Assembly (NCBI GenBank): GCA_902728285.1
Contig: CACVBU010000674.1
Coordinates: 434,001 to 498,000 of the forward strand
Length of the DNA stretch: 64,000 nt
Reading direction: 5' to 3'
From: Clytia hemisphaerica
Taxonomy: Eukaryota; Cnidaria; Hydrozoa; Leptothecata; Clytiidae
The translations under genes were made by a program, and so were the position numbers. The notes below the pieces were generated by a model that was not told the DNA's origin, searched no databases, and saw only the letters and a program-made list of their open reading frames with translations. Of the stretch, positions 1 to 64,000 are shown piece after piece. Numbering within the stretch: position 1 is the first letter of the stretch; each line of letters opens with the position of its first letter.

Positions 1-96
1 AGAATAGACAATTAACTTGATATTCAGAGTTTCTTGTGTGCTTTTCTGCAAAATGATCAGCTGGCAATAATTTTTATACTTTAAAATTCTTTATAG

Positions 97-3000
97 GAAT
101 GATCAAAATTGTGAAGGAGCAGACCATCGCACAGTTGTTGATCTCATACGACAAGGTGAAAATGAATTATCAATGGCAATCATTTCAGTAACTCCAAGTG
201 AAGCTCGTAAATTGGACGGTCCTACAAATATGTTTGGTGCATCTGACTACATAGATTACAGTGATCGTAGAAGTATTCCAATTTCAATTCCTGACTATAA
301 ACATGAAGAAAAGGGATCTGATAAATTTGTGGTAAGCTCTATTCTTTTGATAGGATTATTTTACTTATTTGCCAGATCGGAACTCAGGATTCTTAAGCTT
401 TAAGAAATAGACTGATGCAATAAAGGTTCCTATTTGAAGAAACAAACTTTCTTTAAAAAGAGTGATAATTTTTTTGGATTGGCTGGTTTTGAGGTAGGCT
501 CGGTCAAATGATGGCAAACCAATGAAGTCCAGCCTTATCACATAGCTGGGCATTAATGTTGTATTTTTAAAGTGTCTTTTGTAAATTGGGATTCAGGAAT
601 GTATCTTGTATCTTGTTCGTCACTAATATGAGTTTGAATTTTTTTTTTTCAGGTTTATAACATATACATATCTGGCAACTTGGTGACCTCAAAACGTTAT
701 AATGAATTTCACAGTCTAAACAATGAGGTGAATTAATTTGTGAAAAGAGTAAGATTAAAGAGTAACATACTTTAGGCGGCCAACTTCTCGCCCTGCCTAT
801 TCTAATTGGGAGTCAGCAGAGAATTGGCTGTCTAAAGTCGCCCTCTTTTGACGTCAATGCCATGTCTTCTTTCAACCTTTTTAAAGTAACGATTTTAACT
901 GCCAAATTAGTGCCCAATAATAATTAGAATAGGCAGGACAGCGCAAGACTGCCGTCTAAACTAGAGCTTAGATACCTAATCGCACGATGGGTTATTTTTT
1001 CTTATTTGGCACGCCCTCAAAGAGAGCAATTAATCGTCAAAATTCGCTTTTTAGCATTAAAAAAGTCATATTTCTCAAAAAATAGCATTTTTTAAGGCAA
1101 GCTTCTACAAACTGAGTTTAAATGCTGACTGAAATTTTTTTTGCAGTGATAGTATACTGGAGATACTCCAGGGAAATCAAAATCATTTGCGTCTGGGATG
1201 CGTCTATGTCCGCCATTATTGAAATAAAATTCCTGCTAAGAGCCATTTTTCAGGCCAAAAACCCAAATTTGGACTGAAAAGATCTCTAAAATGTCAATAG
1301 ACATGGGTCCAAATTTTCTTGCAGTGATAGTATTCTGGAAATACTACAGGAAAATCAAAGTCATCTGGGCTTGGGATTTGGGTATATCCACCATTTTGGA
1401 ATTGAAATTCCTGCTAAAACGCAATTATTTCAATCAAAAATCCAATTTTTGACTCAAAAAATCTTAAAAATGGCAATAGACATGAACCTAAAATCTTTTT
1501 GCAGTGAGTCTTCTGGAAATACTCCAGGGAAATCAAAATTGTTTGGGTTTAGGATTTGGGTATATCCGCCATTATGGAATTGAAATATGTGTTAAAACTG
1601 GCTAAAATACAACGTTTCAAGCAAAAGCCCCGTTTTTCGAATAAAAATTGCTCTAAAATGACAATAGAGATGGACCCAAATTTTTTTGAAGTGATAGTAT
1701 TCTGTGAATATTCCTGGAAAAACAAAATCATTTCAGTCTGAGATTTGTTTACATCCACCCTTATGGAAATGAAATCTCTGTTAAAATGCTACATATTTCC
1801 ATCCGATACATCATGATTGACTAAATATTTTGTATATTATATTAAGCAAAGAATGTGAATTTACAATCCTTTAATTTAGAAATACTAGTTGAAATATATT
1901 ATTTAAAAAATCCCATTTCACTCAACAATTCTTTATAGCCCACTTACATTTCCATTTTCAAGACTTGTTTCGTCAAAAAAAGATTGAATTTTAGCTTGAA
2001 ATATTATATACATTTTAAAACTGGCTTCAGTTTAAAAATTGCGGTCCCAGAGGCATGTTATACCTGAATAGTTTTTACCCCTAGAGTATTTACAGAACAC
2101 TATCACTGCAAAAAGATTTTAGGTTCATGTCTATTGCCATATTAGAGCAGTTTTTAAGTCAATATGGGATTTTTGCTTGAAATGTTGCAATTTAGCCAGT
2201 TTTAACACATATTTCAATTCCATAATGGCGGATATACCCAAATCCTAGACCCAAACAATTTTGATTTCCCTGGAGTATTTCCAGAAGACTATCACTGCAA
2301 AAAAATTTGGGTCCATGTCTATTGTCATTTTAGAGCAATTTTTATTCAAAAACGGGGTTTTTGCTTGAAACGTTGTATTTTAGCCAGTTTTAACACATAT
2401 TTCAATTCCATAATGGCGGATATACCCAAATCCTAAACCCAAACAATTTTGATTTCCCTGGAGTATTTCCAGAAGACTGTCACTGCAAAAAGATTTTAGG
2501 TTCATGTCTATTGCCATTTTTAAGATTTTTTGAGTGAAAAATTGGATTTTTGATTGAAATATTGCGTTTTAGCAGGAATTTCAATTCCAAAATGGTGGAT
2601 ATACCCAAATCCCAAGCCCAGATGACTTTGATTTTCCTGTAGTATTTCCAGAATACTATCACTGCAAGAAAATTTGGACCCATGTCTATTGACATTTTAG
2701 AGGTTTTTCAGTCCAAATTTGGGTTTTGGCCTGAAAAATGGCTTTAGCAGGGATTTTATTTCCATAATGGCGGACATAGACCCATCCCAGACGCAAATGA
2801 TTTTGATTTCCCTGGAGTATCTCCAGTATACTATCACTGCAAAAAAAATTTCAGTCAGCATTTAAACTCAGTTTGTAGAAGCTTGCCTTAAAAAATGCTA
2901 TTTTTTAAGAAATATGATTTTTTTTTGCTAAAAAGCAATTTTTGAAGACGCCATTATGATTTTTTGAAAACAGCGAAAAACTTGAAATTCATTTTGCTTA

Positions 3001-6000
3001 AAGACTTTATTGAAGACTTTCATCTCTTAAAATTTCAGGCATGTGAATCAATCAGTTTAAAGTTTATGAGCTTGCAAAATTGGCCTTAAATAGCATTTTG
3101 CTACCCAAAATTGGCTTAAAACGGCTCGTTTAGGGCTCTAATGGGCACAATTTTCAATCCAATATGATTATTTTGTTGTTTCTTCATAAAATTTAGCGCA
3201 GCAAGTGAAAAAAATAAGAATTGCAATAGTTTTGACATATTTACAGACCTGAAAAGGCCAGAAAATGCCATTTTTTCCAATTTTTGCCTGTAGTGCGAAT
3301 CAGTACCCCCAGGGGGGTTCGGCCAATTTTGAACTTCTGACCTTAAAAATTGCGCAGAATGCCTCACAATAGGTTAAATTTTCATAAAAAAACACTACAT
3401 CTTGAATTTTCTGACTTTGCCCCAAAAATGACTGTTGACGCCCTACCCTACAATCAATCGTTAATCACACTCTTCAATGATGCGCCAATGTTTACAACAA
3501 TTATTTTAATGTTTTTTCTTACATTTTTTTTGCATCGAACGCTTTTAATTGCATTCGAAATTCATTTTGTGAGAAAGAAAATCAATAAACAACAATAAAA
3601 GAAAGACACAGAGAGAAGAGAAAAATATAAAACTCTCAGTGTATTTCTGTAATTTACTTTCCTAAACTGGGAAAAAGTAGTGGAAGCCATTGTGCGATTA
3701 GCTTGTAATCACATAATAACTCGTGCAATTCGAATATAATTGCACTCGTGATTTTTTGTTTCGAATTTTCCTCGTTCTTTCGGACTCGGAAAATTAATAA
3801 CAAAAAAAATCACTCGTGCAATTATATTCGAATTGCACTCGTTATCATGTGATTACATATACAAATCAGTTTTCAATCTTTTTTACCAATGCAGTTTTTG
3901 GACCTACTAGTAGAGGGCATTTTGTAAAATCGCATGACTGTTTTGTTAGAAGCACTTGTTATACATTTTTCGAAAGCTAAGGGGTAGGGGAATCGAAATT
4001 ACTATGTTTCCAATTTTTTTTCGGACACTTTGGTGTGATTTTCGGACAAATATGACGGTCTCAGGCAAAAATCATAGGGTTAAAAATAAATGAAAATTTT
4101 AGCACGAAAAAACGGAGACCTGTTGTATATTTTTGGAAAGCTCTCAAAAAATTAGGATTAGAGATATATTGCAAGTATAGGTGATTTCAGTACCTAACTC
4201 GAGATATTGAGCTTCAAAAAGCGCAAAAACTGGACAAAATAGCTGTTTCTGGCTGAAAAACACGGTTTTCAAGGGTTAATATCTCGAGTTAGGTACAGAA
4301 ATCACCTATACTTGCAATATATCTCTAATCTTAATTTTTTGAGAGCTTTCAAAAAATATACAACAGGTCTCCGTTTTCTCGAGCTAAAATTTTCATTAAT
4401 TTTTAACCCTATGATTTTTGCCTGAGACCGTCATATTTGTCCGAAAATCACACCAAAGTGTCCGAAAAAAAATTGGAAACATAGTAATTTCGATTCCCCT
4501 ACCCCTTAGCTTTCCAAAAATGTATAACAAGTGCTTCTAACAAAACAGTCGAGCGATTCCAAAAAATCGAACAAAATTCCCCCTACTATACCTGGAGGTC
4601 CTTTAATTTGACCGTTGTCCGTTCGTTTGTTACAAGCTTTTCTCAGGATCGGCTCGTTAGTTTTTTTTAATTTTTTGCACTCTGGTGCAAAGTGGTGATT
4701 CCCAAAATTTGACGGAGCCCGATTTTTGAAGAAAAAAAAATTTGGGGGCAAATTGGTCCAAAAAGTGCCTAAAAATGGGGTTTTTGGACTTTGTGTGAAA
4801 TTGCTTCATTAGTTTTTTCTGATTTTTTGGACAAAGATGAAGGGCAAGGTTCTCTAAAACGTGACTGAAGTAGTTTTTTTCAGAAAATTTTTTTTGGCCG
4901 TAAAAATCAGATTTTCTTATTTGGGGAAATTGCCTTTTGTCATATTTAGGGAAAAAGAGCATTTCTTGCGATTGGATTGATATTTTTTTCTGAATTTTTG
5001 TATAGTGATATAAAATGGTAATATGTAATGGTAATTTGGGCAGAAAAGTGCCTAATGTTTTTTTTTTTTTACTTTTTTGACTAATTTGAGCCCTGATACT
5101 CACGGTAATCTATTTAAGCTGCTCACTACACTTTCTTATTCCCTTGCTATTTGTCCTATTTTTATCTGATTTTGATCAACAGGTAGTTCCATTCAGCATG
5201 TTGCTTGTTTTACTTGAATTCTATGTTCAATGCTTTGTTCAACTTTGTGTTACAGTAAATTTCATAGAAGTGAAATGTATTTTCTCCCAATTTTAGTTAA
5301 AAAGACAGTTTCACGACTTTCCATTTCCAAAATTTCCTGGTAAATGGCCTTTGAAACTTTCTGAAGTACAGTTGGATGCTCGTAGAAGACACTTAGAGAC
5401 GTATCTTGAAGAAGGTAATAATTTCTTCCCTATTTATGTTCTCTTTTTTAAAGTAACCATCATATTAATTTTCAGTACAACAGTCTTTCAGTTTTCCCTT
5501 GTATATTTATACAATAATGACTTTAGTGAGGTCTGTTACTGTACTGAGAAATATATGCCCGAAGTCAAGTAACGATCGAGCTTGCAAACAAACCGGTCAA
5601 CAATTCTATAAAGTTCAATCCTTCTACTTTCATTCTTTGTCCTTCAGGTTTTAAAATAAGATAAAAACTTTATTTGATTAATCTATCCCTGGAAAAAAGA
5701 TTTCTTTGTTCTCTTGTTTTTTTAAAACTGCAGCTAAAAAGTTTATCAAATAAACCATAGTTCTATTAAAAAGATCTACTTTTTTTTACAGTTTGTGCTG
5801 TTCGTGCGATTGGTGAAAGTAGCCCAATGGAAGAATTTCTAAAAGATCAATACAACAACACGCAGGTAGGGAGAGGAGCAAGAAATTCATACCACTTCTT
5901 CTCACTCATTATCAGTCAGACTTGAAACGTTGACCTGACAATGGAGTATATACCATTAGGAGAGAAACAGAATGGTTTTCGTAGTTTCACGCTACCTCTC

Positions 6001-9000
6001 TTGGCTATCAAGTTTCCAAAACATCAAGTTTTTCTTGCATGACTGATCTTTCTTCCATCACGATTGAAGTAACTTTTCATTCATGTTTTATGAATTTTGT
6101 TACAGAAAAAACAACAACCTGCCCAACAACAGAAACAAGCTGAAAGACCTGCAGAGAGTGTAGAAGCTGATATCAAAATTCACATGCCAGACAGAACACT
6201 CCTCACTATCAAAATATCCAAAAAACAAAGATACGCAAAGATTTATGAAGTATGAAGAATTATATACCATATTACAGTTATTCTAATTCGCGTCGGCATT
6301 CGGCTATTGCTGACACAAATACCGACGTAAATTTGGTTTTTGCCGACGTAAAAGTACTTACTGTACTATAGAAACCATAATTTTTTGCCGACGCATGTAA
6401 ATCAGAATTAGAAAGGATGCATTACTTCTAATCACTTCTGGAATAAGCACCTCTTCTCAATGAAGGAAAAATTCTCAATTAATACCCCCTCAATTAAACA
6501 ACCCCTTCGATTAAATGCCTCCCCTCAAGGGCCATGTTCAGACGTCACGGTTTCGTATCATTCCGGTATGGTTTCTGTTACGGATCGAGAGTGTTCATAT
6601 TGGTTTCGAAACGTTTCGGAGCAAGAAAACGGAGCAGTTCCGTTCCGATGAACATAGAAGAGCGAAACCGTTTCGGTCTGTTTTGCTTTGTAACGTCTTC
6701 TTTTTTTGACGTTCCGAATTTTGACGTTCACACTTGTTTTGGAACCGTTTAAACGGAACAGTAACGTCTAAACATGGTCCAGGAGATGCTTTTATTTGAA
6801 ACAAGCAGCGGTAAGAAAGATTGTTGTGAAGGATAGAATGTTGATATTCTTTCAGAATCAAAACTGATTTTGAACCATAACTAAATTGACATGAATAAAT
6901 CAACTCAAAGAAAATGAATTGAAGTGGCAAAACAAAGTTTCTATTATTTTTTAAGTTAGTTTGGTTTGGTTAGACTCCTAAAAATCAAAGAATTTAATAA
7001 AAGTAAGTCACAGTGCATGATTGGCTGAATATTTATTTCAAGAGTCCTATACAATATGCATGTTCTAATAGCTTTTTTGATTCTGTCTGAGTACCACTGG
7101 ACCATTCACTTTAAAATGTAAGGGCTGTTTAAAATCATTGGTGGTTGTTAGATCAGAAAATGAATATTTTTTAAATATAGTTATCTGATCTAAGCTGTAT
7201 AAAGCTGGGAGTCAAGAATTTGTGCGGTTATCAATTTCCCATATCAATCGAAAATTATTTAAAAGGGGATAGAATGAGATGAATGAGACTTAATATTTTC
7301 GATATTTTAGGCTTTGGTAAAGAAATTGGGCCTATCAGACTTCAGTGCAACATTTTTTGCCATCTTTGAAATCATGGATAAAGGCTTTAGTAAGTACAAC
7401 TTTTTCCTTCTACTTTTGCTTGTCAAATGATTAATTCCTTTTCAAAAATTATTTTTGATTGGTAGAATGATACATAATTCAAACATTGCCAGTTTGTTTC
7501 TTAAAGTCTTTAATAGGTCGTTCTTTTGCCCCATATGCTTAAACTTTTAGGTTTGATTTCTTTTCTTGTTGTTTCATGGGGTACTGGTGTAAATTTATGA
7601 TTACACTTTGTCAAATTTGATCACTCATGGACAAGGATTTGTATTTTCTTCTCAGACAATTATATTTTGATGCAATCTGTGATTTATTTTCCAGCGCGGA
7701 AATTGGAAAGCAATGAATTTCCATACACTCTCTTCAATAAAAAATATCAAGAGTCCGGTACATCTTGCCTCGTTCTCCAGAAATGGGTTTTCTCAATAGA
7801 AAAGGTAAGTAAGTGTTTTCGTACACCCTATCACAGACCCACTGGGACCCCTTCCCACTGGAAAAATCGGCTAAAATGTCGTCCCCGGTGGAAAATTATA
7901 CTCCAATTTTTGTCCTCACTGAAAATTATCAAAGCAATCCTCACTGCAAAATATTATGCTATTATTCCCTGTTGAATTTAGTGATTTGAAAACTAATTAT
8001 ATGGTTGATTACATTTAGCTTAGATTTGTAAAGGACGAGCGGGGTGATAAATCCGTAATAGCCCCGCTTTTTTGTAATCGCCTTGATGTAAACAAAAATT
8101 TCTATTGGTTGAAAGAAAAGTATCGTACGATATTTTGATTGGTTAACAAAATATCGTACGAAATTTTTAAACCAATCAAAATAAGAGTGTCAGTCGAATG
8201 TTTTTTTATAGTTTCGAATGTTTTTATAAGTTTCGAAAAGAATAGCGATTGAGTGTTCTTCAATTCTTTTTTTTACCATATAATTAACGCGGAATAACAT
8301 GGTATTCTCGGGTGATTTTGGATTAATAACCCCTCGTTTCATTGAAAACACTTCAAAATAGCCCTCACTACGTTCGGGCTATTTTGAAATGTTTTCAATT
8401 TTCAATGAACCTCGGGGTTATTAATCCCAAATCACCCTCTAAACCATGTTATTACTAGTACAAAAAAAATTAAATCCCTAGCCATTAAAAAATATGGAAA
8501 TATCAATCCCCCATCGAGTTTCAGTCCGTTATTTCTATCCCGACTGGCTGAAATCCTACCGGGTCTGTGAAAAGGGGTTGTTTACGTCATTAACATGTTT
8601 TTAGGAAACTCATACAAAGAAGAACATTAGCTCAATTGCTAGTGTTATGAGTTAGTGACACATTTCTGCCATCGTCCAAATGATTTTCAATGATTTTCAA
8701 TTACATATACCTTAAAGGAAGAAATTTTGGCGGAAAGAAAATTTGGCGGGTTTGGCGGATTTGACTGAAATCCGCCAAATTAAGTTCCCGCCAAAATTTA
8801 TTTTTTCACCATCCGCCAAATTAAATTCCCGTCAAATTAAACATTTTGAAAATATGATCTCTTTTAAGGTGTTTTTGCTTTTTTTTCGCTGTTTTGACGC
8901 CATCTTAAGGTTAAATTTTTAAGCGACCGCCAAATTGAATTCCCGCCAAATTTAGTTTTTTCGTCGATCCGCCAAATTATATTCCCTCTGAAAAAACTTT

Positions 9001-12000
9001 TTTGGCCATTTGCCAAATTAAATTCCCGCCAAAATTTCTTCCTTTAAGGTTAGCTACTTGTATATAAAAACGTGCCGGTAAAACTCAACTTTTTGAGCAC
9101 ATTCAAAGCTTGAAAAAGTATTCATCTAGGACACTTTTAGAAACGTGAAACCTCTCATACTTTAAAGGGACATTAAAGTAGTAAAATGTAAACATTGCGC
9201 GAACTACGTGTCATTAAAGAGAACAATTAAACTCACGTGTCCAAAACAAACTTGTAAAACAATTGAACAATCAAAATTAGCCATATTTGGTTTGATTTTT
9301 TATTTTGACATGTGACATTTGTTTTGATTTTGTATCCGCTTCATACAGTTTGTTTACAAATTTCGCAAGTACTGTTATGTCCCTTTAATAGCTCGCTTGT
9401 TGAAGGATACATAATAACAGAACTTTGGGTCATTTAAGCGCCGTAATTCTTTCTGTTTCTTTATTTCTTCTTTACCTCGAGAAAAAAACTGACTTTTTAA
9501 AATGAATTTATTTTACTTTTTTTATCAGGAGATTGAAATGTATGAAGACAGCGTAGCAGTAAGCCTTCTATACCATCTTGCTGTTGAAGATATCAGACAA
9601 GGAAGAGTTAAACCAGGCGATAAAATTCAACAAGTTAAAGAATTAAAAGCATCGAATAACAAAGTTAAAGTATTAAAGAATTCTTTTATTTCTAATGGTA
9701 GACATAAATGTATGTATAGAGGACTGAAGCTTTAGTGGGTTACCGAATCCAATTCGTTGTTCATGGCAACCGCACCAGTTACATCTTGAAGACTTAATTC
9801 AATTAATTTGTATGATAAATCCGTGCGCATTGTTCGGCGCTAAGAAAAAACTGGGTGGGAAGCGATCTTCAAAATAAAGTTTCGTTCCTCTTTTTAAAAA
9901 AATTTTTTTTAAACAAACTTTTTCTTTTTCCAGTTTCTAGAGGTAGTACGTACTTTAGAAGGTTACTGTCAAATCATATTTCCACACTGCCAATGTGACG
10001 CAAGGCGAGATGGTCACGTGATCTTAGCCATATCATTACGTCATTTGGCTTTGAAAGCATGCTCTACAGATGGAGTGTTAGAGGTGTGTGTTAACTACCT
10101 GTTGTTAAATACCTTTAATGTTACTCCTATCTCAAGGAGTAAGTTCTTTTCGTGTTTTTGATACTCAACGAGTTATATGAAAATCCTTCTTGCGTTGTTC
10201 TGAACTCGATTACTAAAAATGGTCGTTTGTGATTATCGGTATTATTGAGTTGAATTGTTCATGAACAATTATTATTATTATTGAAAAATATCTACACTAG
10301 AAAACTATCCCACTTCGCGACTTTTTCAAATGTTTAGACCCCAGGTTTTCATGCTCCAAAAACATTCGATTTTTAAGGTCATCTTGTAGAGGAGAACAAT
10401 CGAGTTTGCGTCAGAACACTCGAAAAGAGCTTCTTTATTTCAGAAAATCATCAAAGTGGAACTCATTAAGAAACGGGATTAAGAATTTCGGTTTTTTGAC
10501 GTTTTTAATTCTCATTAGAACCTAGTCCAGTGTCTAAAACCATATTATTGTAATTTTTGTTTTCCATACGCATGTACAGAACATAGACCATACGTTTGAA
10601 TGGAATGAAATAAAGAGTTGGGATGCAGATGACGAGGGGATGTGTTTTTGGTTCGAATATCATAAAGCTGGCAAGAAACCAAAACAAGTTAAAGTTTTTT
10701 CTCCACATGTAAGTTGTAATCCAAACCTGTCTTATAATAACACATAAGTCGACTGAGATAGAGAAAGTTTTCTGACTTTTCAGAACAAAACATTTGAATC
10801 TTGAAAAAACATTCGGAAGCTCGAATTGCAACGTTTTTTTCAAAATCGAACAAGATATTGCATGTACCGTATATATTCCTCCTCCACGTGACGTCTTTTA
10901 GCCAATGAAATTGCGACAATCTCACTGATGCAAGATAAAGAAATTTTAAAGTCATTACTTCCTCGCTAGGAAACTGGTATAGAGTTTACCTGAAAGGATT
11001 GACGTGTCTTGAGCGCGAAGTGGTAACATTAATGCCATTTTTGAAAACACATCTTATGTTAAAGATTGATTTTTATTTTGTTTTTTCTCGAAAGCATTTT
11101 GTTTCGAGTGCATTTTCAAGCAATCTAGAGCTCAAATTTTCAAAATTTCCCCCCTCAGGCCAAACCATGGTTCGCCCTCGCGGTGTCACTAAACTTCAGC
11201 CCCCCCCCTAATATGAAAATGCTTCCTGCGGCACTCTTACATACATATGTTTTGAAGTAAATCCTTCCTGGTAAACTATAACTTGCAGTCTTCTCATATT
11301 TTAAAGGTTGATAGAAAACTATTTTTTTCCGCCATATTCGCCAATAATAGTTTTTCTCTTAAGGTACCTTATTGGCCCTTTTTACGTCGGCCCTTATTGC
11401 GCAAAAGTTCAATTTTTCCATCTTTAGCCCGGCATCAATTTATATCCGATCCCTTACGCCCTCTTACAACAGCTACGAAAAAGTAATGTCAATAAGAATC
11501 GTAGTATAATAGTAGTTTGTTTACCATCTAAGCAGTATGAACTTGCTTTTTCTGAAACAAAAAATAGATAGAACTTCTTGAATATCATCCGTATTCTTTC
11601 CAATCTCTCTCAGAAATATTTGATTCTAATCTGAATCATTTTTTTTAATAATGGCCTGGTATTTTTCAGGCTTTCGTAAGAGGCACAGATCAAGACTATT
11701 TCAATGTTTAATCTTCTTTTTTCAGTACAAATACATGACATCATGCACCAAACGTATACAAAAAGAACTGGAGTGGTGTAAAAAGGTGCTCAAAAATTAT
11801 TCCCAAATATATTTTTGAAGAATACTTATTTGTGCTAAACTGTAGGGGGTGAGTCACAAAAAATCACCCCAATAGCATTTTATAATGAACCCCCTCCATT
11901 TTATGAGATTTTCCTGAAAAAATGCCAAAACCTTCATTTCCCTAAGGTTTTTTGGGAAAATCACCCTCCCCCATTTATGGACTTTTTCCCAGAGTTTTGT

Positions 12001-15000
12001 TTTAACTGTGATATGTGGTCAGGTGTTATTATCTTTCTTATTTTTCAAAGTTTGCTGCCGATCTTTCTAAAATCTAAAACATGGCTAGGGTAGAGACTTA
12101 TACACTTTGGCACTTGTGAATCACAATTCCAACTCAAAAATTTACATTTACATGATGGTTACCGATTACCGATTGCTTGGTTTTAACGTATTTAGTACGA
12201 ATTGGGCTTTTCCAGAAAAAGATTTTACCCCCACTGTTAAGGATATTGATTTTTCGAAATATCGAACCCCCTGGATATCCTACTTTATTAGTAAAGACCC
12301 CCTGGATATCCACTCTTAAAAACATGCTCAGCCTCCTGGATATCCTCTCTTATAAAGATGCTTACCCCTGGATATCGTATTTTTGGACCTACCGGGAGGT
12401 CCTTTAATTTGACCGTTGTCCGTTCGTCTGTTACAAGCTTTTCTCGGGATTGGCTCATTAGGTTTATTTTATTTTTTGCACAATGATACAAAATAGCAAT
12501 GCCTGAAAAGTGACAGAGCCCGATTTTTGAAAAAAAATTTTAGGGGGCAAATTTGGGCCAAAAACTACCTAAAAATAAGGTTTTTTGGACTTTGTGCAAA
12601 ATTGCTTCATTAGTTTTTCCTGATTTTTGGCAGATAAATAGAGTGCAAGGTACCCTAAAATGTGGCTGAAGTAATTTTTCTCGGAAAAGTTTTTTTCGTC
12701 GTCAAATACGGATTTTCGCAAATTTGGGCCAAAAACTACCTAAAAATAAAGTTTTTTGGACTTGGTGCAAAATTGCTTCATTAGTTTTTCCTGATTTTTG
12801 TCAGAAAGATAGAGTGCAAGGTACCTTAAAATGTGGCTGAAGTAATTTTTTTCGGAAAATTTTTTTTCGTCGTAAAATTTTCAAAAAAAGACGACCAAGT
12901 TACACAATGATAAAAGAAAATAAATCAGACGTTTTTACATTGTTCTAAAACTTTGTGTTTGCTCAATACCAATAGTAAAATGTATAACACCTACTTTTAT
13001 CTGATTTTGATCAACAGGTAGGTCCATTCAGCATGTTGCTTGTTTTACTTGAAAAGACACTTTACCCCCTTGATATCCGCTCTCTTGTAGATATTTAACC
13101 CCCTGGATATCCACTTTTGAACAAAAATCGTTAACCCCCTGGATATCCGATATCCTCAACAGGGGGCACGGGAAAAGCCCATTTAAAGTGTCCCTTATTT
13201 TGAAAAACCACCTATTCTTCAGTTTTCTTCATTCATCTTTTTTCTTTGACCATACATAGGATGAAGAAGGAAACCCTGTTTTATTCAAAGAAGAAGATAA
13301 AAGAAGTCATGCAAAGGTGAGTTGTATCTTTTTGAGACTCTTCTTATGAACGTATCTTGATATTTCTCTTGCCATTGTTTATCGGTCATAGAACTTATTC
13401 CTCTGGAGGCCCGGAAAACCCGAGTTACAAAAACTCGAGTTACAAAAACCCGAGTTACAAAAACCCGAGTTACGACGAATGTGACGTCATAAGTCTCAAA
13501 TTATGACGTCATAAGGGAACTTCTTAACTCGAAAAAGTTTTTTACTGTTGTTTTGAAACTCGAAATATTTTTTTTAAATTTTGTTTTAGAGTTACGTAAC
13601 TCGAAAATAAATTTTAAATTTCATTTTTCGAGTTACGTAACTCTAAAACAAAATTTTAAAAAAATATTTCGAGTTATGTTGAAGCGCAACCAAGTTGGCC
13701 AAAAATTCTAAAAAGCGCTTTTTTTCTTTTAGTTTACGAATGAAATTTTTGATCTATAATAAAACTAAAAGAAGAGAAGGAAGGGAATAAAAATGAAAGG
13801 GGGCAGTAAACAATCTTCTATTTTGACAGGAATTTCTGGATTCGATTACTCGAAATACATTTTGTATTCCACAATCTATCTTTGTTAAATTCAAATTCAT
13901 TGTCATTTCGCTAAAAAACTAAAACTTCGGTAGAACTTGTAGTTTCTTTAGTTTTTTCACACATTTTTTTAGAACAAACCATACGAGAACAGAAGGTTTC
14001 GAGGGCTAAAATAGTAACCATAAGTTAAGAAACATTTCTCGACATTTTAAGGCCTTATGGACTCAAAAATTTGCAGAAAATACTCACTTAGGCGAGACCA
14101 ATTTAATTTGTTGTTCTACGGGCAGATCGTTAGCAAAATATGAGTCGGTCGGCCGGTAAAATAAAAATAACATTTTCATTAATCCAAGGAAGGTAATTAG
14201 GCTTTAAGTAATATTTTCAAATAATCTTGGTCGAAAATTCATCATTTATCATTGATGGAGTTTGTAATAAAATCTTTCGTGCATAGAATTCATGATTCTA
14301 GATTATTTTCAACTTTTTTTAAGTGTAATTTTTTTACATGATTATTATTAGAAATTTGTGGCACAGGAAATTCAATATTATTATTTTCTTGTTTGCAGAA
14401 AATGCTGGGTCGGTCGCGCCCGTAGAACAACAAATTAATGTGGTCTCGCCTTAATGCTAATAGTGAAAAAGGAACATTTTAAGAAGATTTTAAGGCTCAA
14501 CTAAAAAACAAAAGATCTGAAGGCTTCGAATTTTTAGATGTTCTTATAAAAACACAACACACATTTCTTTGAAAAGATTCTCGATTGCACAATGTACAAA
14601 AACGATATAATGAATTGTAATCGTTAAGACTTTTCTGATTGTTCAAAATCTTGTTTATGACGTCTGCTCTTTTCTTATTGTTTTGTAAATTAGATCTTTG
14701 ACGCGGTTTCTATAATTTCCAGTTTCTATTCTAATCGGATCTATTGAATCTTCTCGAAAGAAATGGTGTATATTTATTAATAATATGAATTCTAGAATCT
14801 TTGGCCCACTTGGTTTCACCTGAAGATAACTCGAAAGTTCAAATAATGTACTACAATTTCAAGCTACGTAACTCGAAAAATGAAATTTAAAATTTATTTT
14901 CGAGTTACGTAACTCTAAAACAAAGTTTTAAAAAAATATTTCGAGTTACAAAACAACAGTAAAAAACTTTTTCGAGTTAAAAAGCCCACTTATGACGTCA

Positions 15001-15663
15001 TAATTTGAGACTTGTGACGTCACATTCGTCGTAACTCGGGTTTTTGTAACTCGGGTTTTTGTAACTCGAGTTTTTGTAACTCGGGTTTTCCGGGCCTCAT
15101 TCCTCTGACCCTACAATGAATAAAATAATTTTTGGGTATTTCGTTGTTTTTCAGAATTTATACTTTTGGCGAGAAGTTCGTTTTGGGAGGGGTTTTCTGC
15201 TTTTCAGGCTATATTCTCTAAGTCTTAACTCTAACACTGCATACGAGGTAAAACTCGTTTCCAGAAGTTAAAGCCCTTAAAAATTCGTTTATGGCTATGA
15301 AAAAGCATTACTTAAATTGTAAACATCATTCAAATTTTCATTTATTCAAACTGTATCGATGGTAATAGGCTATTCTAGGAAACACCCCCCCCCCCCCCCA
15401 TTTCATTATTTCCCTTCAACCTGGAAGATCCAGGGATGGTTAATGAAATTTTGTGAAAAATCCAGAGGGTCACTTTCAAATATTCTGATGAAAATCCAAT
15501 GAGGCTCCTAATAGATTTGTCAAAAATAAAGGATCGAATAAGAAGGAGCCAATTTTTATTCTTACCATGAATCCCTTTCATTTAGAAGCCAGCAAAGGCT
15601 CCATCTGCAGCAGTCTTACCAATATCACAAATAGAAGATGATAATGATGATGATGGGTTATAA
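97..15663 (+). CDS. SNX27: Sorting nexin 27-like protein (PDZ-PX-FERM), 3' thirteen exons
   Basis: Endosomal sorting nexin that links PDZ-ligand cargo to the retromer/WASH recycling machinery and binds PI3P through its PX domain (known for the family). Thirteen exons join in frame: 97-331, 653-727, 5297-5414, 5792-5865, 6106-6249, 7311-7389, 7695-7804, 9529-9669, 9934-10083, 10580-10708, 11726-11785, 13260-13316, 15586-15663. All are bounded by AG/GT and phases agree, giving 482 residues. The first exon holds the end of the PDZ domain and enters the PX domain ([14 protein letters not shown] region, [12 protein letters not shown]). Exons 2-4 complete PX ([28 protein letters not shown]). Exons 5-11 make the FERM-like module ([54 protein letters not shown]). 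The N-terminus and most of PDZ lie upstream of the window. The exon-8 donor is GTATTA, chosen over an earlier GTTAAA because residue spacing to the vertebrate protein then matches. The C-terminus is a short acidic tail ([10 protein letters not shown]) unlike vertebrate SNX27. Confidence 0.93.
773..958. mobile_element. Short inverted-repeat element in SNX27 intron 2
   Basis: The left end TTTAGGCGGC is mirrored by GCCGTCTAAA at the right. The inner arms CTGCCTATTCTAATT and AATTAGAATAGGCAG are exact complements. Length is about 186 bp with no ORF. It resembles Harbinger-type MITEs in this window that begin GGCGGC next to TTA, but the duplication here is not clean. Confidence 0.5.
1050..2950. repeat. 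Large palindrome of about 180-bp units in intron 2
   Basis: The left arm contains four head-to-tail units of 175-190 bp beginning near 1144, 1321, 1501 and 1688. Each starts GCAGTGATAGTATTCTGGA and includes a CCGCCATTATGGAA-like box. The right arm (about 2100-2850) carries the same units on the other strand (TATCACTGCAAAAA; CCATAATGGCGGATA). Short unique sequence lies at the centre (about 1800-2090). No coding capacity is convincing; the ORFs inside are repeat artefacts. Confidence 0.75.
3705..3858. repeat. Hairpin with ACTCGTGCAATT phrase
   Basis: AATCACATAATAACTCGTGC at the left is complemented by GCACTCGTTATCATGTGATT at the right. The motif ACTCGTGCAATT or its complement occurs four times around a GAATTTTCCTCGTTC/GGAAAATTAATAAC centre. 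Confidence 0.6.
3936..4550. repeat. 615-bp nearly perfect palindrome in intron 2
   Basis: Arms of about 290 bp. GACTGTTTTGTTAGAAGCAC at the left end is matched by GTGCTTCTAACAAAACAGTC at the right, and the match continues through GGGGTAGGGGAATCGAAATT to a centre near 4243. Divergence between arms is low, so this is a recent fold-back element or inverted duplication. No ORF is credible. Confidence 0.75.
4577..5215 (+). mobile_element. GGAGGTCCTTTAA family element, copy a
   Basis: It shares its left end (GGAGGTCCTTTAATTTGACC, then a TCCGTTCGTT run) and right end (CATTCAGCATGTTGCTTG) with copies at about 12388-13050, 39500-41110 and 63775-64000. The interior has repeated AGCCCGATTTTTGA and GTGCAAAATTGCTTCATTAG-like phrases. 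ORFs in it are on low-complexity sequence and are not annotated as genes. Confidence 0.6.
6278..6413. mobile_element. Mini element with GCCGACGTAAA phrase
   Basis: TCTAATTCGCGTCGGCA at the left and TGCCGACGCATG...AATTAGA at the right form imperfect inverted termini. GCCGACG or its complement recurs five times in about 136 bp. It lies in the intron after the exon ending at 6249. Confidence 0.55.
6531..6778. mobile_element. Inverted-repeat element with GTTTCG/GTTCCG phrases
   Basis: CCATGTTCAGACGT at the left mirrors ACGTCTAAACATGG at the right. The interior is a series of GTTTCGNAACG, GTTCCG and AACGGAAC boxes. Overlapping ORFs here are frames of the repeat. Confidence 0.55.
7829..8571. mobile_element. 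CCCCACTG-phrase element, copy 1 (interrupted)
   Basis: The ends TCACAGACCCACTGGGA and TCCTACCGGGTCTGTGA are imperfect inverted repeats. The phrase TCCCCACTGAAAAT recurs inside. A shorter relative is at 17893-18172. This copy is longer because its middle holds extra sequence, including a hairpin at 8298-8450 whose arms read GGGTGATTTTGGATTAATAA and TTATTAATCCCAAATCACCC. Confidence 0.6.
8709..9050. mobile_element. CCGCCAAATT-phrase element
   Basis: Perfect inverted termini: ACCTTAAAGGAAGAAATTTT followed by GGCGG at the left, and the complement ending AAAATTTCTTCCTTTAAGGT at the right. The interior repeats CCGCCAAATTAAATTCCCG about six times. 342 bp, no ORF, in the intron between exons 7 and 8 of the SNX27-like gene. 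Confidence 0.75.
9166..9384. mobile_element. TTAA-flanked MITE (piggyBac-type target)
   Basis: TTAA flanks both ends (9162-9165 and 9385-9388). The termini AGGGACATTA and TATGTCCCT are inverted. 219 bp, non-coding. Confidence 0.6.
12200..13186. mobile_element. CCCCCTGGATATCC-phrase element, interrupted by a second repeat
   Basis: GGGCTTTTCCAGAAAAAGAT at the left pairs imperfectly with the right end CACGGGAAAAGCCC. The phrase CCCCCTGGATATCC or a close variant occurs about eight times, four on each side. The middle (about 12388-13050) is an inserted GGACCTACC/GGAGGTCC-family element, copy b, related to those at 4577, 39500 and 63775. All lie in the intron between the exons ending 11785 and starting 13260. 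Confidence 0.7.
13406..15098. mobile_element. Long-TIR element with 9-bp target duplication (Mutator/MULE-like)
   Basis: ATTCCTCTG is duplicated at 13397-13405 and 15099-15107. The element begins GAGGCCCGGAAAACCCGAGT and ends with the exact complement. Inverted similarity extends about 250 bp, including GTTACAAAAACCCGA repeats and a TGACGTCATAA box. Long termini plus a 9-bp duplication fit non-autonomous MULEs (established property). No transposase ORF. It sits in the last SNX27 intron and contains two nested insertions. Confidence 0.85.
14091..14450. mobile_element. Harbinger-like MITE nested in the MULE-like element
   Basis: TTA flanks both ends (14088-14090, 14451-14453). The termini GGCGAGACCA and TGGTCTCGCC are inverted and extend about 33 bp (TTTGTTGTTCTACGGGC and complement). 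A TTA/TAA duplication with GG-starting termini is typical of PIF/Harbinger. 360 bp, no ORF. Confidence 0.75.
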
Positions 15664-16078
15664 TGGTGATGAATTAAACTACTGAATTTATTTCCGGTAC
15701 CGTAAGTCTATCCCTTCCTATCCAATATGTTTTGAAGAATAGTAAATTTTCTTGATTACGGTGTACTAGAAGGTGTGTTTTCAAGCTCGCTTTCTCGGGC
15801 TGCTGCTTCTTGTTAGAATATCAGGTGAGAAGATTTCGAGCCAGATTCAAAGTTGGTTTTTACAAATGACTTGTTTATAAATGAATGGCTTGTTGTTTAG
15901 TCTACAACGAATAATGAATTCGAATGGATGAAAATTATATATTTGTTGATTTAATTGATCAAAAAAGACATTATTTTTATTGGAGAAAATCTATAATTGG
16001 CTGATATGATTTGCCAAAATCATTTCCTTGTTTTGATTTGAGGTAGAGTGGTTATTTGCGAGAACCCTGAATGGAATG

Positions 16079-16084
16079 AATAAA
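16079..16084 (+). terminator. Candidate polyadenylation signal of the SNX27-like gene
   Basis: AATAAA lies about 415 bp after the stop codon at 15661-15663 on the same strand and is the most plausible canonical signal before the next transposon insertion at 16363. Other AT-rich hexamers occur nearby, so the site is only a candidate. Confidence 0.35.
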
Positions 16085-16362
16085 TGAAATCCTTCGAAAT
16101 CAACGTATTTTCGTTGTAGGGAGGTTGGGTTCGAATTGTACCTGGTGTTAAAAACGGGTCAATTTGAATCGAACCCCGTTCCAGCTGGGTTGATGTAATG
16201 ATGGAATGTCTACTTTAAATTATTATTATACAGCACTTCTGTTTCCTTTGATTTTTTTTATTAATTTTTACAAATGGTGTATAATTATGAGAATATTTGC
16301 GATGCATACTCACACATCTTTTGTGCGACTATTCGAAGTTCTCTGCTGCTCTTATATGAAGC

Positions 16363-16696
16363 GGGCGTGCGGGGTTTGCGATTTCCGAAATACCGAATAA
16401 TTTTGCTAAAATTACCGAGATTCCGTAAAAAAATACTTGCAATTCCGATACCGATTTTTGTGGGTATTTTCCCTCGTTTTGACTAATTTTCCATCAAATT
16501 TGATTTTTCATGTATGAATTCCGAAAAAGGGGGATAAAAACTTAATAATACCAAAATTCCGAAGCAAAAATTCATGGATTTCCGATACCGAAACCATTTC
16601 AGCATTCCAAAATACCGAAGGAATTTTGCCCGATTTCTGGAATCCCGAAGAAAAAAGGGTCGATTTCCGCAATTCCGAAATACTGTACGCCCCCAC
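16363..16696. mobile_element. TTCCGAAATACCGA-phrase element with 7-bp target duplication
   Basis: ATGAAGC is duplicated at 16356-16362 and 16697-16703. The homologous sequence at about 28226-28235 reads ATGAAGCAGTTATTGGACAA without the insert, so the insertion is direct evidence. The termini GGGCGTGCGG and TACGCCCCCAC are approximately inverted. The interior holds about twelve TTCCGA/ATACCGA boxes. 334 bp, non-coding. Confidence 0.8.
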
Positions 16697-16818
16697 ATGA
16701 AGCAGTTATTGGACAAAGTCGAAAGTATTATTTTCCATCTGGCTGCGTCAAATGAATGTTTAACTATGAAACATTTTCACTATTTTCAATTGTTGTGGAA
16801 CTTTTTAATCCTTGGTTG

Positions 16819-17053
16819 TTAAAGGTTTTGTTTTTACATAAGTGTTCCCGTTTCATATCAGACACATATTTCATATCGGGACAGTGTCTTCCTATTGTTA
16901 TGTTATGCTGATATAAGCAAAAAAATGTTTTTCTTTTCCTCTTCCTGATCATCTTGCTCCACATCCGTGTCAATTCAATGTGAAAAAGCTTGTGAATTAA
17001 AATTGATGAGTAAGCAAACGATATCACTTTTATTTCAAAACAAAACCTTTAAT
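16819..17053. mobile_element. TTAAAGGTTTTG inverted-repeat insertion
   Basis: TTAAAGGTTTTGTTTTT at the left and AAAACAAAACCTTTAA at the right are complements. The related segment at 28340-28375 passes directly from CCTTGG to AATTCAAAAAATTAGTC without it. About 235 bp. Confidence 0.6.
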
Positions 17054-17344
17054 TCAAAAAGTTAGTCTCAGTCGGTCCGCTAGTGTGAAAATTTCGTCAG
17101 ATTTGTTTTTCGGGGGAATAATGTTTTGTTTTTTTAGAATGAAATGATATCTCAAATATATTATTTAAATTGCAGAAAAATTAGGGTTTATGGTTACAAT
17201 TTTTTTTCTTCCTTTAGTCACTGTCATTTTATTTTTACTAGATATTTTTTTCTAAATTGAATCAAAAACAAAAATTTTTGTTCATTTTTTTCTCTTTTTT
17301 GTGTCATAATATCATTGTTATTGTAACTTATTTTTTTCAACATA

Positions 17345-17714
17345 CACGTTTTTTTTAAAGGAACCTGAACTTGGATCCAAGCCTAGAGTTCCTTTTTTTT
17401 CCATAGAATTTAAACCTCGAAATTCCTTATAGAGTTCCTAAGTTTTGATTTGTTAAGTACAGTATGTAACTAATGCATAAAAGTGTAAAATTGATTACAG
17501 TACAGAAAAAGACATTTACTGGACGTTGTTGCGTCAATATTTTGTCACCGCTTTGTTCAGGCTTTTGTAAATGTGAGCAAGTTCAAGTTTTGAACCCCCT
17601 GTTCCTAAGTTGTTTTCTTATTCTCAGCCTGAGCAGTTCCTTAACAATTCCTTATTTTTTGGACCATTTTCAGCCTTAAGTTCCTTATAAACGTATTCCT
17701 TATAAAAAAACGTG
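17345..17714. mobile_element. TA-flanked MITE, AGTTCCTTA phrase
   Basis: TA on both sides (17343-17344, 17715-17716), ends CACGTTTTTTTT and AAAAAAACGTG. The inner end of the terminus (AAAGGAAC) recurs inside as AGTTCC/TTCCTTA about eleven times. 370 bp. Same terminal design as 19834-20204, 38443-38713, 42235-42586 and 49432-49646, but a different phrase. Confidence 0.75.
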
Positions 17715-17892
17715 TAGTACGTTTATATTATGTTTTCAAATACTACTTAGCCTAGCAATCTCTTTTATGTCAAGCATAATAAACTAAATATGATTCGCAC
17801 TTTAGAATACTTCATTTTGTATTGTTTATTTACAGTCAGATTCGCGTTAAATGTACACTCTTTTTTGGTGCCATGTGGTAAAACTTTCCCTC

Positions 17893-18172
17893 GTCACAAA
17901 CCCACTGGGACCCCTTCCCACTGAAATAATTGGTCAAAATATCGTCCCCAGTGGAAAATTATACTCCAATTTTTGTCCCTACTGAAAATAAACAAATAAA
18001 TAAATCCTCACTGCAAAATGAAGCGCTATTTTTCTCCATCCACACTGACTGGATTGATTTGACAACAAAGGAATTTAGATCCTAGTCATAAAAAACATGT
18101 AAATATCAATCCGTATCGAGCTTCAGTCCGCTATTTTCACCCCCACTGGCCGAAGAAATCCTACCAGATCTG
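17893..18172. mobile_element. CCCCACTG-phrase element, copy 2
   Basis: Uninterrupted relative of 7829-8571: TCACAAACCCACTGGGACCC at the left, a GTCCCCAGTGGAAAATTATA box, and CCTACCAGATCTGAGA at the right. Non-coding. Confidence 0.6.
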
Positions 18173-19491
18173 AGAGAAAGGGGTTAGCAAACTACTTTCG
18201 AGGGAAATTCATTTCACTAACTTTTCACATCCTCTAACAGATTCGTACTCATCCTATATACTATGTGTGGTTTTGTAGAGGCCGCGCTTCAGACTGCACG
18301 GTAATATTTATCATGAATAGACTCAAGTAATGGCAAGGTCTATTTTATGAAAAGCTTGTTTCTCTAGTAGTTCGAGAGCTGTCGGTCTTTTTATTAGGTC
18401 ATCATAAGCCTCAGAATTTTAACCATCCTCAACGTGTTCCATAGATTCCATAATTCATTGAAAATACTTGCTTTGAAATTTATTCAACATAAAACACAAA
18501 TATCATAGGTCGAAATCGGTTAGTCTTCGTCGGTCTGATATTTTTTGTCTATTTTCCGTTAGTGTTTTTCCAATAAAATGACTCATGTGTTTTTCACAAT
18601 ATTGTAAATAGCATATTATACCTTAAATACTTTTTTTCTTAATGATATTACAAAATGCTTTCAAATCAATAAAGAAAACAAAAATAAGCTATATGAATGA
18701 TGTATTATTTGACTGTTTTTTAATGTCTTGATCCTCTCCTTGATCTGTAAAACAGTCCGCCAGATTTTAGTTGTTTTTGGAAGGTAAAGACAGTATGAAG
18801 CAACGTTTTTATTTGAGAATAAGGGATTGTAAATCTGTTATTGATGTTTATTTCTCATTTTTGATTATATCTTTCAACTCCCAGTAGTTTTATTGCTATT
18901 TGGATTTTTAACATTTTCTCTCAAAATGGCGACCTCATCAAACGCTCCTAGTCTACTTCACTGGACTCAGCCACAGATATCTGTAAAGCCCGAAGGGCTA
19001 GATAGGCAACTTTAAGCTTTCTCCAGCAAAAAAAAGTGAAGCAAAAATTTGACTTTTTAAATTTCGTGCCGATGGATAGGATCTAGCATTTTGATTGTTA
19101 TCGGAGCGCGAGATCAAAATAAGTAGGCGGCAAACGCTATTTCACATCTCTCAAACCGGTGAAATTGCATATTTTAGTCACGTGACTTTGGTAGGAAATC
19201 CTTCCAAACAATGTCAATTGAAGAAATACATGGTCAGGAAATCGGGTTTGCGCGAGACCCGAGGTTGAGATTTTTTCTATTTTGGTCACGTGATCAAAAC
19301 GCATGGGTAAAAGTCGGCGGAGAAGGAGGAGGCGAAGGTGCTACTTTAGGACTGAAACTTGTAATTATTTCAATTATTATAATTTATTAACATACTTTCG
19401 GACAAAAATAATTAGTCACCCAAACAACAACAAAAACAAAACATTTTTTTCCAAATATCAAAACAAACAATTTTCTTTCAAATAGAAAAAA

Positions 19492-20986
19492 ATGGTGAAG
19501 GTGAATGGAGATGGATGTGTCTTCCCTGGCTGTCCTGTCTATCGTGGTTCTCCCCAATATAAAGGAGTAGGTTTGTTCAAGCTGCTTTCTAGGCCAATTG
19601 ATGCTGAGTGGAAGAAAAATTTGGTGGATGTGATAAAAATATATCGTGTTATTGACAGTGATTTAAAAAAGAGAATTGAGAGATCTAAAGTTTGGATATG
19701 TGGGAAGCATTACAAAGATTCTGACTTTGAGTTTACATTAAGTGGAGTGAGAAAACCAAAGTTAAATGCCTTGCCTACGATCAATCTTCCTGAGAAATCT
19801 CATGAAAAAAGTGTAACTACTCCTCGAAGGGTACATGTTTTTTTTTTTATAAGCATAACGCTTATAAGCATATGAAGGCTCAGATTTGCAGAATTCCTAA
19901 GCATAACATGAGCATATATGTCAGCCTAAAATATTTTTCAAGTGGTCATTTTTAATCTGTTTAAAAAGGTTTGGTAGAGGTCAAGTAAAAAAATAAGACG
20001 GCTAGCTAACATTCCACTGCTCCCAAAATCTGAACAAATTTTTACAAAATTTCCGAAATTTCATTAAAAACTTGGCTCGGTGTGAATCATAAGCATGATT
20101 CTTAAACATATAATAAGCATAAACTATGCCTGGATGCTTTGAGAACTTAAGCATACACGAGCCTGACCAAGGGGCATACACTTGCTTATAAAAAAAAAAA
20201 CATGTACTTGTTCGTGTGCCTCCACCACCTGTTGCAGACCCAACTCCGGTTGTACCAGTGGTTGAAGAAGAAACTGATGTTGAGGTTGTTGTATTTGAAA
20301 CTTATGAGGATTTCAAGAGTCAATGTTCGAAGTGGAAACTTTCTAATTGGAAGGTTGTTTTCACTGGTGAGCAATGCTTTCTCACTTATGAGCTTGAGGA
20401 TTCCAAGTTTTCCATACCAAAACTTGAAATCATTATAAACTCATCTCTTGATTTCACAGTGAGGGTATATGGTTGGTATTTGCCTGATGACCACAATGTT
20501 TACAAACAGCATAACCGGTCCATCAGAAAGATCTTATTAACTGACTTCTGCTCAGATATTTTGAAATTAGAACTTTGTAAAGGTGTTTCTTCTGCCACTG
20601 CTCCAAAGTCAACATTGCATGCTATCCCTCTTAAATATGACAAAGAAGTTCAAGTTCCGTCAGAGATTCGTTATAGAAGTGATGTTTGCGAAGTTCTAGT
20701 TCCAGGCAGTAGAGAAATATGTAGAATTTGTAATTCCTCAGAAAAGAAGAAAGATGTTAAAGACAAAAGTAACCTCACTCCAGCTTCAAAGTTTGCACCA
20801 CTATCAAAGACGAACCCGCAGAAAGTCATCTTAGCCCTGCAACAAGAAAGAGCCCTAACAAAGAAGCTAACGATTGATATTGAACACCTCAAAAATGAAA
20901 TGGAGTCTAAAGGTATTGCTGTTTCATCTGGTATGGCTGATGGTATCAATGCCATTATGAAAAACCATCGATCGATCTTATATTAG
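19492..20986 (+). pseudogene. THAP-domain protein of the P-like element, split by a MITE
   Basis: The first part (19492-19833) starts with a THAP zinc finger: C9-x4-C14, then W, then CGKH (C-x2-H) and ALPTINLP near residue 100, matching the C2CH and AVPTIF pattern of THAP domains, which bind transposon ends in P transposases. The second part (20207-20986) continues in the same frame once the intervening 19834-20204 element and one TA are ignored, giving about 373 codons in total. Residues about 330-360 (QQERALTKKLTIDIEHLKNE) look like a coiled coil. The intervening sequence lacks intron borders, so it is an insertion and not an intron. The present reading frame is interrupted. The RNase-H-like catalytic domain of P transposase is not visible on this strand. 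Confidence 0.75.
19834..20204. mobile_element. TA-flanked MITE, ATAAGCAT phrase, inside the THAP ORF
   Basis: TA at 19832-19833 and 20205-20206. The ends CATGTTTTTTTTTTTATAAG and the complementary CTTATAAAAAAAAAAACATG are inverted. AAGCATA/GCATAA-like boxes occur about twelve times. 371 bp, one base different in length from the 17345 element. Removing it together with one TA keeps the THAP frame open. Confidence 0.8.
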
Positions 20987-21915
20987 CCTTAGAGGTCTCT
21001 TTTCTGAATACTTTTTCTGTTTCAATGAAAATGGCTTGAAAATCTTCATTTACACAACATAAACCACCCCTGTTTTGAGCTTCAATCAATGTCTGTCCTT
21101 CATCGCTAACGATAGCATTTTCTAATATACTTATAATGGCCTGGTTACGTGTTTTGGAAAAATTTTTGTTTCTTGCCTTTTTTACTAATTTACGCACAAC
21201 ATATCCTGACAAGTATTGCAGGGCATCTCTCTCAGTCTTAGAAATGGGCTTGACTTGGTTTTTTTCTTCATCAGGCTCAGCTTGAGGTGATTTATAAAAA
21301 TGGACAATCTTCTCACCTAACCTTGTTATCAAAAGAGTAGCAGCAGGAAATGATAAGGATGGAAAGTAACTGCAAGAATCAAGGGCAAACGCATCAAAAA
21401 AGCTGTCGAGAAAACTTACCAACATTTCCAGATTTTTCAAGGATTTTGAAAATTTCTTTGGCTTCTTTAATGAGCGTTTCACAGACTTGGTTGTTATAGC
21501 ACTTGAAATTATCTCGAACTTCTTTTGGATAGCAGAGGTCTTTTTCAAGCTCTGCTATGGCTTTCTTGATCAAGTCATGCAACGAGCCACGATCTAACTT
21601 AGATTGATAGTAATTTACATAGTTGTACTCTACATGCATGCAAGACATGTGCCTCGTTAACCCCCCTTTTGATTTTGTTATTTTACCACAATATTTACAA
21701 ACAAACTGAGGTTTTGATGATTCCCCCTTCTCTTCTGAAGAAGCTTCACTAGTGGAGACTTCTTCGACCATGCCCACGACAACCTCACCCAATTTGAGAT
21801 CCTCATCTAAAACCTCAAAGAATGCAGAAATATCCTCATTGGGGTCCAGTAAGTCAAATTCTGTATCAGATTCAACCATTTCTTCAAAGATTTCAGTTCC
21901 AAGGTGCTCAGCCAT
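20955..21915 (-). pseudogene. Zinc-finger and transposase-tail protein of the P-like element
   Basis: Reading leftward from 21915, the product begins with an acidic N-terminus, then a C2H2-type finger CKYCGKITKSKGGLTRHMSC followed by MH near residue 75. The C-terminal half is in a second overlapping frame ending at 20955: YLSGYVVRKLVKKARNKNF and GGLCCVNEDF...EKVFR. This pattern resembles the C-terminal tail of P/THAP9-type transposases. A GTAAGT donor lies at 21414-21419 and a TTCTTGCAG acceptor about 50 bp on, but joining them does not keep phase, so either the splice differs or the copy has a frameshift. Its 3' end overlaps the convergent THAP ORF. Function is inferred from family resemblance only. 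Confidence 0.55.
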
Positions 21916-22359
21916 CTTGTTTCCATGAAAAACAAAAGGTAATGTTTACTTTTTTGAACAGTCCTAAGGTAGCAGACTCGCCTCCGCCGAAAACCTACCC
22001 ATGCGTTTCGATCACGTGACCAAAACAAAATGAACTTCAACCTTTTACCCGGGACTTCCTGACCAGGTAGAGAATTCAATTGACATTGTTCCAAACCTAG
22101 GCTTCACTTTTCGATAAAAGCCGCAAAACTAGCCTTTCGGGTTTTAGAGATCTGTGGACTCAGCGTCATCAAGAATTATCAAAAAGTAAAGTTCAGTCAG
22201 AAGTAGACTCTAGTCTAATTGAGCTTTAATTTGAAGGGATTATCTTTTAAGTGTCTGAAGAGGAAATCTCCAGCTATTCTTATTACCTTTTGATTAAGAC
22301 CAAGACTTTTAAAATTACGATGGCAACCAATTTGAGTTAGATTTGAGTAAAAATAACTA

Positions 22360-23872
22360 CAGTATATGGCCCCCAAAACGTTTGATCAAATCTAAAATTT
22401 CTCACAAATCCAGAGGAAAAGAAGTTTTACAAAAATTTGAAAGCCCTTTTTCAAAATTTTCAATTTCAACATTATTTTTCGATCGCTTAGAGAGAGGTAG
22501 CTTTTTTCTAATATCCCCCAAAACGTGGGTTTGCAATTTTAGCGATTTCTCAAGATCTTATTAAAATTTGAACACAGAATTTTGATCATAGTTTGGAAAC
22601 GTGATTTAGAGGGTTTTGAGCATAAAGTTTTTACAGTATACCCCTGGTTGTTAAAATGCAGATTTAGCCCCCCCCCTCCCCCCAAAAAAAACATGGGTGT
22701 AGTTAAAATCAAATTAGAAGCTCAGTTCTAATAGGAGGATACTATGAACATATTTGTGTTTTCCCTTAAATTAAATTTACAACCCAATGGATGTAAAATT
22801 TATGATTTTTATGAAATATTTCTAGATTTTCGATGATTCAAATTCCAAACAGAAAGTTTAGAAACTTAGATTTAACGACGTCTCTATTAAGTTTCTGAAA
22901 ACCACTTTCTTGTATGGAATACTTTAGGCGTAAAGACTTTCGCGAGCAGAAATTTTCGCGATTTTCGCGAATTTTAGCCCTTTTCGCGATAGTAAATGTC
23001 TTTGAAAATTCTTGAGAGGGAAATTCGCGAAAGAATATGCTCGCGAAAAAAAATGTGCAAATAAAATTTACTCAAATTTTCCTCTTTGATGATAAAAAAG
23101 ATAGAATATACTGTAGAAATTATGCAAAATTCTATCAATTGTGGTTTGAGTACATTTGAACGATCAAAACACTGGTTTTATGTACCGAAAACTTGAATTT
23201 TCTACTTGAAATATACCTAATTCGCGAAAGTAAATCTCGTAGATTTCGCAATATTTTGACCTCGCGAAACTTTCTGCTCGCGAAAGTTTGTATGCCTAAA
23301 TTATGCTGTGGAACTTAACTGAAACTGAAAATATTAAGCTTTAAAGTTATTTTTCTCCTATTTTGCAAAAAATGGTAGAATTGGCCGTTTTTGCTGATTT
23401 GAAAATTTTGTATATAATGTTAGTTTTTTTTTATGAACTACTAAGTCAAGCTGGTAGGAACGGAATTCCAAAGATTTTCAGCTGTTTCTCATATCTAGAA
23501 TTTTGTCAATACTGGTTATGGGGCCATCAAAAGACTGGTTGACCTTTAAGATGCTATATCTTTCACCCATATGCATTTGCATTTTCTGAAACGCATTAGG
23601 TGAAGAAAGTTTTCTATAACCCATTTTTAAAACTTATTTTCAATATCCAAGGAACTAGAGTGAGTTATATGCAATTTTTATATAATTTTGGTTTTGTAAT
23701 ATTTTCTTCAGATGCAAATATCTTATTTTGAATCCGTGTTAAACCTTCTAAACCAAACTCATTTTTAAGTATAACCATCATTCTTTCAAAATAAACAAAA
23801 GTTATCTAATTCTGATAAATCTAATCCTCATTTTAATAACGACTTACGTTTTGGGGTCCATATACTGTAATG
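22360..23872. mobile_element. TACAGTATATGG-ended element with CCCCCAAAACG phrase
   Basis: ACAGTATATGGCCCCCAAAA at the left is mirrored by ACGTTTTGGGGTCCATATAC at the right. CCCCCAAAACG-type boxes recur. A diverged reverse-orientation relative spans about 33270-33640. A TTCGCGA-phrase element is nested at 22921-23309. Confidence 0.65.
22921..23309. mobile_element. TTCGCGA-phrase element, nested
   Basis: The ends TACTTTAGGCGTAAAGACTT and GTATGCCTAAATTA are imperfect inverted repeats running into TTTCGCGAGCAGAAA on both sides. TTCGCGA/CGCGAAA occurs about fourteen times. A fragment of the same family is at 62434-62490. No ORF. Confidence 0.7.
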
Positions 23873-24275
23873 TTAATTACTTGATCGGACAAATAAAGTT
23901 TTTGACGAACCAAGGGATTTGGGAACAAATTAATCTTAATGAGATGTTTCAGATGATGTTTCCCGCAGGGGACGGGGGTACTAGGTTTGCGAGATTACGA
24001 GTATATCTGAGCCAAAGTTTGATAATCGGCCCTTGGAGAGACTGAATTTCGAAAACTTTATCCATTTTTTGACGTTTTTGCCATCCTTAGAGAGACTATT
24101 TCAACGAAATTTCAGCCAAAACTTTTAAATTTTAGTCCACTTTTCAAAAAATGTTGACCCTTAGGGGAGTTGATTTCTGATTTTTTTTAATTTTGGAACC
24201 ATTACAAACTCCATTTATTCTTTAGTGGTTTTTGATTTTATGTAAATGTCAAACAGTGAGGTGTGTCTACCCCCC

Positions 24276-24470
24276 GGGGGGGGGGTACTTAGGCAAAATT
24301 GGTGCCGGGTATGTGCGAGCCATAAGGGTACCTTTTCTCATTCCTCAAAAGTCTCTTAAAGGGGTACAAATTCAAAAGTTAGTCTCTGAAAGGGTCCCAA
24401 AATCACGAAAATCAAAAATTTCTCTCTCAAAGGGTCACGATTTCCAAAAATTTTGACCAAAATTTGATGA
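24276..24470. repeat. Poly-G/GGTACT element fragment
   Basis: Begins CCCCGGGGGGGGGGGGTACT then GGGTATGTGCGAGCC, matching the ends of the elements at 31025-31329 and 44172-44494. A CTCTGAAAGGGTCCCAAAA-like phrase repeats three or four times. The right end is not clear. Confidence 0.5.
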
Positions 24471-24649
24471 AAATCAAACCAAAATTTGGAAGAAATGGAC
24501 TAAAATTTAGGAGAAAGTCTCTCACCAGCGAATCTTAACATTTACTAAAATAAGAAAAAAGTTTTTAATGGCAAGTTGTTTCTAGAAAGTGTGGTGGCTG
24601 ATAAAAGAATGACAAAATTTGATTGGTCGTTGTTACCAACTGTCATTAA

Positions 24650-26288
24650 GGTGGGAGTCACATGAAGCTTTGAGATTTGGTGAAAAAATTATCGATTTCG
24701 AGATTTTGCGCGTTTCATGACCCTATACCCTTTCTGAACACACCTTGAAAATTTTAAGGCTGTAGCATTTATATTTCCTGAGATATAAGGTTTTTTCTAG
24801 ACCTTGATCTGAAGTATTTTCCTTAGCAACGAAAAATCATACCCGTTGCTAGGGCCCAATTTCTTTATGGCTGATCTAAACATAAGATCATGGCATACCA
24901 AACGAAAGATCTTTTTACGCCCTTTTCGGGCGTCTAAGTCAATACCGCCTTTTTTCCACGGGATTTCCTAATATGACGTAATTAAAGATGGTAACCGAAA
25001 AAGTAATATTTTTAAAAAACACACAAATTTGGAGGCTGTCAGCAGTGTTTTTGACTATGAAAGCTGTTTTAATTTGGAAATGTTGGACTGTCTGATGACA
25101 TTTTTAGCTCTTTGATGTCATTCTTCTCAACTAAGGAAGCTTGAGCTAGGTGAAACCAAAGACTTGATTCCCAAAGTCAACGTTTCTGATGAACACCGAA
25201 AAACTTTGAAGAACAAACTTTATAATGGACCGAAGGCATATTTAATGATGTATCTATTCAAAGATCCAAGTGTTAAAGATATTGAAAGCCTAAAGGCTAG
25301 TTTAACAATTGTGTGAGATGAATTATTGATCTGGGACTATTAGGTCTGGGATTATTTACATTCACGAGAGGAGAAATTGTGCACGGTACGCGTGATGTCC
25401 AACGTCCAAGTGGATTCTTGTATTACTACAGATAAACGTTAAATTAACTTATAACTGACAGATGCAGTGAGGAAAATATACTGGGATGATCTATTACATT
25501 GAAAATGTGGTTATTGTTGTGAAAACACATTAAAATTGACTTAAATCGATGTTGACGTGGAGTTTGGCGCAAAATTTTAAGGATTGGCACGCATCACGTG
25601 AAAGTGATAATTTAGAATTTCTGGACTATTATGGTATTTCAAAGCCCTTTCTAAAGTATATAAAGTAGTACTTTATTCCATTTTAGTCAAACACAGAAAG
25701 AATTTTGTAAAACAGTCGATTTATTACAGAGAAATAGAGATTTATATCTCACTTCTGACTTTACGGACCATTTTCTCAAAATAGGTTTCAGGGGGTTTTC
25801 GCACACCTTGGCAACGTTTTTTCAGGATTGAAAAGAGCTATGATCATGAAATTTTCAGGAGTTGCTCCATTTATGGTTTGCTATGGAATGAATGGAGTAG
25901 AATTTTGAAAAAATCACTTTTCAATTTCAAAACCCGAAAAAACTTAAATTTTCCATTTTTTAGGTTCCAGACCCCCTGGAATGAAATTTTGAAAAAAATT
26001 TCCATTCATTCCACAGCTTATCCAAATACTAGCAACCTCCAAAAAAAATTTTTGGAATAGCTTTTATAGATTGTTCTAAAACGCTGCCATAGTATTTTGA
26101 TAGTGCATTACCCCCTGGCTGATATTACCCCCGTCTTGGCTATTTTTAGAATTTTTTTTTAATTTTTCACATTCTCTATAGTTATATTACATTTCTGGAA
26201 AGTTTCATTTCGAAATCTTTTCTGCTTCAAAAGATATGATAAAAAATGTAAAATTTCAATTTTCTCTATCCTTCATGTGACTCCCACC
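24650..26288. mobile_element. TTAA-flanked 1.6-kb non-autonomous element
   Basis: TTAA at 24646-24649 and 26289-26292. The termini GGTGGGAGTCACATGAAG and CTTCATGTGACTCCCACC are exact complements. TTAA targeting suggests piggyBac or Kolobok. No transposase ORF is seen; the interior is AT-rich with CCATTCCA-type repeats near 25860-26010. Confidence 0.75.
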
Positions 26289-26611
26289 TTAAGGGGAGAA
26301 ATTATTCTGCTCAAACCATGCTACCTTATGGAAAGAAATTTTTGCGGAATTTAATTTCTCGCTTCAAAGCTTAAAATTCGGAAGTTTCCCTTTAGGTATT
26401 TTTTTCACTATCAATATTAATCCATAGCATGGACCTACGGTAAGAATTTCTAGCCTTTCTAATTATTTTGTTCAAAGGGTTTTAAACGTTTTACACACCC
26501 CTTGTTTTGATTTAAAGAAAAATTAATCCTTCATCATCTGGATAATTGTTAACGATTTTAAAGTAGAAAAAAAAATTTCTTTCAATGAGCTTCCAATGAT
26601 ATACTTCTCCA

Positions 26612-27007
26612 ATGCAGTCTAAAGTAAAGAGAAGTTCAACACAGTGTACAGAGCAATTTACACTAAGAACACGGGGCTTTGCTCCCCGTGTTCCCGCCGT
26701 TAGAAGAGGTGATATTCTGCAAATCAAAGGCAGAAATTTGTACAATCTTGGATATAGCCATTACGCCATTGTAGTGGATGATTGTTATGTCATACACGTG
26801 AAAAAAGTTGGAGGAAATACAATCATAGCAAAAGAAAAGTTAGCAGAAGCTTTCAAAGGAAAATTTGTTAGGATAAACAACACGATGGATGGAGAATTTT
26901 CCGTACTTGACATACAAGATATCATTGTGAGCGCTGAGAGCATGATTGGCCATGATAAATGGCCTTACGATCTGCTAGCCCATAACTGTGAGCATTTTGT
27001 AACCTGA
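26612..27007 (+). pseudogene. LRAT/NlpC-P60-like hydrolase, copy 1, with premature stop
   Basis: LRAT-domain proteins are thiol acyltransferases/phospholipases of the NlpC/P60 fold. Residues about 30-131 show the domain: VRRGDILQIKG, then SHYAIVV and VIHVKKVG, then the catalytic-cysteine motif NCEHFVT. Immediately after, TGA (27005-27007) replaces the TGG (W) found at the equivalent position of copy 2. The frame stays open past it for about 48 codons (CRYGKKI...SIVDYF...KGKWDTGTQW), ending at a possible donor near 27152, which indicates a recent nonsense change or a sequencing error. No upstream exon is identified. A hairpin (ACACGGGG...CCCCGTGT, 26671-26693) lies in the N-terminal coding part. 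Confidence 0.7.
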
Positions 27008-28385
27008 TGCCGTTATGGAAAAAAGATTTCGATGCAAACTTTATCCATAGTTGATTACTTTCTTTGCAGTGATCTCACAATGAAGGATTTTTCTCGTCTT
27101 TGGAAGGCTTCTATCAAAGGAAAATGGGATACCGGCACACAATGGATGAAGGTATTTATTTATTATAATTTTCAGAATGAATTTTCAAGTAAAAATATCT
27201 GAGAGGGTTAAAAAAGTCAGTAAATTTCAAAAAAGTGTATCTGGCAGGGTTGACTTACTATACACTGTGATTGCATGTCATTGTATCCCAAGACACTTCC
27301 CTATCCTACATGTACTATAAATAGCTAGCTCCTATCTGGGTCATCCATCCTTGAACGAGAGAACTTTCTTACTCTGATGAATTAAAAATTTCAATGATTT
27401 ATCAATTCTTAATATTTTATCATTTTTCATTTAGGCGAAGTACCATCACAGACCACGGACTTGCAGACCATCAAGATCAATGGCCGGGGGGTGTTAAAAA
27501 AAATTTAACACCCCCTGGAAAGATGGTTCACATAGATTCGTTACAAAATAAGGAAAAAATGAGGCCCCAGCGGCCAGCGGCAGACCAGGGGACCTCTGAA
27601 AACTTCAATCTGGTGAACACAAGCATCGGGCTCAGTTCCTGATTGAAACCAAAAAAATAAGGGCGGGATGAGGGCAATTAAAAAAAAAGAAAAACAAACA
27701 AAACAAACTAATTATGACTTTTTCTTTTCCTATTTACCTTTCCTATTTAGGACACGTACTCCAAAACCACTTTTTGATTATACTGAATTGCGTGATAGTC
27801 GTGGGATTTTTCGTGGGCGCATCCAGAATAAAAAAAGTGAACTACGGGACAGGTTTTGAGTTTGCTTTAAGGGGGATAATTTTGATGTTGATTAGTCTGT
27901 CTGACGTGTTTTTTCGATGTTTTTCACAATGTCAAAATAAGTTTTTGATTTAGATTTTTGAACAAGCACTTTCGGAAATCCTCTCGCTAATACACTCCTT
28001 GTGAGTCTCTGGAAGGAAATCTCTCTCTTTCGTTTCGATTTTCTTCACAAACTCGAGTCAAATTGTTTTGCAAATCGAATAAACTTTGTGCAAAATGTAT
28101 CTGTAAGGGTTACCTTTTTACTCATTAAGGCGGTCCCTTTTTCAGCTATTTAATCCTTTTTTGCTTGTTGAAATTTAGATATACACCCAACCCAATGGAA
28201 AATTTGATCAAAATTTAGTCTCTAATATGAAGCAGTTATTGGACAAAGTCGACACTATTACTTTTCATTCTGGCTGCGTCAAATGAATATTTAAATATGA
28301 AGTATTTTCACTGTTTTCAATTGTTGTGGAACTTTTGAATCCTTGGTCAGCTCTGTTTTTCGTTAATTCAAAAAATTAGTCTCAG

Positions 28386-29060
28386 CATGGAGGTATAAAG
28401 AAACAGGAGAAGTATGCTATTGTAACCAAGCTCGCCCTACGATTAAAAAAGTTACGATGTATGCATGCTCATAATCTCATATATCGTGCATTTTTAATGA
28501 GCTCTTTTATCCATAGGTGAAATCCTATTGGCTCATTTAAGCGTTAGAAATTAGATGAGACGAGATTCATTGTTTCTGACATTAGTGTAAGAAAATATTT
28601 GGACTAAAAAAAGGCCTGTAAACTTGGCAATCCTTCATCAAATGATAAGATTTTTCGATCAATGTTTTCCTTAAGGTTAACTCTATTGCTTGATACTTTC
28701 CTCCAAAATTCTCCAGCGACTTTATGTCTACAGATTGAGTCTGAAATCGCGTGTGCTTATAAAGAACTTTTCATTTTCTGGCTTGAGAAAATATCTTTTC
28801 AAAACAAAATTGAACGGATAGCGAAATGGAACATAAACTTGCTTCATGGACGAATTTTTATCTAATTTTCGTATATTAAAAGGCGAGAATCTTCAATACT
28901 GATTATTAGAATGTTCATAGCAAACTTGAGTTCTACTAAAAAGTCTTATTTCATCGGGCGAGCTTAGAATTTCTTTTGATACATTTTATAAAAGAAATCA
29001 AAAGACTTTAACGACCAATTACCGACACATTCAACTCCTGTTTTTCTTTATACCTCTATG
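28386..29060. mobile_element. 675-bp element with 7-bp target duplication GTCTCAG
   Basis: GTCTCAG is at 28379-28385 and 29061-29067. The ends CATGGAGGTATAAAGAAACA and the complement of CATAGAGGTATAAAGAAAAA are inverted. The related segment at 17065-17085 reads GTCTCAGTCGGTCCGC uninterrupted, so the unoccupied site is in the same window. The ORF at 28662-28865 inside is not recognisable. Confidence 0.8.
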
Positions 29061-29329
29061 GTCTCAGTCGGTCCGCTGGTGTGAAAAGTTCGTCAGATTT
29101 GTTTTTCGGGGGAATAATGTTTTGTTTTTTTAGAATGAAATGATATCTGAAATATATTATTGCCCCGCAGGTGCTTTTGTTGCTTCACGTAGCGGGCTTG
29201 TTCACCAGAAAAATATTCATGTCGTTGATGTTTCTTCCGATTTTGAGTGGGCCGCCGCGGTTAAAAATGTTCGCACGCATCTATTGTTTTATCTATTTTG
29301 TTGTTATGTGGCATCCAGATGGTGAAATT

Positions 29330-29530
29330 TTCATCCGACACGCTAAAGCTCTGAAGGTCGGGAAAATTTTCAATTGGCCCGTATATATATGGCCCGTATG
29401 TATATTGGCCCGCTCCTTTAGAGCTTTAGCGTGGGCGCCTGCCAATACGCCATCGGAATATCAGATAAGCCCGCTCCTTTAGAGCTTTAGCGTGGGCGGC
29501 CGCCAATCTGCCATCTTAATATCAGATAAA
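29330..29530. repeat. Short duplicated segment with CTTTAGAGCTTTAGCGTGGG
   Basis: GCTCCTTTAGAGCTTTAGCG with following GTGGGCG and a GCCAATNCGCCAT...ATATCAGATAA tail occurs twice (about 29408-29468 and 29471-29530), with an inverted relative CGACACGCTAAAGCTCTGAA at 29338. Non-coding. Confidence 0.5.
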
Positions 29531-30393
29531 TTTTGTTGTGACTTGTATTGATTTTTAGTTCTTACAAAACAAAACAGGGACGGTGTACAACTCTTGATAG
29601 ACAGCCATAACATATACATTTCGATAATTAGTTCTTACAAAGTAAACGAAGTATGTCGCATAAAATGAGCATGTTTATTTTTCTTCTAAGCAACTACTTT
29701 ATAAGAATTGAGTCGATAACTCTTTATAGACAGCCATATACCTTTTGGTAATCAGTTCCTACAAAGTAAACAGGGAATATCAAGAGAAAGAGGAAAAACT
29801 CGATAACCCAAATTTATCTGGTCGCCGGTCGTGGTCGCTGGTCGTGGTCGCCATTTCTGGTCGATGTTTCGAAACTCCCGAAGAAAAATAATTGATTTTG
29901 TGTTTGTTCTTTCTTTCTATATTTTCGATATTGTGCTGCGCATAATGGTTTCAAAGGAACTAAATGCTCTGAAGTAGGTTGGAAGGTTAGAGTTTTAACT
30001 CTGAGTTTTAACATGAGACTTAAGACTTAGGACCTTAATATCTGAGTATCCAAATGTTCAAAAATGGTCCAATAAGGCTCATAATATAGCCTGGGGTCTA
30101 TAAACCCGAGCCAAATTGAAATATCTGATTAAATTTGCTTTTAATTCTCAATAGATTTCAACCATGATTGGTCGGTCGGACCGGTCCCCTAGAGACGTTT
30201 CTCTGTATTAGCGGGGTATCACACTGGCCAATGTGCTCATTTTCGCCGGCTTCCGTCATTTACTTTACAGACTGGTAAAAGAGAAGTTCATATAATAAAC
30301 AAAAGAAATGGTTATTGATATCTGTTGGATTCACCAAAAATATTTTCCTTCTTGTTTTAGCAATTGGTGTTCGATTTTCTTTGTGATGCTGCA

Positions 30394-30968
30394 TCAACTG
30401 TTGACTGTATAAGACATTTCAATCGATTTTCTTCCGATATCCCATTTTCCTTTGATAGAATCCTTTTTATAACGTAAGAAATCCTTCACCGTGAAATCAT
30501 TACGAATGTAATCAACAATTGAAATATTTTCTTCATAACGGCACCAAGTAATAAAATGCTCAAAATTATGAAATAGCAAATTGTAAAACCTTGTTTTACG
30601 GCCAATCATGCTCTCAGCTCTCGTAATGATATCTTCTATATCGAGTACTGGAAATTCTCCATCCATCATGTTGTTGATCCTAACAAATTTTCCTTTGAAA
30701 GCTTCTGCTAACTTTTCTTTTGTTATGATTATATTTCTTCCAATTTTTGTCACGTGTATGACATTGTCATCTTCCACTACAATGGCATAATGGCTCCACA
30801 AGAGATTGTACCATCTTCTACCTGCAGAATATCGCCTCTTCTAACGGACAGGGCCATCCTACTACCTTTCACCAAAGTGAAATTGTTGGTAGGAAAGCCA
30901 AAACTTTGCCCTGAATGAAACCTTTCTTTGCTATTATTGTTTAACTTAGACTTTATCTTCGACAACAT
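30394..30968 (-). pseudogene. LRAT/NlpC-P60-like hydrolase, copy 2, frameshifted and catalytically altered
   Basis: Paralogue of the 26612 gene on the opposite strand. Two frames are needed: an N-terminal piece (30968 down to about 30818; RMALSVRRGDILQVED) and the main piece (to 30394; SHYAIVVEDDNVIHVTKIGR, then HNFEHFITWCRYEENISIVD). Aligned to copy 1, one base is missing near 30818-30822. The family motif NCEHF reads NFEHF, so the catalytic cysteine is replaced by phenylalanine, which should abolish thiol chemistry. The C-terminus (SIKGKWDIGRKS) matches copy 1 beyond its stop codon. Confidence 0.7.
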
Positions 30969-31024
30969 TTAAATTTTTGGAGGATCTTGTCAGACGACTT
31001 ACTATTTATACCCTATCTGCGCTT

Positions 31025-31329
31025 CCCGGGGGGGGGGGGGGGGGGGGGGGGTACTACCCTTGTCGACCGACGGGGGTGCTCCGCTGAGGTTCGAAAAATG
31101 GACCCTACGTGGGACTCGAAATTTGCGAAAAAAGTGACCCTGAATGGGACTGAAATTCTCAAATTTTCTACTTTTTCCCCAAATTTTCCAAAAAAAGGCA
31201 CCCTACGAGGGACTGATTTTTCTATTTTGGTGTTTTTGCGACCCTACCTGGGACTCTTGGAGGTTAAAAAAGGTACCCTGACCAGCGGAGCATCCCCGTA
31301 ACCCATCTTGCCCTAGTACCCCCCCCGGG
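31025..31329. mobile_element. CCCGGGGGGGGTACTA-ended element with 8-bp target duplication
   Basis: CTGCGCTT is duplicated at 31017-31024 and 31330-31337. The ends CCCGGGGGG..GGTACTA and TAGTACCCCCCCCGGG are inverted. ACCCTACGTGGGACT-like phrases recur four or five times inside. 305 bp. The long G run makes the exact length uncertain. Overlapping ORFs are repeat-derived. Confidence 0.8.
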
Positions 31330-31339
31330 CTGCGCTTAA

Positions 31340-31700
31340 GAATGAGTAAAAAGAAGTAAGAAGTAGTAAAAAGTAGTAAGGAGTATAATAAAAAAAAAGA
31401 AAAAAAGTTCTAAAAGTTATAAGAAGTAGTAAAAAGAAGTAAGAAAGTAGTAAAAAAGTGAAAAAGAAGTTAGAAGTAGTAAGAAGTAGTAAGAAGTAGT
31501 AAAAAGTAGTGATAAGTAGTACGAAGTAGTAATTAAGAAGTTAGAAGTAGTACGAAGTAGTAAGAAGTAGTAAAAAGTAGTGAGAAGTAGTAAAAAAAAC
31601 AGTAATTAAGAAGTTAAAAGTAGTAAGAAGAAGTTAGAAATTGTATAAGAAGTAGTAACAGTAAGAAATAGTAAGAAGAGGTAAGAAGCAGTAAACACCC
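31340..31700. repeat. AAGTAGTAAGAAGTAGTAAA low-complexity array
   Basis: About 360 bp of purine-rich imperfect tandem repeat built on AAGTAGTA with interspersed AAGAAGTTAG units. Confidence 0.85.
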
Positions 31701-32625
31701 CTGTCTCAGTAACCCGGTTGAGTTTAAAAGCTCAGGTGGCTTGGAAAATAACAGGATTTCATCGGGGTAGCTTTTTTTTTTAATTTCGCGGGGACTTAAT
31801 TTCGCGGATGGCACTATTGGGTGGCAATATTTTCACGATTTTGTGACTTTTACTGTCAAATCATGCATGTTTATTTTTGAAATACACATTTATTCTTTGA
31901 TGTCTTTAAACATCTAAAAAGTAGTTTATTTGACATATTTTGAGTTTTGTTTAGAAAAAATATTTCGCGTATGAGGCCCTTCCAAATTTCCATTGGGACA
32001 CATAAAAGTACTACTAAACCTCAATTTGTGGCTAAGATTTAGTCAGTCCTGGCTCAGAACTGATATAAAAAGTCTTTTTCGGTATTGTTTGGCATTTGAA
32101 TAAACTACGGTCCGAAACAAAAAAAAATGACAACTAAACCAAAAAAAATTCCATTTTGCAACCATCAGGGCCACAATTTTAAATTTTATTAGTTTTACTG
32201 TTGATTTTTTTTTGTTTCGTCGTCAATTTTTTTATTTTCGTCGTTAAAAAATTAAAAGAAAATCTAAATAGCATGTTTCTTAAATGTTTCTTAGTTTTTA
32301 GGCATTCTGAGCCTCATGTTTCTTAAAAGTGTATTTCTTAAAAAAAAAAGACGTGTAAACGCAATAAATAATTCTTCACATGATCGTTTTTCACGACGGC
32401 TGAGATGGCTATCTAAACATATCATAAGAAGTGTTGTCTTCAATGAAGCAAATGGAATATAATAAAAACTCGTCTCTGACGACGTCTTAGACCGCTAATA
32501 AACTATTGCGTCTCTTTCTAAAACCAGTATAGTTTTTGCAAAAGTCTTGTGGGGCTTGTGAGGCAATATACTGAACATGTTTAAAATGTAACATGTTTCG
32601 AATTGTAATCTCACATTCAGAAATA

Positions 32626-32977
32626 CAGTAGCCAGTTAATCAATGCTCCAAGGGGGATTAAGAAATTTACTTTGAATAACCGGGAGTTCGAATAACTGAA
32701 AAATTCGTTTTCCCGCATGATTTTTTGAAGAAAAAAAGTATTGTTCTCACTCAACCATCTCCAAATAAGAAAATTTCGAATAAACAAGGTTGATTTAACC
32801 TATAATTGGCCCCCAAGGGGAATAAAAATCACTTCGAATAACTGAAAGTTCGAATAACTTAAGTTCGAATAACCGAGAGTGCCTGAGTTCGGTAAGCAAA
32901 TCCAAAGGGAACGCCATCTCACTTCGGATAACCGAAATATTCAAATGAAGCATGTTCAAATAACAGGGAGTCTACTG
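32626..32977. mobile_element. TA-flanked pogo/Tigger-like MITE with TTCGAATAACCGA phrase
   Basis: TA at both sides (32624-32625, 32978-32979). The ends CAGTAGCC and GGGAGTCTACTG resemble the CAGTAGA-type termini of pogo-like elements. TTCGAATAACCGA and variants occur about ten times. 352 bp, no ORF. Confidence 0.7.
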
Positions 32978-33269
32978 TATAATCAAATTAGTCGATCATC
33001 GGTTGTTTCTTCTATTAAAGGCCGGTCTCAACTTTCGCGCGACATGAGCGAAAAAAGGGAAATTCCCTGCAAAATTCTAAACACAACATGATTTTATAAG
33101 TGCTCTAAGTTACTGCATTAGTCTTACATCCCTGTCTCATTCTATGAAAAAGTAAAATGACTTCAAATTTATTAATATAAGACAGAATTTTGCTAAATAT
33201 AAAGTTGTAAACGAATATGCTCATTAGTCTTACAGTTTGGACTTTGCCTCATCGAAAGTCTTGAAATAT

Positions 33270-33640
33270 TTTATAAAAATCATAAATTTTACATCCATCG
33301 GGTCGTAAACTTAAGGGAAAACACAAATATGTTCATAGTACCCCCCCCCTATTACCACTGTGCTTAATAATTTGATTAACTACACCTACGTTTTGGGGGC
33401 CGCCCAAACCTGCGTTTTAACAACCAGGGGTATACTGTAAAAATTCTATCAAACTAATTTATGTCCAAAATCCTCTAAATCACATTTCAAAACTATAGTC
33501 AAAAATTTGTATTCATATCTTAAAGATATTTCGAGAAATCGCTAAAATTGCAAGCCTCCGTTTTGGGGCCATTAGAAAAAAGCTACCTAGCGATTAAAAA
33601 ATATTTTTGGAATTGAAAATTTGGAAAAAGAACTACTGGG
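33270..33640. repeat. Diverged reverse copy of the 22360 element's left part
   Basis: CGTTTTGGGGGCC, AACCAGGGGTATACTGTAAA, AGAAATCGCTAAAATTGCAA and CGTTTTGGGGCCATTAG all match the complement of 22370-22790 in collinear order. No coding capacity. Confidence 0.6.
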
Positions 33641-33917
33641 AAATAAAGTAGTGATAGGGCGCCCTTTCTAACTTTTTTGTTTTCAATCAAAATGACCGGA
33701 CGCCGATTGGAAAATTAGAGAATGCCCGCTGCCTAACCAGGGCCCGCGCCACCGGGGGGGGGGGGCCGGGGGGCCATGGCACCTCTACTTTTTTGCAAAG
33801 CAAAATAAAAAATTTCTCTTCACCTAATAATTTTTTTCTTTTCTGTGCGCGTGCCAATAAAAACGTTAGAACCTTTCTAAGAGGGGACAGATGTTTTGGT
33901 AGCCACATACTGTAGTC

Positions 33918-34148
33918 CGTATAAAAAACCCATGGTCTGGAAGCATATTAATTAAACCTTTTGTTTTTCCTTTGTTAATATCAAAAGATAAAAATCGATT
34001 TGGTGAGTTTTTGATCACTTTACCAAATATTGGATTAAGATTCAATCAATGATCAAAAAGTGAGTAAAACAAACTAATTTCTCAACACAAGTTCAAGTAA
34101 GAAACGATGGGAAGAAAGAGGCTTCCAGACCGGGGTTTTTATACGGCC
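33918..34148. mobile_element. Inverted-repeat element ending TATAAAAAACCC
   Basis: GTATAAAAAACCCATGGTCT at the left and the complement of GTATAAAAACCCCGGTCTGG at the right form a terminal repeat of about 27 bp. About 230 bp, no ORF. Confidence 0.6.
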
Positions 34149-34613
34149 TATGCCCTGACTGTCTAAGGAAGTGAAGAAAATGAAGAACACAAGATATAAA
34201 ATTCAAATGAATTCTTTGAACTGATCTAACTAAAAAACAAAAATGAATGAATTAAGTTACAGTAAACAGTAAATTAAACTATAGTGAAACGCACCTGGGG
34301 AGCACTCAAGGTATAAACGGCATACCGTACGTGTGGCTCCTATGGTTCCTTTTTCCAAGCTTCCCAAAGTGCACTGTTGTGTAAGGGTCGAAATGAGAAA
34401 ATGGCGCTCTAAGAGTGTAAAATTATTGGAAAATCTGACCCTATTTTGCCTTAATATGGTTAGAAATTTTCAAAAATATACATCCTAAGGGTCGCTTTTT
34501 CGCTCAAATTTACACAAATTTGGTTAAATCTTCTCATTTTTGAATCGAATGCACCCCCCCCCCGCCTGGAAACACCTCTAATAATAACTCACAATCATGT
34601 TTCTCAGTGTTAA

Positions 34614-35326
34614 AGGGCTCTGACCATAGTGAATTTTTCATAATTGCCGTGTTTAAAATGTGTTTTCTGACTGATGTAACCAACAAAACTATGGCATGTT
34701 ATACATTTTCTGTTAGACAAACTATTCCTGAATCTGAAAATTCAAAAATTACATTGAAAAAATTTGATGAAGAAGAAAATGAAGACTTTTGCGAGGAAGA
34801 GAATTTCAACTTTGAAGAGCTTAGTTTCGGCGAAGAAAAAACATTATGAAAAATTTTTCGCAGTAGATGGTGTATCTTTTACCTAGCAATAAAAATTTTT
34901 GCGGAAAATTTTTGTAAATGCTTCTTTCTCTCGAAATCTTTAAAATAGTGGTTTTTCATCAATTTTTCATCTTGATTTTGCTTAAAAAAACAGTCATAAC
35001 TTTTCACACATCTTTTTAGAAAAATTTTCCGCAAAATTTAAAATAGTTCAATTCTTTGCGGACAGTGTAAAGAAATTTTGAAACAAAAAGGTTAATTACC
35101 CATTAAAACTTAACATTTTTTATAAAAGAAGGTGATGCAACATGTTATTAACGTCTTTTTAAAGTCCATAACGTCAATTCTGCAATTAAATTCTTAATTA
35201 CTCTGAAGGGATTTGATTAAAAAGCAATTTATAAAGGTAATTATTTGTTGAAAGTGTTAAAGAACCTAAAACATAACTTTTATGTTCAAATACTAAAATC
35301 AATTTTCCGATTATGGTCAGAGCCCT
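34614..35326. mobile_element. Harbinger-like MITE with TAA duplication
   Basis: TAA flanks at 34611-34613 and 35327-35329. AGGGCTCTGACCATA is mirrored by TATGGTCAGAGCCCT. 713 bp. The 80-codon ORF inside (34607-34849) is acidic and AT-driven and is not supported as a gene. Confidence 0.65.
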
Positions 35327-35483
35327 TAAACTGATTGTAGCAGGGCAGGACCGCTAGGGATGTTTGTAACACGTGATTGTTGTGATATGGAAGTGTTCAA
35401 ACTGAAATCAATACAAAGAAAATAATTTAGAAAAATTGACAATTTGACTAAATAAATGAAAACTAGGAATGATGATGCTAATT

Positions 35484-35870
35484 AGTGAAAATGACTAATT
35501 AGTGAAAAATGACTAATTAGTGAAAAATGACTAATTAGTGAAAAAAAATGTCTAATTAATGAAAAAATGACTAATAATCAAACAAAAAAGGCACGAAACG
35601 TGAACAAGGTAGAACCACAGCTGTGACCGCCAAGAAGCCTGAGCACGAACGTGCGAATGAGAATGCGGGCGAAACGAGTGCACAGCTGAGAAGACCATGA
35701 AACCAGGGCACGAACGTGCAATGCAAATGAAAAATGAAGGCCAGAAAATGAACTGAACTGAGCCAAAATGAAAACAAGGCAAGGCCAATGAAAAGGAAAA
35801 GGACTAAACAAGCCAGAGAGCCTGAGCACGAACTTGCGTGAGTGCAATGAAAGCCCAATGAAAAGAAGAA
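35484..35870. repeat. Tandem TGACTAATTAGTGAAAAA array and GCACGAACGTGC phrase region
   Basis: Five imperfect copies of TGACTAATTAGTGAAAAA at 35484-35576, then a segment with CTGAGCACGAACGTGC (three related occurrences) and AATGAAAA spacers. The overlapping minus-strand ORFs are cysteine/phenylalanine-rich translations of this repeat. Confidence 0.6.
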
Positions 35871-36420
35871 AGTAAATGAAAATCTAAGTTTTGAATAAAT
35901 ATTTTTGTAAATTTTCTGAATTTATAAATGTCAAATATAACTAGAATAAATGCTTACCAGATTGCCCAAGTGTAGTCACTGTGTAAAAACTGCCATGAAA
36001 AATGTGAATGTGAATTGAAATCAAAGTAAAACAATATCAAAAACACCATACGTTTTATCTCTCTCATAGCTCTCGTGTAACTAAAGTGAGAGTGACAAAA
36101 CAGAAAATGTGACTATGGGCGAAAAGAGTCTCAAGGGACGATGACGTAATGAAATATGTATTAATGTTGCGTATATTAAAATAATTGATTTTATTAATAA
36201 TATACTAATGACTTTTGAAGTCATTTGAGAGTCCTTTAACACTGATTTCTATAATATGTACAAAATTTACAATCAATAAACACACTCTAATTTCTCTGCA
36301 GAGTGTCCAATAACAATAACAATCCTCAATAACAGATTATGAGCAACAAATTCTATATCCGCACTTCCCCTTTTTATTACAACTATAAGGTTTTAGAGCT
36401 GACTTTCCGACAAAGTTGAT

Positions 36421-37593
36421 TTACGGTGATTTATTTTTTCTACATAAAATAGAGTTGATTTTCTCGAACACCAGCTTGAAAAACAGGGGGTTACGGTAAT
36501 CGTCATTTACCACAATATTTCCATTTTGAAGGACGGGCGAATCTTCGAAAGTATCGCGTAGGATTATATTGATCGCGTTTTCATCGTTGAATTTCATTGG
36601 ATAAAAGTATGTATGATCTACTCTTCCACGAGAAAAAGGTAAATAAATGACAACTATTTCATCGTTTTCTTCTTCCTCTTCTTTTAAATATTTCATTAAT
36701 TTATCTTTCCTCGTATATCCCTTTCGTAATACCATTGTGTCAGTAACCGTAATGATACTGTGAAACGTTACATTGGGAAGAACATCTCGAACAATAGTAT
36801 TCCAAAATTCATAGTCCGGATAATACCAAGAAAAGTTCATCCAGAGATAGAAATGATGTTTTTTGGACGATATACATTGAACTTTTAAATGACGGGTATA
36901 TCTTTCACGCCAGTCGTACCGAGGATTTAACATTTGATCCATTAGAATTTGATGCAAGTGTGGATCGAATTTACGGCTGCCATATGTATCTGAAATAAAG
37001 TTTTCGTTTCGTATCCAAGGAATAGATAACTGATCGGCCTCATAATTAACGTTCAAAACCACGAAATCACTTTCTTTCCGTTCCCACATTCTTTGAGCCT
37101 TCTTGATTACTGTAGAAATATGTTTTTCTAAAGAAAGATCTTTTTCTAAAGATTTAGAACTGTACCCATACCTATCAACCAAAAAAAAAATCGTTTGTTT
37201 ACTTGTATTGTTCGTATGAGGCATGTTTTCCAACACATTCATCATTTCCCTGCCATCAGTCCGTGTTATAGCTTGGAAATCAGTATCGAAAAATGCTCTA
37301 TAATTTTCCTCAGTAAGACGAATCAAGCGGCTTTGTATTGGAGAAAATGCCCAAAACATAAAGCAAGGTTTATCTAATATTGATTTGACTAAAAATGTCA
37401 ATTGCGTATCTTTACGCAAGAAATATACATAATCACTATCTCTGTCATACTCATCCTTGATTGCAACAATCGGAATGAGGGTGATATTTCTAACTTTCAA
37501 ACACGGTGAAACCATCAGATCTCCCCAGGACATCGATACCAACAAAAGCACACCAAAATAAAAGGAACTCAATGTGAGGTTAACTGTATACAT
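36421..37593 (-). CDS. Secreted glycoprotein of unknown function, single exon
   Basis: A 390-residue ORF with no recognised domain. Residues 1-24 (MYTVNLTLSSFYFGVLLLVS...) look like a signal peptide. Four N-glycosylation sequons are visible (NIT, NTS, NFS, NVT). Conserved-looking features are SPC, KPCFMFWAFSPIQSRLI, KKAQRMWERKESDFVV, an acidic stretch LKEEEEENDE near residue 305 and a basic tail CRKNKSP. No transmembrane segment follows the signal, so secretion is inferred. A poly(A) signal on the coding strand (TTTATT on plus, 36373-36378) lies 43 bp beyond the stop. A 3'-truncated paralogue at 42868-43371 shows it belongs to a tandem duplication. It could be an extracellular receptor-like or venom/mucus protein; nothing in the sequence decides. 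Confidence 0.75.
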   Translation of the reverse strand: MYTVNLTLSSFYFGVLLLVSMSWGDLMVSPCLKVRNITLIPIVAIKDEYDRDSDYVYFLRKDTQLTFLVKSILDKPCFMFWAFSPIQSRLIRLTEENYRAFFDTDFQAITRTDGREMMNVLENMPHTNNTSKQTIFFLVDRYGYSSKSLEKDLSLEKHISTVIKKAQRMWERKESDFVVLNVNYEADQLSIPWIRNENFISDTYGSRKFDPHLHQILMDQMLNPRYDWRERYTRHLKVQCISSKKHHFYLWMNFSWYYPDYEFWNTIVRDVLPNVTFHSIITVTDTMVLRKGYTRKDKLMKYLKEEEEENDEIVVIYLPFSRGRVDHTYFYPMKFNDENAINIILRDTFEDSPVLQNGNIVVNDDYRNPLFFKLVFEKINSILCRKNKSP

Positions 37594-37912
37594 TGTTTGC
37601 TAAAATGTTAAAGTTTAATAGTTATTTCATGACTTTAAAATATCTTTGGGTTAAAGTTTTTGACTAACTGATCAGACGGATTATTCACGAAATCATGATC
37701 GAAATTGTTTAGACTTCACGTGATTCAGCCCCATTTTTTAAAATAATATGATAATAAATGAATTTTGAATTCAATCAATTTATGTATGTTTTGAAGGTCT
37801 GGGCTCTAAGTGTCCATCTGTTGATTGAAAATTTCCTCTAGAATTCGTTTGAAATAAATAATAATATGATAAACAAATTTTGAATTCAATCAATTTATTT
37901 ATGTATGTATTG

Positions 37913-38251
37913 GGGAGGGGTTTCACGTTTGGCGGAGGAGCGGAATCGGCTCTTTTTTCGGACGGAGTGGCGGAATTTGGCGAAAATTTAGACGGAACTA
38001 CGGAGATTGGGTTCTATGACGGAGACGGAAAATTAGACAATTTTAGTGCGGAAAAACGGAATTTAGCAAAAAGAATTGCGGAATTCCGGAATTGGTAAAA
38101 GATATTCCAAATTTGCGGAATTTTCTACAAAAATATTGAATTTCAAAGGAATTTTCGGTGACGGAATTTTGGTTCAATTTAAGACGGTTTAACGGAAATT
38201 GGAGAAAAAATTGGCGGAATTGCGGAATCGGGTACCCCCTGAAACCCCCCT
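37913..38251. mobile_element. GCGGAATT-phrase element, copy 1, 7-bp duplication
   Basis: TGTATTG is duplicated at 37906-37912 and 38252-38258. Unit B at 43599-43610 has TGTATTCAAGGTCTGGG without the insert. The ends are GGGAGGGGTTTCACG and CCCCCTGAAACCCCCCT. GCGGAATT/GACGGA boxes fill the interior. The ORF 37880-38098 is repeat translation. Confidence 0.8.
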
Positions 38252-38442
38252 TGTATTGAAGGTCTGGGCTCTAATGATGTGTCCATCTGTTGATTGAAAA
38301 TTTTCTCCGTAATTCGTTTAAAATAAATTTGATAAACAAAATTTAAATTCAATCAATTTTTGTTTGTATATTTAAGGTGGCCTCACATGAAGTGTCCATC
38401 TGTTGATTACAATTTTTTTCTTTAATTTGTATAAAATATTTA

Positions 38443-38713
38443 CACCCTTTTTTTTTTTATAAGAATGGTGTTTTTTTCATTTCATCATGGATATTCTTAA
38501 CTTTTTGGAGAAAATCATCCAAAAATATTCTTACGGTATTCTTATGTTAAGATCGAAGTTGGCAATCTACAGGTTAAAATGCATCAAAAATGACATTCTT
38601 AGGTTCAGTTGCTAAATTCCATGATGGTGATATTCTTACCATATTCTTAATTTTTTGGCCATTTTCATCATGGACATTCTTATAAAGTGTATTCTTATTA
38701 AAAAAAAAGCGTG
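38443..38713. mobile_element. TA-flanked MITE, ATTCTTA phrase, with empty site in unit B
   Basis: TA at 38441-38442 and 38714-38715. Unit A reads AAAATATT-TA-[element]-TA-TGTTATATTGATG; unit B near 43977-43996 reads AAAATATTTATGTCATATTG. The ends are CACCCTTTTTTTTTTTATAAG and AAAAAAAAAGCGTG. ATTCTTA occurs about eight times. This fixes the duplication as TA. Confidence 0.85.
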
Positions 38714-39696
38714 TATGTTATATTGATGATGTTTGTTGATTGTTTGAAAAACGTTTAAAGAAGAATGTTTTCGCCGGATAAACGTTCTCTTTACGGATTT
38801 TTAAGAATTCAATACTTTTTTTGTAAATATGCAGTATGGCTTTCCTGTGATTTTATTAAAATTGCTCACAAAAGCTGGAAGTGAAAATCTTATTTCGATC
38901 CCAGACTGATTGTGTAATTTGGAATTTACAGACCAGAATTGATTTCCAGGCTTATATAAAAATCTAATCCTCAGTACCTCCTTATTGTGTCTTGTTAAAT
39001 TTTTTTGGAAAACATTTTTCATACTGATTCAGAAAAACATAAAAGTTAATTGAATTGAAATTGAATTCGACGAAAATGATTTAAAAAAATAATACAATAG
39101 ACGATATCGGCTTCCGAATTCTCCCCGAATGATTACCCATGATACATTGCGCAAAAAGATTCACGAACAATATTGACTTACCGAATTTTTTTGCGCAATG
39201 CATCATGGGTAATCATTCGAGGAGAATTTCGTTAAGCCGATATCGTCCGAGGGGTAAATCACTCGAAAAATTATCGTACACCTCTACAAAAAGTAAAAAA
39301 AAAAGTCAAAAAAGTCAAAAAAAGTCAAAAAGTCAAAGAAAAAGTCAAAAAGTCAAAAATAAAGTCAAAAAGTCAAAAATAAAGTCAAAAAGTCAAAGAA
39401 AAAGTCAAAAATTCCTAGAAAAAAGTCAAAAAGTCAAATAAAAGTCAAAAAAAAGTCTTGAAAAAGTCAAAAAAAAGTCAAAAAAAAGTCAACAAGCAAC
39501 ATGCTGAATGGACCTACCTGATGATGAAATTTAGATAAATAGATATAGATAAATTCATCATTGATTGTTGATGGGGGGAGAGGGGAGGGTTGTAGGGAAA
39601 TGATAAATAGGAAGTTGTGGTTGCAAAAATCTGTTTTATTGACAATTGAATCATGCTTGATGGTGAGCATTGTTATCAATAATGTTTTTGTGTGAA

Positions 39697-40169
39697 ATAC
39701 CTAAATTGTGACGGATCCCGATTTTTTTCCGGCCGAAAATGCCGGAAATATGCCGGAAAAACCAGTTTTTTAACATTTTCTCGAGATTTTATCATAAGTT
39801 TTTTCTGATTTTTTGCAGAAAGATGCGTATTCGCAATGCTCAAAACATGGCCGAGTTCGATTTTTGAGAAAAAAAATTTTCCGGTTGAAAATGCCGGAAA
39901 TCGCCGGAAATATAAGGAAAAAATCCAATGAAAATCTGCAAAAACGGCGATTTCCGGCATTTTCAACCGGAAAATTTTTTTTCTCAAAAATCGAACTCGG
40001 CCATGTTTTGAGCATTGCGAATACGCATCTTTCTGCAAAAAATCAGAAAAAAACTTATGATAAAATCTCGAGAAAATGTTAAAAAACTGGTTTTTCCGGC
40101 ATATTTCCGGCATTTTCGGCCGGAAAAAAATGTTTTTCGAAAATCGGGCTCCGTCACAATTTAGGTATT
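39697..40169. repeat. 473-bp palindrome with TGCCGGAAA phrase
   Basis: Arms of about 215 bp: AATACCTAAATTGTGACGGA at the left and TCCGTCACAATTTAGGTATT at the right, near-identical through CGAGATTTTATCATAAG, AAGATGCGTATTCGCAATGC and CATGGCCGAGTTCGATTTTT, centred near 39933. GCCGGAAA boxes recur. ORFs on both strands are shadows of the arms. Confidence 0.8.
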
Positions 40170-40355
40170 GACATTTTGCATCAGTGTGCAAAATTTCATG
40201 AAAAAACGTAAAGTACATACAGCTCAAGAAATTCAAGAAATACCGTTTTTCCGGCGAAAATCGGCTGTTCCGGCGATTTTTAGAATGTTCCGGCTTCAAA
40301 AATCAATTTTATTGAAAATTGAAACATGCTTGATGTTGGGCATTGCTATTAATAA

Positions 40356-40681
40356 GGGGGGGTTCAGGGGGTACCCGATTCCGCAATTCCGCCAATTTTT
40401 TCTCCAATTTCCGTCAAACCGTATTAAATTCCGTCACCGAAAATTCCTTTGAAATTCAATATTTTTGTCGAAAATTCCGCAAATTTTGAAAATCTTTTAC
40501 CAATTCCGAAATTCCGCAAATTTTTTTGCTAAATTCCGTTTTTCCGCACTAAAATTGTCTAATTTTCCGTCTCCGTCAGAGAACCCAATTTCCGTAATTC
40601 CGTCTAAATTTTCGCCAAATTCCGCCACTCCGTCCGAAAAAAGGGCCGATTCCGCTCCTCCGCAAACAGTGAAACCCCCCC
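40356..40681. mobile_element. GCGGAATT-phrase element, copy 2 (reverse), 7-bp duplication
   Basis: TTAATAA at 40349-40355 and 40682-40688. The related sequence at 39670-39690 (GCATTGTTATCAATAATGTT) lacks the insert. Reverse complement of the 37913-38251 family over its whole length, so two independent insertions with different target duplications are seen. Confidence 0.8.
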
Positions 40682-41897
40682 TTAATAATGTTTTTGAATG
40701 AAAAAACAACCAATTATATGGAAAAAGTCCAATGAAAATCCAGAAAAACGGTGATTTCCGGCACATTTCCGGCATTTTCGGCAGGAAAAATTTTTTTTTC
40801 AAGAATCGGACTAGGCCATGTTTTGGGCATTGTTAATACGCATCTTTGAGCAAAAAATCAGAAAAAACTAATGATGAAATCTCGAAAAAATGCCGAAAAA
40901 CCAGTTTTTCCGGCCTATTTCCGCCATTTTCGTCCGGAAATTTTTTTTTTTCGAAAATCGGGCTCCGTCACATTTTGGGCATTGCCATTTAGCATCATTG
41001 TGCAAAAAATTAGAAAAAACTAATGAGCCGATCCCGAGAAAAGCTGGCAACAGACGAACGAACGAACGAACGGACAAGGGTTAATTTAAAGGACTACCTT
41101 AGGTAGGTCCAAAAAGTTTCTTGAATGGGCGGATGGGTGGAGCAAAATTTATGGGCGGTTGGCGTTTGAGGACAGATTTGGGCGGAAATGTTGGGTGCCC
41201 GAAGGCGGTGAGCGTTTTTGTCGGGAAAAAGTCAAAATGAAAGTTTGAAAAAAGTCAAAAAAAAGTCAAAAAGTCAAATAAAAGTCAAAAAAAAGTCAAA
41301 AAGTATCGTACACCTTTTTTCAAGTGATTTACCCCTCGATATCGTCTATTGCTAAAGTCAGCATAATAAGTTTAGGATCAGGATTACCAAACAGATTTCA
41401 TCCACGTTTTTTTATTTGAATGTCTAGAATTATTGCAATCATTAAAGTTTCATGAACACTTATAATATTTTTTCAATTCTCAGAGACTTCTGTTCCGTTA
41501 CTTGCTCTTCCTTGCAGCTACATGAATCGTTAGAGGCATCAACCCATAACCCATTAACTTTGCAACTTGCTTGTTACATTTGTCGGCATTTGAACACTTT
41601 AACATTGTTGGAGTTCGAGAGCTTGACAGGCAGCACTTTCACACTTACAAACTTCTTTACACTCAACAAATTTTTCCATCAATTCTACTTTCCTCGACCT
41701 TATCTCTCCTTCTCGTCCTTTCTTCTCATTTTCCTTCTTTGTAGCACGATAGACTTAATATCTTTGTTAAATCTTTTTCAGAAGATATTTCTAAAGCATA
41801 AATTTTACTTAGACAACAATAGTTTCCGATGAGTACTGTAATCCCGCTCTCAACAAAAAGCAATGAAAGTAACCACTTGGGAAAAGATTTTGGGAAT

Positions 41898-41978
41898 TCA
41901 AATTTTTGCTCGACTCTTTTTTGCTGGAGAAAGCTCAAATTTGCCTATCAATCCCTTCGGGCTTTACAGATATCTGTG
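41898..41978. mobile_element. One-ended remnant of the P-type MITE in unit A
   Basis: Matches the right 80 bp of the 45728-46027 MITE (CAAATTTTTGCTCGACTC to CAGATATCTGTG). The left 220 bp are missing and unrelated sequence precedes it. Confidence 0.7.
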
Positions 41979-42234
41979 AGTCGAATTCTCTTTCTTGCAA
42001 AGGAAATTCATGAATAGTCCAATTTTTCACTTGTTTTTTTCTTGTTGTTTTATCCTGAGACGAAAGTTTAAGTTTGTTTTCTGTCGATTGAATTTGTAAA
42101 GAATTGAGATGATAAAAGAATTCTGAATACAATTATTTTATTTATGTTACGTGTGGCCTTAAATTCAATCCCATCTGTTGATTTCTTCAATAACATCATT
42201 CGTATCGCAACCGCGTGTGCTTCGTTCAAAAGTA

Positions 42235-42586
42235 CACGCTTTTTTATAAGAATGGTGTAAATCCATTTCATCATGGATATTCTTAACTTTTTTGGGGAAA
42301 TCATCCTAAAATATTCTTACAGCATTCTTAGGTTAGGATCCTAATTCAGACTAGATTTAACATTTAGTACATACGTCTCAAGCATAAAATGACATTTTTG
42401 TGAAAGGAGTGAGCCTTACTTGGGGATAATTGGCAATTTATATTTGAAAATGCTCTAAAAATGGCATTCTTAGCTTGAGTAGCAAAATTCCATGATGGTG
42501 TGATATTCTTAGCATTATTCTTAATTTTTTGGCCATTTTCATCATGGACATTCTTATAAATTGTATTCTCATAAAAAAGAAGCGTG
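42235..42586. mobile_element. TA-flanked MITE, ATTCTTA phrase, unit A
   Basis: TA at 42233-42234 and 42587-42588, ends CACGCTTTTTTATAAGAATG and AAAAAAGAAGCGTG. ATTCTTA occurs about seven times. The allelic insertion in unit B (46284-46577) is shorter, with many small deletions. Confidence 0.8.
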
Positions 42587-42867
42587 TAGATAAAAGACTT
42601 TTTTGAGAGGGGGCTCGCCTGGTAAAAGTTTTTACGATGTTTCCAGCGATTGAAAAAAGCTGGAAAAGCAGGTTCTCAACAATTTCGCATGGAACATTAA
42701 TTATGCATGCGCATCATTAAGTGATAATTTTGATTCGTATGTCTGTAAATACAATTCAAAATTCTAAATCATCCTCGCTATTGCATTCACTCAAAATCAT
42801 TTTAACACACTCACATGTCAGAGAGATGGCTGATGGAGCAGTTGAAGGTGGTTGTGAAAGAAATCAT

Positions 42868-43371
42868 TCAAACCAATCCAATCCATACCACGAAATCGCT
42901 TTCTTTCCGTTCCCACATTCTTTGAGCTTTCTTGATTACTGTAGAAAGATTTTTTTTAAAAGAAAAACCACCCCACACATTAACCAAAAATAAAACTGTT
43001 TGTTTACTAGTATTGTTCTTATGTGGCATGTTTTCCAACACCTTCATCAGTCCCCTACCATTAGTCCGGGTTATAGCTTGGAAATCAGTCTCAAAAAATT
43101 CTCTATAATTTTCCTCAGTAAGACGAATCAAGTGGCTTTGTATTGGAGAAAATGCCCAAAATATAAAGCAAGGTTTATCTAATATTGATTTGACTAAAAA
43201 TGTCAATTGTGTATCAGTATTCACGAAATATCCACTATTTGCAACAATCGGAATGAGGGTGATATTTCTAACTTCAAAACACGGCGAAACCATCTGGTCT
43301 CCCCAAGTCACCGATACCAACAAAACCACACCAAAACAAAGGGAACTCAATGTGAGGGTAATTGTATACAT
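42868..43371 (-). pseudogene. 3'-truncated copy of the secreted glycoprotein gene
   Basis: 167 codons. Residues 1-about 160 match the 36421-37593 product (MYTITLTLSSLCFGVVLLVS; KPCFIFWAFSPIQS; KKAQRMWERKESDFVV), including the signal peptide. Homology stops at the unit-B breakpoint near 42888, after which a few unrelated codons lead to a stop. About 220 C-terminal residues are missing. It also has a short internal deletion after IPIVA. It could be expressed as a shortened secreted protein, but loss of over half the chain suggests a pseudogene. Confidence 0.7.
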
Positions 43372-44171
43372 TGTTCGCTAAAATGTTAAAGTATAAGTGT
43401 TATTTTATGACTTTGTAATATTTTGAGTGAGAGTTTTTGACTTACTGATCAGACGGATTATTCACGAAATCATGATCGAAATTGTTTACACTTGATGTGA
43501 TTCAGCCCCATTTTTTAATTGAAATTTCCTCTCTAGACTTCGTTTAAAATAAATATGTTACTAAATATGATAAACGAATTTTGAATTCAATTTATGTTTG
43601 TATTCAAGGTCTGGGCTCTAATGATGTGTCCATCTGTTGATTGAAAATTTTCTCCATAATTTGTTTAAAATAAATACAAACGAATTTTAAATTGAATCAA
43701 TTTATGTTTCTATTCAATGTCTAGGCTCTAATGATGTGTCCATCTGTTGATTGAAAATTTTCTCCATAATTCGTTTAAAATAAATATAAACGAATTTGAA
43801 TTCAATCATTCTATGGCCTTGGTGTGTCCATCTGTTTGTTGATTAAAGTTTTCTCCTTAATTTGTTTAAAATAAATATGATAAACGAAATTCAAATTCAA
43901 TCAATTTTCAATCACATGAAGTGTTCTTCTGTTGATTAAAATGTTTTCTTTAATTTGGAGCGTGTTAATTTGTATAAAATATTTATGTCATATTGATGAT
44001 GTTTGTTGATTGTTTGAAAAACGTTCCAAGAAGAATGTTTTCGCTGGCTAAACGTTTTCTTTACGAATTTTTAAGAATTCATTAATTTTTTGTAAATATG
44101 CAGTATGGCTGTGCTGTGATTTTATTAAAATTGTTCACAAAAGCTGTAAGTGAAAATCTTATTTCAATCCC

Positions 44172-44494
44172 GGGGGGGGGGGGGGGTACTGGGTTTGCGG
44201 ACTGACAGTATGTGCGGGCCAAAAATTCGCTTTTAAAATTGCACCCTTACAGTGCAGCCCCAAATTTTCGATCCCTTTCGTGCAAAAAATGGTCAAAATT
44301 TTATCATTTCGATCATTTTTTGGTCATAATACTGCATAATATCTAGATTTTTCCAGAATTTTCTGAAATTTCTACCCTTAAAGTGCATCTCTAGTTTTTT
44401 CGACCCTTACAGTGCATTTTAAACATATTGGAAAAGGAACCCTTAGGACCCACACATACCCGTCGGTCCTTTTGCCCAGCTGCCCCCCGCCGGG
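44172..44494. mobile_element. Poly-G element with CCCTTACAGTGCA phrase, empty site in unit A
   Basis: TTTCAATCCC occurs on both sides (44162-44171, 44495-44504). Unit A at 38892-38909 reads TTTCGATCCCAGACTG uninterrupted. Because the element starts with C/G runs, the true duplication is 7-10 bp. The ends GGGGGGGTACTGGGTTTGCG and the complement of GCCCAGCTGCCCCCCGCCGG are similar. CCCTTACAGTGCA-like boxes occur four times. Confidence 0.8.
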
Positions 44495-45727
44495 TTTCAA
44501 TCCCAGACTGATTGTGTAATTTACAGACCAGAATTGATTTCCAGGTTTACATAAAAATCTGACCCTCATTACCTACTTAGTATATCTTGTTAAATTTATT
44601 TGGAAACCATTTTTCATACTTACTCAGAAAAACAAAAAAAGTTAATTGAATTGAAATTGAATTTGACGAAAAGTATTTGAAAACTAACACAATTGCTGAA
44701 GTCAGCATAACAAATTTAAGTTAAAGATTACCAAACAGATTTCATCCACGTTTTTTTCTTTGAATTTCTAGAATTATTGCAATCATGAAAGTTTCCTATG
44801 AACTCATATATGGGATATGTATTCTTTTTTCAATTCTCAGAGACTTCTATTCCGTTTACTTACTCTTCCTTGCAGCTACATGAATCGTTATAGACCCATT
44901 AACTTTGCAAGTTTCTTGTTATATGCCAACATTTGTTGGCATTTGAACACTTTAACAGATGCTACATTGTTGGAGTTTGAGAGCTTGACAGGGAGCACTT
45001 TCACACTTACAAAAGTTCCAAAAGTTCCCTTTATTCTATTGCCCAAACATCCCTTGGATACTTTATCTAGTGATTGCTATTGACTTTTTGGTATCGGTAC
45101 CTTTTTTGCAGCCAAAGTTTCAGAAAAATATGATAGGTAAAAACGGACCGGTCTGTAAAAAACAAGAACAACCGCTCACGTGACTAAATTGAAATTTTGC
45201 ACATTGTCTTTGATGATCAATATTTATCACTGGTGAAAATTACAAGTCAAAAGCCCCATTGGTTCCTGAGTTTCGGCAGGTGGCCAACGTGTATTTTATA
45301 GACCGGTCTGCAAAGTACTAAATACTCATTAGGACGAATATTCTTTCTGTTACTAGACTCAAATCAGCTTTTAGGAACAAATTTCAGTCAAATCGAACGA
45401 GTCAATCAGTCAATACATAATTTTGGTCGAGTTTACATTCTGGTCTATAAAATACCAACCAGACAAGTGGCCGAACCAAAATTTTGTAAATCATCTTCAA
45501 TGATCCATATCTATTACTGGTCGAAATTTCAAGGTCAAGGTCATTTTAAGGGGCGTCCTCGCTTCCCGAAGTAAAAAAATAGGAAGATGTTGCGAAAGTT
45601 TATGCTTGCAAAAAATTCTTCAAGAATTTGAGAATTTATAAAAAATCGTGATAAACTAAATTTTCAGCATATTTTTAGCCTTTAAACGTTCGTATTCATC
45701 GAATTCAAGGAACAGTCCCAGTTGAGT

Positions 45728-46027
45728 CACAGATCTGCAAAGCCCGAAGTACTAGATCCACGGCCTTTACCGAAAAGTGAAGCAAGTTTTGGTAGGATTT
45801 CCTACCAAAGAAATCACGTGACAATAAGCAATTTAACTGGTTTGAGAGATGCGAAATAGTGTTTACCGTCTACTTTTTTTTGGTCTCACGCTCCGAAAAC
45901 AATTAAAATGCTAGATCCTATCCATCGCGGCACGAAATTTAAAAAGTCAAATTTTTGCTCGACTCTTTTTTGCTGGAGAAAGCTCAAAGTTGCCTATCAA
46001 TCCCTTCGGGCTTTACAGATATCTGTG
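45728..46027. mobile_element. 300-bp MITE derived from the P-like transposon
   Basis: The ends CACAGATCTGCAAAGCCCG and CGGGCTTTACAGATATCTGTG match the 18972-22156 transposon, and its right 240 bp reversed align with 18972-19210 (CGGCACGAAATTTAAAAAGT, GGATAGGATCTAGCATTTT on either strand). Flanks AGTTGAGT and AGTCGAAT are a possible diverged 8-bp duplication. Confidence 0.75.
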
Positions 46028-46283
46028 AGTCGAATTCTCTCTTGCAAAGGAAATTCATGAATAGTCCAATTTTTTCACTTGTTTTTTTTCTTGTTGTTTT
46101 ATCCTGTGACGAAAATTTAAGTTTGTTTTCTATCGATTGAATTTGTAAAGAATTGAGATGATAAAAGAATTCTGAATACAATTATTTTATTTATGTTACG
46201 TGTGGCCTTAAATTCAATCCCATCTGTTGATTTCTTCAATAACATCATTCGTATCGCAACCGCGTGTGCTTCGTTCAAAAGTA

Positions 46284-46577
46284 CACGCTTTTATAAGAAT
46301 TGTGTCATTTCCTCTGGTTATTCTTACTTTTTTTGGGCAAATCATCCTAAATTCTTACAGCATTTTAGTTCCTATTCAGACTAGATTTAACATTTAGTAC
46401 CTACTCTCAAGCATAAAATGACTTACTTTGAGGGTAATGACAATTTATAATTGGAATTCTAAAAATGACTTTAGCTTGAGCCAAATTTCTGATGGTGATA
46501 TTCTTAGCTTATTTAATTTGTTGGTCCATTTCATCATGGACATCTTATAAATTGTATTCTCATAAAAAAGAAGCGTG
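46284..46577. mobile_element. Eroded TA-flanked MITE, unit B
   Basis: Same insertion as 42235-42586 with the same junction AAAAGTACACGCTT. About 58 bp shorter through many scattered 1-10-bp deletions, several of which remove ATTCTTA copies. Confidence 0.75.
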
Positions 46578-47209
46578 TAGATAAAAGACTTTTTTGAGAG
46601 GGGGCTCGCCTGGTAAAAGTTTTTATATTAAAAAAATGGACGTTATAGGACAACTCCCGAAATAGGTAAAAGCTTTGGAAATATCTGTTTTTCAAGATTT
46701 CTTCTATAACAATAGTTCAACAACCTAGTACGTACTAATATTGCAAAATATAAATATAACAAAATTACTAAGAAGCAAAAAAAATCAATTTAAACTGCAA
46801 ATATAGTCTGTTTTTTCGTTGACCTTTGCTTTTTATAAGATCATCCAAAATTTTTGATGCCTTCGGATGTTCTTCACTTTTTGAGTTTTAAGCCTATAAA
46901 TGTTCTTAACATATTCTTATTTTCACTATTTTGCACGGCTAAAATGGCTACAAACGGCCAAAAATGAACCCACTTTGGAGGGCTGTACCTTTTGATCTAA
47001 GAAAGATAGAAAAATCTGAAAATATGATTGTGCGAAGTTTCCGTTTTCAAGTTAAAAAAAATCTTCATTTTTAAAATTGTTAAAATTATCCACTTAAAGA
47101 TTAATGCAAGGTTTTTCTTTGAATCATATCTTTTCCCCTTCAAGAGAAATGTCTCAAACGTGCAGATTGCCAATTTTTTAGAACATTTGTATTGAAGTAT
47201 TGAGGCAAA

Positions 47210-47460
47210 CCGATCCAACATTTCATCCAACATGCCTTTTTTCTGATGTTGGATGAAATGTTGTTGGATTGGTTTGGTGGTACTTTTTTTCTTTATTTTT
47301 TGAATTTTAATTTTTTTCCAAGTCATGTCGGATGAAATGTTAGATCGGTTTGCCCCGGCCTTGATTTTTGCTTCATCCAACGCAAATTTTTCCATCAAAC
47401 ATTTCATCCGACATTGGAAAATCATGTTGGATGAAATGTTGGACTGGTTTGCCCTGGCCT
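47210..47460. mobile_element. TTGGATGAAATGTTGG-phrase element
   Basis: GGCAAACCGATCCAACATTT at the left and the complement of ATGTTGGACTGGTTTGCC at the right. TTGGATGAAATGTT or its complement occurs seven or eight times in 250 bp. The minus ORF 46997-47425 is this repeat translated. Confidence 0.65.
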
Positions 47461-48450
47461 TAATAGAAGTTTAGTTTCAATCACTCCTTCTAATAAGAAT
47501 TTAACAGGGCAGATTTCAGTCTACATAATGCCATGATAATGCAATAGGTGAAAGTTGTGACAGTGATATGAACAATGTAGCAAAGGCTAGTCGAGTAGCA
47601 TTAAGTAGGTTAAGACAGAAGAGATCTGAGAGCAACTACTAGATTTAGGTGTTATAACAAATAAATTAAAATCGTTTTTAAAAATGAAACTACAAAGGGA
47701 AATTCTGGGAAAATTCTTTAAGAAAAAAGTGAAAAATAAAAACTATACACGAAAAAAAATACACTATGAAGTTATCTTGCAGGCACTAAAATCATTTACA
47801 CGAGATTTTAAAAGTTCGAGGTTAATATCAAAATTATTCGGCAAGCACTTTTAATGATTGTTGTGTAAAGTAATTATTACTAATTATATATCGCCAAATA
47901 AAAAATGCATTGGTCTAAAAAATCTGCTCAAAAGTTTAATAAATGAACTGTAGAAAAATTCAAAATGAAAAAAAAAATGCAAAACTAATAATCATATATA
48001 AACAGAAGATAACTCGAGGATTGAATATGTGATTTTTTTGTCAACAGTAACTAGTAAAAAAAGAATTGTAAAACAAAAAGTTGGAGTTTACTTATAATAA
48101 TAATAAGAGAGAAAATAACAAAAATGCCTACAATATGTCCATTATTTACAAAAGAAATTATTTTCAATCAAATTGACAAAATTGGTAAAATTCAATCAAA
48201 AGAAATATTAAGAAATTATGGATATTGGGAAAAGTTTTTCAATAAAAAATAATTATTTTTCCCTTGTTGCCAATTGCTAGTAGGGCCTTCTGATATTTTT
48301 TTGCCCTTTTTAAAATTGTTACCTTCAATTCGAGAGTCAAAAGAAAATAAAAGCTCACTGAACTACAGTATATGATAGTTAAAATGATGCGAGTGCAATG
48401 TAGGATCTGTTATCTAAAAAGTGCTAAAATATTTCCTTGTTGTTGTATAA

Positions 48451-48672
48451 AGGCCGGTCGCCACTTGCGCGCGCTTCAATCGCACTTTTTCGAGCGAAGC
48501 TTCCATGCTATTGGTCAAAGAAAAATGAAGCAACTCCATTGGCGCGATCTGACGTAACGTTTGAAAAAAGTTTAAAGCGCGCGCTACATTTTTAAGACGT
48601 AATCTTTTTTCCAAGCAAAATGGATTAAAGCCAAAAAGTGCGATCGCAGCACGCGCAAGTGGAGAGCGGCCT
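48451..48672. mobile_element. Harbinger-like MITE AGGCCGGTCGCCACTTGCGC
   Basis: TAA at 48448-48450 and 48673-48675. The ends AGGCCGGTCGCCACTTGCGC and the complement of GCGCAAGTGGAGAGCGGCCT are inverted. 222 bp, next to the assembly gap. A degenerate AAAGGCCGGTCTCAACTTTC end occurs at 33017. Confidence 0.7.
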
Positions 48673-48678
48673 TAACAC

Positions 48679-49243
48679 NNNNNNNNNNNNNNNNNNNNNN
48701 NNNNNNNNNNNNNNNNNNNNNNNNNNNNNNNNNNNNNNNNNNNNNNNNNNNNNNNNNNNNNNNNNNNNNNNNNNNNNNNNNNNNNNNNNNNNNNNNNNNN
48801 NNNNNNNNNNNNNNNNNNNNNNNNNNNNNNNNNNNNNNNNNNNNNNNNNNNNNNNNNNNNNNNNNNNNNNNNNNNNNNNNNNNNNNNNNNNNNNNNNNNN
48901 NNNNNNNNNNNNNNNNNNNNNNNNNNNNNNNNNNNNNNNNNNNNNNNNNNNNNNNNNNNNNNNNNNNNNNNNNNNNNNNNNNNNNNNNNNNNNNNNNNNN
49001 NNNNNNNNNNNNNNNNNNNNNNNNNNNNNNNNNNNNNNNNNNNNNNNNNNNNNNNNNNNNNNNNNNNNNNNNNNNNNNNNNNNNNNNNNNNNNNNNNNNN
49101 NNNNNNNNNNNNNNNNNNNNNNNNNNNNNNNNNNNNNNNNNNNNNNNNNNNNNNNNNNNNNNNNNNNNNNNNNNNNNNNNNNNNNNNNNNNNNNNNNNNN
49201 NNNNNNNNNNNNNNNNNNNNNNNNNNNNNNNNNNNNNNNNNNN
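48679..49243. other. Assembly gap (N run)
   Basis: 565 undetermined bases. Apparent ORFs across it are meaningless. Confidence 1.
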
Positions 49244-49431
49244 TTTTTTCTCTTATCAATTAGCGGGGGGACGTCTATTCAAGAGACAAGAGGTAGTCAG
49301 ATTTCTAACTCAAGAAATTCAAGTTATAAGTCAAAGACTTTTAGCAAGAAAATAGAAAATTATTAAGTAGAAATTTCAAATTGAGATATCCCAACTTTGT
49401 AACAGGTTATAAGATTTAGAGGTTTCTCATA

Positions 49432-49646
49432 CACCTTTTTTTTATAAGAACAAACTATGTAAGAACAGAAGTCTTCGATGGCAAAAATGTTAAGAGTAAG
49501 TTAAGAACATTTTAAGGCTTTGCGGACTCGAAAACAGCCAATTTCTTAGGCAAATAGACAAAAATACATAAAAAATGGGGAAAGGAAGAACATGTTAAGA
49601 ACATTTTAAGGCTTCAAGAATTTTGAATGTTCATATAAAAAACGTG
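49432..49646. mobile_element. TA-flanked MITE, TAAGAACA phrase
   Basis: TA at 49430-49431 and 49647-49648, ends CACCTTTTTTTTATAAGAAC and AAAAAACGTG. TAAGAACA/GTTAAGAACAT recurs about seven times. A relative sharing AACAGAAG and GTTAAGAA blocks is inside the MULE-like element (about 13960-14555), there interrupted by the Harbinger-like MITE. Confidence 0.75.
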
Positions 49647-49710
49647 TATCAGGTATCTACAGAAAGAAAATCTCAAACTAACTACTCATCCCTTTCCGTC
49701 ATACCTGATA

Positions 49711-49862
49711 GTGTACGAAAGTAGAGACTTTATTATAAATTTTATTTAGTGTCCGAAAGTAGAGACTTTATTATAAATTTTATTTAGTGTCCGAAAGTAG
49801 AGACTTTATTATAAATTTTATTTAGTGTCCGAAAGTAGAGACTTTATTATAAATTTTATTTA
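49711..49862. repeat. 38-bp tandem repeat, four copies
   Basis: Unit starts GTGTCCGAAAGTAGAGACTT and ends TTTTATTTA; four near-identical copies. Confidence 0.95.
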
Positions 49863-50335
49863 GTTGAAGCTTGAATATAAATCATCATGATACCAACCTA
49901 AAGCCATCTCTTAGAAGGTGTTCCTTGCAATCGTCAGATGTTGAAAACTAAAAAAAGGAAACAGACTTTGTTTACATGGTTTTCTTTGCTTACATCCAGC
50001 TCAACTGAAAAGGTTCAATTTAAATTTGGCTGATAAATCTCAAGTGTTGTACAAAGTAAAGAGTAGAGCAATCTAAGAAAGACTTTGTTAAATACTAAAG
50101 ATTTACAAAGTTGGTCATTCATAGTTTCATTATATCAAATTCACGTAAAATAGAATATAGAATAACCTGTCATCATCATTGCTCGACCACAGTCGAGACT
50201 ATTTACCCTGTATCTACAGACCCTATTAGTATTTTGTATATACCCTGTATTTAGTAGCAGCAGATCTGGGTTGTTTGAAGAGAACGACTTCATCGTCCGT
50301 TTCTGCTTCTGTCTTCAAACTGATGTAATCGAATT

Positions 50336-51090
50336 CATCTTCATCGCTGAAAAGTTTTCAAAAATTAATTATTATTTCATCTTCGTCGCTGAAAAGTTTT
50401 CAAAAATCAATTATTATTTCATCTTCGTCGCTGAAAAGTTTTCAAAAATCAATTATTATTTCATCTTCATCACTGAAAAGTTTTCAAAAATCAATTATTA
50501 TTTCATCTTCATCGCTGAAAAGTTTTCAAAAATCAATTATTATTTCATCTTCGTCGCTGAAAAGTTTTATAAAAAATCAATTATTATTTCATCTTCATCA
50601 CTGAAAAGTTTTCAAAAATCAATTATTATTTCATCTTCGTCGCTGAAAAGTTTTCAAAAATCAATTATTATTTCATTTTCATCACTGAAAAGTTTTCAAA
50701 AATCAATCATTATTTCATCTTCATCACTGAAAAGTTTTCAAAAATCAATCATTATTTCATCTTCATCGCTGAAAAGTTTTCAAAAATCAATTATTATTTC
50801 ATCTTCGTCGCTGAAAAGTTTTCAAAAATCAATTATTATTTCATCTTCATCACTGAAAAGTTTTCAAAATCAATTATTATTTCATCTTCATCGCTGAAAG
50901 TTTTCAAAATCAATTAATTATTCATTTCGTCCCGCTGAAAAGTTTTCAAAAATCAATTATTATTTCATCTTCATCGCTGAAAAGTTTTCAAAAATCAATC
51001 ATTATTTCATCTTCATCGCTGAAAAGTTTTCAAAAATCAATCATTATTTCATCTTCATCACTGAAAAGTTTTCAAAAATCAATTATTATT
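50336..51090. repeat. 42-bp minisatellite, about 18 copies
   Basis: Unit CATCTTCRTCGCTGAAAAGT followed by a TTTCAAAAATCAATTATTATTT tail. The 42-bp period is a multiple of three, so a long ORF (50271-50897) runs through it. There is no start context, splice support or domain, and indels after 50860 break the frame, so I do not call a gene. Confidence 0.9.
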
Positions 51091-51329
51091 TTTTAGCAGT
51101 ATGTGTTTGAAACGTGAAAGCCAAATACGCTCATAGGACTGGACCTAGGATTAGTACGTAGTACGTTTGCTACCGCAGTCGAGGGCGACCCGAAGGCTCC
51201 CTTTTCCTATAGGTGTCTACCCAAAGGTAGGGGAGGGCGCCACTCCTTTCCCTGGATTTCTCCACTTACACTTGATCCGTCTCTTTAGTTGCTGAGCATC
51301 AAGCAGAGAGGCATCAAGTACTATTTTGG

Positions 51330-51420
51330 GAATCTTTGGTATGACCCAGCTGGGGATCGAACCCACAACCTTGCGCACCGTAGCTGGATGCTCTACCTTT
51401 ATGCTACGGTTACTGGACCT
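51330..51420 (-). repeat. tRNA-derived SINE-like sequence
   Basis: On the minus strand an A-box-like TAGCATAAAGG (51396-51406) is followed by a B box GGTTCGATCC (51354-51363), with GTAGAGC after the A box, the arrangement of RNA polymerase III promoters in tRNA-derived SINEs. Cloverleaf pairing is poor, so it is not an intact tRNA. Confidence 0.6.
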
Positions 51421-51846
51421 AGGATTACTGCAAGTCATGCAGGCTTGCTTGCATCTCGATCCCAAATAAAGAAAATAAGAAATCGAGGGTGGCAAACATT
51501 TTCTTAATTGGGGCGAAGGAAGACATTCCGAATTTATAAATATTTATAAATTAAAATAAAATGTAGTTAACTTTTTTTGTAATTTTCGAATTTTGATTTA
51601 CCCTACCATTCCTCAAAATTAGTTATATCCAAAATTCAAAAGTTACGTTACACGCCAAAATAAATTCTCGCCAATTTTTTTTTACAATTTTTTCTACTTC
51701 CCAAAAATCAGTTTCCTTAAGGAAGGTTAATATCCAATCCCTGTAAACAGTGTTAAAGCAAAGTTTTTCATATCAAATGGAAAATAGACTGAACTTGACA
51801 AACGACAAATTTGCACAGATTTTCAATATTTTATTACTAGATTTTT

Positions 51847-53346
51847 CTAAACTCCAAATGCAGAAAAGTCTCTATTTATATTTTGGGAGAAATCTGTCTT
51901 AGATTGAAACTGTGAACACTGTGTAAAAGCTAAAGGTGAACTAATTTTGTATCCTATAGAAGGTTCTAACTTTTCTTTGGAGAACGAAAAATTAAGAATA
52001 TATTTAAAGATAAACCTGTTTTCTATTGAAACTAAAGGAGTTTGCTCTTCAGTTGAGAGGTTCTTCTTCCCAGTGTACCTGAAATACAGAAACAATCATT
52101 TCTGTTCTCAACGTTCAAGCTATGTACAGTGTGTTCCGAAAAAATCAGACAAATTTTTATATAATTAAAGTAAAACTCATATCTTAATTCGGCTTAGAAC
52201 GATTTAAATGAGATTAAAATTCTCTTTTCAGTCGATAGAATTTCAATTCACAAGATAATTGAATAGGTCTATGAGATCGAAATATTAAGTATACAAGTCC
52301 CCATAAATCATGAGGATCTTACTTTATACAAAAATTTGTTCCCTTTTTTGGGACACACTGAAGGGCATCAAGACTTACAAGGTAAGTCATGAGCCATTCT
52401 CTTGTGTTTTTAGCATCAAATTAAGATTTGAATTCAGAATTTTCATACTCTATTTCTTATACTTTTATCAACGCTCTTCTCAAAATGTTTGCTTCAATAT
52501 TGAGAAAAATCAATGTAGAAAGATGAGAGAAAATCAAATTTACTTACAGATCTTTGGAAGAGTATGCTTTGGTTTGCCTTGACTTCTGAAGTTGCTTTGC
52601 TGAATAAATGTGAGAAAAGTAATTTAAAATCAACATCTTAAACGATAAATTTAACCCATTAGTTCTTCATTCACAATCTCAAATTAAGTGTCTGAGAAAA
52701 CTAATCTTTCTTTACTTTGCTATATCTTAAAATTTAGAGATTGGCCCTTTCCTCTTCTAGATAGGATCTTTTTCCACTACAAGGAAGGGCCAAGGTTACA
52801 ATTTTAAGTTAGAAAAAACATACTAGTCTCAGAGGCGGAAATCCATCTGAATTGGAAGAAGTTCGAACACTGATTGAAAGAAAACTGCTTACCAAGTTTT
52901 TGTTGGAGCTGTGAAGGATTATGTAGTTTCTTGATCAGGGGAGAATTTTTACCATCATCCTTTGAAAGAGATAAAATTTCTTTTTAGCATAAACACAACC
53001 ACACCTTAAATTTTTAAACATTTTCTTTCTAATATAATTGTATATGATAAAGTAAGAGTTAATGTATTTTCATCTAAACGACACTCTGCTTATAAGAATT
53101 TTTTTTTAATTGCGAACTGTTGTGAATTACCTTTTCAGATTTTTTTACAGAATTTGCAAGAATTACAGAAATGTCTTTAATGGGCTGAAAATTTGGGAGA
53201 AAAAATGAATTAACAGATGAAGAACTTACCACTCCATTGCTTTCATGTGTAGCAATTTTTGCCACAGAGCTGTTTTTGGAGGTTGTCGCAGCCGTTGTTA
53301 ATAATGATGTGACACTCATCAATAGAAGTTTAAATACACACAACAA
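51847..53346 (-). CDS. Small secreted protein, seven exons (predicted)
   Basis: Seven exons on the minus strand join in phase: 53346-53230, 53184-53131, 52959-52893, 52846-52824, 52599-52548, 52357-52330, 52078-51847, total 573 bp, 190 residues. All use GT..AG (donors GTAAGT, GTAATT, GTAAGC, GTATGT, GTAAGT, GTATAA). The product begins MLCVFKLLLMSVTSLLTTAA, a convincing signal peptide, and then is Ser/Lys-rich with few cysteines and no recognised domain. A poly(A) signal (TTTATT on plus, 51830-51835) lies 12 bp beyond the stop. Exons 23, 28, 52 and 54 bp long explain why no ORF finder reports it. Exon six is the weakest, since it overlaps an inverted repeat (52130-52357). Confidence 0.55.
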
Positions 53347-53739
53347 TAACGCATCAAAACTAGAAGAACTTGATTTTATGTCATTGTAAACTATGTTAGA
53401 TATTGTTATATCTTATTGATTTTTCATTTGTTTTCTAAAACAAAGAAATGAAATAAGGTTAAGCTCACTAAAAACTGTGGGACCAGATAAGAAACTTGTG
53501 GTCAAATACAAAAGTACCGGTTGACCCACAAAAAAGTATAAGAGTTTGGAGGTTAACTGTGTCTGAAAAAAATTGAATTTTAACTAAATTCTCTTTTCAT
53601 GGTAGAGAGGAAAGGCAAACTTAAATTTTGATGTATCATTTTTTAATTTTGGAAAAGTAGTTATTGAGATATGGAGGTATAACGTCAAAAGTCATTATAA
53701 AAAACAGTCAAAAACGTCAAAAATGTCAAAAAAGACTTT

Positions 53740-54080
53740 TTTGCAAAAGTTCTAGGAATGAAAATAAAGGTATAAATGATAATTAAATACTATCCACTGA
53801 TGATCTTTGAAGTTTTTTACCCTTGCAGAGCTCGCGGGCATTCTGCGAGCGTTATGGGCTCAATCCTGCCTTGGACTGCTCTAAAATGGTAGACTTAGCT
53901 GTGAAAGATAATTTCAATGGAAGTTGTTGGAATGTTTACAAGGCTCAGAAAATCATTTGTTTTATTGTCAATGATGACAGTGCCGTTATAAATTTTGTTA
54001 GATCTGACACATCGTCAACTGTTCTAACTTGGAACTGTCTGACAAACATGGGACCGCAATTCGGGCCACCATTTCCATAG
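53740..54080 (+). repeat. Duplicated segment with a short ORF, copy 1
   Basis: AAAAGTTCTAGGAATGAAAA through ACTATCCACTGATGATC, CTGCGAGCG, AAAATGGTAGACTT and TTGTCAATGATGACAGTGC also occur at 60920-61250. The 85-codon ORF (53823-54080) contains [20 protein letters not shown]; its partner is broken by stops. It may be a decayed exon or repeat; function unknown. Confidence 0.5.
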
Positions 54081-54085
54081 GTTCA

Positions 54086-54505
54086 GCCCCCCCTTATTTT
54101 TGGGGGGGGGCTAAGAAATATTTTGGCCTTTAAAGAGCCTGGGGGCTAAAATTACCAAAATATTTGGGGGGACCTAGATTGTTGGGGGGAGCCTAGATGA
54201 TCTGACTGAGACTCTGGGGGCTGTTCAGCTAAATTCAAAAGATATCTTATCTTACTATTAAATCAAATATAAAAAGCAAAAGACTTGTACACATAAATAT
54301 TAAAACAAGTAAAATTTAGTTTTCATTTATCAGTACTCGCATATATTTTTTATTGACTTCTCTCTACGGGGGCGGGAGAACAATGTTTTTGTTTTTGTTT
54401 ATCTTGGGACCTGAAGTGTTAGGGGACCTAGCACAAAGCAATTTTTTGGGGGGAGCTAAATTGTTGGGGGGACCTTACTTTGTTGGGGGGAGCTAGAAAC
54501 CTGGC
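54086..54505. repeat. TTGGGGGGANCTA-phrase region
   Basis: TTGGGGGGACCTAG, TTGGGGGGAGCTAAATTG and variants occur about eight times between GGTTCAGCCCCCC and AGCTAGAAACCTGGCTGAA. Exact termini are unclear. Non-coding. Confidence 0.55.
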
Positions 54506-54794
54506 TGAAGCTATGATTTCACTGAATCTCCAAAGTCATTTGATTTGAGTTAATGAATGGCTTATTAAAAAATACAAGATTTCTCTTTTGCACTGAGTTA
54601 CCATGACATTTTATGATTGATAAACTTGGTGGAGTTATCAAAACAAATTTTTTGTCAAAGAGATTTAACAGTACTGTAAGTGAATAGAATAGAATATATC
54701 AACAGCCCTATGTTTCAAACAATCGTCCCAAGTTATAGAGCAGTTGACGGTAGTATTGATGTTTGTAAGTGTACTTTATAGTTTGGATTCCCAT

Positions 54795-55605
54795 AGACCT
54801 TTTTTCAAAGAGGCCACCCTGTTGAATAAACGACCCACGGCATGGCCCGAACATGTTCGGGCCTGTTTGGACCATGCTCGGGCCACAAAATAGTATTATT
54901 GAATCGGCCCGAACATTTTGTTCGAACCATGTTCGGGCCATGTATAGTAGAATTTAGTTTTATTTACCTTTCCTGGTTTATCATCATCCATTGTTAAATA
55001 TTTTCATTAGACAAATTCAAAGTTCCAAATACCAGTTAGATTCACAAAGTTGTATAACAGTACAAAAAACGATACAGAAAAATTCTGCTTCGAATAGGAG
55101 AAGACCACGAGAAAAGGGAACGGGATAAAGAATAAAAAGAAGACCATATTATGTAAGATTCAAATCATTCTTTTTATTTTTCCTAACTTAATTGGAAAAT
55201 AGATGATTAACTTTTATATTTGAACAATATATATTTGAATGAATAAAGATGAAGATTTTTAAATTTGTTTGCTAAAATAAGGAATTTAAAATATAAATAT
55301 TGGGTCCTGAAATTACACGCGCGATCGTAGCAAGTTTTTGAAAATCTGACCCGAACATGGTCCGAAACTGCGCGGGCCACGCGCGGGCCATTTTTAAAAA
55401 GTATTAATCAAGAGGCCTGAACATGTTTGGGCCATGCCATGGGTCGTTTGAATAATTATGTAGTCCAGCAGAAAAACAATGATAAAACCATGCATAATTA
55501 TTACAATATGCATGATACAGTAATTATGCACGGCTCTATCATTGTTTTTATTGCTGGACTACATAATTATTCAACAGGACGTCCTCTTTGAAAAAAGGTC
55601 TATTG
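54795..55605. repeat. Palindromic element split by a phrase element
   Basis: The left arm ATAGACCTTTTTTCAAAGAGG..CCCTGTTGAATAA and the right arm TTATTCAACAGG..CCTCTTTGAAAAAAGGTCTAT are complements, meeting at a TAATTATGCA-rich centre near 55503. The left arm is interrupted at 54830-55447. Confidence 0.75.
54830..55447. mobile_element. GGCCCGAACATG-phrase element with 8-bp target duplication
   Basis: TTGAATAA is duplicated at 54822-54829 and 55448-55455; the opposite arm of the host palindrome (55560-55575) preserves the empty site. The ends ACGACCCACGGCATGGCCCG and the complement of CATGGCCCAAACATG..GGGTCGT are inverted. GGCCCGAACATG-type boxes occur about eight times. 618 bp. 8 bp fits hAT-like insertion. 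Confidence 0.85.
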
Positions 55606-55918
55606 AAGAATCAGATTCTAGTTTTCATGTTATTAGATGCTGTTTTAGAGTTTTTAGAGCTCCTACTTTTGAAAATATGAAAAATAGGACAAATACAATT
55701 TACCTCTTGAAAAATCCAAGCTTAAACCCCCAAGTCAAGTTTCTTGATGTGATACCCTTTTTCCCTCCTCAAACTCTTCTTACGCATTATAATACTTAAT
55801 ATATCTGGATTAAAATGGGATAGGTTGGCAAACGATATCATACTCCAGGATGCATCGTCTCTTATTTTCTCCCCTATTTTCTACTTTCCTATCTTCTATC
55901 TTGATTTTCTATCTTTCT

Positions 55919-56291
55919 CAGTCAGGCACATCCTGGCAAATGAACGGGGTGAGCATTTGCATGGGGTATTCGTCACCCAGTGTAAATGAGATAGGACAAC
56001 TCAGGCTAAAAGCGTGAAAATGAATAAAAATGAACTTCAAACTGAAAAAGGGAAAAAAGGAAGAAAACTGGGAACTTTATTTTTTCGTTAAAAGTTTCTT
56101 CAATCTTCGAAGACCCATGGAAAAAAAATTTCATCTATGCAGTTCTTTGAAATGAAGCAAAATATTTCCAACCAGGTTCAATTAAACTGAGTATTCGGCG
56201 CTATTACGTCACTTTCGTTTTCGACCCCGTTCATTTGCCAATGGTCGCAAGTGAAAAATACCCCGTTCATTTGCCAGGATGTGCCTGACTG
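55919..56291. mobile_element. Nested element CAGTCAGGCACATCCTGG, 5-bp duplication
   Basis: TTTCT on both sides (55914-55918, 56292-56296). Terminal repeat of 31 bp, exact: CAGTCAGGCACATCCTGGCA at the left, complement at the right. 373 bp. The assignment of a 5-bp duplication depends on where the palindromic ends are placed. Confidence 0.65.
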
Positions 56292-56356
56292 TTTCTCAAG
56301 TGTTTCTAACTGTTTTCTAAGTATTTTTCTGAAATTTGCCCGTACCGGTTAAACAG

Positions 56357-56441
56357 GTCTCCGACCCTGGCTTGAACCACCAAATGCAAGCAACAACCTT
56401 GGTTTACAAACCCAACGCTTAACCGCTTACGCCAACGAGAC
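56357..56441 (-). tRNA. tRNA-like sequence (pseudo-tRNA or SINE head)
   Basis: The 85-nt minus strand begins GTCTCGTTGGCGTAAGCGGT and ends GGTTCAAGCC...GGAGAC. An A box (TGGCGTAAGCGG), a B box (GGTTCAAGCC), a 5-bp acceptor-like pairing GTCTC/GAGAC and a length typical of long-variable-arm tRNAs are visible. T-stem pairing is weak and it sits inside a transposon, so a functional tRNA is unlikely. Confidence 0.4.
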
Positions 56442-57069
56442 ACGGCAAAAACCCGTCATTCACAAATAATTATAGCGTGTAATTTACAGACTTTAATTAA
56501 GAAAGCTCCCAACCCTACCAGTGCCCCTACAAGGATCCCTACGGGATCCTAAGTTAAGTCACAACACAGGGTACGAATGCCCCTAAGAAGGCCTTCGGCC
56601 TTATATTATGACTCTCGAGCCCCAACCCTAACACTAACTGATAATAACCGAACCCCCGTCTAGGTCCGCGGATTGAAAAATTTTACTTGCATCCTGGAGT
56701 ATGATATCGTCTGCCAACCAATGGGATAAGCCTGTCATTTTTGTATTTGTTGTCTGATTGTTATATGACTCATGATTGAATTTTGACCTAATTTCCATGC
56801 TGCCTGATTGATGATTGAATGATGATGATGATAGACACTAGGTACAAGTTCCTGGATCCCCACTTTCCTTGTACACTGCAGACACTGTGACACACACTTT
56901 CATGACTTTTGTCAAACTTTTGACTTTTATGAAAAATTTCAAAATGACAACTCAAGAAGATAATGACACGTCTAATGTAAAACAGGCTTTAAGATAGATC
57001 TTCGTGTGAAGCAAGCCTTCTAATTTTCGTGATTTCGTGATTCTTTTACACTGAACCATAACAAACAAA

Positions 57070-60000
57070 ATGGCGGCTGCAGCAGGGGTCACGAGGAAAT
57101 TGCCCCTGAATGGCATCAAGGTTTTGGAGCTTGCCGGGCTTGCCCCTGTACCATTTACAGGAATGATCCTTGCAGATTTTGGAGCTAAAGTATGCCGAGT
57201 TAATCGAACCAATGAGAATTTTACTTTGGACTCTCTTTCTCGTGGAAAACAATCAATTTGTTTGGACTTAAAATCTTCAAAAGGACAGAATGTTTTTAAA
57301 AGATTGGCATCTTCATCTGATGTTATTATCGAGCCTTTCAGACCAGGCATCATGGAAAAGCTTGGACTTGGACCAAATACATTACTGGAATCAAATGAGA
57401 GGCTTATCTATACACGTTTAAATGGTAAGAACTTCAATAAGTTGTTTGGAGAACGCGACAGCCTATTGAATAAGTTTGAATAGAGTATCAATAAGGGGTC
57501 ACTCACATATCGATTCTTCCCACGACTAACGTCAAATTGACGCGAAGGGGTGGGTGGGTTAGAGTCTTTGACGCTAAGAAATTTCCCCAGAAATATCGAT
57601 TTTTAATACGTTTATTCCGTGACAAATGTTACTTTCCACATTTCTTTTCCTATTTTTACATACCTAAATATTCGTTCGCTTCGCTATTTTACAAAAATTT
57701 TAACCAAAACAAACGGCCCGATGTTTACGTCTCGAGTTTCTTTGTTCAGACGGTCCGCACGGCCCTTGAATTTCGCCGACGGTCGACCATGTGCCGTTAA
57801 GGGAAGGTCGAAAATCTCTTTAGGGGTCAACTCACCACATATCAATTCTTTTCACCAGAAAATATCGATTTTTGAGACGTTTATTCCATACAAATGTTAC
57901 TTTCCATATTTCTTTTCCTCCTTTTATCAACTAAGATCTGCTAAAGTCGCATACCTAAAGTATTCACTTCGCTATTTTTTAGAATAATTTTAACCAAAAC
58001 AAACGACCCGATGTTTATGTCTCGTGTTCCTTTTGTTTAGACGGTCCGCGCGGCCGTTGAATTTCGCAGACGGTCGGTCTTTTTTCTTTGAAATGCCGCT
58101 ATTCTTTTGAGTATGATTACGGAGATAATTAATTCGCCCAACTTTTGGAAAAAAGTTTAGAAATTATCTCCGTTATTTTTAAAATGTAAACTGAGCGAAG
58201 CCGTAGCGATATTAAAGATGGCTGACGAAACAACGATGAAAGTGAAGGAGAAAATTTAGAGTTTCAACGATTTTTGACAATTTTTTAAAGGGGAATTAAC
58301 GTTTCAAATTTGTCAACAAACAAATGACAGATTCAAATAGAGCTCATTGAGACGATTTCAAATATATATGGTTTATAGGGCTTTACTCTTCTACATCCGG
58401 AATAAGAGTTGTTTGAAAATTCTCTTGTGTTGCTATGGATAAGAAAAATGTGACGTAGGGTGTGAGCTGTGTTTCTCTTTTTTATAAGGGAAGAGTGGTG
58501 AATGATGATTTAAAATGCAGTTTTTGAGTTTCTTTTTGCCGTTAGAGAATTTACTGCACCTTTGGAATACTAACTACATTCTCCTAGTTTTATGTCTTCA
58601 ACGTTTTGCTATAATTACTCTAAAAAAGATTCATTTCTAACGTTTTATATCTCTTTAACAACCAAATAGAGTGTAACAGTGAGAATAGTTGGGGCGCACT
58701 TTACGTCACAAAATACACAGAGGGGGAGTTTTTCTCCATTGTAGAGTCAAAATTGTGAGAAATTAAAGATTAAATAACTCAATGAATAAAAGACATTTTG
58801 AAGTGGTTCTTTTTTTGTTCGATCACATTTTTCTTCCTCTTTAATGTTTCGAAAAAAAATCACAGGGTTAATTCCAAACGTTAATTCCCCTTTAACTGTA
58901 GAGAATTTGATGGCCGTTAACGTAGAGGGGGGAGGGGGTCAGAACCATAACGGCCAAATGCCGTTAAAAAATTCGAAAGTCGAATGTCGACGGCCCCTAA
59001 GCAAAGACAAACAGTTTCAACTTTTCTATCAATTTCAGTTGATAAAAAGGGTGCCGGAATTAAAGGAGGGATGTCAACATCAGACCAAGTTACGGTAAGA
59101 TAGCTCAAAATTCAAGTTAGGCGGCCATCGAAAAATTGTTCTGTTCGCGTCGCAACAGGTGTTAAAAATGCATGCGGGCGGACGGCTGGTCGGAAAATTC
59201 CCGGGTTTTTTAAAATTGCTTCTGTATAAGTCAGGGGCAGGTGGTGACACAAACAGAACAATTTTCTGATGGTGGCCAGAGCGATCAAGAAAAAAGCTAA
59301 ACGTCAAAAGAACGATTTGCTTTTTCTGGATTTTTCCCGCATCTCCGCACCAGAAAATCAGGGGAAAATATGATGCGGGCAGGTGATGCGAATAGAACAA
59401 TTTTTCGATGGCCGCCTTAGATCATCCTCTATACTATTAATAAAGAATGAACAAAAAATTTAAATCTTGAAGCTCACAATATTTCGACAAACCTGTAAAC
59501 TTTTTTTTGGATTCACTCGATACCGTCAACTGCTCTAACTTGGGTCGATTGGTCAAAACATGGGACTGGTTGATATCTGGTCTGTATTTTCACTAACTCT
59601 TAAATCTCTTTGACGACAAATTTGTTTTCGTTTGACCAATTTAAGATATATTACATATTTTTACCAAAAAGTTATTATCCCCCTTTTTTTTATTTAATAC
59701 CCCCTAAAAACTCAAAAGAAAATCTCTTATCCCCCCTATGAACCCTTTCTTGAGAAGTTGGATCCCCTTAAAGAAGGGGGGGTTCACACTTATGGCTAAA
59801 TAAAAAACTAAATCCTGGAATATCGAAGTTCCAGCCGCACTGTTCTGCTAGCTTTCTCAGCTCAATCCTCAAACCGCGCAAAACTTAGCAGCAGCAGATC
59901 ATTCCAATGGAAGTTGTTAGAATGTTAACACCAGCAGAGTAAACGCATGTTTGAACTATGTACCCTATGCTGCACAAAGCACTTAATCTAAAGTCCCCCA

Positions 60001-63000
60001 AAGCATGGCTTGGCAGCAGGTTTTAGGTGCCCCCTAAGAATTCAGGTGACCCCTAAGATTTAGGTAACCCCTGGTTGCCAAATATTTTAGGTGACCCCTA
60101 AGCCAATGACACAATCAAACAAATACAACAGTTAGTTTAGCTTATTGCTAAATAGAATAAATGTCCTAAGAAATAAGAGATAAGTTAAGTACTGAAGGTT
60201 CATGCCATATTATCAAGGTTTTGTAAGTCAGGTTGCAGATCCTTTGCCAGACAGATGTTTATCTAAGTAAATGCAACAGGATTAAAGAATTTTTACAGAT
60301 CAGTGCCATAGGAAGCATTTTCATATTAGGGGGGCTGAAGTTTAGTGAAAAATTTTGAAAATTTGAGCTCTAGATTGCTTGAAAATGCACTCAAAACATG
60401 CACTTATAAGACAATTATGACAAATTAAAAAAGAAAAACTTTGCATTTTGAAAAATAACCATTTTCGAAAAAATTATTGGGGGCATAGCCCCCCTTGCCT
60501 CCCCCCCAGTTGCTACGGCACTGCAGATAATATATTAGATACCAAATTGTTAGTTTTTGAGCATTGCTCAGATTAAAATATAAGATGAGAAAGTGCCAAC
60601 CTATGGTCTGGTAGGCTGCTTATAATTCAATCACCAAACATAGAATCTAGTCCCCAGGTCCATCTGAAAAAAATTAGGTGACCCCTAACATGGTTAGTCC
60701 CCCCTAGCCACAGGCTAAAATCAGGTACCAATTGCTGCTCGACCTTTTAGCCCCCCCCCTCAGGCCAGGGGGGGGGTTCCAGCCATGCAAAGGCGGGACA
60801 AAAATCTGTTTTTTGAAGTTTGCAAGAAAACGCCACATGGAAGATCTTTCAAATTCAATATTTGAAAGAAGGAAAAGGGTAGGTAGAGCAGTGAAAAATA
60901 CAACTTTTCTATTTCCCTTTTTTGCAAAAGTTCTAGGAATGAAAATAAAGGGATAATGATAATTGAATACTATCCACTGATGATCCGCGGCACTATTGTA
61001 AAGCTAGAATCGCTTTGCGAGCGTACTCATCGCTTGAGAAAATGATTGACAGATTAAATTTTTTCACCCCCGCGGGTGTTCTGCGAGCGTTCTCGGCTCA
61101 ATTCTTGGACCGCGCTAAAATGGTAGACTTTGACAGGTCATTTCGATGGAAGTTTTTTGAACGTTTACAAGGCTCTTGACAGAAAATCCTTTGTTTTATT
61201 GTCAATGATGACAGTGCTGTTATTAATTTTGTTAAATCTGACACATTGATGTTTGTAAGTTTTGATTGAAGAATCATATTCTGGTTTTCATGTTATTATT
61301 AGATGCTGTTTTAGAGCTTTAGAGCTAGGCTGACCAGACGGTCGTAATCGATCGATTAGTCAACGATGGATATCGATGAGCAAGGGATTAATTTTGATTA
61401 CCTTGTGGTTCGACTATTATCAATTATTCATCGATTGTCTATCGATGAGTTATCGATTGTTTGTTATCAATGAGCTATCGATCAATATCGATTACCTTAA
61501 AGCATCGATCTTATCGATCTTATCGATTTTACATTGATTATTATCGATTAGATTTTAAAAAAGTAGACTTTTTCGATTCTTCCTTTTTGAACTTTTATAG
61601 GGACTTATAATTTTATCGTATCGATGAATAGCAGAATGACGAATTAGAGAGCATCAACTCAGTAACGTGGCCTGGCTCGACCTGCGTGGTTTTCACACAA
61701 ACGCAATAATGAAAAATTTACCGCCAGATTTAGAAAAAATTATCACTCGAGAAGAAAGAAATGGTGCACTAAGGCTTCACTTTTTCTTGCCGGAGCAAAA
61801 TTGTCTATAATTAGCCTGCCATGCGATTTTTCTAACACTTTGCTGGTTTATTACTTCGTATTTGTATATTACGAAGTGACGTCAATCTTCCGACACGAAA
61901 TCATGAGGGTAGGGATATAACGTTACTTACTCCAACAGGGCAAATTCAGGAAAGTTAATGCTCGCGAAAATTTCTTAATCTTAAAAATCTATAAATCAAT
62001 AAATCAAATATATTTCAAGTTGAAAACTTTCCAAACATTAATAATAGTTTCATGCTGCTTACAACAACAATCGTCAGATGTGAATGAAAATCAAAAACAT
62101 ACTCTTTCTTATCTACAGAAATTAAAAATTTGAAAAAATAGATTTAAGTGTTAAAAAGTGATAAAATGATGCGTGCCTATTTAAAATAATTATCGAGTGT
62201 GATAAAAAACAAAAGGAGTAAAATACTATTATTTGTCCGGTGGGACCTCTTTAGAATCTATAAAAACCCAATCTATCTATAAAAATGGTAGTCGAAATCG
62301 CCAATCTCGGAGTGTTAAAGAGTCTCTCTCTCTCAAAGGAAAACATCAGTTGGGAAAATTGCATGCATTTCAATATAAGAAATGCCGAATCTAAGATCAT
62401 CGCAGCACCTTCCGGGAATTGCGGTATGGACGAAATACTTTAGGCGTACAAATTTTCGCGAGCAGAAACTTTCGCGAGGTCGAACAATTTCGTCATTGGG
62501 TTTGTTGCTTGAGTCATTATGTAATGGTTTCCCTACTAATTTTTCGAGTCAAAATGGTACTGATCAGGAGAGGTAAATTGAAGATTTTATGAAAATCAGC
62601 TGTCATAAAAGTATTAAATAACGAGAATCTCATTTCTTTAAAGTATTGAAATAAAATTTTAAAGAATTCGATAAAACCAATTTTTTTATGAAATGAAAAC
62701 CGCCCCAAAAGTACTTTAACAAACAAAATTTTTCATTTCTTCATAATAGGGTATGGTACAAAACCAACACCTCTTTCACAGAAAGCTGGACACGATATCA
62801 ACTATTTAGCAATGACAGGTGTCTTGTCCATGTTGGGTCAGAAAGGTTTGTTTTTGAAAAATTTTCACTTTTTTGATTTATATGCCCCAGTAAATTAGTC
62901 TTGAAACCTGAAATCTTTCTTATATTCCATCAACTATCTCTATCATTTAAGGCTTGGGGACACGAGAAGTTTTTTTCGCGTTGGTGCAATGCAACATGCT

Positions 63001-63752
63001 CCATCTCACCAACCTGAAGCGCTTTCTCGTGTCTAGTCGACAAAACTTTTAATAACATTTATGTGTTTCTCACTTTTGTCCCATGGACAAAATCAGCGTG
63101 TCTTTTGGGTATTTCCCTCACTTTTTGTCCCATAAAACCATAAAAGAAACCATGAGACATGCACTGTTTTCTTGTGTTGGTGAGATGGAGCATGTTGCAT
63201 TGCGCCAATGCGAAAAAAACTTCTTGTGTGCCCAAGCCTTTACTCTCACGGAACTTTCATTTCAAAGTTGGAAGGTTTGTTACAGTTGTTCCTATTCATT
63301 ACTATGACATACCTGATAAAGATTTATTATGGTTGGTGATAAGGGACGGGCTAAAAAATCAATTTGTTTCTTGATCTGATGGTTAAAACAGACTTCTGTG
63401 TTCCTATTTGGATTCTTTTAAAATTTGTAACGAAAACTATTGTGATCCGCACGGCTTTAATTAACCTTTATCATGGTTCTATTAATTCCATGCAATTTCT
63501 GTATTGCCTAATAAATCAATAAGCTTTTTGGATACTTATAGCCTTATCGGCGACGTTCTTAAATACAAATGCTAGAAAAAGCCAATTTTATATTTTATTT
63601 ATATCATGATATTTTTAGGTAACAAACCTGAGCCACCGATCAATTTGCTTGGTGATTTTGCTGGAGGAAGTATGATGGCTGTTATGGGAATAATGATGGC
63701 TTTGTTTGAAAGAAGTGTTTCAGGAAAAGGCCAGGTTGTCGATGCGTCAATT
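57070..63752 (+). CDS. AMACR: Alpha-methylacyl-CoA racemase, first three exons (partial)
   Basis: Class III CoA-transferase-family enzyme that interconverts (R)- and (S)-2-methylacyl-CoA for branched-chain and bile-acid-type beta-oxidation, usually in peroxisomes and mitochondria (family knowledge). Exons 57070-57424, 62750-62845 and 63619-63752 join in phase (195 codons). The start ATG lies in AAAATGG context. Residues about 13-125: [62 protein letters not shown]. The second exon carries [12 protein letters not shown] with the catalytic histidine, the third [12 protein letters not shown] with the catalytic aspartate and [10 protein letters not shown]. Both racemase residues are present, which favours racemase over formyl-CoA transferase. 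The second donor is GTTTGT. Intron 1 is 5.3 kb and full of repeats. The remainder of the gene is beyond the window, so no targeting signal at the C-terminus can be seen. Confidence 0.92.
57580..58090. repeat. Tandem duplication of about 267 bp in AMACR intron 1
   Basis: AAATATCGATTTTTNANACG to TTGAATTTCGCNGACGGTCG occurs twice (about 57590-57785 and 57858-58075), including ACAAATGTTACTTTCCA and AAAACAAACGRCCCGATG. Overlapping ORFs (57537-57800, 57619-57987) are not supported. Confidence 0.75.
58289..58891. mobile_element. TTAA-flanked MITE in AMACR intron 1
   Basis: TTAA at 58285-58288 and 58892-58895. AGGGGAATTAACGTTT is mirrored by AACGTTAATTCCCCT. 603 bp, no ORF. piggyBac-type target. Confidence 0.7.
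59120..59416. mobile_element. Harbinger-like MITE GGCGGCCATCGAAAAATTGT
   Basis: TTA at 59117-59119 and 59417-59419. The termini GGCGGCCATCGAAAAATTGT and complement are exact over at least 23 bp. AGAACAATTTT also occurs internally. 297 bp. Confidence 0.75.
60013..60738. mobile_element. AGGTGACCCCTAAG-phrase element with nested insertion
   Basis: GCAGCAGGTTTTAGG at the left and ACCAATTGCTGC at the right are approximate inverted ends. AGGTGACCCCTAA-type boxes occur about seven times. A CAGTGCC-ended element (60301-60523) is nested in it. Confidence 0.6.
60301..60523. mobile_element. CAGTGCC-ended nested element, 5-bp duplication
   Basis: CAGAT on both sides (60296-60300, 60524-60528). The ends CAGTGCCATAGGAAGC and GTTGCTACGGCACTG are inverted. 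CAGTG ends are shared by hAT-type MITEs, but the duplication here is five and not eight bases. The interior includes GGGGGCATAGCCCCCC. Confidence 0.65.
60920..61330. repeat. Duplicated segment, copy 2
   Basis: Partner of 53740-54080 and of 55600-55660 (TCATGTTATTANATGCTGTTTTAGAG). The large palindrome at 54795-55605 is absent here, so that palindrome inserted into copy 1 or was lost from copy 2. Reading frames are broken. Confidence 0.6.
61341..61640. repeat. ATCGAT-phrase region
   Basis: ATCGAT with variable flanks (TATCGATGAG, TTATCGATTA) occurs more than fifteen times in 230 bp. Similar phrase architecture to the other elements; termini not resolved. Confidence 0.65.
62434..62490. repeat. 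Fragment of the TTCGCGA-phrase element
   Basis: AATACTTTAGGCGTACAAAT followed by TTTCGCGAGCAGAAACTTTC matches the left end of 22921-23309; the remainder is missing. Confidence 0.6.
62950..63239. mobile_element. Harbinger-like MITE in AMACR intron 2
   Basis: TTA at 62947-62949 and 63240-63242. Terminal repeat of about 60 bp, starting AGGCTTGGGGACACGAGAAG and including TGCAACATGCTCCATCTCAC. 290 bp. ORFs here are shadows. Confidence 0.75.
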
Positions 63753-63774
63753 GTAAGTACCTTGATTGATTTTT

Positions 63775-64000
63775 CGACCTACCTTGGAGGTCCTTTAAAT
63801 TAACCTTTCTTCGTTCGTTCGTTCGTTCATCCGTCCTTTTGTTCGTCTGATGTGAACTTTTCTCAGGATTGGCTTTTCTGTTTTTTTTCATCATGATGTA
63901 AAATGGTAATGTCGAAAATGTGAAAGAGCCCGATTTTCGAAAAAAGATTTCCCTCCGGGAAAACCGGTTTTTAAGCATTTTCTCGAGATTTTATCATTAG
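63775..64000 (+). mobile_element. GGAGGTCCTTTAA family element, copy d (cut by window end)
   Basis: CGACCTACCTTGGAGGTCCT with a CGTTCGTTCGTTCGTTC run and AACTTTTCTCAGGATTGGC, as in the copies at 4577, 12388 and 41110. Starts 22 bp after the third AMACR exon. Confidence 0.65.

Follow-up and report, generated by a model that had tools for sequence, protein, structure and literature searches.

Short mobile elements in a 64,000-nt stretch of the Clytia hemisphaerica genome (contig CACVBU010000674.1, positions 434,001-498,000; hereafter the window, in which all coordinates are given) carry arrays of a repeated word. Related families keep the copies of the word at corresponding positions, and its variable part differs between them in concert, at almost every one of these positions. 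We consider it probable that these arrays are subterminal, putative transposase-binding sites of non-autonomous cut-and-paste MITEs from several superfamilies. Subterminal repeat arrays are already known from Ac and Hermes; switching of the word on a common skeleton is not described in the literature searched.

The initial annotation had proposed that at least fifteen families share one design, with inverted ends carrying a short motif and further copies of that motif in the interior. This design is largely real, as indicated by target duplications, empty sites and enrichment of the arm word inside most elements, with E7 and E11 fitting poorly and E15 as a further exception. That the elements moved as units is confirmed by exact target duplications of 2, 7 or 8 bp in all 13 elements examined, their boundaries having been set with the duplications in view, and by empty paralogous sites within the window for six of the 13 elements queried (E3, E9a, E9b, E10a, E11 and E14). 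The duplications are TA in E4, E5, E8, E10a, E10b, E10c and E13, 7 bp in E3, E9a and E9b, and 8 bp in E7, E11 and E14 (8/8 bp in all three), and different target types thus do occur within one design. A TA duplication taken singly is weak evidence, because it spans only 2 bp. The 13 duplication-tested elements also have MITE-like lengths (215-618 bp), and their duplications and empty sites give them the target duplication and past mobility expected of MITEs; inverted arms are present in most elements, being unclear in E15 and recognised only by eye in E3, and copy number is high for E1 and for the patterns of groups A and F described below. The aligned arms measure 9-43 bp, except in E12 (65 bp), and the window elements lack the long terminal repeats of tandem units that characterise Foldback and Galileo. 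The elements fall into fewer groups than the fifteen families first counted: E4, E5, E10 and E13 have one skeleton (group A), E1 and E6 another (group F) and E3 and E9 another (group D), and E7 and E11 have common outer ends (group B). Each motif is private to its family, as had been stated; the motifs are nevertheless variations on a small set of group words, with several families in one group.

The relation between arms and interiors was assessed with 8-mers that were drawn exclusively from the terminal arms and whose occurrences were then counted in the interior of the same element, for 18 intervals that include E0 and the repeat copies. The comparison with shuffled sequence suggested by the initial annotation supports the design in 14 of these intervals, where none of 100 dinucleotide shuffles reaches the count; two of 100 do so for E6 and E13 and five of 100 for E0, a weak result, and the test is negative for E11 (39 of 100). 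A stricter control used 292 stretches of 340 bp from other parts of the 64-kb window, with counts scaled per 250 bp. Eleven of the 18 intervals are matched by at most seven of these control windows, E5, E6 and E9a by 15, E4 by 37, E2 and E14 by 79 and E11 by 158. In a cross-matrix of arm words against interiors, the own interior ranks first in 11 of 18 cases. The expectation that the interior motif equals the terminal inner motif is borne out in most families, the exceptions being E7, E11 and E15, and the best arm-derived word of E2 and E7 differs from the motif originally named. As in Ac- and Hermes-type elements, a short word recurs close to both ends and either coincides with the terminal repeat or abuts it, except in E7 and E11. 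Chance repetition is ruled out by the shuffles, the other windows and the reversed-pattern controls given below, E11 excepted; the rejection is weak for E0 on the shuffles and for E2, E4 and E14 on the window control.

The arrangement of the copies differs in part from the scattered, two-stranded one first described. Most arrays run one way: all copies found lie on one strand in E2, E4, E7, E8, E9a, E9b and E11, and E3, E5, E10a, E10b and E13 each have a single exception. Orientation is mixed in E1, E6, E12, E14 and E15, and E6 and E15 have near-palindromic words. Since copies in most arrays point one way, a hairpin or foldback function is disfavoured. Copies are head-to-tail rather than scattered in the tandem modules of E1 (42 bp), E2 and E7 (34 bp) and E8 (15 bp), and E9 contains repeated modules of CCG spacing.

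Concerted one-base switches are found in group F. E1 (8709..9050; word TTGGCGG/CCGCCAA) has ends CCTTAAAGG..CCTTTAAGG at TA, 39-bp arms of 90% identity and 12 motif copies. Scoring of 40 out of 2018 first-look candidates gave at least 39 other copies, at 92-97% identity, and TA stands on both flanks in six of eight copies read. E6 (22919..23304; word TTTCGCGA; 43-bp arms of 88% identity; TA by eye) shares its left-end positions with E1, six of the seven E1 left-end sites coinciding at the best shift. An isolated left end belonging to the E6 family, absent from the initial annotation, was recognised by eye at 62434..62500 on the forward strand. Searched across the genome, the group F pattern with TTT fixed and its five variable bases free gives 1129 matches against 32 for the reversed control, and 43 of 100 rows from the match list hold identical word triples where nine would be expected under independent slots. 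A third group F word emerged unprompted from this search. The words combine two bases at each of two positions, and all four combinations occur (TTGGCGG, TTCGCGG, TTGGCGA and TTCGCGA), near-uniform within the elements read. When L040 (TTCGCGG, 13 sites, trimmed at the element end) is aligned to L017 (TTGGCGG), the same one-base switch is seen at 12 of 13 sites; of the remaining site bases, 2 of 65 differ, and 176 of 263 spacer positions (67%) are identical. Similar comparisons give 12 of 13 sites switched against E1 itself (4/65 other bases differing), 11 of 12 against L042, and 7 of 8 against L032, where 178 of 205 spacer positions are identical. The switches are not always complete, since L010 keeps one old-type TTGGCGG among eight TTGGCGA.

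Gene conversion between short sites (molecular drive), acting instead of selection on binding, might also change words in concert, and a one-base change at 12 of 13 sites amid spacers of 67% identity speaks in its favour. However, its tracts would need to be about 6-8 bp long and leave adjacent spacers untouched, and no such process is seen directly; we regard this explanation as quite improbable. Selection, rather than a homogenising process, would be the likelier driver of the word switch.

Group D shows the same conservation of position with a 7-bp target duplication. E3 (16363..16696, forward strand; words TTCCGA/TACCGA; duplication ATGAAGC) has an empty site near 28220; its arms are short and imperfect and were read by eye, the arm alignment being a chance match in the flanks. 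E9a (37913..38251, reverse strand; word ATTCCGC/CCGT; duplication TGTATTG) has several empty paralogous sites, and the second copy E9b (40356..40681, forward strand; duplication TTAATAA) has one at 39624-39697. Between E3 and E9a, a single constant shift brings 14 of 15 CCG sites into register to within 1 bp, the next best unrelated shift giving 10 of 15. Their spacers are identical at 102 of 218 positions, with one of six blocks at chance level (11/37). The base following CCG is A in 13 of 15 cases versus C or T in 17 of 22.

Group A comprises families with TA duplications. E4 (17345..17714, forward strand; word GTTCCTTA) and E5 (19834..20204, reverse strand; word TATGCTTA) are both defined by arms, copies, target duplication and site spacing; E5 sits inside another transposon, and the transposon spanning 18950-22200 was compared with the window. 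E13 (49432..49646, reverse strand; word TGTTCTTA) is defined by copies, duplication and spacing. E10a (38443..38713) and E10b (42235..42586), both on the forward strand, carry the word TATTCTTA, the former with an empty site at 43912-44044 and the latter recognised by copies and target duplication. E10c (46284..46577, forward strand) is a decayed copy of E10b and, because the two have the same flanks, a segmental duplicate. E16 (32240..32357, forward strand; word GTTTCTTA), absent from the initial annotation, consists of a group A right end with site spacings of 11/32/15; its left end was looked for and not found.

When four right-end sites are placed by spacing in five families, with one element each, the four bases before CTTA have an identity of 0.867 within an element versus 0.444 for the same site across elements, a difference that none of 10000 permutations reaches. 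The spacers are homologous for some pairs, and several pairs are without homology. The pattern with CTTATAA fixed and four variable bases free finds 3048 matches in the genome against 5 for the reversed control. In a set of 35 ends from 34 stretches with different 8-mers, hand-picked by eye among the matches listed, sites c, b and a agree with site d (reached by 0, 1 and 0 of 5000 shuffles, respectively), and 14 of the 35 ends have one or both inner sites unrecognisable (fewer than 3/4 CTTA letters). Free-letter patterns for groups A and F thus uncover new words.

These comparisons bear on how the arrays arose. One account holds that the interior copies are functionless products of slippage, template switching or unequal exchange starting from the terminal word, and the tandem modules of E1, E2, E7 and E8 and the spacing modules of E9 agree with it; local tandem duplication did build some modules in these five. 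As a general cause, which the initial annotation had offered as one of its interpretations, it is not supported: related families keep positions within 1-2 bp and have alignable spacers in several pairs, so those arrays were inherited and the words then changed in place. Families with different words have the same positions and spacers, and those arrays therefore predate the split, and the other six-mer bases differ at 2 of 65 positions while spacers differ by 33%. A purely mutational origin is thus very improbable.

The remaining elements extend the design less evenly. In group B, E7 (31025..31329, forward strand) has CCCGGGGGG-GTACT ends, the interior word ACCCTACGTGGGACT and the 8-bp duplication CTGCGCTT, and E11 (44170..44494, forward strand) has the interior word ACCCTTACAGTGCA, the 8-bp duplication TTTCAATC and an empty site at 38845-38965. 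In both, the named motif is interior and does not form the arm; close to the arm there is no more than a partial copy. A further group B stretch, E18 (24262..24545, reverse strand, boundaries approximate; word ACCCTTTCAGAGACT), was absent from the initial annotation. Among ungrouped elements, E2 (12200..13186) carries seven copies of CCCCCTGGATATCC on one strand, the arm test being unspecific for this named word, and by eye another repeat is nested at about 12395-13040. E8 (32626..32977, forward strand) has ends CAGTAG..CTACTG at TA and eight copies of TTCGAATAACCGA on one strand. E12 (47204..47453) holds five copies of GTTGGATGAAATGTTG in mixed orientation, with an arm-word test of 0/100, and E14 (54830..55447; word GGCCCGAACATG; 8-bp duplication TTGAATAA) has an empty site in an inverted copy at 55508-55612. 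E15 (61335..61640) is an ATCGAT-rich stretch without a clear terminal repeat, its arm alignment yielding only an ATCGAT-type match.

A DDE_1 transposase gene is found at two loci (C239 and C687) inside an element of the same array design, with a TA target, near-perfect terminal repeats ending in its own word and more copies at both ends. This word, GTCCGGAATTAGAC, occurs exactly at 10 places in 417 Mb, nine of them at the two loci with the DDE_1 match, and the sister copy C687 was found through the word search. The domains, read at C239, include HTH_psq and HTH_Tnp_Tc5 besides DDE_1, and we take the element, with DDE_1, HTH_Tnp_Tc5 and TA, to be of the pogo/Tigger type. Among eight DDE_1 loci read of 77 matches, the array is present at one (C239), where it was spotted by eye. 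A 9-mer test that does not single out C239 gives a count of 8 against a shuffled maximum of 8, and L092 and L094 exceed their 20 shuffles by one.

The initial annotation had proposed looking for autonomous relatives; one autonomous element of the same design exists, and no transposase is tied to the window families. The C239/C687 word matches no window family's word, no transposase was found that carries a word of group A, B, D or F or of E8, and none of the eight DDE_1 loci read of 77 holds the words of groups A, F or E8 in an array. As a group A partner, L097 was rejected, carrying only a neighbouring E10-type end. L099 has a group A-like scrap near its start codon and is not claimed as a partner because the 2 kb read beyond it show no right end and the locus has a different array word of its own. 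L039 (a TTCGCGG copy) showed no right end and no partner within the stretch read. By analogy, groups A, F and E8, which have the TA duplication of pogo/Tigger elements, may be kin to the C239/C687 element, as that duplication and the design suggest.

Taken as transposase recognition sites, the other interpretation first offered, the words would fit the following mechanism. The MITE bodies would mostly be two end regions of a larger element, fused, and the repeated word a predicted binding site for the DNA-binding domain of the family's transposase or transpososome. Each terminal repeat would supply one copy, usually at its inner end, with others at set distances inside, as in Ac and Hermes, and the spacing would be preserved because the transposition complex requires it. 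In a lineage dependent on a transposase of altered specificity, nearly all working copies would then change, leaving the same skeleton with a different word. The word in the arm of most families, the conserved end distances and the coding element of the same design point to this reading, in which we infer protein binding from sequence.

Alternatively, the words could be targets of a second element-encoded protein, such as a VANC-type anti-silencing or regulatory factor. VANC21 and VANC6 are described as acting via family-specific, dense short motifs in the non-coding parts of their own VANDAL elements (PMC5735166, PMC10398659), and motif and protein change together (PMC5735166), as the family-specific motifs amassed here might. 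However, most families have the word in their terminal repeat, copies lie at fixed end distances, and an element of the same design contains a transposase gene that encodes DNA-binding domains of its own; the VANC targets described are intronic and upstream tandem repeats recognised by an anti-silencing protein, rather than end-tied sites at fixed spacing (PMC5735166). We therefore consider a second protein unlikely.

Binding by the transposase itself has precedents. Hermes, a hAT element, is described as having many short sites near both ends, densest at the tips and asymmetric, that are bound by BED domains, and several hAT elements need far more than their tips for movement (PMC10368747). 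The short sites near both ends and the 8-bp duplications of E7, E11 and E14 resemble this system, but the Hermes motif AAG(T/C) is given as 4 bp (PMC10368747) versus words of about 6-15 bp here. The sites of the present elements also stay in place from one family to another, and the TA and 7-bp groups depart from the 8 bp of Hermes in duplication length. In maize, Ds1 (~400 bp) shares with Ac little beyond the terminal repeats and the transposase-binding hexamer AAACGG (PMC3260210). Ac/Ds is thus similar in having short non-autonomous elements with copies of a short word, but only 17 of 331 Ds1 copies have at least three hexamers, and the available text of that study describes no switched-word families (PMC3260210). 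Galileo and Foldback have repeats inside their ends with secondary transposase-binding sites, and multiple such sites have been named a convergent trait across superfamilies; these elements differ in their ~200-bp units and much longer ends, with no word switching described in the available part of that account (PMC3573991). The CMITEs of corals are also small-element families in an animal with a common internal design, but they have TTAA duplications, a conserved internal block and variable terminal repeats, and no motif array in what is available of their description (PMC2872659). The literature searched yielded no description of words being switched in place while the skeleton is kept.

We tentatively propose, with slightly less than even confidence, that word switching is a general mode of family splitting, in which nearly all working sites of an element change in place to a new recognition word, in single-base steps, with spacing and spacers kept. 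Element families can be sought by their spacing and constant letters, with no constraint on the variable letters. How a transposase and its many sites could shift specificity jointly is difficult to envisage, since every step would be expected to disrupt their match. One genome here contains related high-copy families that have a common skeleton and are distinguished by one or a few bases at nearly all sites, so that the course of the change, the sequence in which sites switch and the part played by spacing become readable and testable. If this holds, the four group F words would form a lock-and-key code, with families orthogonal to one another's transposases.

Exact target duplications flank all 13 of the elements examined (numbered E1 to E15 in the order of the initial annotation, with a to c for copies), and for six of the 13 an empty paralogous site lies inside the window. 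The duplications are TA in E4, E5, E8, E10a-c and E13, 7 bp in E3 and both E9 copies, and 8 bp in E7, E11 and E14. The initial annotation had proposed that each interior is filled with scattered copies, on both strands, of the element's own terminal motif. When 8-mers drawn from the terminal arms only were counted in the interior, with one mismatch tolerated, the count exceeded all 100 shuffles per interval in 14 of 18 intervals; it was reached by 2/100 shuffles in E6 and in E13, 5/100 in E0 (an additional interval) and 39/100 in E11. The result is weaker when the comparison is with 292 control windows (340 bp each): 11 of the 18 intervals were matched by seven windows or fewer, E5, E6 and E9a by 15, E4 by 37, E2 and E14 by 79, and E11 by 158. 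The interval's own interior ranked first for its arm word in 11/18 cases. The proposed identity of interior and terminal motifs is borne out for most intervals, E2 and E7 being cases where the best arm word differs from the motif originally named. Orientation is mostly one-way rather than on both strands, and tandem modules in some arrays depart from the scattered arrangement described.

Families with different words share the same spacings when copy positions are listed for each element. Group A comprises E4, E5, E10, E13 and a newly found right end at 32357 (E16), and its right end has four sites, spaced 11, 31-33 and 15. Five families were compared through a single representative apiece, without E10b and E10c: over the 4 bases preceding CTTA, identity is 0.867 within an element versus 0.444 for the same site between elements, a within-element value reached by 0/10000 permutations. 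Sites b and c are separated by a spacer that is homologous in E4-E10a and E4-E16 (0/2000 each), and homology was not seen for several other pairs (E5-E10a, 480/2000; E10a-E13, 400/2000). In group D (E3 and E9), a single shift brings 14/15 CCG sites of E3 to within 1 bp of E9a sites over a span of about 330 bp. In a circular-shift control over 325 shifts, the best unrelated one yields 10 coincident sites; shift 5 also reaches 14 but differs from the true shift (4) by no more than the tolerance. Spacer identity is 102/218 versus a mean of 0.275 (maximum 0.396) for other shifts; in one of the six blocks it is at chance level (11/37). CCG is followed by A at 13/15 sites in E3 and by C or T at 17/22 in E9a. 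The best shift for group F (E1 and E6) aligns 6/7 left-end sites. Group B (E7, E11 and stretches at 23956 and 24262) has, by eye, related ends and related interior words, which are alike within each element.

A prediction from these skeletons was put to the test across the assembly that contains the window (951 contigs, 417,433,876 bases). With TTT and the spacer letters fixed and five word letters free, the group F pattern has 590+539 matches versus 13+19 for its reversed form. Three identical five-letter words occur in 43 of 100 sampled rows, against 9 expected with independent slots, a comparison in which same-family copies are not independent; the identical triples are 27 CGCGA, 14 GGCGG and 2 CGCGG, the last a word first met in this search and absent from the window's known words. 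TTCGCGG occurs as 13 exact copies in L040, a complete CGCGG element, and TTGGCGG as 12 copies in a second stretch, L017; neither has any of the other three group F words. L010 has eight TTGGCGA and one TTGGCGG, and E6 has TTCGCGA as its only group F word, at a count inflated by overlap with its own complement. All 13 sites of L040 and L017 align, and the same one-base switch is found at 12, with 2/65 other bases changed (spacers, 176/263). The switch affects 12/13 sites against E1 (other bases 4/65; spacers 180/265), 11/12 alignable of 13 sites against L042 (4/60; 192/264) and 7/8 alignable of 13 against L032 (4/40; 178/205). If spacer divergence is taken as the neutral rate, the L040-L017 switch and other-base counts have probabilities of ~2e-9 and ~4e-11, which are guides only, as sites may be non-independent. 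A homogenising process that changes words in concert is a possible explanation of such switches. In the literature searched we found no report of words that switch one base in place at almost every site of a retained skeleton, with all four combinations of two word positions within one genome.

The group A pattern, with CTTATAA fixed twice and four variable letters free, has 1527+1521 matches versus 5+0 for the reversed control. In 35 ends with different 8-mers (34 stretches), chosen by eye from listed rows in a way that favours copies that are odd or decayed, the match to site d of sites c, b and a is still 0.721, 0.593 and 0.593 versus 0.519, 0.444 and 0.388 when shuffled, values reached by 0, 1 and 0 of 5000 shuffles. 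Both inner sites are recognisable in 21/35 ends, and GATT/AATT (L082) is among the words newly found. Stretches of group A, group B and ATCGAT type also turn up in 60 kb sampled from six other contigs. Word-array stretches of similar look, GGGGCGCTTATTCGA and CCTAGGAAA, occur at L057:6812-6970 and L054:6440-6740, and an E15-like ATCGAT-rich stretch at L055:5300-5540.

A genome search with PF03184 (DDE_1) gave 77 matches, of which eight loci were read. One, C239, has open pieces matching HTH_psq, HTH_Tnp_Tc5, DDE_1 and PHD, flanked by copies of GTCCGGAATTAGAC noticed by eye; in a 9-mer test of all eight loci it did not stand out, and L092 and L094 came one count above their own 20 shuffles. The array is claimed for C239 only among the eight, some of the other seven having short flanks. 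The exact 14-mer GTCCGGAATTAGAC has 10 genomic places versus 1 for the reversed control: five at C239, four around a second DDE_1 match at C687 and one elsewhere. Within two mismatches there are eight places in each stretch, one at C687 (two mismatches) inside the gene region. The two loci share an element of ~3.8-3.9 kb, 96-97% identical between different flanks. It is bounded by TA, and its near-perfect terminal repeats, GCGTTCACTCGTCTAATTCCGGACG, carry the GTCCGGAATTAGAC word at their inner end. With a transposase gene, terminal repeats ending in the word and further copies of it, this transposase-bearing element thus has the design originally described; its word matches that of no window family.

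The window is 34% G+C, animal DNA with many transposon remains, and includes the first exon of an alpha-methylacyl-CoA racemase gene (57070-57426). E5 is carried by a transposon at 18950-22200 that we take to be THAP/P-like; a minus-strand ORF in it (21397-21915) matches the BED finger weakly, at 21.2 bits for a cut-off of 20.6, and related terminal stretches lie at 45723-46027 and 41895-41978. At 31337-31695 and 39287-39496, next to mobile elements, lie arrays of degenerate simple words of the AAGTAGTAA and AAAAAGTC type. Nested inverted repeats of 108 and 84 bp (100% complementarity) at 39721-40131 are TTTCCGG-rich. Units of 178 and 188 bp are tandemly repeated at 1138-2851, 18 repeats of a 42-bp unit (93%) lie at 50334-51091, and a run of 565 N lies at 48679-49243.

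That transposon ends can carry multiple binding sites is known, and PMC3573991 calls this a convergent trait; gathering of transposase at several sites near the ends is described for Ac and Hermes in PMC3260210 and PMC10368747. It is also possible that the words serve a VANC-like second protein, of the kind treated in PMC5735166 and PMC10398659. The simplest account is an Ac/Hermes-type gathering, in which several short sites near the ends would collect transposase molecules; the transposase's preference would then have changed, with nearly all sites taking the same one-base change. We infer that a protein binds the words and that selection lies behind their changes. A protein with an altered preference fits the constancy of the spacing, the presence of a site within the terminal repeat and the one-base changes at nearly all sites.
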